Shown here piece by piece: positions 1 to 64,000 of a stretch of 64,000 nt of DNA. The notes beneath the pieces were generated by a model. That model had not been told where the DNA came from. It saw only the letters and a program-made list of their open reading frames with translations, and made no database searches. Numbering within the stretch: the first letter of the stretch is position 1; the number at the start of each line of letters is the position of its first letter. The DNA is taken from assembly GCF_900607235.1 (NCBI RefSeq), contig NZ_LR027852.1:372001-436000 (forward strand). The letters are read 5' to 3'. The stretch is from Olivibacter jilunii (GTDB lineage Bacteria > Bacteroidota > Bacteroidia > Sphingobacteriales > Sphingobacteriaceae). The translations under genes and the position numbers were made by a program.

Positions 1-2
1 CT

Positions 3-656
3 GTCGTAAATGCAACAAAGGCAATGGAAGCCAGCATCCCGGTTTTTTGCATGGACCGGGAGATTAACTCGCGATCTGCAGCCACTTCACAGATCCTATC
101 GGATAGCTATGCGGCCTGTGTACAATTGGGTGAATTATTTGCCAACGATTTGGAGCGACGGGGGAATTATGCGGAAATATTGGGTATTGTTTCGGATAAC
201 AATACCTGGAATCGCTCCAAAGGTTTCCATAGCGTAGTGGATAATTTCCCCAATTTGAAAATGGTAGCTCAACAGAGCGCTGATTTTGACCGCAATAAAG
301 CCATGGAAGTAATGGAATCTATTTTACAGGGACATCCGGATATTAAGGGTGTTTTTTGTGGAAATGATGCCATGGCAATGGGCGCTTATCAAGCAACGGT
401 CGCAGCGGGAAAGCAAGATCAGATAAAAATATATGGCTTCGACGGTGCCGAAGATGCCGTACATGCAGTTGCAGATGGCCGTATACAGGCTACCGCCATG
501 CAATTTCCTAAAGTAATCGCTGAGAAAGCGGCTAAGTTTGCAGATGCTTACTTCAAAGGAGAGCGGACATTTCGTAAGAAGCTACCGATTGCAGTGGATG
601 TTGTGACGCAGGAAAATATCAACCAATATATTGCTTATGGCAAAAAAACTAAGTAA
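3..656 (+). CDS. Sugar ABC transporter periplasmic binding protein (5' truncated by window edge)
   Basis: This is the C-terminal part of a type I periplasmic sugar-binding protein (RbsB / Peripla_BP_4 family). The frame is open from base 3, so the start and signal peptide lie outside the window. It begins within the strand that reads IPVFCMDREI, the usual 'IPVV..DR' position before the ligand site. Further on, GVFCGNDAMAMGAYQA matches the hinge-proximal 'F..ND.MA.GA' motif and IYGFDGAEDA the third ligand-contact segment. The family delivers a mono- or disaccharide to an inner-membrane ABC transporter. It is first of five same-strand genes, and the next start lies one base after its stop, so an operon is clear. 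The substrate cannot be read from the sequence; neighbours suggest a sugar or polyol that is phosphorylated on entry. Confidence 0.9.
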   Translation, partial: VVNATKAMEASIPVFCMDREINSRSAATSQILSDSYAACVQLGELFANDLERRGNYAEILGIVSDNNTWNRSKGFHSVVDNFPNLKMVAQQSADFDRNKAMEVMESILQGHPDIKGVFCGNDAMAMGAYQATVAAGKQDQIKIYGFDGAEDAVHAVADGRIQATAMQFPKVIAEKAAKFADAYFKGERTFRKKLPIAVDVVTQENINQYIAYGKKTK

Positions 657-657
657 T

Positions 658-1311
658 ATGATGAAGCGCGGACTTAAATATGTATTCATGGCCCTTATAG
701 GTGCCACTTTGATTTACCATTCTGTTTACTTCAAAAGCCTTCAGAGGGTTAAGGCAAGTGTCAAGGATCTTAATATTGATAGTTATGCTAAGAATTACTT
801 GTTTAAGCTTATTCCTAACGCCAAGTCTGAATTTGTGGATATTACTCTGCTTCGTAGGGCGCTGGTGGAAAATGCTTCGCAAGCCTTTGCAAGCTATTCT
901 CATGCAGTAAGCGATGGAGACCTTCGCTATTTTATGGTGACAGGCGCCGGTGTGGTTGTGCAAACGGACTCCGATTATATATGGAGCCGAAGTGACACAA
1001 AGCCAGCCATTAAGCTAGCGACAAAATACATATACGGAACGGCAGCAAGAGACGCAGCTGGCTTGATAGCGGTAGACTCTTTTGATAATACGATGGTGTT
1101 CAATGAGCTCTCTGAAAAGATTAATGAGTTAGTTCGTAAGGAGATAGTGCCTATCTCGGAGAACTTCAAGCCCGGCGATAGCCTTCGATTTACAGGTGCC
1201 CTTGGTTTAAGCACAAAAGCTCCGCAACTAACAGAAGCAACTATTATTCCTCTACAGCTGGAACGATTGGAAACTAACGATAAAAAGGATCAAGATGTTA
1301 GAGACCGTTAA
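658..1311 (+). CDS. DUF2291-type membrane-anchored protein of sugar ABC operon
   Basis: The protein is about 217 aa. I place the start at the ATG at 658, one base after the binding-protein stop; an upstream TTG at 631 and ATG at 637 are in frame but overlap the previous gene. The N-terminus is short and basic, followed by one hydrophobic segment (about residues 8-24, YVFMALIGATLIYHS), so it is anchored with its bulk in the periplasm. The order binding protein - this protein - ATPase - permease is typical of DUF2291 proteins, which are annotated as predicted periplasmic lipoproteins next to RbsABC-type systems; no lipobox cysteine is seen here. The tail carries RFTGALGLSTKAPQ and a TIIPLQLE end. 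It overlaps the ATPase gene by 17 bp, implying translational coupling. Function is unproven; a transporter accessory role is inferred. Confidence 0.7.
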   Translation: MMKRGLKYVFMALIGATLIYHSVYFKSLQRVKASVKDLNIDSYAKNYLFKLIPNAKSEFVDITLLRRALVENASQAFASYSHAVSDGDLRYFMVTGAGVVVQTDSDYIWSRSDTKPAIKLATKYIYGTAARDAAGLIAVDSFDNTMVFNELSEKINELVRKEIVPISENFKPGDSLRFTGALGLSTKAPQLTEATIIPLQLERLETNDKKDQDVRDR

Positions 1312-2800
1312 TATTACCAAGAGATTTGCAGGAGTAACTGCGCTTAATAATGTTAACCTTCAGTTGATGCCGGGGAAAGTTACTGCACTTATCGGTGAAA
1401 ATGGAGCTGGGAAGTCGACGCTTATGAAAATACTGTCAGGTGTATATACCTCCTACGAGGGGCAGGTTGTATACAAGGGGCGTGAAATGCATTTTGCAAA
1501 TCCAAAGGAAGCGCAGAATAGCGGCATCGCTATCATTCATCAAGAACTTAATTTGATTCCGGACCTTTCGATTTTCGAAAATATTTATTTGGGAAGAGAG
1601 CTTATCGACACTTGGGGGTTTGTTGATCGGAAGACCATGCGTAAGCAAACCCAAAGTCTACTGCAAAGATTGAAACTTGATCTTAGTGTGGATTGCCTCA
1701 TACGCGATTTGAAGGTTGGACAACAACAAGTGGTAGAAATTGCCAAAGCTTTACTGACAGATGCCGATGTCTTGATTATGGATGAACCAACCTCGGCTAT
1801 CAGTGAACAGGAAGTGGACGTGCTTTTTGATATTATTGAAAGACTTCGAAGTGAAGGTAAAACGATTGTCTATATCTCTCATAAATTGGATGAATTGTTC
1901 AAAATAGCAGATGCTTACATCGTGTTACGTGACGGTTGTGTGGTTGAAAGTGGCGATATATGTAACGTGAATCATGATGTATTGATCAGTAAAATGGTGG
2001 GTAGGGATATTCAATTATTGAAAGTAGGAACCAGGGCCCTGGCTGAAGAGGTAGTGTTAAAAGTTGATAATCTGTGTTTGTATGATGTCCATTCGAAACA
2101 ACGCCTCGTCGTCGATCATGCTTCTTTTCAAGTTCATCGGGGTGAAATATTAGGTCTGTTCGGTTTAATGGGAGCAGGTAGAACGGAACTGCTGGAAACT
2201 ATCATCGGTATGCATGACACCCGTAAAAGCGGCGAGATTCTGATGGACGGGCAGACGCTTCGTTTAAAATCTCCTCAGCAAGCCATACAGGCAGGGATCG
2301 TTTTAGTACCCGAAGATCGGAAGAAAAATGGTTTGGTTTTAGGTCTTGACATTAAAACAAATGTCAGTCTCAGTCGACTGCAGGAAGTGAGCGAGTTCGG
2401 CTTTATCAATAAGAGAAAGGACTTAAGTCTGGCACAGCACTATGTCGATTCCTTAAAGATCAAGTGTTCTTCGCCCACCCAACAAACAAAAAATCTCAGC
2501 GGAGGGAATCAACAAAAAGTGGTGCTAGCCCGATGCCTTGTAACTAAACCCCGTGTATTGTTATTAGATGAGCCCACACGAGGTATTGACCCCCACGCTA
2601 AAAACGAAATATATAAACTGATCTTAAGTTTAGCCGAACAAGGGATGGCCATTGTGGTTGTCTCCTCTGAACTACCGGAAATTCTGTGTCTATCAGATCG
2701 AGTGATGGTAATGAGCGAAGGCCGATTAACTGCCACTTTTCAAGCCGCGGAAGCTAATGAAGATAATATATTAAAGGCAGCCATTCCGAAAACTATCTAA
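1295..2800 (+). CDS. Sugar ABC transporter, fused double ATP-binding subunit (RbsA-like)
   Basis: This 501-aa protein contains two ABC ATPase domains in tandem, as in RbsA/XylG/MglA, and energises sugar import. The N-terminal domain has Walker A GENGAGKST (residues 34-42), a degenerate signature (VGQQQVVEIAK instead of LSGGQ) and Walker B VLIMDEPTSA. The C-terminal domain has a degenerate Walker A (LFGLMGAGRTE), a good signature LSGGNQQKVVLAR and Walker B LLLDEPTRGID. This asymmetry, with one degenerate site per half, is normal for the family. Length is typical (about 500 aa). The start overlaps the previous gene by 17 bp and the permease begins 15 bp downstream. It pairs with the permease at 2816 and the binding protein at 3. 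Confidence 0.95.
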   Translation: MLETVNITKRFAGVTALNNVNLQLMPGKVTALIGENGAGKSTLMKILSGVYTSYEGQVVYKGREMHFANPKEAQNSGIAIIHQELNLIPDLSIFENIYLGRELIDTWGFVDRKTMRKQTQSLLQRLKLDLSVDCLIRDLKVGQQQVVEIAKALLTDADVLIMDEPTSAISEQEVDVLFDIIERLRSEGKTIVYISHKLDELFKIADAYIVLRDGCVVESGDICNVNHDVLISKMVGRDIQLLKVGTRALAEEVVLKVDNLCLYDVHSKQRLVVDHASFQVHRGEILGLFGLMGAGRTELLETIIGMHDTRKSGEILMDGQTLRLKSPQQAIQAGIVLVPEDRKKNGLVLGLDIKTNVSLSRLQEVSEFGFINKRKDLSLAQHYVDSLKIKCSSPTQQTKNLSGGNQQKVVLARCLVTKPRVLLLDEPTRGIDPHAKNEIYKLILSLAEQGMAIVVVSSELPEILCLSDRVMVMSEGRLTATFQAAEANEDNILKAAIPKTI

Positions 2801-2815
2801 TTTAAAAAGAGAAAA

Positions 2816-3784
2816 ATGATTCACCAGCGTATCAAAATCGCCAAATTTCAATCGCTTATTGCACTGGTACTAATGTGTGTAATATTGTCTTTCCTCTCCG
2901 ATAAATTTCTTACACCTGCCAATGGATGGAATGTGCTGCGACAAATTTCAGTTAATATTTGTATTTCTGTAGGAATGACCCTGATAATTTTAACAGCCGG
3001 TATTGATCTATCCGTGGGTTCAATTTTAGCTTTTAGCGGCGCAGTTGTAGCCGGTCTGTTGAAGTTTGGAATAGAAATGCCTTCTTATGATCTCTATGTG
3101 GGATTTACACTTTTAGGTGGCGTATTATCCGGGTTGTTGGTGGGAGCTGCCTTAGGGGCTTTTAACGGCTTGGTAATTACGAAATTCAAAGTACCACCTT
3201 TTGTAGCGACCTTGGCTATGTTAACTATTGCAAGGGGCTTTACCATGCTTTGGACCAAGGGGTATCCAATTTCTTCTTTGGGTAAGGAATTTGCCTATAT
3301 CGGTACCGGTTGGTTTTTAGGTGTGCCCGTTCTTGTTTGGATTGCAGCACTGATTGTGATTGGAGCGATCATATTGACGAACCGAACGGCCTTTGGTAAA
3401 TACATTTATGCCATTGGCGGTAATGAGAATGCTGCGAGGTTATCGGGAATTAATATCAACAGGGTGAAAATTTGGGTGTACACCTTGGCTGGAATTTTAG
3501 CAGCGATAGGAGGTATTATGGTGACGTCGCGTTTAAATTCGGCCCAACCGAATGCCGGCTTAAGTTATGAGCTGGATTCCATTGCAGCTGTAGTCATTGG
3601 TGGTACTTCGCTCGCCGGAGGAAGGGGCACGATCGCAGGGACGGTACTGGGAGCGATGATAATCGGTATATTGAATAATGGCTTGGTACTGATGGATGTT
3701 TCGCCCTTTTGGCAACAAGTCGTAAAAGGCGCAGTTATCCTCTTAGCAGTTATGATTGACAAAGCAAATCATAAAGAAGAATAA
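2816..3784 (+). CDS. Sugar ABC transporter permease (RbsC-like)
   Basis: A 322-aa polytopic inner-membrane permease of the BPD_transp_2 family (RbsC, XylH, AraH). About eight to ten hydrophobic segments are visible. The family motif NARLSGI-x-VKxxVY appears as AARLSGININRVKIWVY, followed by the conserved loop SLAGGRGTIAGTVLGA and ILNNGLVL near the C-terminus. Only one permease gene is present, so a homodimer working with the fused ATPase is expected. The stop is followed by the kinase ATG after a single base. Nothing looks damaged. Confidence 0.95.
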   Translation: MIHQRIKIAKFQSLIALVLMCVILSFLSDKFLTPANGWNVLRQISVNICISVGMTLIILTAGIDLSVGSILAFSGAVVAGLLKFGIEMPSYDLYVGFTLLGGVLSGLLVGAALGAFNGLVITKFKVPPFVATLAMLTIARGFTMLWTKGYPISSLGKEFAYIGTGWFLGVPVLVWIAALIVIGAIILTNRTAFGKYIYAIGGNENAARLSGININRVKIWVYTLAGILAAIGGIMVTSRLNSAQPNAGLSYELDSIAAVVIGGTSLAGGRGTIAGTVLGAMIIGILNNGLVLMDVSPFWQQVVKGAVILLAVMIDKANHKEE

Positions 3785-3785
3785 C

Positions 3786-5279
3786 ATGACAGCAAGTTCT
3801 TGTATTTTAGCGATCGATCAAGGCACTAGCGGTACGAAGTCGCTTGTTTTTGACAGTAAAGGGAACATTTGTGCAGAAGCAACAATCCCCTTAAAAACAA
3901 GTTATTTTGGCGAGGGCTTTGTAGAGCAGCATCCGGAAGATATTTATAAAAATGTTTTACAGTCTGTTCGTGCTTGTTTGCAGCAGTATCAATCTACCGG
4001 TGCCTCTTTGTCGGCGATCGTTTCCTGTGGCATTTCCAATCAACGCGAAACCTTTCTTCTTTGGGACGAATTTGGTTCACCTTTGTGCAACGCGGTGGTA
4101 TGGCAATGTAAGCGATCGGTTGATGTTTGTTATGAGATGCAAAGTCTGGATTTAGGTAATGTTATACATGATAAAACGGGTTTATTCATTGATCCTTATT
4201 TTTCAGGCACTAAACTGATTTGGTTATACCGCAATAATCCCGAAATCCAAAAGGCTATTAAGGCGGGTAAAGCTTATTTTGGGACGGTTGATACATGGTT
4301 GCTCTATCGTTTAACTAAAGGAGAGGCTTATCTTACCGATTATACCAATGCTTCGCGTACCTTGTTATTTAACTTAAATACACTGAGCTGGGATCGGGAA
4401 TTAATCGCTCTTTTTGGCTTGGAGGGCATCCGATTGCCAGAGGTTAAACCTTCGTCCTATGCATTCGGATCGAGTCATTTTGAAGGATTGTTCAAACGAG
4501 CACTTCCTGTCCAGGCAATGATTGGTGATTCGCATGCCGCCGCTTTTGGAGAGGCATGCATCTATCCGGGTACCGCCAAAGCCACTTTAGGTACAGGTTG
4601 TTCGATTCTATTCAACGTAGGAACCGAGCGCCGAAATTCTAATTCCGGAATGGTTTCAACCATCTGCTGGAGTACGGAGGATCGGGTGGACTATGCGTTG
4701 GAGGGTATTATCGTATCCTGCGCCTCACCTTTGGCATGGTTAAAAACGGAACTTGGGTTGCTTACTGATTTCGCGGAGGCGGAAAACATGGCAACATCGG
4801 TAACTGACAACAATGGCGTTTACCTAATACCCGCTTTTAGCGGTTTAGGCGCTCCTTTCTGGGATATGAACAGAAAAGCCTCTTTGGAAGGTTTAACGTT
4901 TTCGAGCAATAAGAACCATATCGTGCGTGCAGCGTTGGAGTCCATTGCCTACCAAATACAAGATGTGTTATCTGCCATGAAACAAGACACGGGTATTCCT
5001 ATTCAAGAACTTATGGTGAACGGAGGTGCAAGTAGCAATAACTTCGTTGTGCAGTTTTTAAGTGATTTACTGGAGGCAAAAGTCATCAGGAACGAAAATA
5101 AAAATGTATCCGCTTTCGGTGCCGGTTTTCTGGCAGGCCTCAAGGCGAACATTTTTCCTGACCTGGATAGCGTTCAATCTCTTTATCATCGGCATCCTAT
5201 TGCGAAGACTACGCAAGTAGCAAAGGTAGCCGAAGCTTATCGTGGATGGCAACGATTTATACATGCGACAAAGTCCTGA
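3786..5279 (+). CDS. FGGY-family carbohydrate kinase (glycerol-kinase-like)
   Basis: A 497-aa sugar or polyol kinase of the FGGY family, closest in look to glycerol kinases. The phosphate-1 loop is LAIDQGTSGTKSLVFD (about residues 8-23). The substrate-site region reads GDSHAAAFGEA where glycerol kinases have GDQQAALFGQ, and the C-terminal ATP-site loop is MVNGGASSNNFVVQFLSD. An in-frame TTG at 3756 would extend it into the permease gene; I prefer the ATG at 3786, one base after the permease stop. Placement at the end of an RbsABC operon suggests it phosphorylates the imported sugar or polyol. Which one is not visible; the Q-to-H change in the GDQQ position argues against simply calling it glycerol kinase. 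Confidence 0.88.
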   Translation: MTASSCILAIDQGTSGTKSLVFDSKGNICAEATIPLKTSYFGEGFVEQHPEDIYKNVLQSVRACLQQYQSTGASLSAIVSCGISNQRETFLLWDEFGSPLCNAVVWQCKRSVDVCYEMQSLDLGNVIHDKTGLFIDPYFSGTKLIWLYRNNPEIQKAIKAGKAYFGTVDTWLLYRLTKGEAYLTDYTNASRTLLFNLNTLSWDRELIALFGLEGIRLPEVKPSSYAFGSSHFEGLFKRALPVQAMIGDSHAAAFGEACIYPGTAKATLGTGCSILFNVGTERRNSNSGMVSTICWSTEDRVDYALEGIIVSCASPLAWLKTELGLLTDFAEAENMATSVTDNNGVYLIPAFSGLGAPFWDMNRKASLEGLTFSSNKNHIVRAALESIAYQIQDVLSAMKQDTGIPIQELMVNGGASSNNFVVQFLSDLLEAKVIRNENKNVSAFGAGFLAGLKANIFPDLDSVQSLYHRHPIAKTTQVAKVAEAYRGWQRFIHATKS

Positions 5280-5356
5280 TTTTGTCTAGTTCATCGTTGA
5301 CTTTGTCCAATTCACGAGATTCGTTCTTATCTCAGTTGCTAACATTATCTACTTTT

Positions 5357-5379
5357 AACCTATATCAAAAATATAGGTT
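5357..5379 (+). promoter_or_regulatory. Hairpin abutting the start codon of the DUF1223 gene
   Basis: The arms aacctata (5357-5364) and tataggtt (5372-5379) are perfect 8-bp complements around a 7-base loop. The last base of the right arm is directly followed by the ATG at 5380. In mRNA this would bury the ribosome-binding region, so translational control is possible. It could also be a DNA operator. Confidence 0.45.
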
Positions 5380-6165
5380 ATGAACACATTAAAAATAATT
5401 GCTTCTGCCGCGGGCTTGGCAGTTTTATTGGTGACAACTGCCGCATTTATCGACTTCAGGTATGAAAAGGAAATAAAAAAAATACAATCGCCCAAAAATG
5501 AAGGAGGTTTTGCCGTTGTTGAGCTATTTACTTCTGAAGGTTGTTCAAGTTGCCCTCCCGCCGATGAATTGATGGAAAAAATCCAAGCGGAAAATGAAAA
5601 CAAACAGCTATACATTTTAGCTTTTCATGTGGATTATTGGGATCATCAAGGTTGGAAAGACCGATTTAGCGATCATGAATTTTCACTTAGGCAAAAGCAA
5701 TATGCCAATTGGATGAAGCTCCAAACTATTTATACCCCACAGGTGATTGTGAATGGCTCAGAGGAAATGATCGGCTCGGAAGCAGGTGCCGTATTCAATG
5801 CAATCAAACGGCAATTAGCACAAAAGGCTTCATCGTCCCTTCGTTTAAGTTGCAAAATACAAAATAAAAAGGCGGTAATACATTATCAAGGTGTCGCTGA
5901 CCAAGAAGAGGCCGAATTGGTACTTACACTTGTTCAACAATCAACAGCCAGTAGTGTAAAAGCTGGCGAGAATGCAGGTCGAAACCTGACACATGTACAG
6001 GTAGTAAGGAAATTAGCACGTAAAAGCTTAAATGGAAAAAAAGAGATTGTATTTTATTTACCTGACGATTTCAATGAAAAAGGATGGGAACTGGTTGGAT
6101 TTGTGCAAAACCTCCGGAACGGTCATATTTCACAAGCAGCGCGTTTTGATTTAGATGAGAAATGA
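5380..6165 (+). CDS. DUF1223 secreted thioredoxin-fold protein
   Basis: This 261-aa protein has an N-terminal hydrophobic signal or anchor (residues 5-24) and a DUF1223 domain. The hallmark is FAVVELFTSEGCSSCPPAD (about residues 44-62) with a CSSC redox motif (C56, C59), followed by FHVDYWDHQGWKDRFS and YTPQVIVNG, all standard for the family. Family members are predicted exported thiol-redox proteins of unknown substrate. It is a single-gene unit with a terminator about 35 bp downstream and a hairpin directly at its start codon. It is convergent with the azoreductase gene. Length is at the upper end of normal because of the C-terminal beta-rich part (about residues 165-261), which resembles the extra domain of longer members. 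Confidence 0.88.
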   Translation: MNTLKIIASAAGLAVLLVTTAAFIDFRYEKEIKKIQSPKNEGGFAVVELFTSEGCSSCPPADELMEKIQAENENKQLYILAFHVDYWDHQGWKDRFSDHEFSLRQKQYANWMKLQTIYTPQVIVNGSEEMIGSEAGAVFNAIKRQLAQKASSSLRLSCKIQNKKAVIHYQGVADQEEAELVLTLVQQSTASSVKAGENAGRNLTHVQVVRKLARKSLNGKKEIVFYLPDDFNEKGWELVGFVQNLRNGHISQAARFDLDEK

Positions 6166-6199
6166 AAAAATTGTCACACCATTAAAATAATGACAAAGT

Positions 6200-6242
6200 A
6201 AAGCCGGCCATTTCTTTGATGAAACAGCTGGCTTTGTTTTTT
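6200..6242 (+). terminator. Rho-independent terminator after DUF1223 gene
   Basis: The arms aaagccggc (6200-6208) and gctggcttt (6227-6235) pair with one G-U, followed by gtttttt. It lies between convergent genes and serves the plus-strand transcript. Confidence 0.75.
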
Positions 6243-6268
6243 GGGTTTTTGAACCTCGAAAAAATAAC

Positions 6269-6865
6269 TCAGATTGCTAATGTATCTACGGCCTTTTCAA
6301 AAGCATTTTCTTGTATACCAGGAATAGCAACACCCTCAACACGATAAGTGGTGATGTCATCTAGGCCAATAAAATTGAGCGCCTTCGTGAGGTAGGGCTC
6401 GGTAAAATCAAAAGACCGCATCGGTCCTTCAGCATATATGCCACCGGAAGAAATGGCTAAATAGACTTTTTTACCTATTAGCAATCCTTCAGGCCCTTCA
6501 GCTCCGTATTTGAAGGTAACACCTGCGCGCATAACATGGTCGAGCCAAGCTTTTAAAGTGGAATGTATACCAAAATTATACATAGGAGCGCCTATAACGA
6601 TGATGTCGGCTTTTTGCAGCTCGGCAATGGCCTCATCCGAATGTTTGATTGCAGTGGCCTGTGCTTCGGTCCTTTTGGACGGCTCGGTCATGAAGGCATG
6701 GAGATGCGCCTCTTCTAAATGTGGAAAGTGCGTCTCTGTTAAGTTATGTACTTTTACATTGCTGCCCGGATACTTAGCAGAAAGCCTTGTCACAATTTCA
6801 TTTCCAAGTTTGATACTGAAAGAGTCCTTGCCTCTAGGACTAGAGATAATATGTAATATATTCAT
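6269..6865 (-). CDS. azoR: FMN-dependent NADH-azoreductase / NAD(P)H quinone reductase
   Basis: A 198-aa flavodoxin-fold reductase of the AzoR/acyl-carrier-phosphodiesterase-like family, reducing azo dyes and quinones with NAD(P)H through FMN. The N-terminus ILHIISSPRGKDSFSIKL is the phosphate-binding strand-loop, GAPMYNFGIHSTLKAWLDHV is the FMN isoalloxazine loop with the family's MYNFGIPS-like motif, and AISSGGIY is the third flavin contact. I choose the ATG at 6865 (MNILHI); a TTG at 6883 would add six non-conserved residues. It is divergent from the HxlR regulator gene with a 38-bp palindrome between them, the usual arrangement for electrophile-induced reductases. Cytoplasmic. Confidence 0.9.
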   Translation of the reverse strand: MNILHIISSPRGKDSFSIKLGNEIVTRLSAKYPGSNVKVHNLTETHFPHLEEAHLHAFMTEPSKRTEAQATAIKHSDEAIAELQKADIIVIGAPMYNFGIHSTLKAWLDHVMRAGVTFKYGAEGPEGLLIGKKVYLAISSGGIYAEGPMRSFDFTEPYLTKALNFIGLDDITTYRVEGVAIPGIQENAFEKAVDTLAI

Positions 6866-6880
6866 CGTTTTAAATTTTTT

Positions 6881-6967
6881 CAAAAGTAAGCAGTGGTACT
6901 TTCAAAAAGATATGACTATACCAAAGGATAGTGCTATCCTTTGGTATAGTCGCAATTGCTATCTTTG
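6881..6967. promoter_or_regulatory. Divergent azoR/HxlR control region with perfect 18-bp inverted repeat
   Basis: A perfect inverted repeat, gactataccaaaggatag (6914-6931) and its exact complement (6934-6951), has a 2-base spacer. Candidate Bacteroidota -7 elements (TAnnTTTG) flank it: TACTTTTG on the minus strand (6888-6881) toward azoR and TATCTTTG on the plus strand (6960-6967) toward the regulator. The latter ends only 4 bases before the regulator ATG, so it would give a leaderless message or be fortuitous. The palindrome is a strong operator candidate for the neighbouring HxlR protein. Confidence 0.7.
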
Positions 6968-6971
6968 TTTT

Positions 6972-7352
6972 ATGGAAGATCACGTATACACTAAACAAAC
7001 GTGCACTGAAAATATTCAGGCAGTTAGAGATGCTTTATATGTACTGAATGGAAAGTGGAAATTGTTGGTGATTATTGCGCTGACGGAGGGGGCTACACGC
7101 TTTACAGAAATCGAAAAGTCAATCGGTGAAATTACGCCAAAGGTACTTTCGAAAGAATTAAGAGAGCTGGAACTGAATGAGTTTATAGAAAGAAAGGTGC
7201 TGAATACCGTACCTGTGCAAATCCACTACGAGTTGACATCACACAGTGATTCATTGAAAGAAGTAATTAACTCCCTAGCTATTTGGGGTAAACAGCACAG
7301 GGAATACATACAAAATAAAAGAAAGCTCATGCAATCGAATAAGAGCGTCTAG
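6972..7352 (+). CDS. HxlR-family winged-helix transcriptional regulator
   Basis: This 126-aa protein is a standard-length HxlR/MarR-like regulator. A cysteine near the N-terminus (KQTCTENI) is the position used for redox or electrophile sensing in HypR/QorR/YodB relatives. The winged helix follows: VLNGKWKLLVIIAL, RFTEIEKSIGEITPKVLSKEL (recognition helix) and VPVQIHYELT (wing). The ATG at 6972 is chosen; the reading frame is open far upstream, but that stretch lies inside azoR and is not protein-like. It is divergent from azoR across a perfect palindrome, so it probably represses azoR and itself. It ends tail-to-tail with the MFS gene with a 4-bp overlap. Confidence 0.9.
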   Translation: MEDHVYTKQTCTENIQAVRDALYVLNGKWKLLVIIALTEGATRFTEIEKSIGEITPKVLSKELRELELNEFIERKVLNTVPVQIHYELTSHSDSLKEVINSLAIWGKQHREYIQNKRKLMQSNKSV

Positions 7353-8602
7353 CTGCTTTTACGCATCACGATGCGTTTAACTAGATAAAGCAATAGCAAC
7401 GATATGCAACTAACACAGGCAACGACGATTCCTACATAATTGTATCCTGCCAATACACTATCTTTACCTGCCTGGCTTACCAACATGCCTGCGATGGTGG
7501 CGCCAACGCCACCTGCGATCTGCTGCAAGGAAGAGTTTATGCTCATAAAGGCACCGCGATCTTTCTGCTCAGGTACGGCACTAACAAGTGCGGTAGAGGG
7601 TACCATACGGCCTATTACGGTAGTAGTGATGAGCACGTTGAAGACAAGCACCACCCAAAATGGTGTGGGGCCAAGTTGCGTATAAAAGATACTCATGAAC
7701 ATCAGACCAATACTGGCGATCGCAAATAACTTGTATTTATCAATCCGGTCACTTAATTTTCCTAAAGCAGGCATCATCACCAGCGAAAAGCAGCCCGAAA
7801 CCATGAAAAGGACAGGAAGTTGTTCGTGCGAAATACCTAGATTATTAACTGCAAAAACAGTGGCGTAGGGCATCAGCATAAAGCCACCTATCGACAGCAG
7901 TGCCGTAGCTGCCATGCCAATACGATAATCTCCATTGGCAATTGTTCGGTAAAGGTGCACGAGTGAGTTTTCCTTGCTCTGCAAGGCAAGGTGTTCAGTA
8001 ACCGGCCGCAGCCAGCAGGCAATGGCAATAACGATAAGTATGGCCAATACGGAGATCATAAAGAAAGGCATTTCCCAGCCCCACCTATTTGCTATGAACA
8101 GGCCGATGGGAATACCCAACACTTGACTGGCACCGAAACCCATTTGTACAACTCCCATGACACGACCACGTTTCTCCAAGGTAAAAAGGTCCGTAATAAT
8201 AGCCATGGAAATGGCACCAATAACACCGCCAAATAAACCGGTAATAACACGCGCGGCTACTAAGGTGAAGAGTGTATTGGCTAAACCACAAAGGAGTGTT
8301 CCGATGACAAAACCAATGTAGAAAAACAGCAGTAGCTTTTTACGATCGTATTTATCAGCAAATCCTGCCGTGAGAAGGCCTGATGCGCCTGCGCTAAAAG
8401 CATAGGCCGAGACAGCCAGTGCAAAGGAATTGGCTCTAATGTCCATGGCTTTGATCAACATATCGCCTAGAGGCGACATGACCATAAAATCGAGTATAAT
8501 GGTGAACTGTGTAAAAGCCAGTATTAAGATTACCAATCGTTCGTAGGGTGTAAAGGGTGCTTTTTTTTCCGTTTGCATTTGTGCTAGCTTAGTATTTCGC
8601 AT
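7349..8602 (-). CDS. MFS efflux transporter
   Basis: A 417-aa major facilitator with about twelve hydrophobic segments. The loop 2-3 signature is GFADKYDRKKLLLFFYIG, with a related motif DRIDKYKLF in the second half, and a conserved RVITGLFGGVIGA helix. It resembles DHA1-type drug or arabinose-efflux exporters rather than sugar/H+ symporters. The start at 8602 overlaps the upstream small gene by 19 bp; an alternative ATG at 8578 would leave a 5-bp gap and lose eight polar residues, so the start is uncertain. It is the third gene of the TetR - HMA-like - MFS operon, so expression is probably under the TetR protein. Substrate unknown. Confidence 0.88.
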   Translation of the reverse strand: MRNTKLAQMQTEKKAPFTPYERLVILILAFTQFTIILDFMVMSPLGDMLIKAMDIRANSFALAVSAYAFSAGASGLLTAGFADKYDRKKLLLFFYIGFVIGTLLCGLANTLFTLVAARVITGLFGGVIGAISMAIITDLFTLEKRGRVMGVVQMGFGASQVLGIPIGLFIANRWGWEMPFFMISVLAILIVIAIACWLRPVTEHLALQSKENSLVHLYRTIANGDYRIGMAATALLSIGGFMLMPYATVFAVNNLGISHEQLPVLFMVSGCFSLVMMPALGKLSDRIDKYKLFAIASIGLMFMSIFYTQLGPTPFWVVLVFNVLITTTVIGRMVPSTALVSAVPEQKDRGAFMSINSSLQQIAGGVGATIAGMLVSQAGKDSVLAGYNYVGIVVACVSCISLLLLYLVKRIVMRKSS

Positions 8603-8823
8603 TCAAAACCACATCCATGTACCAACTCCATAATATCGTCGGAGGAAAGGGTAGGACTCACTACCCGTAAGACATAATCTTCGTCGCTTAAATCAACCGA
8701 CCAAGTTTCTATGGTTCCTAGCTGATCAAGCACTCGAGCAACTTTATGCTTGCAGTTGCTATCTTCAATGCTTGTTTTGAATATAAGTACGTGTTCAAAT
8801 TTTTGCATAATGATATCACTCAT
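8584..8823 (-). CDS. Small HMA-like (ferredoxin-fold) protein
   Basis: A 79-aa protein with the beta-alpha-beta pattern of heavy-metal-associated domains: HVLIFKTSI, a helix with HKVARVLDQLG, WSVDLSDEDYVLRVVS, and a last helix ending HGCGFECEIL. The metal-binding CxxC of copper chaperones is absent from the first loop (only DSNC remains), and a C-x4-type pair sits at the C-terminus instead, so metal binding is doubtful. ATG 8823 or 8808 could be the start. It lies 11 bp after the TetR gene and overlaps the transporter gene, so the three are co-transcribed. Its role is unknown; it may bind a ligand or assist the transporter. Confidence 0.7.
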   Translation of the reverse strand: MSDIIMQKFEHVLIFKTSIEDSNCKHKVARVLDQLGTIETWSVDLSDEDYVLRVVSPTLSSDDIMELVHGCGFECEILS

Positions 8824-8834
8824 ATTTGGGAAGT

Positions 8835-9425
8835 CTATTTTTTAAATGCCTTCACTACCAATTCAAAAGCTTGCCAGAGCATTTCCTCTTTTAAAGTAAA
8901 GGGACGACCGTTTAAACTTACACCATCATTATGGAATTTCACGAGCCCATATAAAGGACCAAAGGCGACCGACCAATAGACTTCCAGCGGAAGATTTGGA
9001 ATGTCTCCTCGATCGACAGCATGCTGAACGAAGGCGCCCAAAATAGGCTCGGCTTTCTCTGTGAAAGCTCCCATGAAACGGTTATAATACAAAGTACTTC
9101 TAATTTGTTCGAAAAATAAGCTAAGGGTCTGATTATTGAGCATTTGCCAATAGCGATTCGCCCATTGTGTCCTCAAGCCTTGCTCAAAAGGAGCGTCCGG
9201 ATCCAAGCCCCGTACAAGATCGTCGGCCATTGTCTCGCCCTGTTCCGCCGCTAGTCTGCTGATCAGATCATCTTTATCCTTATAGTAGATGTAAATAGTA
9301 GCGACAGAAATCTTACACTCCTTCGCCAGCTTATTTATACTAAAGTAATCCAATCCGCCCTTTCCGATCAGTTCTATTGCTTTTTGCTTTACCAGTTGCT
9401 CTTTTTCTATATCCCTATTTCTCAT
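8835..9425 (-). CDS. TetR-family transcriptional regulator
   Basis: A 196-aa TetR/AcrR repressor. The N-terminal HTH is clear: AIELIGKGGLDYFSINKLAKE then ISVATIYIYYKDKDDLISRL (about residues 17-62). The C-terminal ligand domain is helical and ends EEMLWQAFELVVKAFKK, like other repressors of efflux pumps in this phylum. It is first gene of an operon with the HMA-like protein and the MFS exporter. A palindrome centred on tgaatattca sits just upstream beside a TAnnTTTG element, consistent with autorepression. Confidence 0.92.
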   Translation of the reverse strand: MRNRDIEKEQLVKQKAIELIGKGGLDYFSINKLAKECKISVATIYIYYKDKDDLISRLAAEQGETMADDLVRGLDPDAPFEQGLRTQWANRYWQMLNNQTLSLFFEQIRSTLYYNRFMGAFTEKAEPILGAFVQHAVDRGDIPNLPLEVYWSVAFGPLYGLVKFHNDGVSLNGRPFTLKEEMLWQAFELVVKAFKK

Positions 9426-9444
9426 GTGGTATACATAATGGCTG

Positions 9445-9468
9445 CAAATATAAGTGAATATTCATTTA
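9445..9468 (-). promoter_or_regulatory. TetR promoter -7 element and overlapping palindromic operator
   Basis: On the minus strand TATATTTG (9452-9445) fits the Bacteroidota -7 consensus TAnnTTTG. Directly upstream, taagtgaatattcattta (9451-9468) is an 18-bp palindrome with a perfect 10-bp core and one mismatched pair outside it. Overlap of operator and promoter fits repression by the adjacent TetR protein. Confidence 0.6.
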
Positions 9469-9532
9469 TTTATAAATTTTATTTTGGTTGTTTTGAGATT
9501 AGGATAATGAAAGCAATAGACGGGATTGATGT

Positions 9533-9579
9533 AAAAAAGGGCAATACAGACCCATAAGGTCCGTATTGCCCTTTTTTTT
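9533..9579. terminator. Bidirectional terminator between susD and tetR
   Basis: The arms gggcaatacagacc (9539-9552) and ggtccgtattgccc (9558-9571) pair with a single mismatch around a 5-base loop. Six A residues precede and eight T residues follow, so it can terminate both strands. The relevant one is the minus-strand susCD message; the T-run overlaps the susD stop codon. Confidence 0.88.
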
Positions 9580-11254
9580 AATTATAGCCGGGGTTTTGAG
9601 GAAAACTGGATGATCCACCTTCTGTTCGATCTATCTGATCTTGTGGAATGGGGCGTAAAACATGATAGTCCTTGATGTTTTTTCCGCCGTCGGGGTTGTA
9701 AGCTTGTACCCGTGTTACCAATTGATGCGTTCTTACCAAATCATACCAGCGAAGTTGCTCACCCAGCAATTCTCTGCCACGTTCTTCCAGTATGAAATCA
9801 ATATTCAGGTCGGCGGCGGTAATTAGCATTGCTTGACGATGGGTTGCATCCTCGGCTTCATCCGTGCTATTGTACGCGGCCCTTGCTCGGACCATATTCA
9901 TGTAAGTAACCGCCTTATCCATGTCTCCACTGTACATAAAAGCTTCCGCCGCGATCAAGCAGGTTTCAGCAAGCCGAAATGCTAGAAAGTCGCGAGAGCC
10001 GAACTCATAATTAATATCCGGGCGTTGTGGATCTAAAAATTTAGTTAATGTCGGGTATAGTTTCTTGGTATACGACTGTGGCTCGATAACCATGAAGTTT
10101 TTCGAGGCCTTTACCACAGGATCCAGCTGGTAGCCTGGTAGCCAGATAGCGGTATCTCCCAAGGCGTAAGTTACTTGTTTCCCGTTTACATTATAGGTGC
10201 CTGGTTTACTGCAATAGAATACATCCTTAAAGCTTTTTTTATAGCGTGTGTCATTCACGCGATCGGCAAACAAAACATCAAGTGTGTAATTAGTTGGCAT
10301 AAAGCGTTTCCAAGGTTGCCCATCCTGTATATTCCTGTTCATTCCCGGTAAAACGTCATATTCCATGAGGAAATACCGGTGTGCGGAATTTCCTGTTCCG
10401 TCGGCGTCCGCATCTGCACCATTCGTGATGGCATTTTTAGTATATTGAACCGCCCATATGACTTCCTCATTTCGCTCGCCGGCTCCTTGCTCAAAAACAG
10501 CAGCAAAATCTTCCAGTAAGTGAAAATTATAGCCAGTAATTACTTGTTCAGCCAGGACGGCCGCATCTCGGTAATCACTGTCTTTTGCTGCTTCAGAGCT
10601 TGCTCGGGTAAGTAATACCCGAGCAAGCAAATGTTCGGCAGCGGGTTTTGTAGCTCGACCATAATCGGTTTGTTCGGCCGGCAGATTTTGAATAGCAGCT
10701 CTTAGATCATCTTCTATCAATTGATAAATATCAGTGAGCGGAGCACGTGATGCCGTTGTTGTTGCTTCTTTCGTTTCGCTGGTTGTAAGATGGACGGAAC
10801 CGTACTGTTGCACCAATGTGAAATAATAGTAGGCCCTGAGAAATTGTGCTTCACTCCTGCGGATATTACGTTGTTCTTCCGGCATATCCGCAACATCGGG
10901 GGCGCGATCAATTACGGCATTACAGGTATTGATACCGACATATAAATTGTTCCATAAGTCGCGCACGTAGGTCGTACGGGGGTCAAATTGGGATGTATAC
11001 TCATTGATGAATTTGTAAGAGCCGTCAGAACCCATCGTATAGGTATCCGTTCCGAAAACAGTCATTGTCATGCCCAGCTCATTAGCGTGGAAAGTCCGAA
11101 GGGTAGAATAAGCCGCTTTAACGCCGTCTTCAAGCCCTTCGGGTGTTGAAAGGTATTCATCGCTAACTTGCGAACGGATTTCCTCATCCAGCATGCGCTT
11201 GCAAGAGGTACATAGGGCAAGCGTCAATATAGATAGCATTAATATTGTTCTCAT
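9578..11254 (-). CDS. SusD/RagB-family outer-membrane lipoprotein
   Basis: A 558-aa SusD-family glycan- or nutrient-binding lipoprotein. The lipobox LCTSC puts the lipidated cysteine at C18. Typical SusD features follow: an N-terminal SVSDEYLSTPEGLEDG-like segment, TPR helices around ARAYYYFTLVQQYG (read here as LRAYYYFTLVQQYG), and a C-terminal FILEERGRELLGEQLRWYDLVR motif shared by nearly all RagB/SusD proteins. It lies 4 bp after its susC partner. No enzyme gene is attached, so the substrate is not predictable. It sits on the outer face of the outer membrane as the lid of the SusC porin. Confidence 0.95.
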   Translation of the reverse strand: MRTILMLSILTLALCTSCKRMLDEEIRSQVSDEYLSTPEGLEDGVKAAYSTLRTFHANELGMTMTVFGTDTYTMGSDGSYKFINEYTSQFDPRTTYVRDLWNNLYVGINTCNAVIDRAPDVADMPEEQRNIRRSEAQFLRAYYYFTLVQQYGSVHLTTSETKEATTTASRAPLTDIYQLIEDDLRAAIQNLPAEQTDYGRATKPAAEHLLARVLLTRASSEAAKDSDYRDAAVLAEQVITGYNFHLLEDFAAVFEQGAGERNEEVIWAVQYTKNAITNGADADADGTGNSAHRYFLMEYDVLPGMNRNIQDGQPWKRFMPTNYTLDVLFADRVNDTRYKKSFKDVFYCSKPGTYNVNGKQVTYALGDTAIWLPGYQLDPVVKASKNFMVIEPQSYTKKLYPTLTKFLDPQRPDINYEFGSRDFLAFRLAETCLIAAEAFMYSGDMDKAVTYMNMVRARAAYNSTDEAEDATHRQAMLITAADLNIDFILEERGRELLGEQLRWYDLVRTHQLVTRVQAYNPDGGKNIKDYHVLRPIPQDQIDRTEGGSSSFPQNPGYN

Positions 11255-11258
11255 GTTG

Positions 11259-14200
11259 TTAAAATTTAACGTTTAAACCAAAAAGCCAAGTACGAGTAGG
11301 GGGGGTGTCAACAGGCAACTCTTCTTCATCTGAATTAAAATCGATTCCTTCCGGATCAACCCCTTGATGTTTATTGATATAAGAAGAGAAAATCAAAGGT
11401 TGCTGAGCACTTACATAAAGGCGAAGTGATTCGGCACCAATTTTAGACGCCCAGCTTTTTGGAAAGTTATAACCAAGATTGATATTCCTTATTTTAAGGA
11501 ATGAACCACTAAAGTAGGCCATACTAGTATTATAAACGGGCCGCTCTTGGTTTTGGTTGGGCCTTGGATAAGCATTTGTCGGATTATTGGGCGTCCAATA
11601 ATCTACGTTTAAGTTGTTATACCTGCCAAACAACGTGTTATGTACTTCATGAAAGGTACTATAGATCATATTACCTAAATTAAAATAAAGGAAGACGGAT
11701 AGATCAAAACCGTGGTAGGCGAAACGATTGGTCAAACCGCCTGTAAGCGTGGGTCTATTATTCCCTAAGATAATACGGTCTGAATCATTGATCACGCCAT
11801 CCCCATTTTGATCCTTGACTTTAATCTCTCCCGGTACCCTTCCGTATTGGGCGGCCTCATCCACTTCATTGCTTTGCCAAATGCCAATTTTTTCAAAATC
11901 ATAATAAACTTGTATAGGATGGCCAATAAACCAACGGTTTCCAACATCATCTTGCTTCCCCCCGTACAGTTCGGTGATACTTTCTTTATTCGTAGCGAAG
12001 TTCAGGTCGGTGTTCCAGCTAAAACCTTTCTCATCCTTGGGTTTGATGTTCACGGAAGATATACTAAATTCGAAACCGGTGTTTTTTGTTGACCCGACAT
12101 TTTCCATAATGGATCCATAGCCGGATGTAAAGGGAAGCTGTCTTTCCATCAATAGATCACGCGTCTGCTGCGTATAGAATTCAGCTGCTCCGGTGATACG
12201 GCCACCCAGCACGGCATAATCTAAACCAATATTGAACTGACGGGTGGTCTCCCATTTCAAGTTGTCATTTCTCAATTGGTTTGGTCTGAAACCAAAACCG
12301 GCCGTCTCATCAAAAGCGTAAGTCGTCCGTTGCAAGAGCCCTTGTGTTCCATACGGATCTATACCTGTATTACCTGTTTCGCCATAGGAAGTCCTAAGTT
12401 TTAGTAAATCGAAAACGTTATTACCTTCCATGAAGGACTCATTGCTTATTGTCCAACCCAAAGCGACAGAAGGGAAGAAACCGTAACGGTGATTTCTTCC
12501 GAAACGAGACGACCCATCTATACGAGCGGTTACAGTGGCCAAAAATCGATCATCGAATATATAATTGACGCGTCCCATGTAGGATACAATGTCCCAGCGT
12601 TGGAAATCACTTCCCGTACCCAAGATTTCTTCCGCTGCACCGAAATTAAAATATTGCATTTCCTCCACCGGAATACCTCTTACACTGATATCGGTTGCTT
12701 CGAATTGCCGATGTTGCAAGCCAAATAAGCCTGTAAGTTCCAGTGCGTGTTTTTCGGCAAATGTTTTATTGTATTTCAAAATGTTCTCCAGCGTATAGTT
12801 GAAAACCAGGTCCTCATTTCCTTGTGCGGCAGCAGTACCTCCCAGACGGGCATTCGTATACCTTCCTTGAAAATCGCCAACCCGATTTTGAATAAGATCC
12901 GGGCCAAAGTTCAAACGGAAAGTAAGTCCTTCAGCTAAGGTTGCTTCTCCGTAAATGCTGCTAAAAAGACGCATGCGTTTGTTTTTGTTGAGTAGGGCCC
13001 CCGGTACCAATTCACTCAAAGGATTACTCCGTAATCCATCTGTTGTTGGCCGAAAGATCAGGTTGCCTTGATCATCATAGGGAACACCTAAGGGGTTTTC
13101 CAGTAACGCATCGTCATACGGATTTAAATCTTGTCCGTTGGTAATACTGTAGTTACCGAGCATCGAAGTACCAATACGTATCCTATCACTGATCTGGTGA
13201 TCTAAGTTCACCCGCATCGCATAGCGGTTAAAATCTTGTATAGGTATAATTCCCTTGTCTTTCATGTAATTGAAGCTGACATTGAAGCGCGTCTTCTCCG
13301 AGCCTCCTAGAATACTTAAGGAATGATTCATGCTATGGCCTGTCTGCAACATGAGATCTTGATAATCGGTGCTCCGTCCCTGTGCAATAGACGCCAGCTC
13401 CACGGCGTCGAATAAACCGGGCGTATTTTGATCGGCGTTTGGATCACTGTCATCGTAGTTACCTGTTGCCCGTCGTGATTCTCTTTTAAATTCAGCAAAC
13501 TGTTCGCCGTTCATCATGTCGATCTGCTTATACGCACTGGAAAAGCCAAACCAATTATCGTAGCTTACTGTCGTTTTTCCCACTGTTCCCCGCTTTGTGG
13601 TTATAATTACCACACCATTGGCTCCCCGGGAACCGTAGATAGCAGTAGCAGAGGCATCCTTTAGCACTTCCATCGAAGCGATATCCTGGGGTGGAATATC
13701 CTCCAAACCTCCGGTAATGGGAATTCCATCGATGACATATAGCGGATCGTTACCGGCAGAAAATGAACGGTTTCCGCGGATACGAACCGTAGCAGCACCC
13801 CCAGGCTTATTGTTTGTATTGGTTACAAAAACACCTGCAGCCCTTCCTTGCAAAGCCTGTGACGGTTGTGTTACGGGCACTTCGGCAATGGACTGTGCAC
13901 TGACTGAAGACACCGCTCCGGTTACGTCCTGTTTTCGTTGGCTACCATATCCAACTACGACCACTTCGTCCAAGGCTGTGTCGTCATCTGGCTTGAGTGT
14001 AATTATAATTTGTTCTGCTTGTCCCTCCCGAAGCATTTGTTCTGTCGGTTCATAACCTATAAAGGAGACCACCAATACATCAGACGCTGCACTGGATTGG
14101 ATAACAAATGCACCGTTTTCATTCGTAGAGACTTTTTTGGTACTTCCTTTGATGGCAACAGTAGCGCCTGGAAGCGGTTTCTTGTTTTCATCGAGCACAC

Positions 14201-14357
14201 GGCCCTTAATTTCCCGTTCTTGGAAGTCTTTCGAAAGGGCGAGTATTTCCGATGTTTTGGCTACTGTGATCGAACTTGGCAGTAACCACGGGGAATACAG
14301 CAGAGACATGAGTAAAACTCCCCGCCTCAGTTGTGTTTTAGCTAAACTGTTTTTCAT
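11259..14357 (-). CDS. SusC/RagA-family TonB-linked outer-membrane transporter
   Basis: A 1032-aa TonB-dependent porin. After a signal sequence (about residues 1-33) comes a carboxypeptidase-regulatory-like beta-sandwich (IKGRVLDENKKPLPGATV, about 50-130), the SusC signature DEVVVVGYGSQRKQDVTGAV, a plug domain with GVFVTNTNNKPGG and the highly conserved LKDASATAIYGSRGANGVVI, then a 22-strand barrel ending in an aromatic residue (GLNVKF). It pairs with the SusD at 9578. The 542-bp upstream region carries a LacI-type palindrome and no clear TAnnTTTG element. Confidence 0.95.
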   Translation of the reverse strand: MKNSLAKTQLRRGVLLMSLLYSPWLLPSSITVAKTSEILALSKDFQEREIKGRVLDENKKPLPGATVAIKGSTKKVSTNENGAFVIQSSAASDVLVVSFIGYEPTEQMLREGQAEQIIITLKPDDDTALDEVVVVGYGSQRKQDVTGAVSSVSAQSIAEVPVTQPSQALQGRAAGVFVTNTNNKPGGAATVRIRGNRSFSAGNDPLYVIDGIPITGGLEDIPPQDIASMEVLKDASATAIYGSRGANGVVIITTKRGTVGKTTVSYDNWFGFSSAYKQIDMMNGEQFAEFKRESRRATGNYDDSDPNADQNTPGLFDAVELASIAQGRSTDYQDLMLQTGHSMNHSLSILGGSEKTRFNVSFNYMKDKGIIPIQDFNRYAMRVNLDHQISDRIRIGTSMLGNYSITNGQDLNPYDDALLENPLGVPYDDQGNLIFRPTTDGLRSNPLSELVPGALLNKNKRMRLFSSIYGEATLAEGLTFRLNFGPDLIQNRVGDFQGRYTNARLGGTAAAQGNEDLVFNYTLENILKYNKTFAEKHALELTGLFGLQHRQFEATDISVRGIPVEEMQYFNFGAAEEILGTGSDFQRWDIVSYMGRVNYIFDDRFLATVTARIDGSSRFGRNHRYGFFPSVALGWTISNESFMEGNNVFDLLKLRTSYGETGNTGIDPYGTQGLLQRTTYAFDETAGFGFRPNQLRNDNLKWETTRQFNIGLDYAVLGGRITGAAEFYTQQTRDLLMERQLPFTSGYGSIMENVGSTKNTGFEFSISSVNIKPKDEKGFSWNTDLNFATNKESITELYGGKQDDVGNRWFIGHPIQVYYDFEKIGIWQSNEVDEAAQYGRVPGEIKVKDQNGDGVINDSDRIILGNNRPTLTGGLTNRFAYHGFDLSVFLYFNLGNMIYSTFHEVHNTLFGRYNNLNVDYWTPNNPTNAYPRPNQNQERPVYNTSMAYFSGSFLKIRNINLGYNFPKSWASKIGAESLRLYVSAQQPLIFSSYINKHQGVDPEGIDFNSDEEELPVDTPPTRTWLFGLNVKF

Positions 14358-14749
14358 TGAATCATTTGTTTTTGTTTATAATCGTTTGGCTTCTTCAGTT
14401 GCCTGACAGGCATAGCAATACAGCCAGGTGATCGAATAACCTTTACATGTGCACTATTTAGAGAATAAACTCCTCGGAAAGAAACTTAACTCTTCTGTGA
14501 TCGGTTCTATAACAGGTAAGACCTGTTAGCGTGGTTCTTTGGAGTGATATCGAACAATACAGAGCAAGATACATCTTCAATAATCGATTCAACGACTTTA
14601 CGGCTCATAATTAATCTATTTAAGTTACATTTAAGATTGGTAGTAATCAGTTATAATCCGAGCGAAGCCTGGCTTCATCAGAACTACTTATTGATAATCA
14701 ACGGCAAAATACGGTGAATATGTTTTGAATGAAGGGCAAAACGGCCTGT

Positions 14750-14777
14750 TTTTTTACGATAACGTTATCGTAAAAAA
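14750..14777. promoter_or_regulatory. Perfect 28-bp palindrome, LacI-type operator candidate
   Basis: The half ttttttacgataac (14750-14763) is followed without spacer by its exact complement. The centre AACGTT with flanking symmetric bases is the pattern of LacI/GalR-family operators, which have a central CpG. It lies 393 bp upstream of the susC start. No LacI-family gene is in the window, so the regulator would be elsewhere. With no loop it is not a good RNA hairpin. Confidence 0.6.
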
Positions 14778-14854
14778 TAAGCAGATAAAAAGTAGCGGTT
14801 TAAATGAATGCCCTGGCAAGAAGTAAAAAACCAGGTAGGTTGAAGGCTATAATT

Positions 14855-14893
14855 TATCTTCCGGATCTAACAAAAAGTTAGATCCGGAAGATA
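14855..14893 (-). terminator. Strong 17-bp hairpin at 3' end of SPFH cluster
   Basis: The arms tatcttccggatctaac (14855-14871) and exact complement (14877-14893) flank an aaaaa loop. It lies 6 bp past the stop of the last cluster gene. The following minus-strand tract (aattata) is only weakly U-rich, so it may stabilise the 3' end as much as terminate. Confidence 0.65.
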
Positions 14894-14899
14894 GAAGTT

Positions 14900-15673
14900 C
14901 TAGAACTTAATGTCGTCTACAATGCCGTTTGCGCCTGATTCACTCGAAAATCGTTCACTGTATTCCTTCTTTTTTTGGTCTTGATAATCTATCATTTGAG
15001 CCATAATATTAAAATCGTTCATCCATTGTGTACCTGCACTGTTAACTTGTGATACCGTTAGACCGAGTTCATCAATGAGCCATTGGGCACCGTCTATTCC
15101 ATTGTCGTAGGCTGCCTGCATAGCCCCTTGAATTTCAAAAAAATAATACTTGTCCGTTTCCAGACGTTGAAGATTAGCCTTCGCAGTTTCTGATTCCACT
15201 TGTGTAGCGGGCGCGTTATCAGGCTGAAGTACGCCAAGTTTCTCATGTTCTTTTACCATACCAAAATATTTGGAATAAACACTAACTACGTTAAAGGATT
15301 TGTCATCTCGCATCCGATTATTCCAAGTGACTTGTGCCTCATCCCACATGGGTCTTTCTATGCCAAGGGCACGACAAATCTGTTCTTCGGTACAACCCTC
15401 TCCGAGCTTTGCGGCACCTACGGCATAGTCGAATATCGTAACGCCATGCACGGGTTGTAGTTGCGGATCATTCGGGTCTTCTGTTGCGGTGTTCATGGTT
15501 GAATAACCCGCCGAAGCCGCGCCTGTGTCAAAAGCTTTCTGATAATTGCCTTGCATATACGCATCAAACAAGTCTTTGTTATTATTGGTGTTTGAATTTT
15601 GCTGTTCTGTCACCGCTTTCTTCGCCATATCTTCCAGATTGTCGGTGAGTCCTTTGAAAAGTTTCTTAAACAT
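14900..15673 (-). CDS. Uncharacterised protein of SPFH cluster (257 aa)
   Basis: I do not recognise this family with certainty. The 257-aa protein has no signal peptide or membrane segment. An amphipathic lysine-rich N-terminus (MFKKLFKGLTDNLEDMAKKA) might touch membranes, followed by an Asn/Thr-rich linker (about 23-33), a segment DLFDAYMQGNYQKAFD, then HGVTIFDYAVGAAKLGEG and a helical C-terminal half with many Trp/Asp positions (MWDEAQVTWNNRM; GTQWMNDFNIMAQMIDYQDQ). It reads like a soluble helical protein. It is last of four same-strand genes behind the SPFH gene, 44 bp after the preceding one, so a role in the same membrane-stress process is inferred only from context. Confidence 0.75.
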   Translation of the reverse strand: MFKKLFKGLTDNLEDMAKKAVTEQQNSNTNNNKDLFDAYMQGNYQKAFDTGAASAGYSTMNTATEDPNDPQLQPVHGVTIFDYAVGAAKLGEGCTEEQICRALGIERPMWDEAQVTWNNRMRDDKSFNVVSVYSKYFGMVKEHEKLGVLQPDNAPATQVESETAKANLQRLETDKYYFFEIQGAMQAAYDNGIDGAQWLIDELGLTVSQVNSAGTQWMNDFNIMAQMIDYQDQKKKEYSERFSSESGANGIVDDIKF

Positions 15674-15717
15674 GGTTATTGAATTTTGATAATTAAAAAT
15701 TGTTTGATTATCTACTG

Positions 15718-16530
15718 TTATCTAAATTGCTCGAAGCGCTCATAATCGCTTAATAGGCGATCATAAAAATTCTGATGTTGAGCAGTTAGGCCGGGTAGTA
15801 TACGATTCATTTCATCTATAAGCGCCTGAAGATATAGTTGATACTTCTCTTTGGCGCTGTCTGTACCAAATGCACGACGATGCTCTTGATAACGCTCATA
15901 GAGCTCATTGCAACGCAGCTCAGCTAATGGGCGCGCTAAATGTTCCACCAAACGAACTTGGGTGCCTGGATCAAAGGTGTTTTGTGTTCGACAATAGGGG
16001 CAAGCGATATAGGTTGCTGTAAAATAGAATGTTGAAATTTCCAATTTACCTCCGCATTGTTTGCAATGAAAATGATCTTTATAATGTGTATATGTTTTCA
16101 TGATATCAGCATACTCTTTTTCCAGATCGCGTTCGCTTATCTGGTCAAAGGCGGAAGTCATCATGTTCAGAACGCCAACGTGCCAGTCGTTAAAAATCTG
16201 GGAGATTTTGACCAATTCCATAGTTGACACTTTGGGTATAACCTCCTCTTGATAGGTATTAGACCCTTTTTGTATAATGGCGGTGAATTGGGCTATCATA
16301 CCCGCCTTAAATTGTAAAAAGCTTCTTTTAAAAGGATCTTTGTCTGCATCAGCAATGCGTTGTCCGGATACCTGTATTTCCGAATGCATTTCTTCTGCTC
16401 TTTGGTATAGTTTACCCAAAAATGTTTGTAACCTTTGAACTAAGGATGTGTCGGCGTCAACGTCATTTGCGGTATTTGTGTTGGTAGTACTACTTTTGTT
16501 CTTTTTATAAAGATTGAAAAAGTTCATCAC
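15718..16530 (-). CDS. Zinc-ribbon protein of SPFH cluster (270 aa)
   Basis: A 270-aa soluble protein, family not recognised. The N-terminal 140 residues are predicted helical with coiled-coil character (VQRLQTFLGKLYQRAEEMHSE and on). A central zinc ribbon has CKQC (C156, C159) and CPYC (C177, C180), and a helical C-terminal part contains LARPLAELRCNELYERYQEHR. A helical bundle plus zinc ribbon beside an SPFH gene recalls the B. subtilis ydjFGHI locus, where a zinc-ribbon protein works with the SPFH protein YdjI; that parallel is an inference. It begins 8 bp after the stop of the small zinc-ribbon gene, so they are co-transcribed. Confidence 0.75.
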   Translation of the reverse strand: MMNFFNLYKKNKSSTTNTNTANDVDADTSLVQRLQTFLGKLYQRAEEMHSEIQVSGQRIADADKDPFKRSFLQFKAGMIAQFTAIIQKGSNTYQEEVIPKVSTMELVKISQIFNDWHVGVLNMMTSAFDQISERDLEKEYADIMKTYTHYKDHFHCKQCGGKLEISTFYFTATYIACPYCRTQNTFDPGTQVRLVEHLARPLAELRCNELYERYQEHRRAFGTDSAKEKYQLYLQALIDEMNRILPGLTAQHQNFYDRLLSDYERFEQFR

Positions 16531-16538
16531 AGTCTTGT

Positions 16539-16769
16539 TTATTTTGAATTGTCGTGATCCTTTAGATGAATCCCATTACTTAGTTTTTGCGTTAAAAATT
16601 CAAATCCACAGTAGGCACATCGGGTAAGACCATCCTCTTTGGCCCTTCCGCTTCCACAATTCGGGCAGATAATAATTGTTACGCCTGCCTCTTTTTCAGT
16701 AAATTTTTCCCGTTTCTGTTGAAGGGCAAGTTGTTCCATGCGTTCAACAATTGATAGCGGTTTCTCCAT
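16539..16769 (-). CDS. Small zinc-ribbon protein (76 aa)
   Basis: The ATG at 16769 gives a 76-aa protein starting MEKPLSIVERMEQL, 13 bp after the SPFH stop. An upstream in-frame ATG at 16835 would run through the SPFH 3' end and adds a lysine-rich, implausible stretch. Layout: a short basic amphipathic helix (residues 1-28) and a zinc ribbon CPNC (C35, C38) / CAYC (C51, C54), then a charged tail. Such ribbons serve protein-protein or nucleic-acid contacts. In this cluster it is likely an adaptor between the SPFH scaffold and the two downstream proteins. Confidence 0.72.
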   Translation of the reverse strand: MEKPLSIVERMEQLALQQKREKFTEKEAGVTIIICPNCGSGRAKEDGLTRCAYCGFEFLTQKLSNGIHLKDHDNSK

Positions 16770-16782
16770 ATAGAATTGTTGT

Positions 16783-17793
16783 TTACAACTTGGATAGTAT
16801 TTCTGCTTTTTTTGCTTTATACTCGTCTTCGTCAATTAAGCCACTTTCGAAAAGAGTTTTAATCTTTTTCAATTTCACGACCGATTCATCTTGCGTTTCG
16901 GAAGAGTTTACGGTGTTGTCTTGTGAGTTTATTTTCGAATTTGTTTGATTTTGCTGCGTTGCCTGCATTTGTCCCATTAATATGCCCATTGCAATTCCCT
17001 GTTGTGCCCCTTGCTGAGCAGGGCTGCTTTCTTGGCTAATAGCAATCGCGGTATTGAATTTTTGGAATCGATCTACGTCACCGCTTACCATATTCATACC
17101 CGTTACTTTATCATAATATTGGGTAACTTCATCGGGCAAGGTAGCGGACGTAACGGTAAATTGAGTGATTTCTATACCAAAAGTTTCAAAATATGGCTGA
17201 ATCAGTGGGGCGATTTTTTTATTGAGTAAGGAAATATTGCCAGCAATGTCTAATACAGAAATATTAGAAAGTGCTAAAGCTTCACCAAACTGGGGAGCAA
17301 TAAAATCACGGAGTTGTCGCTCAAACTCAAAGACCGTAAGCTGGTGATAAGTACCTGCATATTCTTTAAAGAATCTTGTAATGTCTGTAATACGTACATT
17401 ATATGTGCCAAAGGCGCGAATTCGTACCTGCCCGAACTGCGCATCGCGTAGCATGATAGGCGCTGGAGTACCCCATTTTAGATTCACAAATTGTTTGACA
17501 GAGAAATAATAAACATCCGCTTTGAAGGGGCTCTCGAATCCATATTTCCACCCTTTAAGGCGTGATAACACAGGAACGTTTTGCGTATGGAGTGTATAAG
17601 TGCCCGGCATAAAAACATCAGCAATAGTTCCCTCGTTTATGAATAAAACTGACTGACTTTCGCGTACAAGTAGCTTAGCGCCATTTTTTATTTCTTTGTC
17701 TCCATCAGCAATCTTCCACATCATCATATTGGGATCCTGTTCGGCCCATTCAACGATTTCTAAGAAGGGTAATTTCGACGTTGGATTGCTCAT
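16783..17793 (-). CDS. SPFH/Band-7 domain protein with C-terminal SHOCT motif (YdjI-like)
   Basis: A 336-aa member of the 'virion core protein-like' SPFH subgroup, similar in layout to B. subtilis YdjI. The N-terminus (FLEIVEWAEQDPNMMMWKI) is characteristic; the SPFH fold runs to about residue 230 (LLVRESQSVLFINEG; FGTYNVRITDITRFFKEYAG). A Gln/Ala/Gly-rich linker follows (about 250-300), then a SHOCT-type end: LFESGLIDEDEYKAKKAEILSKL (about 313-336). There is no transmembrane segment, so it would be recruited to the membrane by partners. SPFH proteins form large ring or cage scaffolds at membranes. It is first gene of a four-gene cluster and has its own upstream control region. Confidence 0.85.
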   Translation of the reverse strand: MSNPTSKLPFLEIVEWAEQDPNMMMWKIADGDKEIKNGAKLLVRESQSVLFINEGTIADVFMPGTYTLHTQNVPVLSRLKGWKYGFESPFKADVYYFSVKQFVNLKWGTPAPIMLRDAQFGQVRIRAFGTYNVRITDITRFFKEYAGTYHQLTVFEFERQLRDFIAPQFGEALALSNISVLDIAGNISLLNKKIAPLIQPYFETFGIEITQFTVTSATLPDEVTQYYDKVTGMNMVSGDVDRFQKFNTAIAISQESSPAQQGAQQGIAMGILMGQMQATQQNQTNSKINSQDNTVNSSETQDESVVKLKKIKTLFESGLIDEDEYKAKKAEILSKL

Positions 17794-17908
17794 TTTCTGT
17801 TTTATTTAAAAGGTCTATTGGTTTTCACCATTTTAATCCAGTGTTTTTTAACGGGGCGATACCAAAGCTACCGCTGACAACCCTATTTCAAAAGTTAAGA
17901 ACGTTGCA

Positions 17909-17952
17909 AAGTAACTACATGTTGCAAAAGTAGCGACTACAAAGTGACTACA
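17909..17952 (-). promoter_or_regulatory. SPFH-cluster promoter with three short direct repeats
   Basis: On the minus strand TACTTTTG (17932-17925) matches TAnnTTTG. Around it on the plus strand are three related repeats: aagtaactaca (17909-17919), aagtagcgactaca (17928-17941) and aagtgactaca (17942-17952). They may be regulator sites; the upstream membrane-bound HTH protein is an obvious but untested candidate. Confidence 0.5.
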
Positions 17953-18023
17953 AGGTTAATTGTCTTTGCGTTAAATGATTGGTAATAAGGATGATGTGTT
18001 TGTTTCTTGCCAAACAATAGCAC

Positions 18024-19841
18024 CTAGCTCAATTCTTGTAAGAAGCGATCTAGATCGGTGTCTTTGTCCAATCCGATTTTTTGTTTGATGCGGTATTTGC
18101 TCACGCGTACGCTTTTAGGTTCAATATAAAAAGCCGCGGCAATTTCTTTCGTGTTTATTTGGAGCCGTAAGTATGCGCAATGTTTCAGTTCAAGAGGGGT
18201 GAGCTTATCATTGGACATTTCTTTTAGTTTACTAAAAAACGCAGGGTTGATGCTTTCAAACTCTTTGGCAGATCGCTCAACAGTTTCCTCCAAGCGCATC
18301 TCTTCCTTGATGATTTTTTCTACATAACCCCTGTTTTGTTCCGTTTCCAGTTTTTGTAGCTTATCTTTCATTTGAAGGAGGAGGCGGTTTTTGCGCTCAA
18401 TTTGCAATGCATCAGCCATGGCTTCTTTCTGCATCTGGTCTTTTTGTAATAATAAGAGTTGCTGTTCGGCTTGTAAACGCGCTTGCTCTTCTGCCTGCAT
18501 TTTCAATCCGAGCTCGGCATTACGCTCGGCCTCCTGTTTTTCTTGTTGTAGACGTCGAGATTTTTCTTCCTGTAGTTTTGTTTTGCTTTTAAAGGAGTTT
18601 ACCAATAAGCAGATACTAATCACTAAAAGAAGACAAATACCAGTTAATAAAAGGTTTTGTGTCCTCTGACTGTCCGCCTTCTGAGCGGCTATTTTTATAT
18701 CCTCTGATAGTTTACTGTTCTCATACTGCGCCTCCAGTTTTTTTGCTTGGAGCATCTTTCGCTCATCAAAGATTTTGTTAGTAAAAACTTCTTTTTTCTT
18801 TTGATAGAATAAGGCTTTTTTGAAATCTCCTCTTTTAGCGTATAAATCACTGAGTCCTTGTGCTACATTGGAAAACGTATAATACGAAGGAGTTGCCGCT
18901 TTTGTGAGCTGGGTATAAGAATCCATTAAATAAGTCTCAGCGAGTCGGCTTTTACCTTGTAAACTGGCTATTTCTGCCAAAAGACCGTTTACATTGCCGG
19001 TAATCGTGTAGTTTTTATCAGAAGCTTTTGCAAGCTTTTTGGCAATATCTGCATAAAAAAGAATACTGTCCTGAGTAGATTGCTTATGGAGCGGCTGGTA
19101 TTCAAAGAAATAATTAGCCAGATTAATATTAGCTATCGAATAAGTACGGACACCTACCTGCTCCGGCGATTTTTTATAAACGCTTGCCGATTTATGAAGA
19201 TACAACTTCATGCTATCCAAATATTGGCGCTTCTTTGTCTTTTCATAATGAAATTGCATCGCTGTAGCATAGGCAGTATATGCATTGGCAAGCATCTCAT
19301 TGTCGGCATTTTCCCTTGCCGTAAGAATGGTAAGTTGTGCATACTTTTTACTCAATACCTCATCATCCCAACTGGAATAAACACCATATAAGATGTAATA
19401 AGCTCGGGATTTTAGCGAGTAATCCCAATTTTTAGCTAGTTTTAGGGCTATTTGGGCATTACTTACGGCCAAGTCCCCGATGTCGAGGTAATTATAATAG
19501 GTTGCAATTGCAAGATACCCGTAAGCTTCTACCGTTCTATTCTTGATGCGTTGGCCGAGCTGTAAGCATTTATTTGCATACTCCTTAGCCTTACTATAGT
19601 CGGCATTCACAAGATATTGCTTGCTAAGTTCTGTATTAAGTTTAGCTAACAGAACCGGATCCTGTGGATGTCCTTTCAGTTGTTCGGCTTCTTTTAAGGT
19701 GCTAAGATTCAGATCGTAATTGGCCTTTAAACGAGCTGTATACGCTTTTTTTAAATACTCGGCGAGCGAATTTTCCTGCGCGGATAGACTAAGTAAAAAG
19801 CTGCAAAGCAATGTCCACAAAAAAATGCATCGTTTTATCAT
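18024..19841 (-). CDS. Membrane-anchored TPR / coiled-coil / LuxR-like HTH regulator
   Basis: A 605-aa protein in a layout common in Bacteroidota: signal peptide (1-21, ...LLSLSAQ), periplasmic TPR helices (about 25-390), one transmembrane helix (about 396-417), a long Glu/Gln-rich coiled coil (418-525) and a C-terminal GerE/LuxR-like HTH (about 545-605: LTPLELKHCAYLRL, then TKEIAAAFYIEPKSVRVSKYRI). The DNA-binding domain is therefore on the cytoplasmic side of the membrane and a periplasmic signal is read by the TPRs. No kinase or receiver domain exists, so signalling is one-component. It lies directly upstream of the SPFH cluster on the same strand with 230 bp between, making the cluster its most likely target. 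Confidence 0.88.
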   Translation of the reverse strand: MIKRCIFLWTLLCSFLLSLSAQENSLAEYLKKAYTARLKANYDLNLSTLKEAEQLKGHPQDPVLLAKLNTELSKQYLVNADYSKAKEYANKCLQLGQRIKNRTVEAYGYLAIATYYNYLDIGDLAVSNAQIALKLAKNWDYSLKSRAYYILYGVYSSWDDEVLSKKYAQLTILTARENADNEMLANAYTAYATAMQFHYEKTKKRQYLDSMKLYLHKSASVYKKSPEQVGVRTYSIANINLANYFFEYQPLHKQSTQDSILFYADIAKKLAKASDKNYTITGNVNGLLAEIASLQGKSRLAETYLMDSYTQLTKAATPSYYTFSNVAQGLSDLYAKRGDFKKALFYQKKKEVFTNKIFDERKMLQAKKLEAQYENSKLSEDIKIAAQKADSQRTQNLLLTGICLLLVISICLLVNSFKSKTKLQEEKSRRLQQEKQEAERNAELGLKMQAEEQARLQAEQQLLLLQKDQMQKEAMADALQIERKNRLLLQMKDKLQKLETEQNRGYVEKIIKEEMRLEETVERSAKEFESINPAFFSKLKEMSNDKLTPLELKHCAYLRLQINTKEIAAAFYIEPKSVRVSKYRIKQKIGLDKDTDLDRFLQELS

Positions 19842-20193
19842 TTAGGGCTATCTTCTCTATTAGAATAACTGAGTTTTTGAAACAAATTGGCATTGCCATT
19901 AATTGAAATCGAGCTCTGCCGCGTTTAAATATAAACAAACTTAGATAAATTGCTCAAATATGCAATATAGCCTTGCATATTAAAGCGATTTGACAATTCG
20001 TTAAAAAAGACCGCTTATTGATCTTAAATTAAACATTTTTGCTAAAGGTTTAAACAATACTCGCCAAAGTGCTCAATCACCATTGTTATCTTTAGCTAGC
20101 TAATACGTGACCTTGATAAAGAGGCCTTTGTATAGGATGAAATTTTAAGTTGAGCAAGCAACAATTACCATTATAATATAAATAAACTAAAGT
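19842..20193. promoter_or_regulatory. Divergent intergenic region
   Basis: On the minus strand TAAGTTTG (19943-19936) is a good TAnnTTTG element for the TPR-HTH gene. An inverted repeat atatgcaa-N7-ttgcatat lies at 19958-19980. On the plus side TATCTTTA (20085-20092) is a one-mismatch -7 candidate for the hydrolase gene. The 17-base sequence at 20028-20044 recurs at 61419. Confidence 0.5.
20028..20044 (+). repeat. 17-bp sequence shared with the region before the last susC (copy 1)
   Basis: attaaacatttttgcta is identical here and at 61419-61435, both times upstream of a plus-strand secreted-protein gene, 150 and 202 bp before the ATG. Flanking bases differ. It may be a binding site for a shared regulator, but it is AT-rich and chance is not excluded. 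Confidence 0.5.
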
Positions 20194-21096
20194 ATGAAAC
20201 AATTAAAAAAAATGTGGACAATGATCGTGGTGTTAGCCATCTTTAGCACGGCGAAAACATCTTTTTGTCAAGTAATCAATATAAGAACTGTCGAACAGGG
20301 GGGGACAGGAAGGTATAGCGCAGTGATGATTACAGAAGCGTCGTTGCCAACGCATACCATCTTTAGACCGAAAGATATGCGTATATTTAATGAAAGGAAT
20401 AAATTGCCGATCATTGTTTGGGGTAACGGTGCCTGTTACGATTCTCCTTGGGAACATATAAACTTTTTAAATGAAATCGCTTCCCATGGCTTTTTAGTTA
20501 TTGCCATTGGTACCATGCCCAAAGAAACAGGGGAACAGGTAAAGCGTAGTTCACAATCATCAAAACTATTGGATGCGATTGACTGGGCCATTACGCAAAA
20601 CGATAAGGAGAAGAGCCCTTATTATAATAAATTGGATACAACCGAAATAGCTGTAAGTGGTATGTCGTGTGGAGGTCTGCAAGCATTAGAGGTTGCTGAC
20701 GATCAGCGTGTTACTACACTAGTTGTCTGCAATAGCGGTATTTTTGACGATCCGAAGGAAGGGATGCCCGTGCTTCCGGTGTTAAGTAAAGATCAGCTTA
20801 AGAAAATACATACGCCCACTCTCTACTTGTTAGGTGGTGAATCAGACATCGCTTATCAGAACGGAATGGATGATTTTAAGCAAATCAATCATGTACCTGT
20901 TTTTGTTGCAAACATGGACGTCGGACATGGCGGAACGTATAGCCGACCTCATGGCGGCGAATTCGCATGGGTGGCAACCAATTGGTTCAAATGGCAGTTA
21001 AAAGACGACCGTGAAGCAGCCAGGTTATTTACGGGCAATCCATCAGGGCTTTCTAAATCACCTGCCTGGACAATAGACAAGAAGAATATGCCTTAA
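20194..21096 (+). CDS. Secreted alpha/beta hydrolase
   Basis: A 300-aa exported alpha/beta hydrolase. A signal peptide covers about residues 1-25 (…AKTSFCQ). The oxyanion region is LPIIVWGNGACYDSPWEH and the nucleophile elbow is SGMSCGG with Ser158. A late acidic residue in LLGGESDIAYQNG and histidine in MDVGHGGTYS complete a Ser-Asp-His triad. The fold resembles dienelactone-hydrolase or cutinase/PETase-like esterases ('chlorophyllase-like' families) and not proteases. It stands 390 bp upstream of the sugar-acid operon. A lactonase or carbohydrate esterase role feeding that pathway is attractive but is only inferred. Confidence 0.8.
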   Translation: MKQLKKMWTMIVVLAIFSTAKTSFCQVINIRTVEQGGTGRYSAVMITEASLPTHTIFRPKDMRIFNERNKLPIIVWGNGACYDSPWEHINFLNEIASHGFLVIAIGTMPKETGEQVKRSSQSSKLLDAIDWAITQNDKEKSPYYNKLDTTEIAVSGMSCGGLQALEVADDQRVTTLVVCNSGIFDDPKEGMPVLPVLSKDQLKKIHTPTLYLLGGESDIAYQNGMDDFKQINHVPVFVANMDVGHGGTYSRPHGGEFAWVATNWFKWQLKDDREAARLFTGNPSGLSKSPAWTIDKKNMP

Positions 21097-21486
21097 TTGT
21101 TAAGGAATAATTTTGTTTCCTTCTTTTACAACAAAACAATTTCTTGCGATTTGAATACAATGGTTTTAATCGTGCCTTTTAAGCCTGTTTAAGCGATTCT
21201 TTTATTTTAATTGTTTGATTTACAATTATTTGATTTTTATGTAACATTTAAAGGCCTTTTTGTAACATAAATTTTCAGCCTTTTCTTTTTTCTTAAGTAC
21301 AATTGCCTAACAATTATAGCTGAATGCCATAAATTACAGCAAGGGTATTCTTTTCCTAATTATAAACCAATATCAAGGAGGTACTATGGGACCATAAGTA
21401 ACGCTTTCATTTAAGAAGGTGCACCGATATGAATAATGCTCGTGTGCCTTAACTAGCTATTTATCATGACAATCAATTAAAATCAC
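21097..21486. other. Intergenic region before sugar-acid operon
   Basis: No gene seen. It holds two near-identical direct repeats, aattgtttgattt (21209-21221) and aattatttgattt (21224-21236), a pair of tgtaacat words near 21240 and 21262, and an unusually good Shine-Dalgarno (aaggaggt, 21375-21382) before a four-codon ATG GGA CCA TAA frame. No perfect TAnnTTTG was found. Confidence 0.55.
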
Positions 21487-22593
21487 ATGACAAAAAAAGG
21501 CATACCCATCGTGTTCTTTATTATAGGATGTCTCTTCCTATCAGCATTTCTTATTGCAACCCTGAAAGGGTCTCATAGCTTCGGCGGCTGGCTGCTGATG
21601 GGTTTTTTTCTCTCAGTCGCTTTTGGACTGCGTTATTATTCCTTGTTAAAAGGCTATTCTTTTACCGTAATGATATTTGCTGCAGTGAGCGTATCGATGT
21701 ATTATCCGCAATTTTTTATCCGTGTAGGAGATTTTCGTCTTTCAGCGCTTATCGTGCCGCTCATGCAGATTATTATGTTTGGAATGGGGACAGGGTTGAG
21801 TGTAAAAGACTTTGTCGGTGTTGTTAAAATGCCTAAAGGTGTAATTGTAGGAGTACTATGTCATTACATGGTAATGCCCCCGGTAGCTTTTGCCATTACC
21901 CGTATCTTCAATTTCCCCGCAGAAATAGCGGCCGGAATCATTTTGATTGGCAGCTGTCCAAACGGATTAGCTTCTAATGTGATGACCTATTTAGCGCGCG
22001 CAAACCTCGCGCTTTCCGTGACGCTCACCGCTGTCTCGACGCTGTTGGCGCCCCTAATGACACCCTTATTTATGCAGTTGCTTGCGGGGCAGTATGTATC
22101 GATTGATTTTTGGGATATGGCTTGGGATATTACCAAAATTGTCATCATACCTGTATTGGCTGGATTGTTATTTAATCGATTTCTACACGGGAAAGCGAAG
22201 TGGTTAGATGATATTATGCCTGTATTATCCATGGCTGGTATTGCACTGATCATCATTGTGATTACCGCTGCTGGCCAAAAGGACCTGTTGATTGTCGGGC
22301 CTGCCTTGGTGTTGGCGATGCTCTTGCATAACACGAGCGGGTATGTGCTTGGTTATTGGCTTGCGCGTTTGTTGCGGATGGATGAAAAGGACTGTCGCAC
22401 AATTGCAATCGAAGTTGGTTTGCAAAATGCGGGCTTAGGGTCGAGTTTAGCCTTGGCAATGGGTAAGTTATCTACGGTTGGCTTAGCATCTGCCGTATTC
22501 TCACCAATTATGAATATTACGGGCTCGTCACTTGCCTTATGGTGGCGTTCACGCCCCCTGAAGAATCGGCGTACCGAAATTGACAATCAATAA
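21487..22593 (+). CDS. Bile acid:sodium symporter (BASS) family transporter
   Basis: A 368-aa inner-membrane protein with about ten hydrophobic segments in the BASS fold. Two additional N-terminal membrane segments (residues 7-45) precede the typical domain. The sodium/substrate motif region reads GSCPNGLASNVMTYLARANLALSV, and the second crossover has EVGLQNAGLGSSLALA, both hallmark stretches. BASS proteins import organic anions with Na+ (bile acids, pyruvate, pantoate, keto acids). As first gene of an operon for sugar-acid catabolism, import of a sugar acid or its 2-keto-3-deoxy product is inferred. The next gene starts 23 bp downstream. Confidence 0.9.
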   Translation: MTKKGIPIVFFIIGCLFLSAFLIATLKGSHSFGGWLLMGFFLSVAFGLRYYSLLKGYSFTVMIFAAVSVSMYYPQFFIRVGDFRLSALIVPLMQIIMFGMGTGLSVKDFVGVVKMPKGVIVGVLCHYMVMPPVAFAITRIFNFPAEIAAGIILIGSCPNGLASNVMTYLARANLALSVTLTAVSTLLAPLMTPLFMQLLAGQYVSIDFWDMAWDITKIVIIPVLAGLLFNRFLHGKAKWLDDIMPVLSMAGIALIIIVITAAGQKDLLIVGPALVLAMLLHNTSGYVLGYWLARLLRMDEKDCRTIAIEVGLQNAGLGSSLALAMGKLSTVGLASAVFSPIMNITGSSLALWWRSRPLKNRRTEIDNQ

Positions 22594-22616
22594 CAAACCT
22601 TTAAACAAAACAGTTT

Positions 22617-23570
22617 ATGAAGCACTTTAGCATATTAATACTGACAGTTTGTGTGAGCATCTTTCAGGGACATTCCATCTTTGGACAGCAAATCAGCAAA
22701 GGGGAACTAATCTTTTTAACACCGGAATGGCAAGGCGAGCGTTTTGAGGACGGACGTCCAAAAGTTTCCGACGAACTTTTAGATCGCATGAAATTGGTTA
22801 CCCTAGAAGAAGCTTGGGCTGTATTACGCAATGAAAACTATAACTACCAGTACGAGGACGGTTGGTTGAGCATCAATCCGGATAGCGTGTTGGTTGGTAG
22901 AGCGGTGACTGCCGTTTTTGTTCCGGGACGACCGGATATCCATCGTGCGATTGATGAACGTGGACATAATCAGGATGGTCGGATAAAATCGCAAAACTCC
23001 TGGACAATAGACCTACTTACTAAGCGAGATGTGTATGTGGTTGATCAATTTGGTGCCCATATTGATGGCCCAACAGTAGGAGACAACTTAGGTAACTCCA
23101 TTTATGCAAAAACCGGAAATGGTGTAGTGTATGATGGCGCGCTACGTGATATCGGAGGTTTAAAAGAGATCGGTGCTTTTACCTCATTCTACCGATCATA
23201 TCACCCTTCTCATCACCTTAATGATCCAAAGGGGCGATTAAATACCACCTTAGTGGGAATAAACATACCTACTCGGATTGGTAAAGCAACCGTTATGCCT
23301 GGAGATGTGGTGCTGGGTAGGGATGGAGGAGTTATATTTATTCCACCCCACTTGGCCGAGAAGGTTGTCCGTACTTCTGAAGTGGTTCGTTTACGTGATA
23401 TGTTTGGTCATCAACGCTTACGCGAGCAGAAATATACCCCTGGTGAGATTGATACGCGTTGGTCGGACGAAATAGAAAAGGATTTTTGGCAGTGGCTTGA
23501 TGCGAATGCTGATAAACTTCCCGTACCTAAAGAACAGATAAATGAACTACTCAAACAGCGCACTTGGTAG
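22617..23570 (+). CDS. Exported RraA-like / HMG-aldolase-family enzyme
   Basis: A 317-aa RraA-superfamily protein. The family's metal and substrate motif is GNGVVYDGALRDIGG (R177, D178) with the earlier GPTVGDNLGN loop (D156). In bacteria this fold covers 4-hydroxy-4-methyl-2-oxoglutarate/4-carboxy-4-hydroxy-2-oxoadipate aldolases, oxaloacetate decarboxylases and sugar-acid enzymes, all Mg-dependent. Unlike cytosolic relatives it begins with a Sec signal peptide (residues 1-23, ending SIFG before QQ), so it is predicted periplasmic. Length exceeds the usual 160-230 aa through N- and C-terminal additions. It sits between the transporter and the dehydratase genes with gaps of 23 and 30 bp. Confidence 0.85.
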   Translation: MKHFSILILTVCVSIFQGHSIFGQQISKGELIFLTPEWQGERFEDGRPKVSDELLDRMKLVTLEEAWAVLRNENYNYQYEDGWLSINPDSVLVGRAVTAVFVPGRPDIHRAIDERGHNQDGRIKSQNSWTIDLLTKRDVYVVDQFGAHIDGPTVGDNLGNSIYAKTGNGVVYDGALRDIGGLKEIGAFTSFYRSYHPSHHLNDPKGRLNTTLVGINIPTRIGKATVMPGDVVLGRDGGVIFIPPHLAEKVVRTSEVVRLRDMFGHQRLREQKYTPGEIDTRWSDEIEKDFWQWLDANADKLPVPKEQINELLKQRTW

Positions 23571-23600
23571 GCGCCTTATTCACCTTAATTTTAAATAACG

Positions 23601-24881
23601 ATGTCAAATAAAACAAGAAGAGCTTTTTTTAAAAAAGCCATGGTAATGGGAGCTGCCTTAAGCCCTTTATCGGATACTTTCGGAAGTGCACTCCTGCAAT
23701 CGGCGGAACGATCGTCAAGAGAATCGGCGCCCTCCTCCCTTAAAATTACCGGAGTAGCATGCGCCTTTATAAGGTATGGTTCCGGGCTTTTTGTCAAAAT
23801 AAAGACGGATCAAGGTATTTATGGTTGCGGAGAAGGGGTTGATGCGGTGCCAGGGACCTATCATTTCGTAAAATTGCTCGAGCGCAGACTCGTTGGGAAA
23901 AACCCACTTAATGTACACAGGATTTTTGAGGATCTGCGGAAATCAGGCATCTTTCAGGGTGCTCAGGCAGGGATGTACATCGCTGTTTTATCTGCCATTG
24001 AAACGGCACTCTGGGACATTACTGGAAAGGCGCTCGGCGTGCCGGTATATCAATTGCTTGGTGGCAAATTCCGAGATAAAATACGTGTGTATTGCGATAC
24101 GGCGCTTTACCAGCAAAATTTACCAACACCGCAAGATTTTGCGAACGCAGCTTCCAAAGCTAAAGAAATGGGTTTCACAGCGATTAAATTTGATCTTGAT
24201 CAAGGAAATGATCCCAATAAATACGATCAGTATAACTGGACAGCTAGTCCTAAAGAGTTACAACGTATGGTCGATCAGGTGACCGCGGCTCGTGAAGCTG
24301 TTGGTCCGGATATTGATATCTGCTGTGATATGCATGGACGTTACGATTTGGTTACCGGGCAGCAAGTGGCAAAACGTTTGGAACATTTAAATCTCATGTG
24401 GCTGGAAGAGCCTATACCTGCCGAAAATGCGGAGGCTTATAAGCTTATTGCCGATAGTACATCGACTCCTATCTGTGCGGGTGAAAATCTCTATCTGGCT
24501 TATGGTTTTAGGCGCTTACTTGAGCTGGGTGCAGCGGATATCATTATGCCGGACCTTCAAAAAGCAGGGGGGCTTGGAGAAGGTCAACGAATTGCTAACT
24601 TGGCCAATCTTTATTACGTTCCATTTGCTCCGCATATGGTGGCGTCTTTCTTGGGGGCAATGGCCTCATGCCATGTCTGCGCATCGGTACCGAATTTTAT
24701 GATTTTGGAATGGCAGAGCTACTTTCATACCGACCCAATGTTTAAGGATATTGTCACTTTTGACGGATCGATGGTAGAAGATGGCTTTATCAAACTTCGG
24801 GAGGTTCCCGGTATCGGTGTAGATATCAACGAGGAAGGGATGAAAAAATATGCCACGCCCGATTATCCCTTTTTTACTTAG
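23601..24881 (+). CDS. Enolase-superfamily (MR/MLE) sugar-acid dehydratase with Tat signal
   Basis: A 426-aa mandelate racemase/muconate lactonizing enzyme family protein. Predicted Mg2+ ligands are D243 (CCDMHGRYD), E269 or E270 (MWLEEPIP) and E295 (ICAGENLY). K196 in FTAIKFDLD and H345 in FAPHM are likely acid/base residues; the KFD-type second strand and His resemble galactonate-dehydratase-like acid-sugar dehydratases. The N-terminus MSNKTRRAFFKKAMVMGAAL is a twin-arginine signal, so a folded, metal-loaded enzyme would be exported. The expected reaction is removal of water from an aldonate to give a 2-keto-3-deoxy sugar acid. Its genomic partners are an RraA-like enzyme, a semialdehyde dehydrogenase and an FAH enzyme. 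Substrate unproven. Confidence 0.88.
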   Translation: MSNKTRRAFFKKAMVMGAALSPLSDTFGSALLQSAERSSRESAPSSLKITGVACAFIRYGSGLFVKIKTDQGIYGCGEGVDAVPGTYHFVKLLERRLVGKNPLNVHRIFEDLRKSGIFQGAQAGMYIAVLSAIETALWDITGKALGVPVYQLLGGKFRDKIRVYCDTALYQQNLPTPQDFANAASKAKEMGFTAIKFDLDQGNDPNKYDQYNWTASPKELQRMVDQVTAAREAVGPDIDICCDMHGRYDLVTGQQVAKRLEHLNLMWLEEPIPAENAEAYKLIADSTSTPICAGENLYLAYGFRRLLELGAADIIMPDLQKAGGLGEGQRIANLANLYYVPFAPHMVASFLGAMASCHVCASVPNFMILEWQSYFHTDPMFKDIVTFDGSMVEDGFIKLREVPGIGVDINEEGMKKYATPDYPFFT

Positions 24882-24902
24882 TATAAAAAAACCGATTGTA
24901 TT

Positions 24903-26414
24903 ATGGATACATTAGATGCTGTTAATCATTACAGACCAAAGGACTGGGCAGCAGTAGAACAGGATATCGAAAAAGCGGCTTCCGCATTTGAGGTTTACCG
25001 ATGTTTGTCAAATCAGTCGAGAGAGGGTTTCCTTCGACAGATCGCCATAGAACTTGCTAATGACCGCGAGAAGTTAATAGAAACCTGTAGTCGGGAATCT
25101 CATCTTCCTGAGGTTAGGCTCCACGGTGAATTGGATCGGACCTTATTTCAAATTCAGCTGTTTGCAGATCTGCTAAAAGAAGGATCTTGGGTCAATGCTA
25201 TTATCGATACGGCTATTCCCGATAGGACGCCTGTTGCAAAACCGGATATTCGACAGATGCAGGTTCCGCTAGGACCGGTTTGCGTTTACGGGGCAAGTAA
25301 TTTTCCTTTCGCATTCTCAGTAGCAGGTGGCGACACGATCTCGTCACTGGCTGCCGGTTGCCCGGTGCTCTATAAAGTTCATCCAAATCAACCGCAAACC
25401 GCGCAGCTAACCGCTGCATGTATCGCAAAAGCAGCACATAAGACAGGAATGCCTGACGGTGTTTTTGCCTCTTTATGGCTTACATCGCAAGCTATTGGAA
25501 TAAAGATCGTGAGCCATCCTTCAGTCAAAGCAGTCGGTTTCACGGGTTCTTATACAGGTGGTATGGCTTTATACGAAGCTGCTACGCGCCGCGCTGCTCC
25601 GATCCCTGTTTACGCAGAAATGAGTAGTATTAATCCTGTGTTTCTATTACCGGGTCGATTAGCTGAACAGGGTGAAAAAACAGCGGCGATGCTGGCCGCA
25701 TCCAATCTGCTTGGAGCTGGGCAATTTTGTACGAATCCCGGATTGCTCGTGTTGATTGATTCGGAAGATACGGCGAAATTTTTGAAATTTTATGCTGAGG
25801 AGCTTCAAGGACAATCGTTGCATCGTATGTTGAGTGCTGGCATTTATCAAGCTTATTGCGAGGGTATAGCACAGTTGAAAGCTGCAAAAGGAGCTTTTGT
25901 ACTTGCTGGTGGAAACGCAGAAGTAACGGATACCGAACAACCGGTGCCAACTGCGGTCCAAGTCAGTGGTAGCAATTTCCTTTCGCAGGCTTTATTCAGC
26001 AAGGAGTACTTTGGCCCGGCATCCATATTGGTAATTGCAGCAAACGAAGAAGAATTTCTACAAATTGCCGCTTCGTTAAGCGGACAGCTAACAGTTAGCG
26101 TATGGTGCACGGAGGAGGATACCAAAAACTTTAATAGACTTTTTCAGGTGTTGGAACAAAAGGCTGGCCGACTGATTATCAATGGTGCTCCAACGGGTGT
26201 GGAAGTGTGCCATGCTATGGTACACGGGGGGCCATTTCCAGCCACCACGGACGGCCGGAGTACCTCGGTTGGCACACAGGCAATTTACCGGTTTACACGG
26301 CCTGTTTCCTATCAAAATTATCCGCAATCTTTGTTGCCGACAGCGTTGCAAAACAAAAACCTGGAGTCTATTTGGCGCCATGTAAACGGACAGCTAACGA
26401 AAGCCGACATTTAA
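24903..26414 (+). CDS. Alpha-ketoglutaric semialdehyde dehydrogenase-type aldehyde dehydrogenase
   Basis: A 503-aa NAD(P)-dependent aldehyde dehydrogenase of the KGSADH / 2,5-dioxovalerate dehydrogenase subgroup. Catalytic Cys276 is in GAGQFCTNPG, general-base Glu239 in PVYAEMSSINP, and the cofactor segment GASNFPFAFSVAGGDT with K158 (YKVHPNQPQT) is characteristic; NP in place of the usual GQ after the Cys is a subgroup trait. No signal peptide, so cytosolic. The family oxidises alpha-ketoglutaric semialdehyde to 2-oxoglutarate at the end of oxidative pentose or hexarate pathways. This position fits a dehydratase upstream and an FAH-fold dehydratase downstream in the operon. Confidence 0.88.
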   Translation: MDTLDAVNHYRPKDWAAVEQDIEKAASAFEVYRCLSNQSREGFLRQIAIELANDREKLIETCSRESHLPEVRLHGELDRTLFQIQLFADLLKEGSWVNAIIDTAIPDRTPVAKPDIRQMQVPLGPVCVYGASNFPFAFSVAGGDTISSLAAGCPVLYKVHPNQPQTAQLTAACIAKAAHKTGMPDGVFASLWLTSQAIGIKIVSHPSVKAVGFTGSYTGGMALYEAATRRAAPIPVYAEMSSINPVFLLPGRLAEQGEKTAAMLAASNLLGAGQFCTNPGLLVLIDSEDTAKFLKFYAEELQGQSLHRMLSAGIYQAYCEGIAQLKAAKGAFVLAGGNAEVTDTEQPVPTAVQVSGSNFLSQALFSKEYFGPASILVIAANEEEFLQIAASLSGQLTVSVWCTEEDTKNFNRLFQVLEQKAGRLIINGAPTGVEVCHAMVHGGPFPATTDGRSTSVGTQAIYRFTRPVSYQNYPQSLLPTALQNKNLESIWRHVNGQLTKADI

Positions 26415-26494
26415 TGTTGATAACACGTATTGCTTATGAAATATCCATGTGGCACAGCTTACTCGAATACCGGCGAAAATAAAGTGGATATTCC

Positions 26495-26516
26495 ACCTGC
26501 CTGCCGGTAGGCAGGT
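26495..26516. repeat. REP-like palindromic hairpin
   Basis: acctgcct-gccggt-aggcaggt (26495-26516) has perfect 8-bp arms and a GC-rich loop. It lies in the 129-bp gap between the dehydrogenase and FAH genes and touches an in-frame ATG at 26517. GC-rich palindromes of this type recur in some Bacteroidota genomes as REP-like elements; only one copy was noticed here. Confidence 0.55.
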
Positions 26517-26543
26517 ATGGCCTTTAAAGATAAATATTTACAT

Positions 26544-27398
26544 ATGAACCTCTATAAAACGAAAACAGAAAACATATTGAAGGTAGACAATAGTTATCAT
26601 GTCATACCTGGCAACTGGGATCAGTTGATCAATAGACAGAATCTCTATGGCTATTTGAAATCACAGCTTAACACCGCACCCGCAATAGCAGAAGGAAAGG
26701 CTAAAAACTTATTGGAGGAAGGTGTTTTGCCGCCAATAGGTTCGCAGGAAGTCTGGGCAGCGGGTGTCACTTATTTAAGAAGTATGGAAGCAAGGATGGA
26801 AGAAGCGAAGGATTCCGGTGGGGCCGACCTGTATGATCGGGTATATCATGCCGAACGACCTGAGCTGTTTTTTAAAGCCTTCCCACACAAAGTCTCCGGA
26901 CATAAGGGAGCTGTCAGTATCAGGAAGGACTCCGTATGGAACGTTCCCGAACCCGAACTGACCTTGTTCATTAATTCATATGGAACTATAGAAGGTTACA
27001 CTGTTGGGAATGATATGAGCTCGCGTAGCATTGAGGGAGAAAATGCTCTGTACCTGCCACAGGCAAAGGTTTATGACCGAAGTGCTGCACTGGGGCCTTG
27101 TCTGTATATTCCTGCTTCACCGTTAGACCCTGGTACATTAATCGAAATGGATATCTTAAGGGAAGGAAAACTGATGTTCCGCGATTCGGTGGCAATAAGC
27201 CGAATAAAACGCCCCTTGACAGAGCTCGTGTCCTATCTTTACAGGGAATCTACATTCAAGGACGGCAGTTTTCTCATGACAGGTACCTGTTTAGTGCCCC
27301 CAAGTGATTTTACACTACTTCCGGAAGACGAAATTCTTATTACAATTGAACCGATTGGAACGTTGCGTAATACGGTTGCGTATAACCCATCCGTTTAG
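26544..27398 (+). CDS. Fumarylacetoacetate hydrolase (FAH) family protein
   Basis: A 284-aa FAH-fold enzyme. The metal ligands are visible as E136 and E138 in VPEPELTLF and D157 in VGNDMSSRS, plus the lid segment [13 protein letters not shown] use the ATG at 26544, as the upstream ATG at 26517 abuts the hairpin. FAH-fold members include 2-keto-3-deoxy-D-arabinonate dehydratase, which makes alpha-ketoglutaric semialdehyde, the substrate of the dehydrogenase encoded just upstream. That reaction is therefore the best guess from context. A hydrolase or decarboxylase of a diketo acid is the alternative. No signal peptide, so cytosolic. Confidence 0.85.
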
Positions 27399-27594
27399 CA
27401 CATAGTATCTTATTATTTTACTTAGGCAATTCGTGGTTTCTGATTTTATAAGTGTCAAAACGATACTTAATAAAACGACCACCTGCCTCCGTAATTAGCA
27501 AAGCATAAACCTCATTGAATCAATCTTAAAGGATCTCCTCTTTTTGTTTGTCCTTCTAGGTTAAACCTCCACAATATTATAAACCAATTTAAAA

Positions 27595-30500
27595 ATGATG
27601 AATAACAGTAACATTAAACAAAGAAACCGACTTCCTATAGGGGATAGGGTGTCGGTTTTTCTCAAGGTGCTCACCATGGTGGGCATGATGGGAATTATTC
27701 CTGCCTTTTTGCAGGGACAAGAAAAACCGGTACGCGGTCAGGTAAGGGATTCTGAAAGTACACCCTTGGAAGGAGTTACCGTACAGGTTAAGGGCACCCG
27801 AACCGCAACGGCGACCAATGCAAATGGCAATTTCAGTATCAACGCATCCAATGGCGATATTTTGGTGTTTTCATTGATCGGATACCAGCCACGGGAATTA
27901 ACGCTGCAGAACCAAATGGTAGTTAACATACAATTAACCGCCGAATCAAGGAGCATGGAGGAGGTTGTCGTTACAGCGCTTGGGATTAAGAAAGAATCAA
28001 AGAAACTAGGTTATTCGGCGGAGACGGTTAAACGCCAGGATTTGCTACAGAACAGAACAGTCAATGTAATGGAGTCTTTGGAAGGCAAGGTTGCTGGATT
28101 GGATATATCTCCGCCAGCTGCCGGTGCCGGATCCAGTACTAAAATACGCTTACGGGGGCAATCAGCGTTTGCGGGTGCTGCAAACTCTCCTCTCATTGTG
28201 ATCAATGGACTACCGATGGATCAGGGAGCCCGTAGTTCGAACGGATGGCAACCAGCTTACGATCTCGGCGATAACATGCAGCAGATTAACCCGGACGATA
28301 TTGAAAGTATGACTGTCTTGAAAGGTGCTACGGCTGCAGCGATATACGGCTCTCGAGCTGCTAACGGTGCAATTATTATTACCACGAAAAATGGTCAACG
28401 TGATCAAGGGATAGGTATCGAATATACGTCAAATTTCACGGTTAATAGCGTGTTGGACTTTACTGATTTTCAACAGGAATTCGGCCAGGGACAGGGTGGA
28501 CAGCGACCTACGGATGTGGGTAGCGCTATTTCAACAGGTATGTTAGGCTGGGGGAGTAGGATGGACGGAGAGCCAATTGTCAATTTTGATGGGGTTATGC
28601 GTCCGTACGCACCAAACCCAAATCGCATCAAGGAGTTCTACAGGGATGGTACAGTGTTCACTAATACCGTTGCGTTGTCAGGGGGGAGTGATAAAGGTAA
28701 TTTCAGAGCATCTTTTTCCAATTCAGGCGCAAAAGGCATTACCCCCGCACCCGATAATCGGTATACGAAACGCATCTTCAATTTGGGTCTAAATCACGAT
28801 CTAACTAAAAAGCTGCATTTCTCCTTCAACGCGAATTACACAAAAGAGAATAATGAGAATCCACCACAAGTCGGGGCACAGGGGCCGGGAGCACCCAACT
28901 TTCTCACCCGAATGTCTACATCTATCCCGCTTGCAGCCTTTCGGGAGAGCGCAGTTGCCGAAAATGGAACCGAGCGACAGACGTCCGGATTTCAAGGCAC
29001 CTTATTGAACCCCTATTTTGCCAAAGGCAGGGAGTTTATCCTAAACGATCGGGATCGCTTTCTCGGAACAGCAACCTTGCGATATGATGTTATGGATTGG
29101 TTATATGTGCAAGGAAGATATAATTACGATTATTCCGTTTCTAAGCTTGAATTTAATACGCCTACCGGAAGAGGAACTTCTACACCATTTAACAATAACG
29201 GGCAAGGACCAGGTTTTAATGGGATGTATCATATTGAGCAGGCGAAAGGTACCGAAATAAATACAGACTTTCTTGTAGGTGCAAGTAAGGAATTCGGCGA
29301 TTTTTCAATTGATTTAAGCGTCGGGGGAAATATTTTTAAACGCGATGTCGGAACTTTTATTGATGAAGTAGAGGATTTTACGGTTAGGGACCTCTATTCT
29401 ATTCAAAACGGCATTAATAAAACGATTAATAACTATACCATCTTTCGTGATCAAACCAATTCGCTCTACGCATTTGCAGAATTCGGGTATAAAGGCATGC
29501 TATACGTTAATTTGACAGGTCGGCAGGATTGGTTTTCCGTGTTGAACCCAGAGGCGAACAGCGAGTTTTATCCATCGGTATCCGGTAGTTTCATTTTTTC
29601 TGAACTAATGAAGGAGCAGTCGTGGCTTTCTTATGGTAAGCTAAGAGGATCATGGGCCCAAGTAGGTAGTGCTAATGGAATCCCTCCTTTTTCCAACCAT
29701 CTTTTTTATGATATATTACCTAATCAGTTACATGGAAGGACATTGGGTACCATATTAGGTACGCGCTCGCCGAATGCGTTATTGAGACCTTTCAGTGTCG
29801 AAGAACGAGAACTTGGTCTTGAGTTGAGGTTCTTTGATAGCCGGTTAAGTTTTGATATCGCTGCTTATGAAAAAGTGACAACCGATCAGATTTTACCCGT
29901 ACAAATTTCGAATGCCTCAGGTTATACAGATACGCAGCAAAATGTCGGTTCGCTGCAAAATCGGGGTATGGAGTTTATGTTAGAAGTAATCCCTGTGAAG
30001 CGGGATAATTTCCGATGGACAAGTTCCTTCAACGCATCATTAAATACTACGAAGGTGCTGTCTATCGCTCCCGGTACTGACCGATTTGTAGCTCAACGTT
30101 TCGAAGGAAATGAATTTATTGGAGCCTTGGTGTATGAGGTAGGATTACCCTTGAATCAGCTGTCAGCCAATACCTATCTAAGAAACGAAAATGGGGAAAT
30201 ACTTTTGAATGATAACGGACGTCTGCTTCAGGGACCGGTTGTAAATTTTGGAAGCGCCCTTCCAAAATGGGTTGGTGGTTGGACCAACACCTTTACCTAT
30301 AAGAACCTGAGTCTTTCCATGCACTTCGATTTCAAAGCGGGAGGAAAGGTTTTGTCCTCAAGCGCCTTGAACGGCTTGCGACAAGGGCACACCAAGGCAT
30401 CACTGATTGGTCGCCGCGAAGGCGAAAATGGTGTTGTATTTGATGGTGTGTACCGGAATGGCGAAAAAAATACAATTGCAGTTAACCCTCAAGACTTTTA

Positions 30501-30795
30501 TACGGATTATCGCAACCTACAGATTGCAGATCCTTTTATTTTCAAATCTGACTTTATTAAGTTCAGAAACATTGCGCTAACCTATAACTTAAGTGACTAT
30601 GTGAAAAATAAATTCGGTTTCATCAAAGGTCTTACGTTGACGGCTTCGTGTCGAAATGTCGCACTTTTATATAAGGACTTACCAGACTATGATCCCGAGG
30701 CGTTCGCCTCTTCGGGCGACAATCGAGTGGGGTATGAGCAAGCAACCGTGCCCACGACACGAAATTATGCTTTCAACTTAAACATTATATTCTAA
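27595..30795 (+). CDS. SusC/RagA-family TonB-linked outer-membrane transporter
   Basis: A 1066-aa TonB-dependent porin. It has a long signal region (about residues 1-42, ending FLQGQ), a regulatory beta-sandwich (VRGQVRDSESTPLEGVTVQVKG), the SusC motif EEVVVTALGIKKESKKLGYS in its 'TALGI' variant, a plug with VLKGATAAAIYGSRAANGAII, and a barrel ending LNIIF. The TALGI type usually pairs with SusD-like_2 proteins, as here (30801, 5-bp gap). No clear promoter was found in the 196-bp gap upstream, so it may be co-transcribed with the sugar-acid operon and import its oligomeric or acidic substrate. Confidence 0.95.
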   Translation: MMNNSNIKQRNRLPIGDRVSVFLKVLTMVGMMGIIPAFLQGQEKPVRGQVRDSESTPLEGVTVQVKGTRTATATNANGNFSINASNGDILVFSLIGYQPRELTLQNQMVVNIQLTAESRSMEEVVVTALGIKKESKKLGYSAETVKRQDLLQNRTVNVMESLEGKVAGLDISPPAAGAGSSTKIRLRGQSAFAGAANSPLIVINGLPMDQGARSSNGWQPAYDLGDNMQQINPDDIESMTVLKGATAAAIYGSRAANGAIIITTKNGQRDQGIGIEYTSNFTVNSVLDFTDFQQEFGQGQGGQRPTDVGSAISTGMLGWGSRMDGEPIVNFDGVMRPYAPNPNRIKEFYRDGTVFTNTVALSGGSDKGNFRASFSNSGAKGITPAPDNRYTKRIFNLGLNHDLTKKLHFSFNANYTKENNENPPQVGAQGPGAPNFLTRMSTSIPLAAFRESAVAENGTERQTSGFQGTLLNPYFAKGREFILNDRDRFLGTATLRYDVMDWLYVQGRYNYDYSVSKLEFNTPTGRGTSTPFNNNGQGPGFNGMYHIEQAKGTEINTDFLVGASKEFGDFSIDLSVGGNIFKRDVGTFIDEVEDFTVRDLYSIQNGINKTINNYTIFRDQTNSLYAFAEFGYKGMLYVNLTGRQDWFSVLNPEANSEFYPSVSGSFIFSELMKEQSWLSYGKLRGSWAQVGSANGIPPFSNHLFYDILPNQLHGRTLGTILGTRSPNALLRPFSVEERELGLELRFFDSRLSFDIAAYEKVTTDQILPVQISNASGYTDTQQNVGSLQNRGMEFMLEVIPVKRDNFRWTSSFNASLNTTKVLSIAPGTDRFVAQRFEGNEFIGALVYEVGLPLNQLSANTYLRNENGEILLNDNGRLLQGPVVNFGSALPKWVGGWTNTFTYKNLSLSMHFDFKAGGKVLSSSALNGLRQGHTKASLIGRREGENGVVFDGVYRNGEKNTIAVNPQDFYTDYRNLQIADPFIFKSDFIKFRNIALTYNLSDYVKNKFGFIKGLTLTASCRNVALLYKDLPDYDPEAFASSGDNRVGYEQATVPTTRNYAFNLNIIF

Positions 30796-30800
30796 CCATC

Positions 30801-32339
30801 ATGAAAAAGATAAAATATTTAACCCTTTTAGGAACGATATGTTGGGCGTTAAGCGGGTGCGATAAGAATTTTGAAACAGTAAATACCAACGAATATGGAG
30901 TAACCAATATCGATCCGGCCCTGTTGTTTTCCAATGCCGAAAGGTTAACTCATGTTGGCGCTTGGGAAGGCGAGCAAACCATTGTTCAACAGTTTGTGAA
31001 TGCATATAACCTGGGCGCCACAGCAGGTTTCAATTTCAATGAAGACAATAACAATTTCAATATCCCAAAGTGGAATAGTTGTTATGAGAATGCGGTTAAA
31101 TTGTTAGTTGAAGCCATTCAAATAGCGCAAGAGATGCCAGCGCGAGTCAATTTGATGAGCATGATGCGCATATGGAAAGCTTATGTATTTATGACCTTGG
31201 TGGATACTTATGGGGATGTACCATATAGCGAGGCCGGAAAAGCCTATCAGCAGATTATTTTTTACCCAATTTACGATGACGACAGGGCAATCTATGAAGA
31301 CCTTTATAATGAATTGAAATCCGCTATTGCGAGTATGGACCCGGCAGCTGATTACGTTACTGAAGATTTTTTCTATGGAGCCACGGGCTCAGCTGCAGCA
31401 CAAGTTGCAAAATGGCAACGTTTGGGAAACTCGTTATTGTTGCGACTTGGAATGCGCTATACAAAAGTTGATCCGGAAAAAGCCCGCTCAATCGTGCAAG
31501 AGGCGGTTGATGGTGGTGTGATGCAATCGAATGAGGATGATGCCTATATGGTCTTTACAAATGCCTACAACAGTACACTTAACGATGGGCCGGTTGTGAA
31601 TGCCTACTATTATTACTTGGCGGAACCCTTCGTCAATCAATTAAAGTCCACCGAAGATCCCCGCGCTAAGTATATTGCGGGTAAATATGCGGACCCGAAT
31701 GCCGTACTTAGTTCGGTACCCGACGTAACGCTTGCTAACCAGTTCGGATTTCCTGTCGGTTATGATCAAAATAACGTGGCTCAACATCCAAATTTCCGTG
31801 GTCGGGCAGGTACAGGCTTTAATTATTCACAGCTTAATTATGCTATTATCGGCAATCCATTCGCGCCTCTTTTTTATATCACGCATTCGCAAACAAAATT
31901 GTTGATGGCCGAAGCGGCCCATCGTAATTGGATAAATGGTTCGGCACAAGCCTATTATGAAGAAGGGATTCGTGCCAGCATGGATCAGTGGTCGCTCTAT
32001 CCAAACACACCTGATAACGCGATTAGCGAGCAGGAAAAGGAGAGCTATATTAATCATCCGCAAGTTGTATTTAACACAGCTAATGCATTGGAACTTATCA
32101 ATACGCAATATTGGATCTCCAATATAGGAAATGGAACCGAATCCTTTGCAAACTTTCGAAGGAGTGGTTTTCCAGCATTGACACCTAATCGATATAATAA
32201 TAACCTTAACGGTGGTTTTGTAAGGCGCATGGCTTATCCAGACGATGAAATGTCAGAGAATCCAACGAATTATCAAGCTGCGGTTGCTGCCATGGGAGGC
32301 GATAATTTATCGGTTCGCGTATTCTGGGACATCGAATAA
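30801..32339 (+). CDS. SusD-like_2 family outer-membrane lipoprotein
   Basis: A 512-aa lipoprotein. Lipobox LSGC puts the lipidated residue at C20. It belongs to the SusD-like_2 subgroup ('SusD/RagB nutrient-binding'), recognised by an early TNEYGVTNIDPALLFSNA segment, FMTLVDTYGDVPYSEAG, RLGNSLLLRLGMRY and a late FRRSGFPALTPNRYNNN. It forms the lid of the porin encoded 5 bp upstream. The gene is followed by a bidirectional hairpin and is convergent with the hybrid sensor. Confidence 0.95.
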   Translation: MKKIKYLTLLGTICWALSGCDKNFETVNTNEYGVTNIDPALLFSNAERLTHVGAWEGEQTIVQQFVNAYNLGATAGFNFNEDNNNFNIPKWNSCYENAVKLLVEAIQIAQEMPARVNLMSMMRIWKAYVFMTLVDTYGDVPYSEAGKAYQQIIFYPIYDDDRAIYEDLYNELKSAIASMDPAADYVTEDFFYGATGSAAAQVAKWQRLGNSLLLRLGMRYTKVDPEKARSIVQEAVDGGVMQSNEDDAYMVFTNAYNSTLNDGPVVNAYYYYLAEPFVNQLKSTEDPRAKYIAGKYADPNAVLSSVPDVTLANQFGFPVGYDQNNVAQHPNFRGRAGTGFNYSQLNYAIIGNPFAPLFYITHSQTKLLMAEAAHRNWINGSAQAYYEEGIRASMDQWSLYPNTPDNAISEQEKESYINHPQVVFNTANALELINTQYWISNIGNGTESFANFRRSGFPALTPNRYNNNLNGGFVRRMAYPDDEMSENPTNYQAAVAAMGGDNLSVRVFWDIE

Positions 32340-32345
32340 AAATAT

Positions 32346-32387
32346 ACGTCATCAGACTTGCAGCGTTTATGCGAAGTCTGATGACGT
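32346..32387. terminator. Hairpin between convergent susD and hybrid sensor genes
   Basis: The arms acgtcatcagactt (32346-32359) and exact complement (32374-32387) make a perfect 14-bp stem. An A-run (32338-32342) gives a U-tract to the minus-strand message; on the plus side T residues come only at 32401. Probably a shared terminator. Confidence 0.7.
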
Positions 32388-32393
32388 TACATA

Positions 32394-35300
32394 TTACGTA
32401 TTTTTCTGCATGGCAAACTCCTTGGGTACGAGGCCATAAAGCGTCTTAAAGGCAAGCGAGAAACTATTAACATCGTTGTATCCAACGGCATAGGCTACTT
32501 CAGATACCGTTAGTTTTTTAGAGCTTAGTAAAGCGGCTGCCTGTTTCAGACGGATGCTTTTTATCAGGTCTTTGGTTGTTAAATGTGTAAGTTCTTTCAA
32601 TTTTCGATGTAGGTGCACTCGGCTAATGCCAATTTCAGATGCAATCATTTCCACACTTAAAGAAGGATTAGCGATGTGCTCTTCAATTAGTTGGTGCACT
32701 TTCTCTAATAATTTCTCATCCGAGCTCTTCAGATTGACTTTTGAAATATAGGTGCCTTGCAAATGTGCCTCACGTTCATTAACACGAACAATCTCCCGGT
32801 TTCTAAGTAAACTCTTAATGTTTTCAGTCAGAACATCCATATTAAATGGTTTAACGATATAGAGGTCTGCCCCCAGTCCCAAACCCTGTAATTGGTGATT
32901 GTCTTCGCCTTTTGCTGTCAGAAGTACAATCGGTACATGATGCGTCAGCGGATTTTCACGTATTTTTTTGCAAAGGATCATTCCATCCATAATAGGCATC
33001 ATAACATCGCTGATTACCAAGTCAGGAACCGCATTTAACATACTTTTATAAGCGTCTTCGCCATTGGCATAGGTGTTAACCAAATAAGCCGGAGAAAGCT
33101 CTCGTCTCAAAAACTCACGGATATCAATATCATCATCTACAACAAGGATCCGTTTAGCAGTTTTAGCTATCTTTCTTCTTTTTCCGAAGGGCGAAGTTAA
33201 TACAAATGGTTGTGGGCGATTGCCAGGCGTATGTTCTTTAATATGTACGGTACTTTCTTGATCCGAATCGAGTGGGATTTCAATGACAAAGGCATAACCC
33301 CAATCCGCGATGTTTTCTACACGGATACTCCCTTTATGCATTTCCACCAGCTGCCGTGTTAAGTGCAATCCGATGCCCGTACTATATCCCTGATAAGTTT
33401 TTGAATTTTCCGCTTGATAGAAGCAGTTGAAGATACGTTCAAATTCATCATCGTTTAATAGCTGACCTGAGTCAGCGATCTCAATGCGAAGCATTGATGG
33501 TATATCCGGCACAGCGCTATGTTTTTTTGTTATAGTCATTCGGATTTTGCCATCATTCGGTGTAAATTTACAAGCATTTGATAGGAGGTTAATCAACACT
33601 TTATCAAAATTGCGCGTGTCAACTTGCGCATATATCTTATTAGACTGATTGAATACTTGAAATTTTATCCCTTTAATTGTAAATTCCTCATTGAATAAGG
33701 AAGATACAGATTTAACAAAACCGACCATTTCCACACGGGTAATGTTTAAATTCATTTGACCGTTTTCAATTTTTCGAATATCCATTAGTTGGTTGACCAG
33801 GTCCAACATCCTTTGAATATTATGGTCGATAATCCGATACAGACCATCATGATTGCTCACCTCTGTTCGGGCTAAAAGTTTCTTTAGCGGGTTTATAACT
33901 AATGTTAAAGGAGTTCTGATTTCGTGTGCAATATGTATGAAAAACTGAAGTTTTGCCTCATTGATTTCTTCGGCATGACGATGGGCCAACATTTGTTTTT
34001 TAAACCGTTGCCGATTTTGCAACGTTTTAAAAATCCACAAGGCACTAAGTATGGTGAACAATGCGTACAGGATTTTAGCAGGAAAAGATAGAAACCACAC
34101 TGGATTTATTATAATTTGAGCTTGCTGTATAGGTGAATAAGTTTCATTAACTTTTGCTCGATAGCGCAAGAGATGTTTACCTGTTTCTAAGTGGTCAAAA
34201 GTAACACGATTCAAGCCTGGTCTCAGTGTGATCCAATCATTATCATTTATCTGATATTCAAATTGTACGCGTTCGGACTGGCTGAAATCCATGGTTGAAA
34301 ACTCAACGGTGAAAGAGTTGTCGTTATGTGCTAAATTAAATACCGTAGCCTTTGTAATCACTGTATCAATTATTTGGTATCTACCCGATTTCATCCCTTT
34401 TTTTACTGCTTTGTCATGGATGTAAAAATCTACAATATTGACAGACAGTGATTTTGGGCGCACCTCAATTTCCAACGGATTGAAATAAGATATACCGTTT
34501 ATTCCACCAAAATATAACTCTCCAGCTGTAGAACGTAAGGAGGCCCCTCTTGTAAATTCATTGCCTTGCAGCCCGTCATCTGAATAGAAATTGATGAAAC
34601 GGTTATCGTGGATGTCCATTTTGGCTAATCCACGATTTGTGCTTAACCAGAGATTACCTTGTGAGTCTATTTCAATCGCATAAACGGTATTACTAGGGAG
34701 TCCATGGTCAATCTGATAGTGGCGAGTTTTTCCGGTCTCCATATCTAAACGCATTAGGCCCTTTGAAGTTCCGACCCATAAATTACCTCGTTGATCATCC
34801 AACAATGAATATACGACACTACCGGCAAAGAGCTTGTCGGTGCCGAAAGTGGAAATAAAGCTTTCATCACTGAGATCTAAACAGGCCAATCCGTCATAGG
34901 TACCAATATATAACTTGTCTGATGGCGCAATAAGTAAGCAATTGATCCAGTTGTTGGGCAGATAACCTTTTCCTAGATAGGGAGTTTTAGACTTGACGAA
35001 GCAGAGGTTTTTTATAGCACCGGATTTTTTTTCCAGGCAAAACAATCCTGCACCCATACTTCCGATCCACAATCGGCGCCGTTTATCTTCACAAATGCTG
35101 TGAATCAGCTCCACATGATCCCCATTTTTATCCGTTAATCCGGGTATCGCTCGGCAAATACCGGTTCGGCGATTTAAATTGATAAGCCCTTCCTTACTTC
35201 CACCTAACCAAAAATCGCCGTCGCTGTCTTCAAATATCGCCATAATAGACGAAGGAGGTTGGCACTGGCTGATGGCTTTATACCGTGTACTTTTCGTACG

Positions 35301-36446
35301 GTTGCGGTCTAATAGATATAAACCATCGCGATCGGTTCCTACCCATAATCGTCCTGATCGTTCCTCAAGCATGGATGTGACCGCATGATCGCCAATGAAA
35401 TCTTGTTTGCTGGAACGGCTTCCTATGTAGCTGAATCGGTTTTTATATCTATGTAAAAAAAACACACCTTTCTGAGAGACGCCTATCCATAGATTGCCTG
35501 CTTGGTCTTCCAAGATAGCATTCGTCTTAGTAGTAGAAAGACTAAACGTTGTGAACGCCGGATTTAGATCAATCAAGGTATTTGTTTCCGGATGATAGAT
35601 TTTCATTCCATAGCCCTCTGTTCCTACATAGATGTGATTATCTGCTCCCACATAAAGATCTAAAACGGTCGAGTTTGATAGGTCGGATGAAGGAATCTGA
35701 TCAAATGTATTGGTTGACTCATTGTAGCGGTGTAGACCACCATTTAATTTACCCACCAATAGTGTACCGTATTTATCCTCACAAATGCTCATAACTACAT
35801 TTTTTTGACCTTTTTTGTTGGCGAAATAACATTGTCTTTCGTGACCGGAAAATTTGAATAGTCCACGATTTTCCGTTGCAATCCAAAGCTCTTGTCGGTT
35901 GTTTTCAAAAAGACGGACAATGAAATTGCTGGGTTCAAAATTTATCAATCGTAAACCATAGGGTTGACCGTTTTTACTACGATGTATTTCAAAGATTCCG
36001 TAACCAGAGGTACCAACCAATAATTGTCCGTTTTTCCGTTGCAAAATACATGTTACATGAGGCTCCGAAAGTTTCCCTTTATCGGTCCAAAGTGGTACAG
36101 TAAAGAAAGAATCACTTGCTTCATGATAGTACTGCAGTCCGTTCAAGTATCCCACATACATAACACCCGTTGCGTCTGCTCCTAATGTCGTTACCATATC
36201 ACTTAAGACCGAACCGGGTACGTTTTTGTCGACCCTGTACAACGTGTTCTTAGCACCATCGAAACGATTTAATCCATCCTCTGTAGCTACCCACACAAAT
36301 CCATTACGGGATTGATGGATGTCAGTTACCATGCTGCTGGATAAACCGGATTCAACTGTAAATAATTTGCCCGATTGCGCTCCAACATTGTTTATCGCTG
36401 TAATCAGTATATATATAAGCAGAATTAAATTTTTGATTTTCATCAC
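32394..36446 (-). CDS. Hybrid two-component system sensor/regulator (HTCS)
   Basis: A 1350-aa one-polypeptide sensor and regulator typical of polysaccharide loci. Order: signal peptide (1-23), two seven-bladed propeller repeats (about 25-690, many 'D..GNLWIGT' blades), a Y_Y_Y domain (about 700-775), a transmembrane helix (about 785-805), HisKA with His841 in HIAHEIRTPL, an HATPase (GIGLHLTRQLVEMHKG), a receiver (ILVVDDD; phospho-Asp1147 in VISDVMMP), and an AraC-type HTH at the end. It senses an oligosaccharide in the periplasm and activates a nearby locus. It is convergent with susD (32339) and divergent from the GH42 gene; either could be its target. A degenerate copy of residues about 245-342 lies at 39203. 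Confidence 0.95.
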   Translation of the reverse strand: MMKIKNLILLIYILITAINNVGAQSGKLFTVESGLSSSMVTDIHQSRNGFVWVATEDGLNRFDGAKNTLYRVDKNVPGSVLSDMVTTLGADATGVMYVGYLNGLQYYHEASDSFFTVPLWTDKGKLSEPHVTCILQRKNGQLLVGTSGYGIFEIHRSKNGQPYGLRLINFEPSNFIVRLFENNRQELWIATENRGLFKFSGHERQCYFANKKGQKNVVMSICEDKYGTLLVGKLNGGLHRYNESTNTFDQIPSSDLSNSTVLDLYVGADNHIYVGTEGYGMKIYHPETNTLIDLNPAFTTFSLSTTKTNAILEDQAGNLWIGVSQKGVFFLHRYKNRFSYIGSRSSKQDFIGDHAVTSMLEERSGRLWVGTDRDGLYLLDRNRTKSTRYKAISQCQPPSSIMAIFEDSDGDFWLGGSKEGLINLNRRTGICRAIPGLTDKNGDHVELIHSICEDKRRRLWIGSMGAGLFCLEKKSGAIKNLCFVKSKTPYLGKGYLPNNWINCLLIAPSDKLYIGTYDGLACLDLSDESFISTFGTDKLFAGSVVYSLLDDQRGNLWVGTSKGLMRLDMETGKTRHYQIDHGLPSNTVYAIEIDSQGNLWLSTNRGLAKMDIHDNRFINFYSDDGLQGNEFTRGASLRSTAGELYFGGINGISYFNPLEIEVRPKSLSVNIVDFYIHDKAVKKGMKSGRYQIIDTVITKATVFNLAHNDNSFTVEFSTMDFSQSERVQFEYQINDNDWITLRPGLNRVTFDHLETGKHLLRYRAKVNETYSPIQQAQIIINPVWFLSFPAKILYALFTILSALWIFKTLQNRQRFKKQMLAHRHAEEINEAKLQFFIHIAHEIRTPLTLVINPLKKLLARTEVSNHDGLYRIIDHNIQRMLDLVNQLMDIRKIENGQMNLNITRVEMVGFVKSVSSLFNEEFTIKGIKFQVFNQSNKIYAQVDTRNFDKVLINLLSNACKFTPNDGKIRMTITKKHSAVPDIPSMLRIEIADSGQLLNDDEFERIFNCFYQAENSKTYQGYSTGIGLHLTRQLVEMHKGSIRVENIADWGYAFVIEIPLDSDQESTVHIKEHTPGNRPQPFVLTSPFGKRRKIAKTAKRILVVDDDIDIREFLRRELSPAYLVNTYANGEDAYKSMLNAVPDLVISDVMMPIMDGMILCKKIRENPLTHHVPIVLLTAKGEDNHQLQGLGLGADLYIVKPFNMDVLTENIKSLLRNREIVRVNEREAHLQGTYISKVNLKSSDEKLLEKVHQLIEEHIANPSLSVEMIASEIGISRVHLHRKLKELTHLTTKDLIKSIRLKQAAALLSSKKLTVSEVAYAVGYNDVNSFSLAFKTLYGLVPKEFAMQKNT

Positions 36447-36812
36447 AATAAAGGGTTATTAGCACTTCCCGGAAAGCTGTCGCCAACGGTCAGCAAGGTG
36501 TGATCCGAAAATTTATATAATTGGTTATTTATTCGCTAGTTTGTGGGAAGGTAGTTTCTCCGGTTTGTTTTCTATTCTTCCTATTATCGTACTAACAAAG
36601 CTAATAAAGATAGATTTAAAGGGCGAGTAAATTTGTTTAAAATGATAGTAAGTATGTTGAATAGGAATGGTGATCTATTATAGGGGGTGTTGCATATACG
36701 TACTAGCCTTTGGAATATTTGTGCAGCATAACCCATGTTAAGTAAAATAAATTCCGTTTAATCCTTCTTTCATTCAGATAGTTTCCTTTTTAAGTAAACG
36801 GCCAAGGAAATG

Positions 36813-36837
36813 TCGATAAAGTGCAATTTTTTATCGA
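36813..36837 (+). promoter_or_regulatory. Conserved 25-bp inverted-repeat operator, copy 1
   Basis: tcgataaa-N9-tttatcga forms a perfect 8-bp inverted repeat. The whole 25 bp is 21/25 identical to 59364-59388 before the fucosidase gene, and the similarity runs a few bases further. Both sites precede a TAnnTTTG element by 31-32 bp, the position expected for an activator. The AraC regulator at 58380 is the likeliest binder. Confidence 0.7.
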
Positions 36838-36850
36838 AAATGAACACACA

Positions 36851-36877
36851 TTGCCTACTATCCAATGAGTACATTTG
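36851..36877 (+). promoter_or_regulatory. Plus-strand promoter before AKR relic and GH42
   Basis: TTG (36851-36853) and TACATTTG (36870-36877), 16 bp apart, fit the Bacteroidota -33/-7 pair. The predicted start near 36884 lies about 25 bases before the relic ATG at 36909, suggesting the promoter once served that gene and now serves GH42. Confidence 0.6.
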
Positions 36878-36908
36878 TTTTCACGTAAGTTAAACCATCT
36901 AATAAACC

Positions 36909-37071
36909 ATGGAAATACAGAGAAATCGGCAAAACAGGTATGAAAGCATCTAACCTAAGTTATGGTGCGTCTTCTTTAGGGAGGCATTCTTTAAAAGAAA
37001 AAAAGGAGATCAATTCAGTAATATTGCCCATCACGGGTTATAAAATTGAATGGTGCGGCCGCGTGGTTTAA
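36909..37071 (+). pseudogene. 5' relic of an aldo/keto reductase gene
   Basis: From 36913 one frame reads KYREIGKTGMKASNLSYGAS, then SLGRHSLKEKKEINSV, which is the N-terminus of an aldo/keto reductase of the L-fucose/D-arabinose/L-galactose dehydrogenase type (family pattern 'MKYR.LG.TGL.VS.LS.GASSLG'). An ATG at 36909 is followed by one extra G, so the start is frameshifted from the body at codon 2. After about 36 codons the resemblance stops, an unrelated tail follows, and a TAA is met at 37069. About 90% of the gene is missing. It is a decayed remnant directly in front of the GH42 gene and directly behind a good promoter. Confidence 0.7.
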
Positions 37072-37105
37072 TAATAAGGATTTCAAAACAAAAAACAAAC
37101 TTACT

Positions 37106-39196
37106 ATGGTAAAGAAGACTATAGCACTAGTCATATTAACAATATTTGTATCGACATTAAATGTAAAATCGCAGGTAGTCAATCGTTTTTTTCCTGAAAA
37201 GGATTTGATCACCACTGGAATATACTACTATCCCGAACACTGGAAGGAAAGCCAATGGGAACGAGATATCAAGAAGATTGCTGATATGGGGTATGAGTTT
37301 GTTCATCTGGCTGAATTTGCCTGGTTTAAGATGGAGCCAGAAGAAGGGAAATTTGATTTTGCCTGGCTTGACAAGGTGGTGGCTCTTTGCGTTAAACACA
37401 AACTTAAAGTGCTTATGTGCACACCTTCGGCAACTACACCTGCCTGGATGCGGGTAAATTATTCCGAGACCTTTATAATGGATGGGCATTATATCCGTGC
37501 CGAACACGGAACACGGGGGCTCGGTTCAATCGTTAATTCCAAATATCGCCTGTTCGTTGAAAAGATTGTAACCGAAATGGCCAGGCGCTATGGGCAAAAT
37601 AAAAATGTGATTGGATGGCAGCTAGATAATGAGCCCGATGCTAAACCCGATTATAGTCCATCCTCTCAAGATGCCTTCAGGCAATGGCTAAAAAACAAAT
37701 ACAAAACGGTTGAAGCGTTAAATGAGGCCTGGGGTACTGCTTTCTGGAGCCAATGGTATAACGATTTCAACCAGATTACGATCCATAACACCAATCTGGT
37801 AGGTTGGTGGGGAAATAATCCACATGCTTTGCTTGATTTTAAACGCTATTGTGCAGATGCGCAGGCAGAATTCCTTGACTTTCAGGCCGGCATTTTGCGG
37901 AGTCATATTTCAAAGGATCAATATATCACCACGAATTATACAGCTGTTTCTCCCGGGGCTGACCCGCAGCGAACCCAAAAACTCGATTTTGCGGCTTATA
38001 CGGCCTATCCTAATGGCGGTAGCGATAATATTGGCGAACTTGGATTCAGGTTGGGCGATAGCAGAGTAATCCTTTTTGCGTCAGCATATTTTAAACATTT
38101 GGGAGGCGTATCTGGCGTAATGGAAATTCAGCCAGGACCTGTAAACTGGGGCAGCTACAACCCACTTCTATTACCAGGAACAGTGCGCATGTGGTTGTAC
38201 CATACATTTGCTGCGGGCGGAAAATTGGCCTGTTCTTATCGGTTCAGGCAAATTATATATAGCTCAGAACAGTACCATGCGGGCATTATACAAACAGATG
38301 GAATAACACCTTCGCCCGGTGGTGAAGACTATACGCAGTTCATGAAAGAAATAAAGGAGCTGCGGAAGCAGTATAAACAGGGCGTTAAGATGCCGGAAAA
38401 ATTGGCGGCGCGTTCAACGGCCATTCTCTGGAACCTCGAAAATTACTGGACGATAGACAGGCAAAAGCAGACCGCCCAATGGGAAACATGGAATTACCCG
38501 GTTAAGTTCATGGAGACGGCCAAGTCTTTAGGAGCCCCGGTTGATGTGATACCGGAGACCAGCGATTTGTCGAAATATAAGGTGGTCATTATTCCTGCAT
38601 ACGAAATGGTGGATTCGGCTTTAGTAAAGAAATGGAATAATTATGTAACCAATGGCGGACAGTTGATTATTACCTGCCGTACAGCAACTAAAAATCGAAT
38701 GGGACACTTCTGGGAGGGTAAGTTGGCAGCGCCTATTTCGGGTCTTATAGGAGCGCAGGTTACGGCAACAGACATGCTTTCGGCTTATGGCAAAGGAGAC
38801 GTTCAAATGGGATCCACCCACTATGCTTGGAATAACTGGGCGGATCTGCTAAAGCCCTATCAAAATACGGAAGTGCTTGCAAGCTATGAAAACCAGTTTT
38901 ATAAGGGAGCAGCGGCTGTTGTAAAACAGAAAATTGGTAAAGGATCTGTTACTTACATAGGTGTAGCTACGGACGATTTTAAGCTCGAAAAGGATTTGTT
39001 GCGTAACATTTATACGCAGGCAGGAGCAACTACTGAAGATTATCCTCCCGGTGTGTATGTCTATTGGAGAGATGGTTTTTATTTGGCTGTAAATTATTCT
39101 TCTACCGATTATACCATGCCTATTCCGGAAACCTCTACCGTTTTTGTTGGCGAGAAAACATTGAAACCTGCAGAGGTATTGGTTTGGAATGAGTAA
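37106..39196 (+). CDS. GH42 beta-galactosidase (secreted), first copy
   Basis: A 696-aa exported glycoside hydrolase family 42 enzyme. I start at the ATG at 37106 (signal peptide MVKKTIALVILTIFVSTLNV); an upstream ATG at 37046 overlaps the relic. The TIM barrel starts GIYYYPEHWKESQWERDI; the acid/base is E176 in WQLDNEPD and the nucleophile E340 in VMEIQPGPVNW. A trimerisation-type domain (VVIIPAYEMVDSALVKKW…NGGQLIITCRTA) and a C-terminal beta domain complete the family layout. It removes beta-galactosyl residues from oligosaccharides, probably in the periplasm. It is flanked by two relics: an aldo/keto reductase start upstream and an HTCS fragment 6 bp downstream, suggesting local rearrangement. 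Confidence 0.92.
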   Translation: MVKKTIALVILTIFVSTLNVKSQVVNRFFPEKDLITTGIYYYPEHWKESQWERDIKKIADMGYEFVHLAEFAWFKMEPEEGKFDFAWLDKVVALCVKHKLKVLMCTPSATTPAWMRVNYSETFIMDGHYIRAEHGTRGLGSIVNSKYRLFVEKIVTEMARRYGQNKNVIGWQLDNEPDAKPDYSPSSQDAFRQWLKNKYKTVEALNEAWGTAFWSQWYNDFNQITIHNTNLVGWWGNNPHALLDFKRYCADAQAEFLDFQAGILRSHISKDQYITTNYTAVSPGADPQRTQKLDFAAYTAYPNGGSDNIGELGFRLGDSRVILFASAYFKHLGGVSGVMEIQPGPVNWGSYNPLLLPGTVRMWLYHTFAAGGKLACSYRFRQIIYSSEQYHAGIIQTDGITPSPGGEDYTQFMKEIKELRKQYKQGVKMPEKLAARSTAILWNLENYWTIDRQKQTAQWETWNYPVKFMETAKSLGAPVDVIPETSDLSKYKVVIIPAYEMVDSALVKKWNNYVTNGGQLIITCRTATKNRMGHFWEGKLAAPISGLIGAQVTATDMLSAYGKGDVQMGSTHYAWNNWADLLKPYQNTEVLASYENQFYKGAAAVVKQKIGKGSVTYIGVATDDFKLEKDLLRNIYTQAGATTEDYPPGVYVYWRDGFYLAVNYSSTDYTMPIPETSTVFVGEKTLKPAEVLVWNE

Positions 39197-39202
39197 AGGG
39201 CT

Positions 39203-39489
39203 TTTCTAGCTGAATCGGATTTTATGTTCATGTAAAATACAGCTTTCTGAGAGACCCCTATCCATAGATTGCCGGCCTGGTCTTCCAAGATAGCGGTTGT
39301 TTTTGTAGTAGAAAGACTAAACGTCGTGAACGCCGGATTTAGATCAATCAAGGTGTTTGTTTCCGGCTGATGATTTTTATTCCATAGCCTTCCGTTCCCG
39401 CATAGATGTGATTATCTGCTCTTACATAAAGGCCTAAGACGGTTAAATTGGTAGGTCAGGAGAGGGAATCAGTTCATGTCGAATGTATT
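39203..39489 (-). pseudogene. Degenerate fragment of an HTCS gene, similar to 35420-35712
   Basis: About 287 bp align with 35420-35712 in the same orientation, with scattered substitutions and small indels. The minus-strand frame still reads IDLNPAFTTFSLSTTK and ILEDQAGNLWIGVSQK as in the intact sensor (about residues 245-342), then loses register (frameshifts in the stretches next to 39365 and 39235). No start, membrane or catalytic part remains. It begins 6 bp after the GH42 stop. It is either a duplicated piece of the neighbouring HTCS or the remainder of a second paralogue. Confidence 0.85.
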
Positions 39490-39540
39490 AAACAACAGCT
39501 TATTGCCATATAGCCATCTTTCGAACACTATTTGTAATAG

Positions 39541-39607
39541 TTAACAAAATAGGCCTAAAATATTAACAAAAGCGTTCCCTGCTTATAGAGGCTTTCTGCT
39601 AGCTTTG
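39541..39607 (+). promoter_or_regulatory. GH43 promoter with 22-bp-spaced direct repeats
   Basis: ttaacaaaa occurs at 39541-39549 and 39563-39571, exactly 22 bp apart (two helical turns), followed 28 bp later by TAGCTTTG (39600-39607), a perfect TAnnTTTG. Direct repeats about 21-22 bp apart are the expected site of a dimeric AraC-domain activator such as an HTCS. Confidence 0.6.
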
Positions 39608-39682
39608 TGTCACTTGCTACTTTATAAATCACCCGTTACAACATGTAATTTATTTTCAACGTAAATAATAGACCAAATCACT

Positions 39683-41278
39683 ATGACCCGAAAATTCAGT
39701 TTCTATTTTGTCTGCACACTTCTTTTCGTTTTGCCCAAAGCCCTTATTGCCCAGTTCGGTTATAAAAACCCGATATTACGTGGCTTTAATCCAGATCCAA
39801 GCATTTGCCGGGTTAATGATGATTTCTATTTGGTTACGTCATCATTCGAATATTTTCCCGGATTACCGATCTATCACAGCAAGGATTTAATAAACTGGCA
39901 GCAGATAGGACACTGTCTAACACGCGAATCTCAGCTTCCCTTACATAAGGCATTTTCTTCCGGTGGGCTTTTCGCTCCATCTTTAAGGTACCATAATGGC
40001 AAATTTTATGTAATCTGCACCAATGTATCAGGTGGTGGCAATTTTTATTGCACAGCTGATAATCCTGCCGGTCCTTGGAGCGACCCGATATGGGTGGATA
40101 TAAAGAGTATTGATCCGGATATTTTTTGGGATGATGATGGCAAAACATACTTTGTGACGCAGGGTAATGAGGGAATACGGATTACGGAAATCGATATTCA
40201 GACCGGGAAAACGCTTTCACCCGAACACTTAGTTTGGGGTGGTACAGGGGGACGTTTCCCTGAGGCCCCCCACGTCTATAAAAAAGATGGTTATTATTAC
40301 CTGTTACTTGGCGAGGGTGGGACAGAGTACGCTCACAGCGCAACCATAGGGCGCAGTAAATATCTCTTTGGTCCTTACGAAAACTGCCCGTTAAATCCTA
40401 TCTTATCGCATAGCAATCGACTGGGACAAGGTAACCAAATACAAGGAGTAGGGCATGCTGATCTTATTCAGGCAGCCGACAGTTCATGGTGGGCAGTTTT
40501 TTTGGGCTTTAGGGTTACGCAACCTTATTCATATTATCATATATTGGGTAGAGAAACATTTCTTGCTCCGGTAGACTGGCCTAAAAACGGATGGCCACAG
40601 GTTAATGGAAACGGCACCATAAATATTGATATGCAAGTGCCAACTTTGCCGCTCCAACCGTTTGAAGAACCGGTAAGTCGAACCGAATTTGACGAACCTA
40701 AATTAGGCTACGAATGGCAATACCTTAGAAACCCTGTTTCAGCAAATTATTCACTCACCGAACGAAAAGGATTTTTACGGATAAATGCTTCGCCTTTTAA
40801 GCTTAATGAGCTGGAGTCGGTTAGTTTTATTGGCCGACGACAAACTGAACACGATTTTACGGCAGAAACTAGTTTGGAAATAGTGTCCACCAAAGAAGAA
40901 GAGGAGGCCGGTTTAACCCTTATACAAAACAATACGCATCATTACGATCTTCTGCTTAAACGTAAAGGAAAAAGATTTGCTGTACAGCTTCGCGTTGTAG
41001 TTGGCTCGCTTTCCTATCTCGCCGCAGAAGAGTTGATCGATGAACCGACGGTTCGTCTTCAAGTAGTAGGAAAACCTTTGAATTATACCTTTAGCTACTT
41101 CAATACAAAGGCCGGTAAGTTTGTGGAATTAAAAAAATTGGATACGAGGTATTTAAGTACGGAAGTGGCAGGTGGCTTTACGGGTGTTATGATCGGACTT
41201 TACGCGTCCGCTAATGGACAGAAAACTTCATCAAAGGCTTATTTTGATTATTTTGATTACCGTGTTTCAAAACCGTGA
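39683..41278 (+). CDS. GH43 glycosidase (beta-xylosidase / alpha-L-arabinofuranosidase type)
   Basis: A 531-aa secreted GH43 enzyme (signal peptide about 1-23, ending LIAQ). Catalytic residues: general base D38 in GFNPDPSICRV, the pKa-tuning Asp in KSIDPDIFWDDDG (D144/D146), and general acid E194 in GRFPEAPHVY. The five-bladed propeller runs to about residue 320 and is followed by a C-terminal beta-sandwich (about 335-531) of the kind found in exo-acting xylosidases and arabinofuranosidases. Xylosidase or arabinofuranosidase activity cannot be separated from the sequence. It removes terminal pentosyl residues from the imported oligosaccharide, in keeping with the hemicellulose setting. Confidence 0.9.
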   Translation: MTRKFSFYFVCTLLFVLPKALIAQFGYKNPILRGFNPDPSICRVNDDFYLVTSSFEYFPGLPIYHSKDLINWQQIGHCLTRESQLPLHKAFSSGGLFAPSLRYHNGKFYVICTNVSGGGNFYCTADNPAGPWSDPIWVDIKSIDPDIFWDDDGKTYFVTQGNEGIRITEIDIQTGKTLSPEHLVWGGTGGRFPEAPHVYKKDGYYYLLLGEGGTEYAHSATIGRSKYLFGPYENCPLNPILSHSNRLGQGNQIQGVGHADLIQAADSSWWAVFLGFRVTQPYSYYHILGRETFLAPVDWPKNGWPQVNGNGTINIDMQVPTLPLQPFEEPVSRTEFDEPKLGYEWQYLRNPVSANYSLTERKGFLRINASPFKLNELESVSFIGRRQTEHDFTAETSLEIVSTKEEEEAGLTLIQNNTHHYDLLLKRKGKRFAVQLRVVVGSLSYLAAEELIDEPTVRLQVVGKPLNYTFSYFNTKAGKFVELKKLDTRYLSTEVAGGFTGVMIGLYASANGQKTSSKAYFDYFDYRVSKP

Positions 41279-41488
41279 AATGATCAAAAAATCAGTTATT
41301 AGATAATCCTTTGCTCGCAATTTATGATTAAATTAACCATTCCATAAACACGGTTATGAACCGTCCATGTTTAAAATTCATTTTTATCACACAGGGAAAT
41401 GTAAATTTATTCACGGATTTTAAATATTCAATTGTGTTCATAAGCCCGTCGGGGTTTTAACATGATAAGCTCCATCTGACCGATGGAT

Positions 41489-41509
41489 AAAAAAAACCGC
41501 TTTGCGGTT
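41489..41509 (-). terminator. Minus-strand intrinsic terminator without a matching gene
   Basis: Read on the minus strand, aaccgc-aaa-gcggtt is followed by a run of T residues (A-run at 41489-41496 on the plus strand). No minus-strand gene comes from the right: both neighbours are plus-strand. It may end an antisense RNA or be a remnant of a lost gene. Confidence 0.5.
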
Positions 41510-41554
41510 CATGAGTACCTTAAATGTAAAACACAAACGAGTAATTATTTACAG

Positions 41555-43645
41555 ATGAAACAAAAATTAGTAAACTACCGTACTGTAGTATTTAATCTCA
41601 GCAAATGCGGTCTACCGGCAATACTGATCTGTCTGCTCATTTTTCAGGCGAAAGCACAATATCGTTTTGATAATGTACTTTATGGTGCCGCTTATTATCA
41701 CGAATATATGCCGTTTGCCCGTTTGGATGAAGACATACGCTTGATGAAGGAAGCCGATTTAACAGTCGTGCGGGTAGGTGAATCGACTTGGTCGTTGTTT
41801 GAACCGCAGGAAGGTATTTTTGAGTTCGCCTGGATGGATACCATCCTCAATAAAATGCATGCTGCCGGTATCAAGGTTATTCTAGGCACACCCACTTATT
41901 CCATTCCGGCGTGGATGGCCCATAAATACCCCGAGGTGTTAGCAGCACATACCGGGGGAAGAAAGGCCTATTACGGTATCCGCCAAAACATGGATATTAC
42001 CAATCCCATATATCGCAAATTATCTGAAAGAGTGATCCGTAAAATGATGGAACATTTTGCCAAACATCCGGCTGTTATCGGCTTTCAGGTAGACAATGAA
42101 GTAGAAGCAAGAGGAATTAACAACCCCGGGTATTTTCAGGGTTTTGTTGATTATATAAAAAAGAAATTCAACGGAGACCTTAAATTGCTGAACAAGGAAT
42201 GGGGATTGAATTACTGGGGAATGAACATCAATACCTGGGACGAATTTTACCCACGTGATGGGGCGACCAACCCGTCGTATAAAAACGAATGGGAACGATA
42301 CAATCGGTATCGCGTTGCGGAGTTTCTGAACTGGCAGGTTGATATCGTAAACGAGTATAAAAGAAAAGATCAATTTGTTACCCATTGTTTTATGCCGTCT
42401 TTCCAAAACATAGATCAACCGGAGAGCTTCAGGCAAATGCAATATCCAGCAATCAATGTTTACCACGACGTACAAGATGGACAAAATGGGCAATTCATTG
42501 CCTATTCAGGCGATTACATGCGTACGGTTGCGAAAGGGAATTATCTAATAACTGAAACCAATGCACAGGCTACGGGATGGGATGCCAAAAACCAAAAACC
42601 TCCATATGACGGACAACTAAGGCAAAACGTATTTGCCCATCTGGCCTCAGGTGCCAACATGGTTGAATACTGGCATTGGCATACCCTGCATTATGGACAG
42701 GAAACTTATTGGCGCGGAATATTAGGGCAAGACCTACAGCCTAATCGAATTTATAAGGAGTTCGCTGCTACGGCCAAAGAACTCAAGCATATTGGTAAAG
42801 ACCTGGTCAATCTGAAAAAGGAAAACAAGGTAGCCATTCTGTTCAGTCATGATTCTTATCACGCGTTGAGTTTTATGCCCTACACCGATAAGGACCATTA
42901 TCCGTCAGGATTCGTTCATCGTGCATTATACAATCAGAATATTGAATCGGATATTGTTCCCTGTGATGAGCAGGCGGATTTTAGCAAATACAAAATGCTG
43001 GTTATTCCTCCATTGTATGTAGCGAGCGATCGTTTATTGGAGAAAATCGATGAATTTGTAAAAAATGGCGGCTATGTGGTTATGCTCTATAAAAGCGGAT
43101 ACACCAACACGCACTCCGCAGTTCGGGCCACTTTAGCACCTGGACCATTGCGAAAAGCCGCAGGCTTCTATTACCAAGAATATGCTAATATTCCTGCATT
43201 ACCTTTAAAAGATCACGCTTTCGGATTAAGTGGAAAGGAGATAAGCGAATGGTATGAGTTTTTAATACCCGAAACAGCAAAACCCTTGGCCTATGCCGAT
43301 CATCCTTTCTATGGCAAATGGCCTGTTATTACCGAAAACAATTACGGAAAAGGAAAATTGGTATATATCGGCACCTATCCTTCACAGGAACTGCTGGAAA
43401 AAATTGTCTTACAAACGGCAAAGGATGCAGGCGTCACCACGGTCGCAAATAATTACCGCTTTCCCATTATTGTCCGTTCCGGGAAAAATCAATCAGGCAA
43501 AACGATTCATTATCTATTCAATTACAGCAATAAAAGTCAAATGGTCAATAATCCTTATCCCGGTGGAAGCGAGCTCCTTTCTGGCCATCAAACCGGTAAG
43601 GAAATTGCACTCGATGCATGGGATGTGAAAGTTATCAGTGAGTAA
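41555..43645 (+). CDS. GH42 beta-galactosidase (secreted), second copy
   Basis: A 696-aa GH42 enzyme distinct from the first copy. I start at the ATG at 41555; the ATG at 41483 runs through the hairpin and gives a lysine/asparagine-rich extension. A signal peptide of about 35 residues ends IFQAKAQ. The barrel starts NVLYGAAYYHEYMPFARLDEDI, the acid/base is E182 in FQVDNEVEA (NEV where the usual sequence is NEP), and the nucleophile is E334 in YLITETNAQ. The rest covers the trimerisation domain and C-terminal beta domain (HYLFNYSNKSQMV). The two copies differ widely, so they may act on different galactosyl (or arabinopyranosyl) linkages. Confidence 0.92.
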   Translation: MKQKLVNYRTVVFNLSKCGLPAILICLLIFQAKAQYRFDNVLYGAAYYHEYMPFARLDEDIRLMKEADLTVVRVGESTWSLFEPQEGIFEFAWMDTILNKMHAAGIKVILGTPTYSIPAWMAHKYPEVLAAHTGGRKAYYGIRQNMDITNPIYRKLSERVIRKMMEHFAKHPAVIGFQVDNEVEARGINNPGYFQGFVDYIKKKFNGDLKLLNKEWGLNYWGMNINTWDEFYPRDGATNPSYKNEWERYNRYRVAEFLNWQVDIVNEYKRKDQFVTHCFMPSFQNIDQPESFRQMQYPAINVYHDVQDGQNGQFIAYSGDYMRTVAKGNYLITETNAQATGWDAKNQKPPYDGQLRQNVFAHLASGANMVEYWHWHTLHYGQETYWRGILGQDLQPNRIYKEFAATAKELKHIGKDLVNLKKENKVAILFSHDSYHALSFMPYTDKDHYPSGFVHRALYNQNIESDIVPCDEQADFSKYKMLVIPPLYVASDRLLEKIDEFVKNGGYVVMLYKSGYTNTHSAVRATLAPGPLRKAAGFYYQEYANIPALPLKDHAFGLSGKEISEWYEFLIPETAKPLAYADHPFYGKWPVITENNYGKGKLVYIGTYPSQELLEKIVLQTAKDAGVTTVANNYRFPIIVRSGKNQSGKTIHYLFNYSNKSQMVNNPYPGGSELLSGHQTGKEIALDAWDVKVISE

Positions 43646-43693
43646 ACGGAACATTATACGAAAAAAATAGTTCGTTACAAGCTTCCGGCGATA

Positions 43694-43733
43694 AACTATT
43701 GGATAGGGTTAACCCGTTACCCTATCCATAGTT
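43694..43733. terminator. Hairpin between convergent GH42 and esterase genes
   Basis: aactat-t-ggatagggt (43694-43709) pairs with accctatcc-atagtt (43719-43733), a 15-bp stem with one bulge. It lies 48 bp after the GH42 stop and about 110 bp after the esterase stop. The T-tracts are weak (tagttcttct). Confidence 0.6.
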
Positions 43734-43845
43734 CTTCTCAGATATTCCTGCGCACCTCCTGAGTTTGTCTCAACGGCTCATATTAAGAGGATCATTACCA
43801 TTTAAGGGAGCGCTTCATTTTTACTGATATGATTGTTTAAAGTCA

Positions 43846-45783
43846 TTATTTTTCTGTGATCCATTTCCAATCATCTGTTTTGAAGGGCACCGCAGGAAGC
43901 CCCTCTTTATTAAATAGGTTTACATCCGGGTTATCGCTCCAAGAATAACGAACCGCTGTAGGATTTGACACTTTATCGGAGTAAACAACTATTGTATTCC
44001 CATCCACATAAGCTTTAGCCCATTCAAATTGCTTATCCGCCCCGGCAATGGTAAATCCTTCAACATATCCGTATTTATTATGCAATAATAAGCCGTTCGC
44101 TGCATTTTTATAATAGATAATCGCCTTATTCCCTTCAATTTGCATTGATTTGAACACTGGGCCGGTGTATACGATTTCTTTCTTTCCATAATCTTTATTC
44201 AACGTTATTAAGGCCAGCCGCATTCCTACATCTTGTTTATTTCGCGGATGGATGTCGTCCGCATCGCCTATATCCGTAATTACTGCTTGTCCGGTTTTTG
44301 GTAGGGCTAAGGTTCTGCTTTGTGCCTCTCGGAGTTCCGCCCATGTACTTTCTTGTGGTTTTTCGTCTTTTGCCATAAAGTTTGCCAGTTGTACCCAATA
44401 AAAAGGGAATTCGTAACCCCATTTAGCACGCCAGTCGTTAATCATAGTTGGAAATAAGGTGCAATAGTCATAGGCCCGTATGGCATTGTTTTCACCTTGG
44501 TACCATATTACGCCTTTAATTGGAAATGGTATAATTGGATTTATCATCGCATTAAAGAGTAATGATGGCTGAACATTCGGGGAGATGTAGGTAAAACCAA
44601 ACTGTTTGTTTGTTACTGACTCCTTGTAATACCATTCTCCATTTAAGGGATACGCATTACCATCAATTTCTAAATACATATTATCGGCGTTGCCGTAAAA
44701 TCCTCCACCTCCATAGTTATCAGTTATCCTTACCGTGACTGTATTTATGCCTTCTTTTAATGTGTTTTCAGGAATAACGTAATCTCTGTTAATTGCATGT
44801 CCATTGGTAGCGCCGATTTGAACACCATTTAACCAGGTAATGTCAGCATCGTCGATTGTACCAAGATGAATGCTTGCCTGTTTCTTGATCACTTCTTTAG
44901 AGAGTTTGATATTATATTTGAACCAGATCACCCCATCAACTTCTCCTAGAACCTCTTCCCATAACTGCGGAACCCGCATCATTTTCCAGGAAGATAAATC
45001 GACAGGCAGGGTTTCCCATTTTTCTATTGTTCCTGTTTCTTTGTTCAATGCTTGATAATAGGCGGTTTTCTTTTTTTCATTCTCCTTTGTGAATTCTTCC
45101 AGGTTACGGGTTCTAAAATCTCCATAGCGTTCTTTAAAATGTTCAGGTAATACGTTGAAAGCACTCGAACTGGTCCAGGTTTCTATATCCGTTCCTCCCC
45201 ATGAGGAATTGATAATGCCGACAGGAATATCAAGTTCAACATATAATTTACGGGCAAAAAAATAAGCGACGGCTGAAAAATTGCCAACTGTGGCAGGAGA
45301 ACAGCTCTGCCACATACCATTCAAGTCTGATTTCGGTTCCGGACTTAGGGCCTTTTCAACATTGAAAGCACGTATTTGTGGATAATCGGCTTTACGTATT
45401 TCCGTTGGTGCATCTTTAACATCTTTTACCGTCCATTCCATGTTAGATTGCCCTGATGCAAGCCATACCTCTCCAATAAGTATATTCTTGAGGGTGATAT
45501 TACTATCTCGCCCTTTGATATGCATTAAGTACGGGCCACCATAAGACATGGGGTCAAGTTGAAGAGACCATTCGCCTCTTTTATTGGCTTTCACCTTTTT
45601 AACCTGATTGATAAAATGAACTTCTATCTCCTCGTTATTGTCGGTCCATCCCCAAATTTTTATAGGAACATCTCTTTGCAACACCATATTTTCTGAAAAT
45701 ATGGCCGGTAGTCTGATTTCTGCTTTAAGAACGGATAATAAAAAAAATAAGTAACAAAAAATGAGGCTGTGTTTCTTAGACAT
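43846..45783 (-). CDS. Sialate O-acetylesterase-family (SGNH) carbohydrate esterase
   Basis: A 645-aa exported esterase of the SASA/DUF303 family (signal peptide about 1-21, ending LKAEIRLP). Beta-sandwich at the start (FSENMVLQRDVPIKIWGW), catalytic Ser in WLASGQSNMEW, the SGNH Gly/Asn in INSSWGGTDIETW, an inserted galactose-binding-like module (about 265-400, SIHLGTIDDADITWLNG), and the DxxH motif in IGDADDIHPRNKQDVG. The family removes O-acetyl groups; plant polysaccharides are common targets despite the name. Last gene of the GH5-SusCD operon. With xyloglucan as substrate it would deacetylate galactosyl residues before GH42 acts; this is inference. Confidence 0.9.
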   Translation of the reverse strand: MSKKHSLIFCYLFFLLSVLKAEIRLPAIFSENMVLQRDVPIKIWGWTDNNEEIEVHFINQVKKVKANKRGEWSLQLDPMSYGGPYLMHIKGRDSNITLKNILIGEVWLASGQSNMEWTVKDVKDAPTEIRKADYPQIRAFNVEKALSPEPKSDLNGMWQSCSPATVGNFSAVAYFFARKLYVELDIPVGIINSSWGGTDIETWTSSSAFNVLPEHFKERYGDFRTRNLEEFTKENEKKKTAYYQALNKETGTIEKWETLPVDLSSWKMMRVPQLWEEVLGEVDGVIWFKYNIKLSKEVIKKQASIHLGTIDDADITWLNGVQIGATNGHAINRDYVIPENTLKEGINTVTVRITDNYGGGGFYGNADNMYLEIDGNAYPLNGEWYYKESVTNKQFGFTYISPNVQPSLLFNAMINPIIPFPIKGVIWYQGENNAIRAYDYCTLFPTMINDWRAKWGYEFPFYWVQLANFMAKDEKPQESTWAELREAQSRTLALPKTGQAVITDIGDADDIHPRNKQDVGMRLALITLNKDYGKKEIVYTGPVFKSMQIEGNKAIIYYKNAANGLLLHNKYGYVEGFTIAGADKQFEWAKAYVDGNTIVVYSDKVSNPTAVRYSWSDNPDVNLFNKEGLPAVPFKTDDWKWITEK

Positions 45784-45828
45784 GTGTTTTTACTTTTAGT
45801 TTGTTTTACTTTTAACTCGATGGTGTAA

Positions 45829-45990
45829 TCAATCCGTCAAACTTTGACTTCGTTTAATTTTTTCGATTCGAAGACGTATTTCGTGGTTTCTGTCGTTATC
45901 CATTTCGGATAACGACATTTTTGAGGGAACTTCCTGACTACAGGCATATAAAGTGCACAATATAAATACGTCTATTAGCGGTTGTTTCAT
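45829..45990 (-). CDS. Putative small lipoprotein (53 aa)
   Basis: An ATG at 45990 opens a 53-codon frame ending TGA at 45829. It encodes MKQPLIDVFILCTLYACSQE…, a lysine, a hydrophobic stretch and a possible lipobox LYAC, followed by a short charged tail (NDRNHEIRLRIEKIKRSQS). Spacing fits the operon: 50 bp after the glycan-binding protein gene and 45 bp before the esterase gene. Against it are an Asp inside the hydrophobic stretch and an 11-bp perfect inverted repeat within the frame (45891-45901 / 45907-45917). It could be a small surface lipoprotein or an untranslated hairpin region. Confidence 0.45.
   Translation of the reverse strand: MKQPLIDVFILCTLYACSQEVPSKMSLSEMDNDRNHEIRLRIEKIKRSQSLTD
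45891..45917. repeat. 11-bp inverted repeat inside small lipoprotein frame
   Basis: tgtcgttatcc-atttc-ggataacgaca, perfect arms, followed by ttttt on the plus strand. In the minus-strand operon mRNA it would form a stem-loop between the glycan-binding protein and esterase cistrons and could tune their relative expression. Confidence 0.55.
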
Positions 45991-46040
45991 AATTTCTTCT
46001 TGAGTCTAAAGTGTTTTATCTAAGGTTATCAACTAATTTT

Positions 46041-47492
46041 TTATTTGGTGATATCAACAATTCTAAAATTATCAAAGTACACATCAACATTTACATCGGC
46101 ATTGTCCGACTTATTTTTGGTGAAAATGCCTAGGCCGGTATTAGTAATTGCTGCAAAACCCGCATAGTCTGTTGCTGCTGTGAATTTTGATAAAGCGATA
46201 TCACAGGTTATCCATTTACCCGTTACTGCTTTGTTTGAATTTTTATCTCTGGGTAGGTAATCCACTACCATCTGATCCCCGTTGCCTTTCAATTGAATTT
46301 CGAATGAGGCGGGAGCTAAAGGTTCACTCATATAACATTCAAAACGAAGGACAAGATTCTCTATGGGTGTGTTGGCAGGTATTATATTGGTTGTTGGATA
46401 TACGGCATCATTGGAAAGGTTGCCCCACCAATATTGCCAAGCGCCGGGCTTACCGAATATCCGGTAGCAGGTCCCGGTTGAAACGTAGGGGATCTTAGAC
46501 CCGTCGGCAACTACCGCTTCATTATTGTCGCCCCAGCTATACGCACCTATATTGTCCCAGTTGAGCACCACATTTTCAACGGGATAAAATGCTTTGGGTG
46601 AATTCGAATTTCCTCCAGCAGCTGTTATCGTAACGACACCTCCTTTGCTAGGTGCTTTAGGTAATCGGAAATATAGTGTATCATTACTATTTGAAACTAG
46701 GAGATCAGATGCCGGTATTGTAAATTCACCATTGATATTGAGACTTGTTACTTCAATGAAGTAATCCCCTGTAATATAAGCGAGATCGCCTATGATGGGC
46801 ATATCGCTACTAAATGTTTTAATCGTCGGGGGAGCAACATTGGTTGAAAACGGAATACTCACCGAGTCGGTATAGCAATATACCACTAAGCGGCCGTCCT
46901 GCACCCCTGGCGGTATGGTCAAATCAATGATATTATAATCGTTGCTAACGGTGTAATCCAATACCCCAACACTGGTTCCCGTTGTACTTTCGAAAACTAC
47001 TTTCTGTATTTCATAAAAATTAGCTCCGAAAATTTTTAAATTTTCGCCAGGTGTTGCCGGATATTTCAACGTTATGCGATGAATTTCGGGTGCCGGTGAA
47101 TATATATGAAACGCATACTTAGCTACACCCCGATTGGTTTCGATACGGATTTCATTGGAAAGTTCCGGATTGGTGCCTGTCAATATTAAATCGCCAGGAA
47201 TGGTAAAGATTGCACTGGTAGCGGTACAATAGTTAGTATTGAAACTAACTTCTTGGTCATTAATATATATCTTTTGTATACCTCCCAAGTTGTTTCCGAT
47301 AACGGCGATCATTTTTCCCGGGAAAGCGCCCGTAAATGTGCTGTCTGCTTTTGTTGGATCAGTAAGCCTTACGCTATAAATTTCAGGCGTTCCACCTGGG
47401 GCGTCTTTTTTACTGCAAGCTATAAATGCCGCTATCCCAATCAAAGCGATCCATAGTAATATATGTTGATGGAAAAAATTGAACGTTTTCAT
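46041..47492 (-). CDS. IPT/TIG-domain surface glycan-binding lipoprotein (SGBP-B-like)
   Basis: A 483-aa outer-surface lipoprotein. The lipobox is FIAC (C26). Three to four Ig-like IPT/TIG modules follow (about 35-310; repeated 'G..…I.G.N' strands such as GKMIAVIGNNLGGIQKIYI and GENLKIFGANFYEIQKVVF). The C-terminal domain (about 315-483) has the pattern of the SGBP-B xyloglucan-binding domain: GTCYRIFGKPGAWQYWWGN with exposed aromatic residues and VDVYFDNFRIVDI at the end. It binds the polysaccharide at the cell surface next to SusCD. It starts 11 bp after susD. The domain family is also found on proteins for other beta-glucans, so xyloglucan is not proven. Confidence 0.88.
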   Translation of the reverse strand: MKTFNFFHQHILLWIALIGIAAFIACSKKDAPGGTPEIYSVRLTDPTKADSTFTGAFPGKMIAVIGNNLGGIQKIYINDQEVSFNTNYCTATSAIFTIPGDLILTGTNPELSNEIRIETNRGVAKYAFHIYSPAPEIHRITLKYPATPGENLKIFGANFYEIQKVVFESTTGTSVGVLDYTVSNDYNIIDLTIPPGVQDGRLVVYCYTDSVSIPFSTNVAPPTIKTFSSDMPIIGDLAYITGDYFIEVTSLNINGEFTIPASDLLVSNSNDTLYFRLPKAPSKGGVVTITAAGGNSNSPKAFYPVENVVLNWDNIGAYSWGDNNEAVVADGSKIPYVSTGTCYRIFGKPGAWQYWWGNLSNDAVYPTTNIIPANTPIENLVLRFECYMSEPLAPASFEIQLKGNGDQMVVDYLPRDKNSNKAVTGKWITCDIALSKFTAATDYAGFAAITNTGLGIFTKNKSDNADVNVDVYFDNFRIVDITK

Positions 47493-47503
47493 CTTTTAGC
47501 ATT

Positions 47504-49093
47504 TTATTCGTTAAAGGTATAAGGTTGAGGTTCTTCTTTTAATCGTGGGTTCTGTATCAGATCATTCTCCGGGTAGGGAAAGAAAATATTATCTTTGGTA
47601 ACGACTACCGGAGTAGCAGGGGGTGTTGGTTCTTCAAAAACAAGGTTCCCGTCTTCATCCTTTGTTATAGAAGTCGTGGTCCACCCTCGTTGCTGATTGT
47701 TAAAATATTTCAGCATTTTTTCCGGTTTGTAACAATACCAGCTCACCATGTCGTACCAATTGTTATATTCCATCGCGAATTCAATGCGTCTTTCGGTTAT
47801 GATATCGTCCAACGTAATAGCAGTCTTTCGTCCGATTTTAGCGCGCTCGCGTACTTTGTTGAAGTATGTTAAACCCTCCCCGCCGTCCAGGCTATTATTA
47901 TTGCCGAGACTTGCCTCGGCAAACGTTAAGTATACATCTGCTAAGCGCAGTATATACGTGTTAAGAGGGGAGTTCATCGATTGAACATATCCATCATTAT
48001 CGTCATTAGGACCTCCCACGACACCTTTCTTAATAGACGATCCTGTTCCCGTGTAGGTGTAGCCCCCCTTGTCGATACTTATGTATGGATAATGAGCGTA
48101 CTGTGTGAAATAGGTGGCATTTCTCCGCAAAGAATCAGAACGTTCGTATAATTTCAACATATCAACGGTTCCATTTAATCCCCCTCCCCAAACATTTACG
48201 CCCCCGGTTACATCTGATGAAAAGGCTAAATCGGCCAAGAGCGTATTACATACGCCCCAGTCTCCTAATGGTACCCATTGCATAGCAATTAATGATTCGG
48301 GATTGTTATTGTGTTTGTATTTAAACAAATCTTCATATTTCGGATACAAGACCAACCCGCTATTCATGCATACATCACCTGCGTATTCGCGTGCCTTTGC
48401 CAGATCTGCTTCGTCTCGTGTTCCTCCTTTTTTCCAACCGGAACGGGCTAAGTATACTTTTGCTAACATTCCTTTAGCTCCCCAGCTGTTCGCACGCCCT
48501 TTATCCCATGTCGGTGGCAGGTTCTCCACGGCATATGAGAGGTCATTAATGATAAATTGGAAGACATCCTCTTCACGATGGCGGGGCAATAAGGGGTTCT
48601 TGATCACTTCTTCATTGCTTTCAATCAGAATAACCGGCCCCCAAGTACGAAGTAAATAGAAATAAGAGATACCTCTCATCAGACGAGCTTCTGCTATTGC
48701 TAGATTTTTTTGAGCGTCCGTGACATTCTTGGCCTTATTGTTAATGGCTTCGATGGTTGCATTGGCCATCGTAATGACTCCGTAGAAAGATTTCCACGAG
48801 TCGGACAGCCCATCATCTAAGGATGTTACAGTAAACAACGTATAGGAAGGATTCATCCAAGGGTTATAAGCATCGTTTGCCCGTAGGCTGCCAATAGCAA
48901 CGGCAGGCCGTTTATTATAATCAAACCAGGCCCGATTGTATAAAGGGGCGGTTGCAGCTTTGAGGGCTTCAGGCGATGTGTAAAAAGTTGCGTCAACGTA
49001 AGAACCTTCCGGTTCCCGATCAAGAAAGCTTTTACTGCATGAGACAATTAACAGCGCTGACATAAACGTTGTAAGTACATATAATCTTTTCAT
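47504..49093 (-). CDS. SusD/RagB-family outer-membrane lipoprotein
   Basis: A 529-aa SusD. The lipobox IVSC gives C19. Conserved parts are EGSYVDATFYTSPEALKAAT at the start, LMRGISYFYLLRTWGPV in the TPR scaffold and TERRIEFAMEYNNWYDMVSWY at the C-terminal signature. It lies 89 bp after its susC partner and 11 bp before the glycan-binding protein gene. It captures long oligosaccharides produced by the surface GH5 endo-enzyme. Confidence 0.95.
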   Translation of the reverse strand: MKRLYVLTTFMSALLIVSCSKSFLDREPEGSYVDATFYTSPEALKAATAPLYNRAWFDYNKRPAVAIGSLRANDAYNPWMNPSYTLFTVTSLDDGLSDSWKSFYGVITMANATIEAINNKAKNVTDAQKNLAIAEARLMRGISYFYLLRTWGPVILIESNEEVIKNPLLPRHREEDVFQFIINDLSYAVENLPPTWDKGRANSWGAKGMLAKVYLARSGWKKGGTRDEADLAKAREYAGDVCMNSGLVLYPKYEDLFKYKHNNNPESLIAMQWVPLGDWGVCNTLLADLAFSSDVTGGVNVWGGGLNGTVDMLKLYERSDSLRRNATYFTQYAHYPYISIDKGGYTYTGTGSSIKKGVVGGPNDDNDGYVQSMNSPLNTYILRLADVYLTFAEASLGNNNSLDGGEGLTYFNKVRERAKIGRKTAITLDDIITERRIEFAMEYNNWYDMVSWYCYKPEKMLKYFNNQQRGWTTTSITKDEDGNLVFEEPTPPATPVVVTKDNIFFPYPENDLIQNPRLKEEPQPYTFNE

Positions 49094-49182
49094 CTCTTTA
49101 TTTTTTTATGACTGAGGAGTATTCGGTATAAATAATTATCCTATTATTACGTCGCTCGATTTTGTGATACTAAGTGTATTTG

Positions 49183-52100
49183 CTAGAAGGTTAGGTTCAA
49201 TCCAAATGTGTAAATTCTTTGAGCGGGGTAACGTGCATAATCAATACCACTGAGTAATACACTTTGGTTATACGATCCGATTTCCGGATCATATCCTTTA
49301 TACTTGGTAAAAGTGTATAGGTTTTGGATATTCATGTATACTCTTAGATTTTCAACCTGTAACTTAGATAGTAGTTTATTCGGTATTGTATAACCCAAAG
49401 AGACATTTCTAATTCGTAGATAGGAACCATCCTCAACAAAACGATCACTCATGCGACTGTTGTCATTTGCGTCACTCACTGTTATGCGTTGTATCGTAGC
49501 ATCTGGATTTGCAATTCTGACATTTGCGATATCCTGATCAGATCCGTCCGGATTTATTCGTTCAATAATCGCTATGCCCGTCGTTTCTTTCAGCATGCCC
49601 GAATTATTCATTGGATTGGTGAAATCTTTACGAAGTTGATTGTATATTTTATTTCCAAATACACCGTTAATAAAGATGTTTAGATCAAACCCTTTATAAG
49701 AGAAGTAATTATTGACGCCGAATAAAAATTTAGGCTGGGGGTTTCCAATAAAATCGCGGTCTTGCTCATCAATCTTCCCATCTCCGTTCAGGTCTTCGAA
49801 GATGAAGTCGCCTACCCAAATACCGTTTACATCGATGTTTTTGTCTTTAGGGAGTGCGATAGGTATTCTGTTGCCACTTTCATCTAACACAAAATTGTTG
49901 TATTGATCTTTCTTATAAAAATCGCTTTCGTCCTGAAACATGCCGATTACCTTGTAGCCATAAAACTGACCAACAGGGCCACCCACCTTGGTATAGGTAA
50001 AAGTTTCAGCACCAATCTTTCCCAATATGGTCGCAGTTTCCGTATATAAATCGGTTACTTTATTTCTATTCAGTGAGAAGTTAAGTCCCGATTTCCAGAA
50101 GAAGCCTTTTTTATTGATATTGATGGTATTCAACGTAAATTCCAACCCCTTGTTGGTCATTGATCCTGCATTCACCCAAGGGGCAGCAATCAGCCCGCTG
50201 ATGTAATCGGGAAGGACTGCTTGCATAAGTAAGTTATCGATCTTCTTCAAATAACCATCGGCAATGAATTCGATCCTGTTTTTGAAAAGATTAAGATCTA
50301 AACCGATGTTATAAGCGTTAGTTTTTTCCCATTTTAAGTCAGGATTAGCAAAGTTTCCCGGATAAAAACCCGTTCCCCATATAGACGCCGCAGTCGCCAT
50401 CGTTACACCATAGGCATAGGCGCTTGCCGCTTGATTTCCCACTAAACCCCAACCGAGCCTTAATTTTAAGTTATCAACCGCATTGGCATTCTTTAAAAAT
50501 GATTCATTTTTCATTTTCCAAGCAGCGGCTAGAGAAGGAAAAGTCCCCCATCGGTTGTTCCGGCCAAATTTATCGGATCCGTCTCTACGGACGGTAGCGG
50601 TTACTAAGTAACGATCGCGGAATCCGTAGTTTAACCTTCCAAAATAGGATTCAATGGCTCCAGACGATCGCGAACTGCTATTTCTAGCCGTTTTTGCATC
50701 CCCCGCGTCTAACTCATGCACAGAGTTTAGAAAGTAATTGACGCGGCTCCCGGATAGCGACTCCCATCTGTTCTCTTGTGTTTCATGCCCCGCCATTATT
50801 GAAAGGTTATGCCAGTCATTGAAATTTTTCGAGTAGGTTAAATAGGTTTTGAGGTTGGTAAAGGACGAGTTACTAGCAGACCGGGAACCTGAAGATTGCT
50901 GCTTAAAAGTCCCATAGTCATACGAAGGTGTAAATTGATAGGAATTATTGTAATTGAAGCTAGTATTTCCTTCTATTCTAAGAACTAAATCTTTCAATGG
51001 GGTAATATCAGCAAAAGCGCTTATATTGGTCTGTGTACCCTTCGTGTAGTTTTCTCGTGTAAGGGCTTCTTCTACCGGATTTGCAAAATAAGTTCCATAC
51101 ATGTTCTCTTGTTGCGAACCCCAACTCCCGTCCGGATTTCTGGCAGGTACTTCAGGTAGTTGTCTAATAGCCAATGATATAATTCCCCAGTTGTCAATCG
51201 TATTTACATTTTCAAGTCGAGCAGTATAGGCACTCACGCCGGTGCTCAACCATTTGTTTATCTTGGAGTCGAAGTTCATCCTTAGCGAATAGCGTGTGAA
51301 ATTTGATCCTAATGCAATACCTTCTTGATTGAAGTATCCTCCGGTAATAGCAAAGCGATTATTTTCTGTGCCACCGCTAGTGCTTAATTGATGGTTGTGC
51401 ATCAGTGAAGTACGGAAAATTTCTTTTTGCCAATTCGTCCCTTCTCCCAAAAGAGAGGGATCCATGAACTCTTCCCTTTCGCCAAATCCGATGACGCTGC
51501 TGCGCAAATTCTGATAGGTGGCGTATTCCCTTAAGTTTAATACGTCTAAGGTCTTTGGTAATTGTTGTAATCCCAGGTATCCTTCATAAGCAACTTTTGT
51601 TTTTCCTGCTTGCCCGCGTTTGGTCGTTATCATCACAACACCGTTTGCAGCCCTTGTTCCATAAATGGCTGTAGCTGAAGCGTCTTTGAGAATTTCCATT
51701 GACATGATATCTGCGGGGTTAATTGAAGATAATGCGCTGGAATTGTCGCGCGTGTTACCATCAATAAGCACACCATCAATGACGTATAAGGGTTCATTGC
51801 CACTAAATGAGTTTGTTCCGCGAATGCTTACCGATATACCTCCGCCCGGAGCACCCGAATTTTGTGTAACGGCAACTCCGGCAACTCTTCCCTGCAAGGC
51901 CTGGTCTAAGGAAGTATTGACGGATTTGCTTATATCGTCGGCAGTAACGGTAATCACAGATCCAGTGAGATCGCTACGTTTCATCGTTCCGTATCCGACA
52001 ACAACAACCTCACTTAATGCTTGTGTGTTCTCTTCTAAAGACACATCAAGAACAGGGTTCGTTACCACTAATTCTTGTGTAACATAACCTAAATAAGAAA

Positions 52101-52371
52101 ATACCATTGTTTTACCTTGAGTGATTTCAATAGCATATTTGCCATTTTCATCGGAACGTGCACTATTAGTAGTACCCTTAACAAGCACGGATACACCAGC
52201 AAGTTTCGCTCCATTGCTTCGATTGGTTACAATTCCTGTGACACGCAGGTTGTTTGTATTTTGCGCTAACAGGGGCGTTAGGCTCAAATAAAAAAACAGA
52301 TACAGGATCGTCTGTTTCCAATGCCTGATTACAGGCAAAAGACCTTTTTCAGGTAATTTGTTTAAGTTCAT
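49183..52371 (-). CDS. SusC/RagA-family TonB-linked outer-membrane transporter
   Basis: A 1062-aa TonB-dependent porin. Signal region about 1-36 (ending PLLAQ), regulatory beta-sandwich (VTGIVTNRSNGAKLAGVSVLVKG), SusC motif SEVVVVGYGTMKRSDLTGSV, plug with ILKDASATAIYGTRAANGVVM, and a barrel ending FGLNLTF. It is second gene of the GH5 operon, 284 bp after the GH5 stop with a hairpin in the gap and no clear TAnnTTTG, so read-through from the GH5 promoter is likely. Confidence 0.95.
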   Translation of the reverse strand: MNLNKLPEKGLLPVIRHWKQTILYLFFYLSLTPLLAQNTNNLRVTGIVTNRSNGAKLAGVSVLVKGTTNSARSDENGKYAIEITQGKTMVFSYLGYVTQELVVTNPVLDVSLEENTQALSEVVVVGYGTMKRSDLTGSVITVTADDISKSVNTSLDQALQGRVAGVAVTQNSGAPGGGISVSIRGTNSFSGNEPLYVIDGVLIDGNTRDNSSALSSINPADIMSMEILKDASATAIYGTRAANGVVMITTKRGQAGKTKVAYEGYLGLQQLPKTLDVLNLREYATYQNLRSSVIGFGEREEFMDPSLLGEGTNWQKEIFRTSLMHNHQLSTSGGTENNRFAITGGYFNQEGIALGSNFTRYSLRMNFDSKINKWLSTGVSAYTARLENVNTIDNWGIISLAIRQLPEVPARNPDGSWGSQQENMYGTYFANPVEEALTRENYTKGTQTNISAFADITPLKDLVLRIEGNTSFNYNNSYQFTPSYDYGTFKQQSSGSRSASNSSFTNLKTYLTYSKNFNDWHNLSIMAGHETQENRWESLSGSRVNYFLNSVHELDAGDAKTARNSSSRSSGAIESYFGRLNYGFRDRYLVTATVRRDGSDKFGRNNRWGTFPSLAAAWKMKNESFLKNANAVDNLKLRLGWGLVGNQAASAYAYGVTMATAASIWGTGFYPGNFANPDLKWEKTNAYNIGLDLNLFKNRIEFIADGYLKKIDNLLMQAVLPDYISGLIAAPWVNAGSMTNKGLEFTLNTININKKGFFWKSGLNFSLNRNKVTDLYTETATILGKIGAETFTYTKVGGPVGQFYGYKVIGMFQDESDFYKKDQYNNFVLDESGNRIPIALPKDKNIDVNGIWVGDFIFEDLNGDGKIDEQDRDFIGNPQPKFLFGVNNYFSYKGFDLNIFINGVFGNKIYNQLRKDFTNPMNNSGMLKETTGIAIIERINPDGSDQDIANVRIANPDATIQRITVSDANDNSRMSDRFVEDGSYLRIRNVSLGYTIPNKLLSKLQVENLRVYMNIQNLYTFTKYKGYDPEIGSYNQSVLLSGIDYARYPAQRIYTFGLNLTF

Positions 52372-52605
52372 GGTTAATTAAGTTTATAACAGTTTTGGTT
52401 TTATTGTTACCCAAGTTGGGTCGGTAAAGTTAAATACAGGATCAAATACAGAAGGGTATAGAATGTTATAGATATGATGCGGAAATGTTAATTTTAAATT
52501 TTATCAGCTCTTGCATACACTGGTTGGATGCCAAATTTTCAAATCGGGTTCAGTACAATAAGCGTGTACTATTAATCAATTTTCTAAAGTCCTTTAAGCG
52601 CATAA

Positions 52606-52628
52606 CGCCCAAGGTTTTTCCTTGGGCG
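52606..52628. repeat. Hairpin in the GH5-susC gap
   Basis: cgcccaagg-ttttt-ccttgggcg, perfect 9-bp arms, lies about 28 bp after the GH5 stop (minus strand). There is no T-run after it on the minus strand, so it is more likely a 3'-stabilising or attenuating stem than a full terminator. Confidence 0.55.
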
Positions 52629-52655
52629 CTGATAAATTTTAACATTTAATGGATG

Positions 52656-53885
52656 TTAAAATGGATATTTACCCATATTGGCACCCCACATCAAACCATA
52701 GAAGATATACGGATCAATTACCGCCATATTGTTGCGACGATCTAAAACTCCCCCTACATCCCACAAGAACGGTGTAAATCCGGCATTTTTCGCCTCTTGA
52801 GCCACGCACGCATGAAAACGGTTTCTGGATTCATCGTGCGCTTTCTGGATAGTCGGATCGCTAAAGGTCCTTCTAACAGAACAAAATTCGCCAACAATTC
52901 CCGGGATGCCCTGATCGGTAAATCTGCGCTTCATTTTACTGAATTGTTCGCGTACATAATCTTCTCCGCCCCAGTTTGCCCAACGGCCCTCATACTCACC
53001 CACCGCGTAATTTTTAAATTCCTCGCCCCAGAAATAGAACATTTTACCCCAATCTTCATCCTTCGGCATCAGACAGAAATTATAAGGAGCATAATAATGT
53101 ACTTCCATGATCATTCTACCTGCTCCTGTTGGATCATGTGGCAAAGTCATCAGTTCGTCCGATAAATCAATGTTTGTGGCAGGGCCTTGGACAATTAAAT
53201 TTCTATAGGTATTTCGGCCTCCGCTATTGCGTACCGCGTCAACAAATGTTTGATAATAGGAATGAAGGACGGCCATCTCTTGACTGTTTTTTACATCGGG
53301 CTCGTTACTGCTTGCAAATAGTAAATGCTCATCATAATCACGGAAATAAACGGCAATCTGCTCCCATAAGGCTTTTTGTTTTTTATTGACCGATTCTTGC
53401 ATTTCGGGCGTACAATTTTTTTCTAACCATCCCTCATCCCAATGGATGTTTAATATGGCATACATATCGTTGTTTACACAATAATCGACTACCTCCTTTA
53501 CACGCGCTAACCAACTTTCTTTTATTTTATAAGTTGTTTGATCCTCTAAGTATTGATTCCAGGAACAGGGAAGGCGGACAGCGTTAATTCCCGCACTTTT
53601 AACGGCCCTAATCATGGCTTCCGTAGTGAGTGGATTTCCCCAATAGGTTTCTCCGCCAATCGCTTCCAATGTATTACCGAGATTCCATCCCACATGCATC
53701 TTGGAAACTAGTTGAAAGGCATTACTACTCATTCCGCTCATATCTGGCGGTATTTGCTGCTGACGCGTTGACGCAAGTTTAGATCCTATCGCCGCTTTAT
53801 TGCTTGGAGAAGCGGTTTCATGAATTTTGGCGCAAGAAAGCATTAAGAATACCGGAATAATTCCGCATAGAATTTTTCTCTTCAT
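52656..53885 (-). CDS. GH5 endo-glucanase / xyloglucanase-type lipoprotein
   Basis: A 409-aa cell-surface GH5 enzyme. Lipobox MLSC (C18), Ser/Gln-rich linker (about 20-55), then the catalytic barrel starting KMHVGWNLGNTLEA, the signature of GH5 subfamily 4-like endo-beta-1,4-glucanases. Acid/base E195 in FASSNEPDV; nucleophile E333 in GIVGEFCSV; substrate-site His pair in NIHWDEGW and EVHYYAPY. GH5_4 includes endo-xyloglucanases, lichenases and broad cellulases. Lipid anchoring and leading position in the SusCD operon fit the surface endo-enzyme that cuts the backbone for import. It is divergent from the HTCS at 54153, with shared control sites in the gap. Confidence 0.9.
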   Translation of the reverse strand: MKRKILCGIIPVFLMLSCAKIHETASPSNKAAIGSKLASTRQQQIPPDMSGMSSNAFQLVSKMHVGWNLGNTLEAIGGETYWGNPLTTEAMIRAVKSAGINAVRLPCSWNQYLEDQTTYKIKESWLARVKEVVDYCVNNDMYAILNIHWDEGWLEKNCTPEMQESVNKKQKALWEQIAVYFRDYDEHLLFASSNEPDVKNSQEMAVLHSYYQTFVDAVRNSGGRNTYRNLIVQGPATNIDLSDELMTLPHDPTGAGRMIMEVHYYAPYNFCLMPKDEDWGKMFYFWGEEFKNYAVGEYEGRWANWGGEDYVREQFSKMKRRFTDQGIPGIVGEFCSVRRTFSDPTIQKAHDESRNRFHACVAQEAKNAGFTPFLWDVGGVLDRRNNMAVIDPYIFYGLMWGANMGKYPF

Positions 53886-53979
53886 AAGTTAAGAAATTAG
53901 ATTAAAGAATGTTTATAATTGGGAGCTTCACGATACTGTGTATAGCAATCGCTTTAAAACCATCAAGGCTCCTTTGAAA

Positions 53980-53987
53980 CAAAAATA
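53980..53987 (-). promoter_or_regulatory. -7 element of GH5-SusCD operon
   Basis: On the minus strand TATTTTTG fits TAnnTTTG. The predicted start is about 90 bases before the GH5 ATG. Confidence 0.5.
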
Positions 53988-54027
53988 GTGGGAGATAACC
54001 ACGAGCAGATGATGAAATGTATGCAAT

Positions 54028-54058
54028 AGGGGATCAGTATTTCTCTGCAAGGGGATCA
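54028..54058. promoter_or_regulatory. 22-bp-spaced direct repeats aggggatca
   Basis: aggggatca is found at 54028-54036 and 54050-54058, exactly 22 bp apart, in the divergent GH5 / HTCS gap. Seen from the GH5 operon the pair ends 40 bp upstream of the -7 element. This spacing suits a dimeric AraC-type HTH like that of the adjacent HTCS. Confidence 0.6.
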
Positions 54059-54152
54059 TATGTTTCTAATTACAGGATAAAATGATTAGCTGCCGATTTA
54101 CTTGATACTATTTGTTTATTTTGCGTACGCTATTTACCGAATCAGCTAACCG

Positions 54153-57100
54153 ATGAGGAAACCGACATTTTTTTTAATAATATTTTTATTTGGATTTGTA
54201 CTCACCTATGCTCAACCTTATGAGTTCGCTCACTTTGATAACAGAAATGGGCTGTCTGGTAACGAAGTGCTTAGTATATTTAAAGATAGTAGAGGCTTCG
54301 TTTGGTTCGGCACAAGTACCGGTTTAAATCGCTTTGACGGTATCGCATTTAAGACGTTTAATAGTGATGTAAACGGCACTAATAGCTATCTATATGAGAA
54401 TCTGAGAAAGATTGTCGAAGACGCGAATGGCAATTTATGGCTACAGGGCAACACTTTCCTATTCTATAATTGGCGTACGGAATCATTTACGAGCAATATC
54501 GATTCTGTTTTAAACAAGATGGGATTACCTCCATATCCTATTTCCGTACAAGTGGATAAAGACAAAAATTTTTATGTAGCCTACTTCGGAAAAGGAATTT
54601 ACAAATATGACGTAGGAGCAAAGAAGATATCGCTTTTTAAACAATCACCCTATGCAAAAGATCTTGTTCCATCTCCCATTACTGATATGAAAATTCAAGA
54701 TTATTTTATGTGGGTATTGCACAGGGATGGTGTCTTAGAGCGGGTCAACACAAAGACGGCGGCAGTTGAGATCCGAAATACCTATATAAAAGAAAAGTTA
54801 AAAAGTTCTATCATACCCAAAAATATTTTCATAGACGCAGATAAAGACATTTGGGTATACCCTGGAATTAATGATAAAGGAGCCCTATTCTTCAATTTGA
54901 AACAAAATAATTGGACATTATTAGGCGTGGACACCAACCCTGCACTCTCTCATAGCTTCACAAGATGTATTATACAAGACTCGAAGGGTATGATTTGGAT
55001 AGGCACTGATCATGGGGGGATAAATATTTATGATAAAAAACGTAAGACAATCCGTATCGTTGAAAATAATGTTTATAATAAATATTCGCTGAGTCAAAAT
55101 TCGATTATCAGTCTTTATTGTGATAATGACGGTATCGTATGGGCAGGCACCTACAAAAATGGTGTGTCTTACTATCATCCCAGCATGTTTAAATTTTGGA
55201 AATCGCCTTTATATTACCTATTTATTCGAAATGCGGAAGTTTTTGATTGTAGCAGCCTTTATAAAGATCAGCAAGACAATTTATGGGTTGGTACCAATGG
55301 TAAAGGCTTGATAAAATATAACGAACAATCCGGAAGTATGCAACGTTTTCGTGCCAACTCGAACGATGAACAAAGTATATCGTCTGACATTATCACCTCG
55401 ATTTTCGAGGACAGTCAAAGAACAATTTGGATTGGTACATTTTTAGGCGGCTTAAACGCATATAAGAATCGAGGTTTTAAACAATACCGATTTGATAAAA
55501 ACAATCCCAATTCTTTATCCAACCAAAGTGTGTATGGTATAGCGGAAGACCATGATCATAATTTATGGATAGCTACACTTGGCGGGGGAATCAATCGTTT
55601 GAATCCTGAGCGAAAGGTGTTCACACATTATAATAGGGAGAATAGCCCACTACGTTCAGATTTCATCCTGTCAACTTTTACCGACGCTTCTAAAAAGATT
55701 TACTTCTGTTCAGACATAGGCATCTATCGGATTTACAAGAAAAATGAAATTGTTCCTTTTTTTGCCGATTCTAAGCTTCAAGACTCGGTTTCGAGAACGC
55801 CTGTACCTCAATTAATGACTGATTCCGAGGGGTTGATATGGACGGCAACTAAAAATGGAATTAACATTTATGATCCCAAGGTAAAGACGTTTCATCGCAT
55901 AACCACTAACAATGGTTTGTCAAGCAACGATGTGCGATCCTTGGTGGAAGATGGTGATGGAAATATTTGGGCCGGAACAAGTAATGGACTGAATCGTATC
56001 TATTTCAACCGTAAAATGCCGGAGCTTAAACCAGCTATTATTTCTTTTGACATCAATGATGGGTTGCCAAGCTCTAGTTTTAATCCCAGTGCTGTCTTTA
56101 AAGATAAGAAGGGCATAATTTACATGGGTACTACCCAGGGCTATATAGCATTTAACCCACAAGATATCCCGGTAAACAATTTTGTTCCTACACCTAGATT
56201 CACGGATCTTTTAATAGCCGGTCAAGTGATCAAGCCCCATGTGAATTATAACGGGCGCATCATTATTAATAAATCAATAGTCGATCTAGATGAGATCATT
56301 CTTAAACATGATGAAACCAATTTCACTGTTCAGTTCTCCGGCCTCAGCTTTATCCATCCTGAAAAAAATAAATATAAATACATGTTGGAGGGCTTAGAAA
56401 AGCAATGGAGAGAGATAACGAATGGTGTTGGCGTAGCGTCATACTCCAATCTCAATGCAGGTACCTATAAGCTTAAAGTATACGCAGGTAACGAAGACAA
56501 TATTTGGTCAGAAAAACCAATAATCCTAAAGATCATTGTTAGACCGCCCTTTTGGTTTTCCTGGTGGGCGTGGACTATTTATGTCGCTACCGCCGGCCTT
56601 TTAATTACATTATTCATAAAACATAAGCTGAACAAGCAAAAAGAAAAATTCGAGCACGCACAAAGGCTGTTGGAAGCAGAAAAATTACATGAGGTCGATC
56701 AACTGAAACTTAAATTTTTTACAAACATTAGCCATGAGTTTAAAACACCGCTTTCATTAATAATCAGCCCGTTGGAAAAGCTCCTAACGTCTCCTATAAG
56801 TCCAGATGAAAAGTCGACATTAAACATGATGTATAAGAATGCGCGAAGGCTTTTAGATATGGTAAATGAAATACTTGATTTTAGAAAGCTTGATCAAAAT
56901 CAATTGGCCTTGAATTTATCTAAAGGAAATATTATAGAATTTGCTAAAGATATTTGCGCGTCTTTTTCTCCACTGGCTGCCGAAAAATCTATTAAACTCA
57001 CCTTTACAACTTTTCAGAAAGATTTGTCGATGCAGTTTGATAGGGAAAAAATGTATATGATCATTGTAAACCTAATTTCCAATGCGTTTAAATATACACG

Positions 57101-58277
57101 TGAAGGACATATCGATGTCAGCATTTTTCTTTCCGAAAAAGTTAGTAATAAAGCGATAGAAAAGCAGCTCTGCTTTCAGGTGTCAGATACTGGGACGGGC
57201 ATCAAACCGGAATATCTCGGTAAAATTTTTGAGCGTTTTTTTCGTATCGAGAGTGCTGAGGTACATGGTATTCCGGGTACGGGAGTAGGATTGCATCTCG
57301 TTAGCGAATTCGTAAAGCTTCATGACGGTGAAATATATGTTGAAAGCGTTGTAGGAAAAGGGTCCGTATTTACGGTATTAATTCCTATGACAAATACCAC
57401 ATTGGACATCTTGAAAAACCAAGATGTCATCTATCCCGGAAGCGTAAAAAATGAAATATCCTTGGATGCTATGGCTGATTTGAATAAATTGCCACAAAAT
57501 AACGGCTTGCCATTACTTTTGATTATTGACGATAATCAGGATTTCTGTAGCTTCTTAACCGGTCTGTTTTGTAACGATTATCGTATTGTTACAGCTAACG
57601 ATGGGGAAGAAGGCTATGGTATAGTGCTTGATCAATGGCCTGAAATGATTCTATGTGACCTAATGATGCCGAAAATGGACGGATATGAGTTTTGCAAAAA
57701 AATAAAAGAGGATATGCGTACTTCACACATCCCCGTTATATTGCTTACCGCAAAATCATCCGACGAAAACAGATATTCCGGCATTGAAGCGGGGGCAGAC
57801 GACTATATTTCTAAACCATTCAACATTGAGATTCTTAAACTGAAGATCGTAAAGATTATTGAGAAGCAAAAACTATTGCAAAGCAGGTTCAAAGCAAAGG
57901 TTGATATATCCCCCGGCAAAATCGAAATTGTCTCAATGGATGAGAAATTCGTAAAGAAGGCTGTATCTATAGCGGAAGAGAATATAGGAAATCCCAACTT
58001 TTTAGTGGAGGATTTATGCAAAGAAATGGGAATGAGTAGGGTTAATTTCTATAAAAAGATAGTGGCATTGACCGATAAGACCCCATCCGAATTTATTCGA
58101 TTTATTCGCTTAAAACGAGCCGCAGATTTACTCGCAAAAAGCCAGCTATATGTAAGCGAAATTTCCCTTTTGGTAGGATTTAATGAAGCCAAATATTTTA
58201 GAAAATATTTTAAGGATGAATTTGGTGTTACACCCAATGAGTATAAAAAGAATGTCTCGAAGTTGCATGGCGATTGA
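54153..58277 (+). CDS. Hybrid two-component system sensor/regulator (HTCS), second copy
   Basis: A 1374-aa HTCS. Order: signal peptide (1-20), propeller repeats (about 22-690; blades such as DSRGFVWFGTSTGLNRFDG), Y_Y_Y domain (about 715-785), transmembrane helix (about 800-822), HisKA with His861 in NISHEFKTPLSL, HATPase (GTGVGLHLVSEFVKLHDG), receiver (LLIIDDNQDF; phospho-Asp1169 in ILCDLMMPKMDGYEF) and an AraC HTH ending YKKNVSKLHGD. It is divergent from the GH5-SusCD operon, and that operon is its probable target. It differs strongly from the HTCS at 32394, so each should sense a different oligosaccharide. Confidence 0.95.
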   Translation: MRKPTFFLIIFLFGFVLTYAQPYEFAHFDNRNGLSGNEVLSIFKDSRGFVWFGTSTGLNRFDGIAFKTFNSDVNGTNSYLYENLRKIVEDANGNLWLQGNTFLFYNWRTESFTSNIDSVLNKMGLPPYPISVQVDKDKNFYVAYFGKGIYKYDVGAKKISLFKQSPYAKDLVPSPITDMKIQDYFMWVLHRDGVLERVNTKTAAVEIRNTYIKEKLKSSIIPKNIFIDADKDIWVYPGINDKGALFFNLKQNNWTLLGVDTNPALSHSFTRCIIQDSKGMIWIGTDHGGINIYDKKRKTIRIVENNVYNKYSLSQNSIISLYCDNDGIVWAGTYKNGVSYYHPSMFKFWKSPLYYLFIRNAEVFDCSSLYKDQQDNLWVGTNGKGLIKYNEQSGSMQRFRANSNDEQSISSDIITSIFEDSQRTIWIGTFLGGLNAYKNRGFKQYRFDKNNPNSLSNQSVYGIAEDHDHNLWIATLGGGINRLNPERKVFTHYNRENSPLRSDFILSTFTDASKKIYFCSDIGIYRIYKKNEIVPFFADSKLQDSVSRTPVPQLMTDSEGLIWTATKNGINIYDPKVKTFHRITTNNGLSSNDVRSLVEDGDGNIWAGTSNGLNRIYFNRKMPELKPAIISFDINDGLPSSSFNPSAVFKDKKGIIYMGTTQGYIAFNPQDIPVNNFVPTPRFTDLLIAGQVIKPHVNYNGRIIINKSIVDLDEIILKHDETNFTVQFSGLSFIHPEKNKYKYMLEGLEKQWREITNGVGVASYSNLNAGTYKLKVYAGNEDNIWSEKPIILKIIVRPPFWFSWWAWTIYVATAGLLITLFIKHKLNKQKEKFEHAQRLLEAEKLHEVDQLKLKFFTNISHEFKTPLSLIISPLEKLLTSPISPDEKSTLNMMYKNARRLLDMVNEILDFRKLDQNQLALNLSKGNIIEFAKDICASFSPLAAEKSIKLTFTTFQKDLSMQFDREKMYMIIVNLISNAFKYTREGHIDVSIFLSEKVSNKAIEKQLCFQVSDTGTGIKPEYLGKIFERFFRIESAEVHGIPGTGVGLHLVSEFVKLHDGEIYVESVVGKGSVFTVLIPMTNTTLDILKNQDVIYPGSVKNEISLDAMADLNKLPQNNGLPLLLIIDDNQDFCSFLTGLFCNDYRIVTANDGEEGYGIVLDQWPEMILCDLMMPKMDGYEFCKKIKEDMRTSHIPVILLTAKSSDENRYSGIEAGADDYISKPFNIEILKLKIVKIIEKQKLLQSRFKAKVDISPGKIEIVSMDEKFVKKAVSIAEENIGNPNFLVEDLCKEMGMSRVNFYKKIVALTDKTPSEFIRFIRLKRAADLLAKSQLYVSEISLLVGFNEAKYFRKYFKDEFGVTPNEYKKNVSKLHGD

Positions 58278-58379
58278 CCATAACGGAAATACAAAATAGA
58301 GGTTTTGATACCGCTCCGTACCGTTAGATTACTAGATTATAGCCTACAATTATCTTTTCAATAGCACACCATTTAACGC

Positions 58380-59252
58380 TTATTTTAACCGTAAGGGGGA
58401 TCTATTATGTTGCATTTTTCCCGGGTTTTCACCCGCTATTTTTTTGAAGAGGCGGTTAAAATAGGATATGTTTTCAAAGCCCAGTTGATAAGCAAGTTCT
58501 TTAATGCTAATGTGCTTCACCAGCAGCATCAGTTGTGCTTGTTCTATTTTTTTTTGATTAATATATTTTCTAGGAGTACAATGCATTTGTTTTCTGAAAA
58601 GGCGAATAAAGTGATCTGTCGTTAAACAGGAGGCCTGTGCAAGCTCCTCGATTTTTATTGGTTTATCCATGTTACTATGAATGTAGTGAATAGCTTTCAA
58701 AATGCGTTCGTCCAGATCTAAGTTCCTATCGGCGGCCCCTGTTAAAAAGCGTGATAGGATTTGTTTTAAGATGCCTTCGGTTTCCATCTCTAAGGCAGGG
58801 GGTGTATGCGTTTGTTGGCTAATATTCTTTATCAACATTGGCGAATTATCATAATCTTTCGGATCATAAGCTTGTAGTTCAAGCTTGGGATTGATAGCTG
58901 CTAAACGTTTGATAAGGAAAATAATTAACTCATCAGCTTTGATTTCGACAGGAAAATCGAGGATGTCGAAAATACTCAGCTGTTTACCTAAAGTTTCATA
59001 GATGTGAATGTAATAAAGTGACAGCTTACCGGTGCAGCTATAACTATGTTTGGTATGAGGTGGTGTTAGGTACAAATGTCCTTCTTTTAGTGTATATGAA
59101 TGATCTTCACGTACGATTTTGGCTGACCCGCTTTCGATGAAATGAATACGGGTAAAAGGACTATGTATATTTTTCCAGTTCCAATCCGCATGATGGACGG
59201 CCCGCCCGACATTCAATAAGATAAATTCTCGTTTAATCTTCTTTTCATCCAT
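58380..59252 (-). CDS. AraC-family transcriptional regulator
   Basis: A 290-aa AraC regulator starting at the ATG at 59252 (MDEKKIKREFILLNVGRAVHH); the frame is open further upstream but that stretch is intergenic in character. N-terminal cupin sensor (about 10-110: FTRIHFIESGSAKIVREDHSYTL, GHLYLTPPHTKHSYSC), linker, and a C-terminal double HTH (about 190-290: IKIEELAQASCLTTDHFIRLFRKQMHCTPRKYI; ISIKELAYQLGFENISYFNRLFKK). It is divergent from the GH29 gene. A 25-bp conserved inverted repeat and a half-site (tcgataaagt, 59288-59297) lie between them, so it probably activates the fucosidase and, through the matching site at 36813, the GH42 promoter. Confidence 0.9.
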   Translation of the reverse strand: MDEKKIKREFILLNVGRAVHHADWNWKNIHSPFTRIHFIESGSAKIVREDHSYTLKEGHLYLTPPHTKHSYSCTGKLSLYYIHIYETLGKQLSIFDILDFPVEIKADELIIFLIKRLAAINPKLELQAYDPKDYDNSPMLIKNISQQTHTPPALEMETEGILKQILSRFLTGAADRNLDLDERILKAIHYIHSNMDKPIKIEELAQASCLTTDHFIRLFRKQMHCTPRKYINQKKIEQAQLMLLVKHISIKELAYQLGFENISYFNRLFKKIAGENPGKMQHNRSPLRLK

Positions 59253-59287
59253 ACGATCCTTATGTTTTCTAAATATAATAAGAAAAG

Positions 59288-59297
59288 TCGATAAAGT
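59288..59297 (+). promoter_or_regulatory. Half-site of the conserved operator
   Basis: tcgataaagt repeats the first ten bases of the sites at 59364 and 36813, with no right half. It lies 36 bp upstream of the AraC start, where it could mediate autoregulation. Confidence 0.45.
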
Positions 59298-59363
59298 ACA
59301 GCTTCCAATATGAATAAAGGATAAAATATGGGAACTAGGGCAAAGCTTAACGTAAAGCAAAAA

Positions 59364-59388
59364 TCGATAAAGTGAAATAATTTGTCGA
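59364..59388 (+). promoter_or_regulatory. Conserved 25-bp inverted-repeat operator, copy 2
   Basis: tcgataaa-N9-tttgtcga, an 8-bp inverted repeat with one mismatch, is 21/25 identical to 36813-36837. It ends 31 bp before a TAnnTTTG element, nearly the same geometry as copy 1 (32 bp). Confidence 0.7.
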
Positions 59389-59397
59389 TAATAGACA

Positions 59398-59427
59398 TTG
59401 TGGATAGCCTCGATATCCTTAACTTTG
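59398..59427 (+). promoter_or_regulatory. GH29 promoter
   Basis: TTG (59398-59400) and TAACTTTG (59420-59427), 19 bp apart, match the Bacteroidota -33/-7 pattern. The predicted leader to the ATG at 59519 is about 85 bases. Confidence 0.6.
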
Positions 59428-59518
59428 AAAAGCATTGTGACACCATATTGTAAAACCATCGAAACAAATTTTTAACATTCACCTTCATACCAATAAAAAT
59501 ACTTAAGACAAGAAATTA

Positions 59519-61168
59519 ATGGAAAGAAGAACCGTAATAAAAGCCCTTGGAATGGCCATTCCCTCGCTTTGGTTGAGTAAATCAATTGCTAGGTCGACCT
59601 TTAACACCTTGCATCCCCATGCACCGATTGCGAAAGTCGATTTTAAACCGGAATGGAAGTCGTTGGAACAGTATCAGGTTCCCGATTGGTTCCGTGACGC
59701 GAAATTCGGTATTTGGGCACATTGGGGCCCTCAATGTCAACCCGAAAGAGGCGACTGGTATGCAAGAGGTATGTATCAGGAAGGGAGTGATCAATATAAC
59801 TACCATGTGGAGAAGTACGGTCATCCTTCTAAGTTCGGCTTTAAAGATGTAATAAACGAATGGAAAGCGGATAAATGGGATCCTGAAATGTTATTGGACC
59901 TATATAAACGTGCCGGAGCACAATATTTTGTGGCGCTAGCTAATCACCATGATAATATGGACCTTTATGATAGCAGCCATCAGCCGTGGAATTCTACCAA
60001 AATTGGTCCAAAAAAAGATTTGGTTGCGGGTTGGGCTAAGGCTGCCAAAAAACGTGGATTGCGCTTCGGCGTAAGTGTGCATGCCGCGCATGCCTGGACC
60101 TGGTATGAAACTTCCCAAAGAGCCGATAAAAATGGCCCGCTCAAAGACATCCCTTATGATGGAAAACTCACGAAGTCTGACGGAAACGGAAAATGGTGGG
60201 ATGGTCTTGATCCGCAAGAGCTGTATGCGCAGAACCACCCTTTGAGCGAAAACAGCGAAGACCACAACATGATCCACCGCCAATGGAGCTGGGACGTGAG
60301 CTCGGGAGTGAGTGTTCCTTCCAAAGCTTATTGTGAAAACTTTCATGATCGGACGGTTGAGCTAATCGATAATTATGACCCTGATCTGGTTTATTTTGAT
60401 GATACGGTACTTCCGCTCTGGCCAATTGATGATGCCGGACTGCGTATTGCAGCTCATTACTACAATGTCGATCAGCAAAAAAATAAAGGAAAGCTGGAGG
60501 CGGTTATCAATGGTAAAATCTTGAATGAACAGCAACGGAAATGTATGGTATGGGATATTGAGCGAGGACAAAGCGACAAAATCGAAAAAGAGCCCTGGCA
60601 AACCTGCACCTGTATAGGTGCTTGGCATTATGATAGACGAATCTATGATAATAAAAGCTATAAAAGTGCCAAAACGGTAATCCATATGCTGGCAGATGTC
60701 GTTAGTAAGAACGGTAATCTCTTGCTGAGTGTGCCGCTTCGTGGTGATGGTTCCATCGATTCGGAGGCACGGAACACAGTGGAAGGAATTGCTTCCTGGA
60801 TGGGCGTTAACAGTGAGGCTATCATTGGGACAAGGCCTTGGAAGGTTTTCGGGGAAGGCCCGGCCATGGAAGGCGTTGCTCCACTGTCCGGCCCTGGTTT
60901 CAATGAGGATAAGAACAAACCGTTAACCGCCGCCGATATCCGCTTCACAACGAAGAACGGGGTAATATATGCCATTTTAATGGGATGGTCTGAAACCGGC
61001 AACGTTTTGATTAACAATTTGAGGGCAGATAGCCATAAGGTAAAGAAAGTAACCCTTCTAGGTAGAAGCAATGAACTAAAATTCGAACAAACCATAGCTG
61101 GGCTAGCAGTGACATTGCCTGAGATCGCCGAAAAGGACGAACCGGCTTATGTACTTAAGATCACTTAA
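59519..61168 (+). CDS. GH29 alpha-L-fucosidase (exported)
   Basis: A 549-aa GH29 enzyme. The N-terminus MERRTVIKALGMAIPSLWLS is a twin-arginine-like export signal. Catalytic domain: WFRDAKFGIWAHWGPQCQPE (about 57-76, the GH29 opening), FVALANHHDNMDLYDS with the substrate-binding HH pair, and nucleophile Asp294 in PDLVYFDDTVLPL. A C-terminal beta-sandwich runs from about 440. GH29 removes terminal alpha-L-fucose with retention; the acid/base is not conserved enough to place. It stands alone, with its own promoter, the AraC operator upstream and a terminator downstream. In the regional context it would defucosylate xyloglucan side chains or host-type glycans. Confidence 0.9.
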   Translation: MERRTVIKALGMAIPSLWLSKSIARSTFNTLHPHAPIAKVDFKPEWKSLEQYQVPDWFRDAKFGIWAHWGPQCQPERGDWYARGMYQEGSDQYNYHVEKYGHPSKFGFKDVINEWKADKWDPEMLLDLYKRAGAQYFVALANHHDNMDLYDSSHQPWNSTKIGPKKDLVAGWAKAAKKRGLRFGVSVHAAHAWTWYETSQRADKNGPLKDIPYDGKLTKSDGNGKWWDGLDPQELYAQNHPLSENSEDHNMIHRQWSWDVSSGVSVPSKAYCENFHDRTVELIDNYDPDLVYFDDTVLPLWPIDDAGLRIAAHYYNVDQQKNKGKLEAVINGKILNEQQRKCMVWDIERGQSDKIEKEPWQTCTCIGAWHYDRRIYDNKSYKSAKTVIHMLADVVSKNGNLLLSVPLRGDGSIDSEARNTVEGIASWMGVNSEAIIGTRPWKVFGEGPAMEGVAPLSGPGFNEDKNKPLTAADIRFTTKNGVIYAILMGWSETGNVLINNLRADSHKVKKVTLLGRSNELKFEQTIAGLAVTLPEIAEKDEPAYVLKIT

Positions 61169-61215
61169 TATATCGTAAAAAGTTCTATATAAATTATTGG
61201 TTATTGGTGAAAGTG

Positions 61216-61242
61216 TGCCCCGTAAGGGGCATCTTTTGTTTT
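61216..61242 (+). terminator. Terminator after GH29 gene
   Basis: tgcccc-gtaa-ggggca (61216-61231) followed by tcttttgtttt: a short GC-rich stem and T-rich tract on the plus strand. Confidence 0.75.
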
Positions 61243-61418
61243 AAGATAATCAAAATCGATGCCTGTATTATAAAGCGCTCTCGTTTGTTCTGTGTGAAAA
61301 GGAGTCCGTCAAATGATCAGACCTATTCCCGTCAAGAAAACGCATTAATGCTAACGTTGGCGTTAAATAATGCCTGAATCGACTGCTTTTGTTGAAAAAT
61401 GATGTTTTTTGACATCTG

Positions 61419-61435
61419 ATTAAACATTTTTGCTA
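61419..61435 (+). repeat. 17-bp sequence shared with 20028-20044 (copy 2)
   Basis: attaaacatttttgcta is identical to 20028-20044. Here it lies about 44 bp upstream of the -7 candidate of the susC gene and is followed by a second aacattttt 18 bp on. Confidence 0.5.
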
Positions 61436-61457
61436 GGAATGTCAACATTTTTATAGG

Positions 61458-61486
61458 TTGTTCCTGAGCCTGTATAAATATTTTTG
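61458..61486 (+). promoter_or_regulatory. Promoter candidate of last susC
   Basis: TTG (61458-61460) and TATTTTTG (61479-61486), 18 bp apart. The predicted leader is about 145 bases, long enough for regulation. Confidence 0.5.
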
Positions 61487-61636
61487 TCTTGCTGTGATCA
61501 TCAAATTTAGTATAAGTCAGCCTAATAAGTCGTCGATTTTTTTGCAGAATATTTTTACCGATCGTTGAATTTTATTAGTCGGGCTTTAAAAACGCTGTTC
61601 ACAATTTAACCTATGTTATAAGCTAACAATTATTTT

Positions 61637-64000
61637 ATGGAACATCCAATTTTACAAACTTATGTTATGGGGCAATGGCGCGGACTGAAGCATTACGGTC
61701 TTGCTTTTATAGTCGCCCTTTGTATGCTACCAATCATGAATGCACAAGCGCAGCATGCGATAAAAGGAAGGGTAGTTGATGAATCCGGAAAAGGCTTTCC
61801 CGGTGCTAGTATTCAAGTAAAAGGCACTTCTATCGGAACTAAAACCAACGAAGATGGGTATTATTCCCTGAATGTACCCGATATAAATGCCGTTTTGGTT
61901 TTCTCTTATATCGGTTATGTGTCGAAAGAAGTAAAAGCAGCTGGACAAAGCTCACTAAACGTAGACCTTGCTCCAAATGCCGAAGCGCTTTCTGAAGTCG
62001 TAGTGGTAGGCTATGGTACGCAACGAAAAGAGTCAGTGACAGGTTCCGTGGCATCAATTAGCGGAAGCGATCTAAACCAGGTACCTACGCCGAATATTTC
62101 ACAAGCCTTGCAAGGCCGTTTGCCAGGCGTCCAATTAGCACAAACATCCACCCGGCCAGGGGCAACAATGCAGATCCGTATCCGCGGTACCCGTTCTTTG
62201 ACAGCAGATAATAATCCACTGGTTGTTTTGGATGGTATCCCGTTTCCGGGCTCACTTGGAGATATTAATCCAAATGATATTAAAAGTATAGACGTGTTAA
62301 AAGATGCCTCTGCGACGGCTATATATGGTTCGCGAGGTGCAAATGGGGTGATTTTGGTTACCACCAATAAAGGGCAGCAAGGTGAGCAGGCAAAGTTTAG
62401 CTATAACGCTTACTATGGCGCGCAAACCTTATTTGCCAGATACCCCATGATGAATGGGGAAGAATTTGTAGCCTTACGTAAAGCTGCCGGTATCTTTTCA
62501 AATGGTGTAGATGAGGCCGATAACGTGAACACCGATTGGCAGGATCTGAATTACCGGACCGGAGCAGTAAATAGCCACGATATCGGAATTTCCGGTGGTA
62601 CGGAAAAGGGGAGCTATAATGTTGGGGCTGCATTTTATCAGAACCAAGGCTTGATTCCTACGCAACAATATAAAAGATATTCGTTACGTAGCTCAATTGA
62701 CCAAGGGATTGGTAAACATTTTCGCGTGGGATTCACAACGAATAGCAATTATAACATCAGCGCTGGTAATCAACTTGGCTTATTTGGTGTATTGGCTGCC
62801 TCGCCGATCCTCAACCCTTATAATGAAGATGGCACGCTAAAAAGAACCGTGAACGCCTCTTTAGGTGATAATTATGTGTTGACCAGAAAGGTGGTAGAGG
62901 GGCTACATGACGACGGAATGTGGATCAACGAAACCAGAGGCTTTGCAACCTATAATTCGATGTATGGTGAGGTGAATATCCCTTGGGTGGAGGGATTGAA
63001 ATACCGTGTTAACCTTGGTCTGGATTTTATTCAAAGTAATAATGGTAATTACACGGGGGAAGGAGTCAATAACGTAAATCCGCAAACAATATCTACTGCG
63101 GGAATCAGTAACGCGCATACTTATCATTGGACCGTGGAAAACCTGATTACTTACGATAAAACAATAGCAGAAAAACATCATTTGAATTTCACCGGACTTT
63201 ATTCTGCGGAACGGCAAAAGTATAATTCTTCGGCAATGTCCGCGAGGGATATTCCTTCTGAAGCTTTCCAGTTTTATAATTTGGGGCACGCCACCGGAGA
63301 AATTACCATCAATCCGGATCAACAGAATTATACCTTATGGGGCTTGATGTCCTGGATGGGAAGAGTCATGTATGACTATGATAATCGCTATATGCTATCA
63401 GCTACCCTGCGCTCGGATGCTTCTTCAAGGTTAGCCCCCGAACATCGCTGGCATACATATCCGGCGGTATCTGCTGGATGGAATGTTGCCAATGAATCGT
63501 TTATGAAAGGGATTGATTGGATAAATATGTTGAAGTTACGGGTGGGCTATGGACAAACATCCAACCAAGCCATTGCTCCTTATGCTACATTGGGGCGTCT
63601 AAGTACGCGGCCTTACAATTTCGGTGAGGAAAATTATGCCGTTGGATATTATGTGACTCAATTGCCGAATAGCAACTTGGGCTGGGAATTTTCGGAAACG
63701 TGGAACTACGGACTTGATTTTTCGCTGCTGAGTAACCGTTTATCAGGAACAATTGAATATTATACAACGCATACGAAAGACTTACTGCTTGGTGTCGGTT
63801 TACCGCCAACATCCGGCGTGCAGAGTTATACGGCTAACATCGGACAGACACAGAATAAAGGGATCGAGTTGACATTGAATGGGACTATCTTAGCCGGCGG
63901 ACGAGATGGTTTAACTTGGGATCTTGGGGTCAACCTTTATGCGAACCGAAATAAATTGACCGCGCTTGCATCAGGTGCCACACAGGATGTGGGCAACTCC
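61637..64000 (+). CDS. SusC/RagA-family TonB-linked outer-membrane transporter (3' truncated by window edge)
   Basis: The first 788 codons of a SusC porin, open to the last base of the window. Start at ATG 61637; an in-frame ATG at 61667 is possible. Signal region about 1-38 (ending NAQAQ), regulatory beta-sandwich (IKGRVVDESGKGFPGASIQVKG), SusC motif SEVVVVGYGTQRKESVTGSV, plug with VLKDASATAIYGSRGANGVIL, then barrel strands up to about strand 16. A susD should follow outside the window. The substrate may relate to the fucosidase upstream, but an intervening terminator and separate promoter leave that open. Confidence 0.95.
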   Translation, partial: MEHPILQTYVMGQWRGLKHYGLAFIVALCMLPIMNAQAQHAIKGRVVDESGKGFPGASIQVKGTSIGTKTNEDGYYSLNVPDINAVLVFSYIGYVSKEVKAAGQSSLNVDLAPNAEALSEVVVVGYGTQRKESVTGSVASISGSDLNQVPTPNISQALQGRLPGVQLAQTSTRPGATMQIRIRGTRSLTADNNPLVVLDGIPFPGSLGDINPNDIKSIDVLKDASATAIYGSRGANGVILVTTNKGQQGEQAKFSYNAYYGAQTLFARYPMMNGEEFVALRKAAGIFSNGVDEADNVNTDWQDLNYRTGAVNSHDIGISGGTEKGSYNVGAAFYQNQGLIPTQQYKRYSLRSSIDQGIGKHFRVGFTTNSNYNISAGNQLGLFGVLAASPILNPYNEDGTLKRTVNASLGDNYVLTRKVVEGLHDDGMWINETRGFATYNSMYGEVNIPWVEGLKYRVNLGLDFIQSNNGNYTGEGVNNVNPQTISTAGISNAHTYHWTVENLITYDKTIAEKHHLNFTGLYSAERQKYNSSAMSARDIPSEAFQFYNLGHATGEITINPDQQNYTLWGLMSWMGRVMYDYDNRYMLSATLRSDASSRLAPEHRWHTYPAVSAGWNVANESFMKGIDWINMLKLRVGYGQTSNQAIAPYATLGRLSTRPYNFGEENYAVGYYVTQLPNSNLGWEFSETWNYGLDFSLLSNRLSGTIEYYTTHTKDLLLGVGLPPTSGVQSYTANIGQTQNKGIELTLNGTILAGGRDGLTWDLGVNLYANRNKLTALASGATQDVGNS

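Follow-up and report, generated by a model that had tools for sequence, protein, structure and literature searches.

The window analysed here (the whole 64,000-nucleotide stretch of the Olivibacter jilunii genome) carries two similar sites on its forward strand, 22 kb apart. Copy 1 (36813-36844) consists of two direct half-sites with a 21-bp period, at 36813-36823 (TCGATAAAGTG) and 36834-36844 (TCGAAAATGAA, a weak match). It is followed on the same strand by a TAnnTTTG box (36870-36877, TACATTTG; 57 bp from the operator's first base), by what is left of an aldo/keto reductase gene, part of its 5′ end (36913-37032), and by a GH42 beta-galactosidase gene, GH42a (37106-39196). Copy 2 (59364-59395), with direct half-sites at 59364-59374 (TCGATAAAGTG) and 59385-59395 (TCGATAATAGA), precedes a second box (59420-59427, TAACTTTG; 56 bp from the operator's first base) and a forward-strand GH29 gene of the exo-alpha-L-fucosidase/alpha-L-galactosidase type (59519-61168). 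A gene for an AraC-family regulator lies on the reverse strand at 58380-59252, and a single forward-strand half-site (TCGATAAAGT, 59288-59298) is found 36 bp upstream of its inferred start. Both boxes and this half-site are present where a first-pass annotation of the window had placed them. Direct reading and comparison of the 25-bp segments that it had singled out, TCGATAAAGTGCAATTTTTTATCGA at 36813-36837 and TCGATAAAGTGAAATAATTTGTCGA at 59364-59388, bore out their positions and their 21/25 identity.

With up to three mismatches, the 25-bp pattern has an expectation of 0.00 in 100 shuffles of the window, and a scan of the 6.7-Mb genome, as the annotation had suggested, returned exactly the two window sites, versus one in the reversed control. 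The bare palindrome TCGATAAA-N9-TTTATCGA (up to two mismatches) occurs in 18 places in the genome and in 11 of the reversed control; the single places with zero and one mismatch are the two window sites, and the other 16 have two mismatches. Alone and with up to one mismatch, the 10-mer half-site occurs 7 times in the window, which is not below the 5.2 expected by chance.

The remnant behind copy 1 is 67% identical to residues 2-43 of an intact aldo/keto reductase encoded by genome G004, and copy 1 together with the remnant aligns with the promoter and gene start of that reductase, in agreement with the earlier proposal of a dehydrogenase-type relic. About 40 codons are left, in a reading frame that disagrees with the start codon, and the G004 reductase has no match in the O. 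jilunii genome at E ≤ 1e-20. The annotation had taken copy 1 for the GH42 promoter; it does read toward GH42a, whose start is likely at 37106, about 230 nt past the copy-1 box, but it looks like an orphaned aldo/keto reductase promoter. While the relic is visible in the sequence, the present use of copy 1 is a matter of interpretation. Where the gene downstream of an element was examined, GH42 comes next only at copy 1, and GH42 is tied to the regulon only by the O. jilunii genome and two Chitinophaga loci (L094 and L114), in which GH42 genes are neighbours. As judged by sequence comparison, GH42a was apparently acquired: none of the other four genomes of the genus yields a match at E ≤ 1e-150, and its nearest relatives, 83-86% identical, are found in g14 and g15 genomes, which have no close orthologue of the AraC regulator. 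It is possible, though less likely than not, that copy 1 is a decaying relic without present function and that GH42a is expressed from another promoter. The reduction of the reductase gene and the apparent acquisition of GH42a fit such decay, as does the finding that, at nine loci with GH42a orthologues, the 500 bp preceding the gene contain neither a half-site nor a paired core. Against decay, copy 1 keeps its first half-site (11/11 positions), the TCGA of the second and the box, which at 36870 is the only exact TAnnTTTG that the same strand has within 320 bp ahead of GH42a.

In relatives, the element reads TCGATAAAGTG-N10-TCGATAA, a direct repeat in tandem whose period is 21 bp. The inverted-repeat operator of the first-pass annotation had to be abandoned, since the conserved unit proved to be the direct repeat when 44 non-redundant elements were compared: 32 are better described by the direct model and 9 by the inverted one, and three are ties. 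Among 114 distinct TCGATWWWGT half-sites, a TCGAT lies 21 bp on in 43, versus at most two for any of the other spacings between 8 and 59; the reversed sequence has 22 half-sites, none with a partner at 21 bp. It is thus highly improbable that the site is a 25-bp palindrome for a symmetric dimer, e.g., a LacI- or GntR-type repressor. Such a palindrome could claim the perfect 8-9-8 inverted repeat of copy 1 (the annotated 8-bp arms are perfect there, but match at only 7/8 positions in copy 2), the T-runs at positions 16-19, which mirror part of the A-run, and an ATCGA 20 bp past the half-site in 24 cases. The two-fold symmetric conservation expected of a LacI/GntR-type operator is nevertheless missing: the GTG at positions 9-11 has no mirrored CAC, and a purine precedes TCGA in 44/44 first and 43/44 second half-sites, with G outnumbering A, which is what a direct repeat calls for. 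The palindromic appearance is largely due to TCGA being self-complementary. The residual inverted similarity comes from the T-runs ahead of the second half-site.

Two direct half-sites about 21 bp apart, with the proximal one abutting the promoter at a fixed distance, characterize sites of AraC class II activators, and both features are found here. In 52 paired elements, TAnnTTTG starts 56 bp from the operator in 29 and 57 bp in 16 (45/52), and at 138 bp in one, so the matched geometry noted earlier for the two window promoters is meaningful. By sequence, the spacing is the geometry of an AraC-type activator, and copy 2 is the conserved, intact promoter of GH29. A leader motif, TAARCC, 20-26 nt past the box in 15/44 elements, was spotted post hoc and without a control.

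The predicted operator binder has the two domains of the AraC/XylS family: a C-terminal two-HTH domain (PF12833, 3.5e-18; PF00165, 7.3e-15, in two stretches) and an N-terminal AraC-type ligand-binding (cupin) domain (PF02311, 2.3e-07; PF07883, 3.8e-06). Its frame is listed as 58380-59459, and orthologues indicate that the true start is most likely at 59252, which places the sites at 59288 and 59364 in the AraC/GH29 intergenic region. The single half-site corresponds approximately to the position at which a number of other Bacteroidota have a full operator and could serve autoregulation.

Among 301 genomes of the family, the exact composite pattern is present in 25 of the 26 with a close AraC orthologue (E ≤ 1e-78, with up to eight AraC candidates scored per genome) versus 7 of the 275 others (Fisher p = 4e-29); its reverse gave 15 matches in the same genomes. 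The pattern was built from AraC-proximal sites in 18 of the 26 genomes, and the other eight, which form an independent test, were all positive. All seven outside matches, four of which come from the 63 genomes whose AraC homologues are weaker, were attributed to chance, as none was followed by a recognisable regulon gene. A stray match in each of the carriers G004 (L065) and G270 was also taken as chance; L060, L061, L062, L065, L067, L068, L075 and L082 were left out as such from the symmetry, leader-motif and matrix counts. The stretches upstream of AraC are enriched in half-sites (59 in about 32 kb versus 36 in 905 kb). Genomes G136 and G294 have extra AraC copies. Across the phylum, in the best 80 of 170 AraC relatives, 37 loci carry the composite pattern (reversed control, 0), and 58 score at least 20 with a matrix to which the elements of the scanned loci themselves contributed, versus a maximum of 1.4 in 80 mononucleotide-shuffled controls. 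The other 22 score below 20, 11 of them no higher than the best shuffled control, including some near GH29 (L149, L155, L172). The co-occurrence in 25/26 versus 7/275 genomes makes the AraC protein at 58380 the best candidate for a single regulator of both sites, as first proposed.

The two neighbouring hybrid two-component regulators, HTCS1 and HTCS2, seem very unlikely binders. In their favour, each lies near a copy, and long-spacer direct repeats are also predicted for Bacteroides HTCS sites (PMC3878776). Relatives were sought at E ≤ 1e-200 in 15 of the 26 AraC-orthologue genomes, O. jilunii included; each genome gave 87-231 candidates, of which 41 were scored. Among the 14 others with AraC and element, an HTCS1 relative of at least 50% identity was found only in G001 and G092, and no HTCS2 relative above 35% among the candidates scored, so the element is kept in genomes where neither protein has a close relative; a close HTCS1 (85%) lies near the locus only in L040 (G001), of 20 AraC-orthologue regions.

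Compared with 27 reference proteins, by which they were named, the genes following the element across Bacteroidota encode GH29, an aldo/keto reductase of the L-galactose dehydrogenase type, mutarotase or zinc dehydrogenase; G282's second element and that of G243 do not enter this tally. Twenty regions, each 11-20 kb long and centred on an AraC orthologue, were compared: in 19, a GH29 gene (60-86% identical) has the element upstream, and in the 20 kb of L059 (G243) neither is present. The element also precedes GH29 in six genomes in which AraC and GH29 are 13-53 kb apart. In Parabacteroides (L098), the genes behind it encode an aldo/keto reductase, a zinc dehydrogenase, a PF04909 amidohydrolase, an MFS protein and a mutarotase. 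The amidohydrolase has no solved relative at E ≤ 1e-5 and none in five genus genomes at E ≤ 1e-15, in a search without a positive control.

The fucose of the first-pass annotation's fucose-linked regulon is uncertain, the nearest solved dehydrogenases being L-galactose dehydrogenases (G004 reductase versus 7lh6, E = 6e-130). Such an enzyme is found under the element in relatives by sequence, and the O. jilunii genome has only the relic. For GH29, the closest solved proteins are an alpha-L-fucosidase (7snk, 285.5 bits) and exo-alpha-L-galactosidases (7ljj, 282.2 bits), which score almost the same. The sugar may thus be L-galactose instead of, or besides, L-fucose. FucP was uninformative as a pathway marker: its model matches eight stretches in the O. 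jilunii genome and exceeds the cut-off in 5/5 genus genomes.

The two promoters probably share one switch, a predicted tandem docking site for the neighbouring AraC-type protein. From the observed elements, spacing and co-occurrence, we infer binding and activation: very probably, the protein at 58380-59252 is a sugar-responsive class II activator acting at direct half-sites, with a regulon that includes GH29 and, probably, the GH42 gene. An AraC dimer would occupy two half-sites (consensus R-TCGATAWWGT) 21 bp, or two helical turns, apart. The promoter-proximal one, ending 24-25 bp before TAnnTTTG, would take the place of the -33 element, and the regulator would thereby bring RNA polymerase, carrying the primary Bacteroidota sigma factor, to a promoter that has no conserved -33 box. 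In the wider regulon, L-fucose-like sugars, one of which could be the inducer, would be released, equilibrated and oxidised by GH29, mutarotase, aldo/keto reductase and zinc dehydrogenase, with a PF04909 amidohydrolase and an MFS permease added in some operons. Copy 1 would be a regulon promoter whose aldo/keto reductase gene has been deleted and which now points at GH42; with copy 2 driving GH29, the two enzymes are therefore probably co-induced.

Searches of the open-access literature brought up no listed description of this regulon. More tentatively, we propose an AraC-type regulator of L-galactose (and perhaps L-fucose) use, spread over much of Bacteroidota and undescribed in the papers searched, whose rigid operator-promoter module accompanies GH29 and sugar-oxidation genes when these change position on the chromosome and has rewired a horizontally acquired GH42 through deletion of the intervening gene. 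If so, taking off a terminal L-sugar would be coupled with taking off the beta-galactose under it, an arrangement found in xyloglucan side chains. An orphaned regulon promoter ahead of an apparently acquired enzyme gene would be a case of promoter capture. The element and its spacing give a precise rule for the operator and promoter of a predicted carbohydrate regulator whose range extends from Sphingobacterium and Chitinophaga to Parabacteroides, and which is a candidate to control an L-galactose pathway.

Class II activation by AraC-type proteins bound to a pair of direct half-sites is exemplified by Escherichia coli araI1-araI2, RhaS and XylR. The system described here likewise has a two-HTH AraC-type domain, direct half-sites two helical turns apart and a proximal half-site at the upstream promoter element. 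Unlike the E. coli sites, it has TAnnTTTG instead of -10/-35, the half-site TCGATAWWGT and no looping site shown. Bacteroides HTCS/SusR-like regulons, which control polysaccharide use, also have direct repeats with a long spacer, and 12 bp plus a 9-bp spacer, or 16 plus 5, likewise give a 21-bp period (PMC3878776, excerpted text), whereas the regulator here is a one-piece cupin-AraC protein. In the same excerpts, the fucose regulator FucR (BT1272) is a GntR protein and the rhamnose regulator RhaR (BT3768) an AraC protein. The available portion of PMC12632266 describes an L-galactose pathway in Bacteroides vulgatus (BVU_0219, BVU_0222; Hobbs 2014, cited therein) and the Luteolibacter lgu cluster with its activator LguR, lguR being annotated as Btr-like. 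Unlike the element genes here, those of B. vulgatus and lgu have no operator described in that portion; by enzyme type, both pathways resemble the present regulon, with its L-galactose dehydrogenase-type aldo/keto reductase and a further dehydrogenase.

Two 25-bp operator copies, beginning at 36813 and 59364, their TAnnTTTG boxes (36870 and 59420) and a single half-site at 59288 lie in the window where the first-pass annotation placed them. With up to three mismatches, the full 25-bp pattern has no match beyond these two sites in the 6.7-Mb Olivibacter jilunii genome (one match for the reversed control), and none is expected in the shuffled window. The bare palindrome with at most two mismatches occurs at 18 places in this genome versus 11 for the reversed control, so it is the common spacer and promoter context that make the pair distinctive. 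The observation of paired sites is confirmed and is stronger than first stated.

Upstream of close orthologues of the AraC-family protein encoded at 58380-59252 (minus strand), the element takes a clearer form, e.g., TCGATAAAGTG-N10-TCGATAACGTG. Among 114 distinct half-sites from 100 AraC loci, TCGAT recurs 21 bp beyond the half-site in 43, every other spacing from 8 to 59 giving at most two cases; in reversed sequences, it occurs at 21 bp in none of 22 half-sites. The sites had been described as inverted repeats, a description that does not hold: of 44 non-redundant elements, 32 have a second half that fits the first better in direct orientation and 9 one that fits better inverted, with three ties. 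That the elements look palindromic is mostly due to the self-complementarity of TCGA, which has an A-run after it in the first half (profile R-TCGATAWWGTGCAA) and a T-run before it in the second (TTTTnR-TCGATAA).

We searched the AraC protein in 301 genomes of the same family and obtained matches in 89 (E ≤ 1e-30), 26 of them close (E ≤ 1e-78). The exact composite pattern, paired half-sites at the 21-bp period plus the box, is present in 25 of these 26 genomes versus 7 of the 275 others (Fisher p = 4e-29), the reversed pattern giving 15 matches across the 301. The single exception, G054, carries the element with its box one base off. The pattern was defined with the help of 18 of the 26 genomes; the remaining eight, which test it independently, all carry it (8/8), including G243. 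The element precedes a GH29 gene in G141, G207, G231, G255, G288 and G291, with the AraC gene 13-53 kb away, and one site precedes a zinc dehydrogenase gene in G282. Four of the seven outside matches fall in the 63 genomes with weaker AraC homologues; all seven are taken as chance, since none had a regulon gene identified behind it. In 14 further genomes, selected because they carry both the AraC orthologue and the element, close relatives of the two neighbouring hybrid two-component regulators are mostly missing: a relative of HTCS1 with at least 50% identity was found in two, and one of HTCS2 above 35% in none. Apart from the symmetry, the proposal of one AraC activator serving both sites through a common promoter logic is probably right.

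A profile of 14 AraC orthologues retrieved 170 relatives in named genomes, and the best 80 of the 170 include Olivibacter domesticus, Chitinophaga, Sphingobacterium, Parabacteroides, Dysgonomonas, Tannerella, Proteiniphilum and Bacteroides. The composite pattern is found in 37 of these 80 loci and in no reversed control. With a matrix whose source elements include those of the scanned loci, 58 of the 80 score at least 20, including 21 of the 43 lacking the exact pattern, whereas 80 mononucleotide-shuffled controls peak at 1.4; 11 of the remaining 22 are not above the best shuffled control. At L141, L148, L157 and L162, the best element of the matrix scan has a first half like TCGATATTGTA or TCGATATC and a second half replaced by CATACAT, perhaps a shifted specificity.

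When downstream genes were named against 27 reference proteins, the top match beginning no more than 520 bp after the element was, for 56 distinct elements from the 100 AraC loci (the window's two not included), GH29 (22), aldo/keto reductase (10), RhaM-family mutarotase (10), zinc dehydrogenase (5), SusC (3), hybrid two-component regulator (2), AraC (1) or none recognised (3). The Parabacteroides locus L098 has, behind the element, genes for an aldo/keto reductase, a zinc dehydrogenase, a PF04909 amidohydrolase, an MFS permease, a mutarotase and a distant GH29; the permease exceeds the FucP cut-off, a model that is non-specific here. In Chitinophaga L102 and L108, a hybrid two-component gene stands directly downstream of the element, and the AraC protein may therefore control another regulator.

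The fucose-linked regulon of the first-pass annotation is incomplete as to the sugar, L-galactose being no worse a candidate inducer than L-fucose. The closest solved structures to the aldo/keto reductase of the relative G004 are L-galactose dehydrogenases (7lh6, E = 6e-130), and the window's GH29 protein (59519-61168, plus strand) scores 285.5 bits against an alpha-L-fucosidase and nearly as much, 282.2 and 279.8 bits, against exo-alpha-L-galactosidases. One GH29 cluster is reported to hold such an L-galactosidase together with xyloglucan-active fucosidases (PMC11189522). Bacteroides vulgatus BVU_0219 and BVU_0222 are cited as L-galactose and L-galactonate dehydrogenases, and the L-galactose-oxidising LguA is described as inactive on L-fucose (PMC12632266). 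Elsewhere in the window, SusC1/SusD1 and HTCS1 have beside them a set of genes of sugar-acid type (20194-27398): SBF transporter, RraA-like, enolase-superfamily, aldehyde dehydrogenase and FAH hydrolase.

The flank of copy 1 aligns with the promoter of the intact G004 aldo/keto reductase gene and onward across the gene start and some 40 codons, where the similarity stops; the start codon and reading frame of this relic no longer agree. Its dehydrogenase type had been correctly recognised, the history of the copy only in part. No aldo/keto reductase of the G004 type was found in the O. jilunii genome (E ≤ 1e-20). The GH42 beta-galactosidase gene behind copy 1 (GH42a, 37106-39196, plus strand) has no match in the four other genomes of the genus (E ≤ 1e-150); the closest relatives (83-86%) occur in g14 and g15 genomes, in some of them adjoining SusC/SusD, SGBP, GH5 or HTCS genes related to those of the window's xyloglucan-type locus. 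Neither half-site nor paired core occurs within 500 bp upstream of GH42a orthologues at nine loci. The GH42 link therefore resembles a promoter captured within this lineage. The link may still be older, since a GH42a orthologue adjoins the AraC/GH29 pair or stands downstream of an element in Chitinophaga L094 and L114. Apart from the copy-1 box, no exact TAnnTTTG occurs on this strand within 320 bp upstream of GH42a, so the gene probably uses this box.

Between GH42a and GH43, two fragments (39226-39452, minus strand) share 78-84% identity with parts of HTCS1. They are apparently what is left of a second HTCS copy and suggest that this stretch has recombined. The AraC orthologue of G004 is interrupted, a transposase gene (rve, HTH_21) separating its two pieces (L041, 14006-16107). 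Another transposase gene, with identical Pfam scores, comes after a shortened zinc dehydrogenase gene at L041 18229-19056, and the MFS gene of G004 matches in two pieces.

The half-site at 59288, 36 bp upstream of where the AraC gene is inferred to start, is kept in O. domesticus, and single half-sites occur at that place in other loci too. About 15 of the 58 phylum loci with high scores have their top-scoring operator 37-41 bp before AraC (distance from its first base), which may therefore be where the operator lay ancestrally. The likeliest reading of the half-site is a site kept for the regulator, perhaps serving autoregulation.

In 45 of 52 paired elements, TAnnTTTG starts 56 or 57 bp past the first base of the element, its sole other occurrence in the 25-139 bp searched being at 138. 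The second half-site thereby falls at about the -33 position of the primary Bacteroidota sigma factor, for which TAnnTTTG/TTTG is given as consensus (PMC7366714). No conserved -33 element appears between second half-site and box in the profile of the 44 non-redundant elements. TAARCC, counted without a control, lies 20-26 nt past the box in 15 of these 44 (e.g., at 36900 in the window). A second half-site at about -33 is the class II activation geometry of AraC-type proteins, and the AraC element set is a new regulon of a kind already known.
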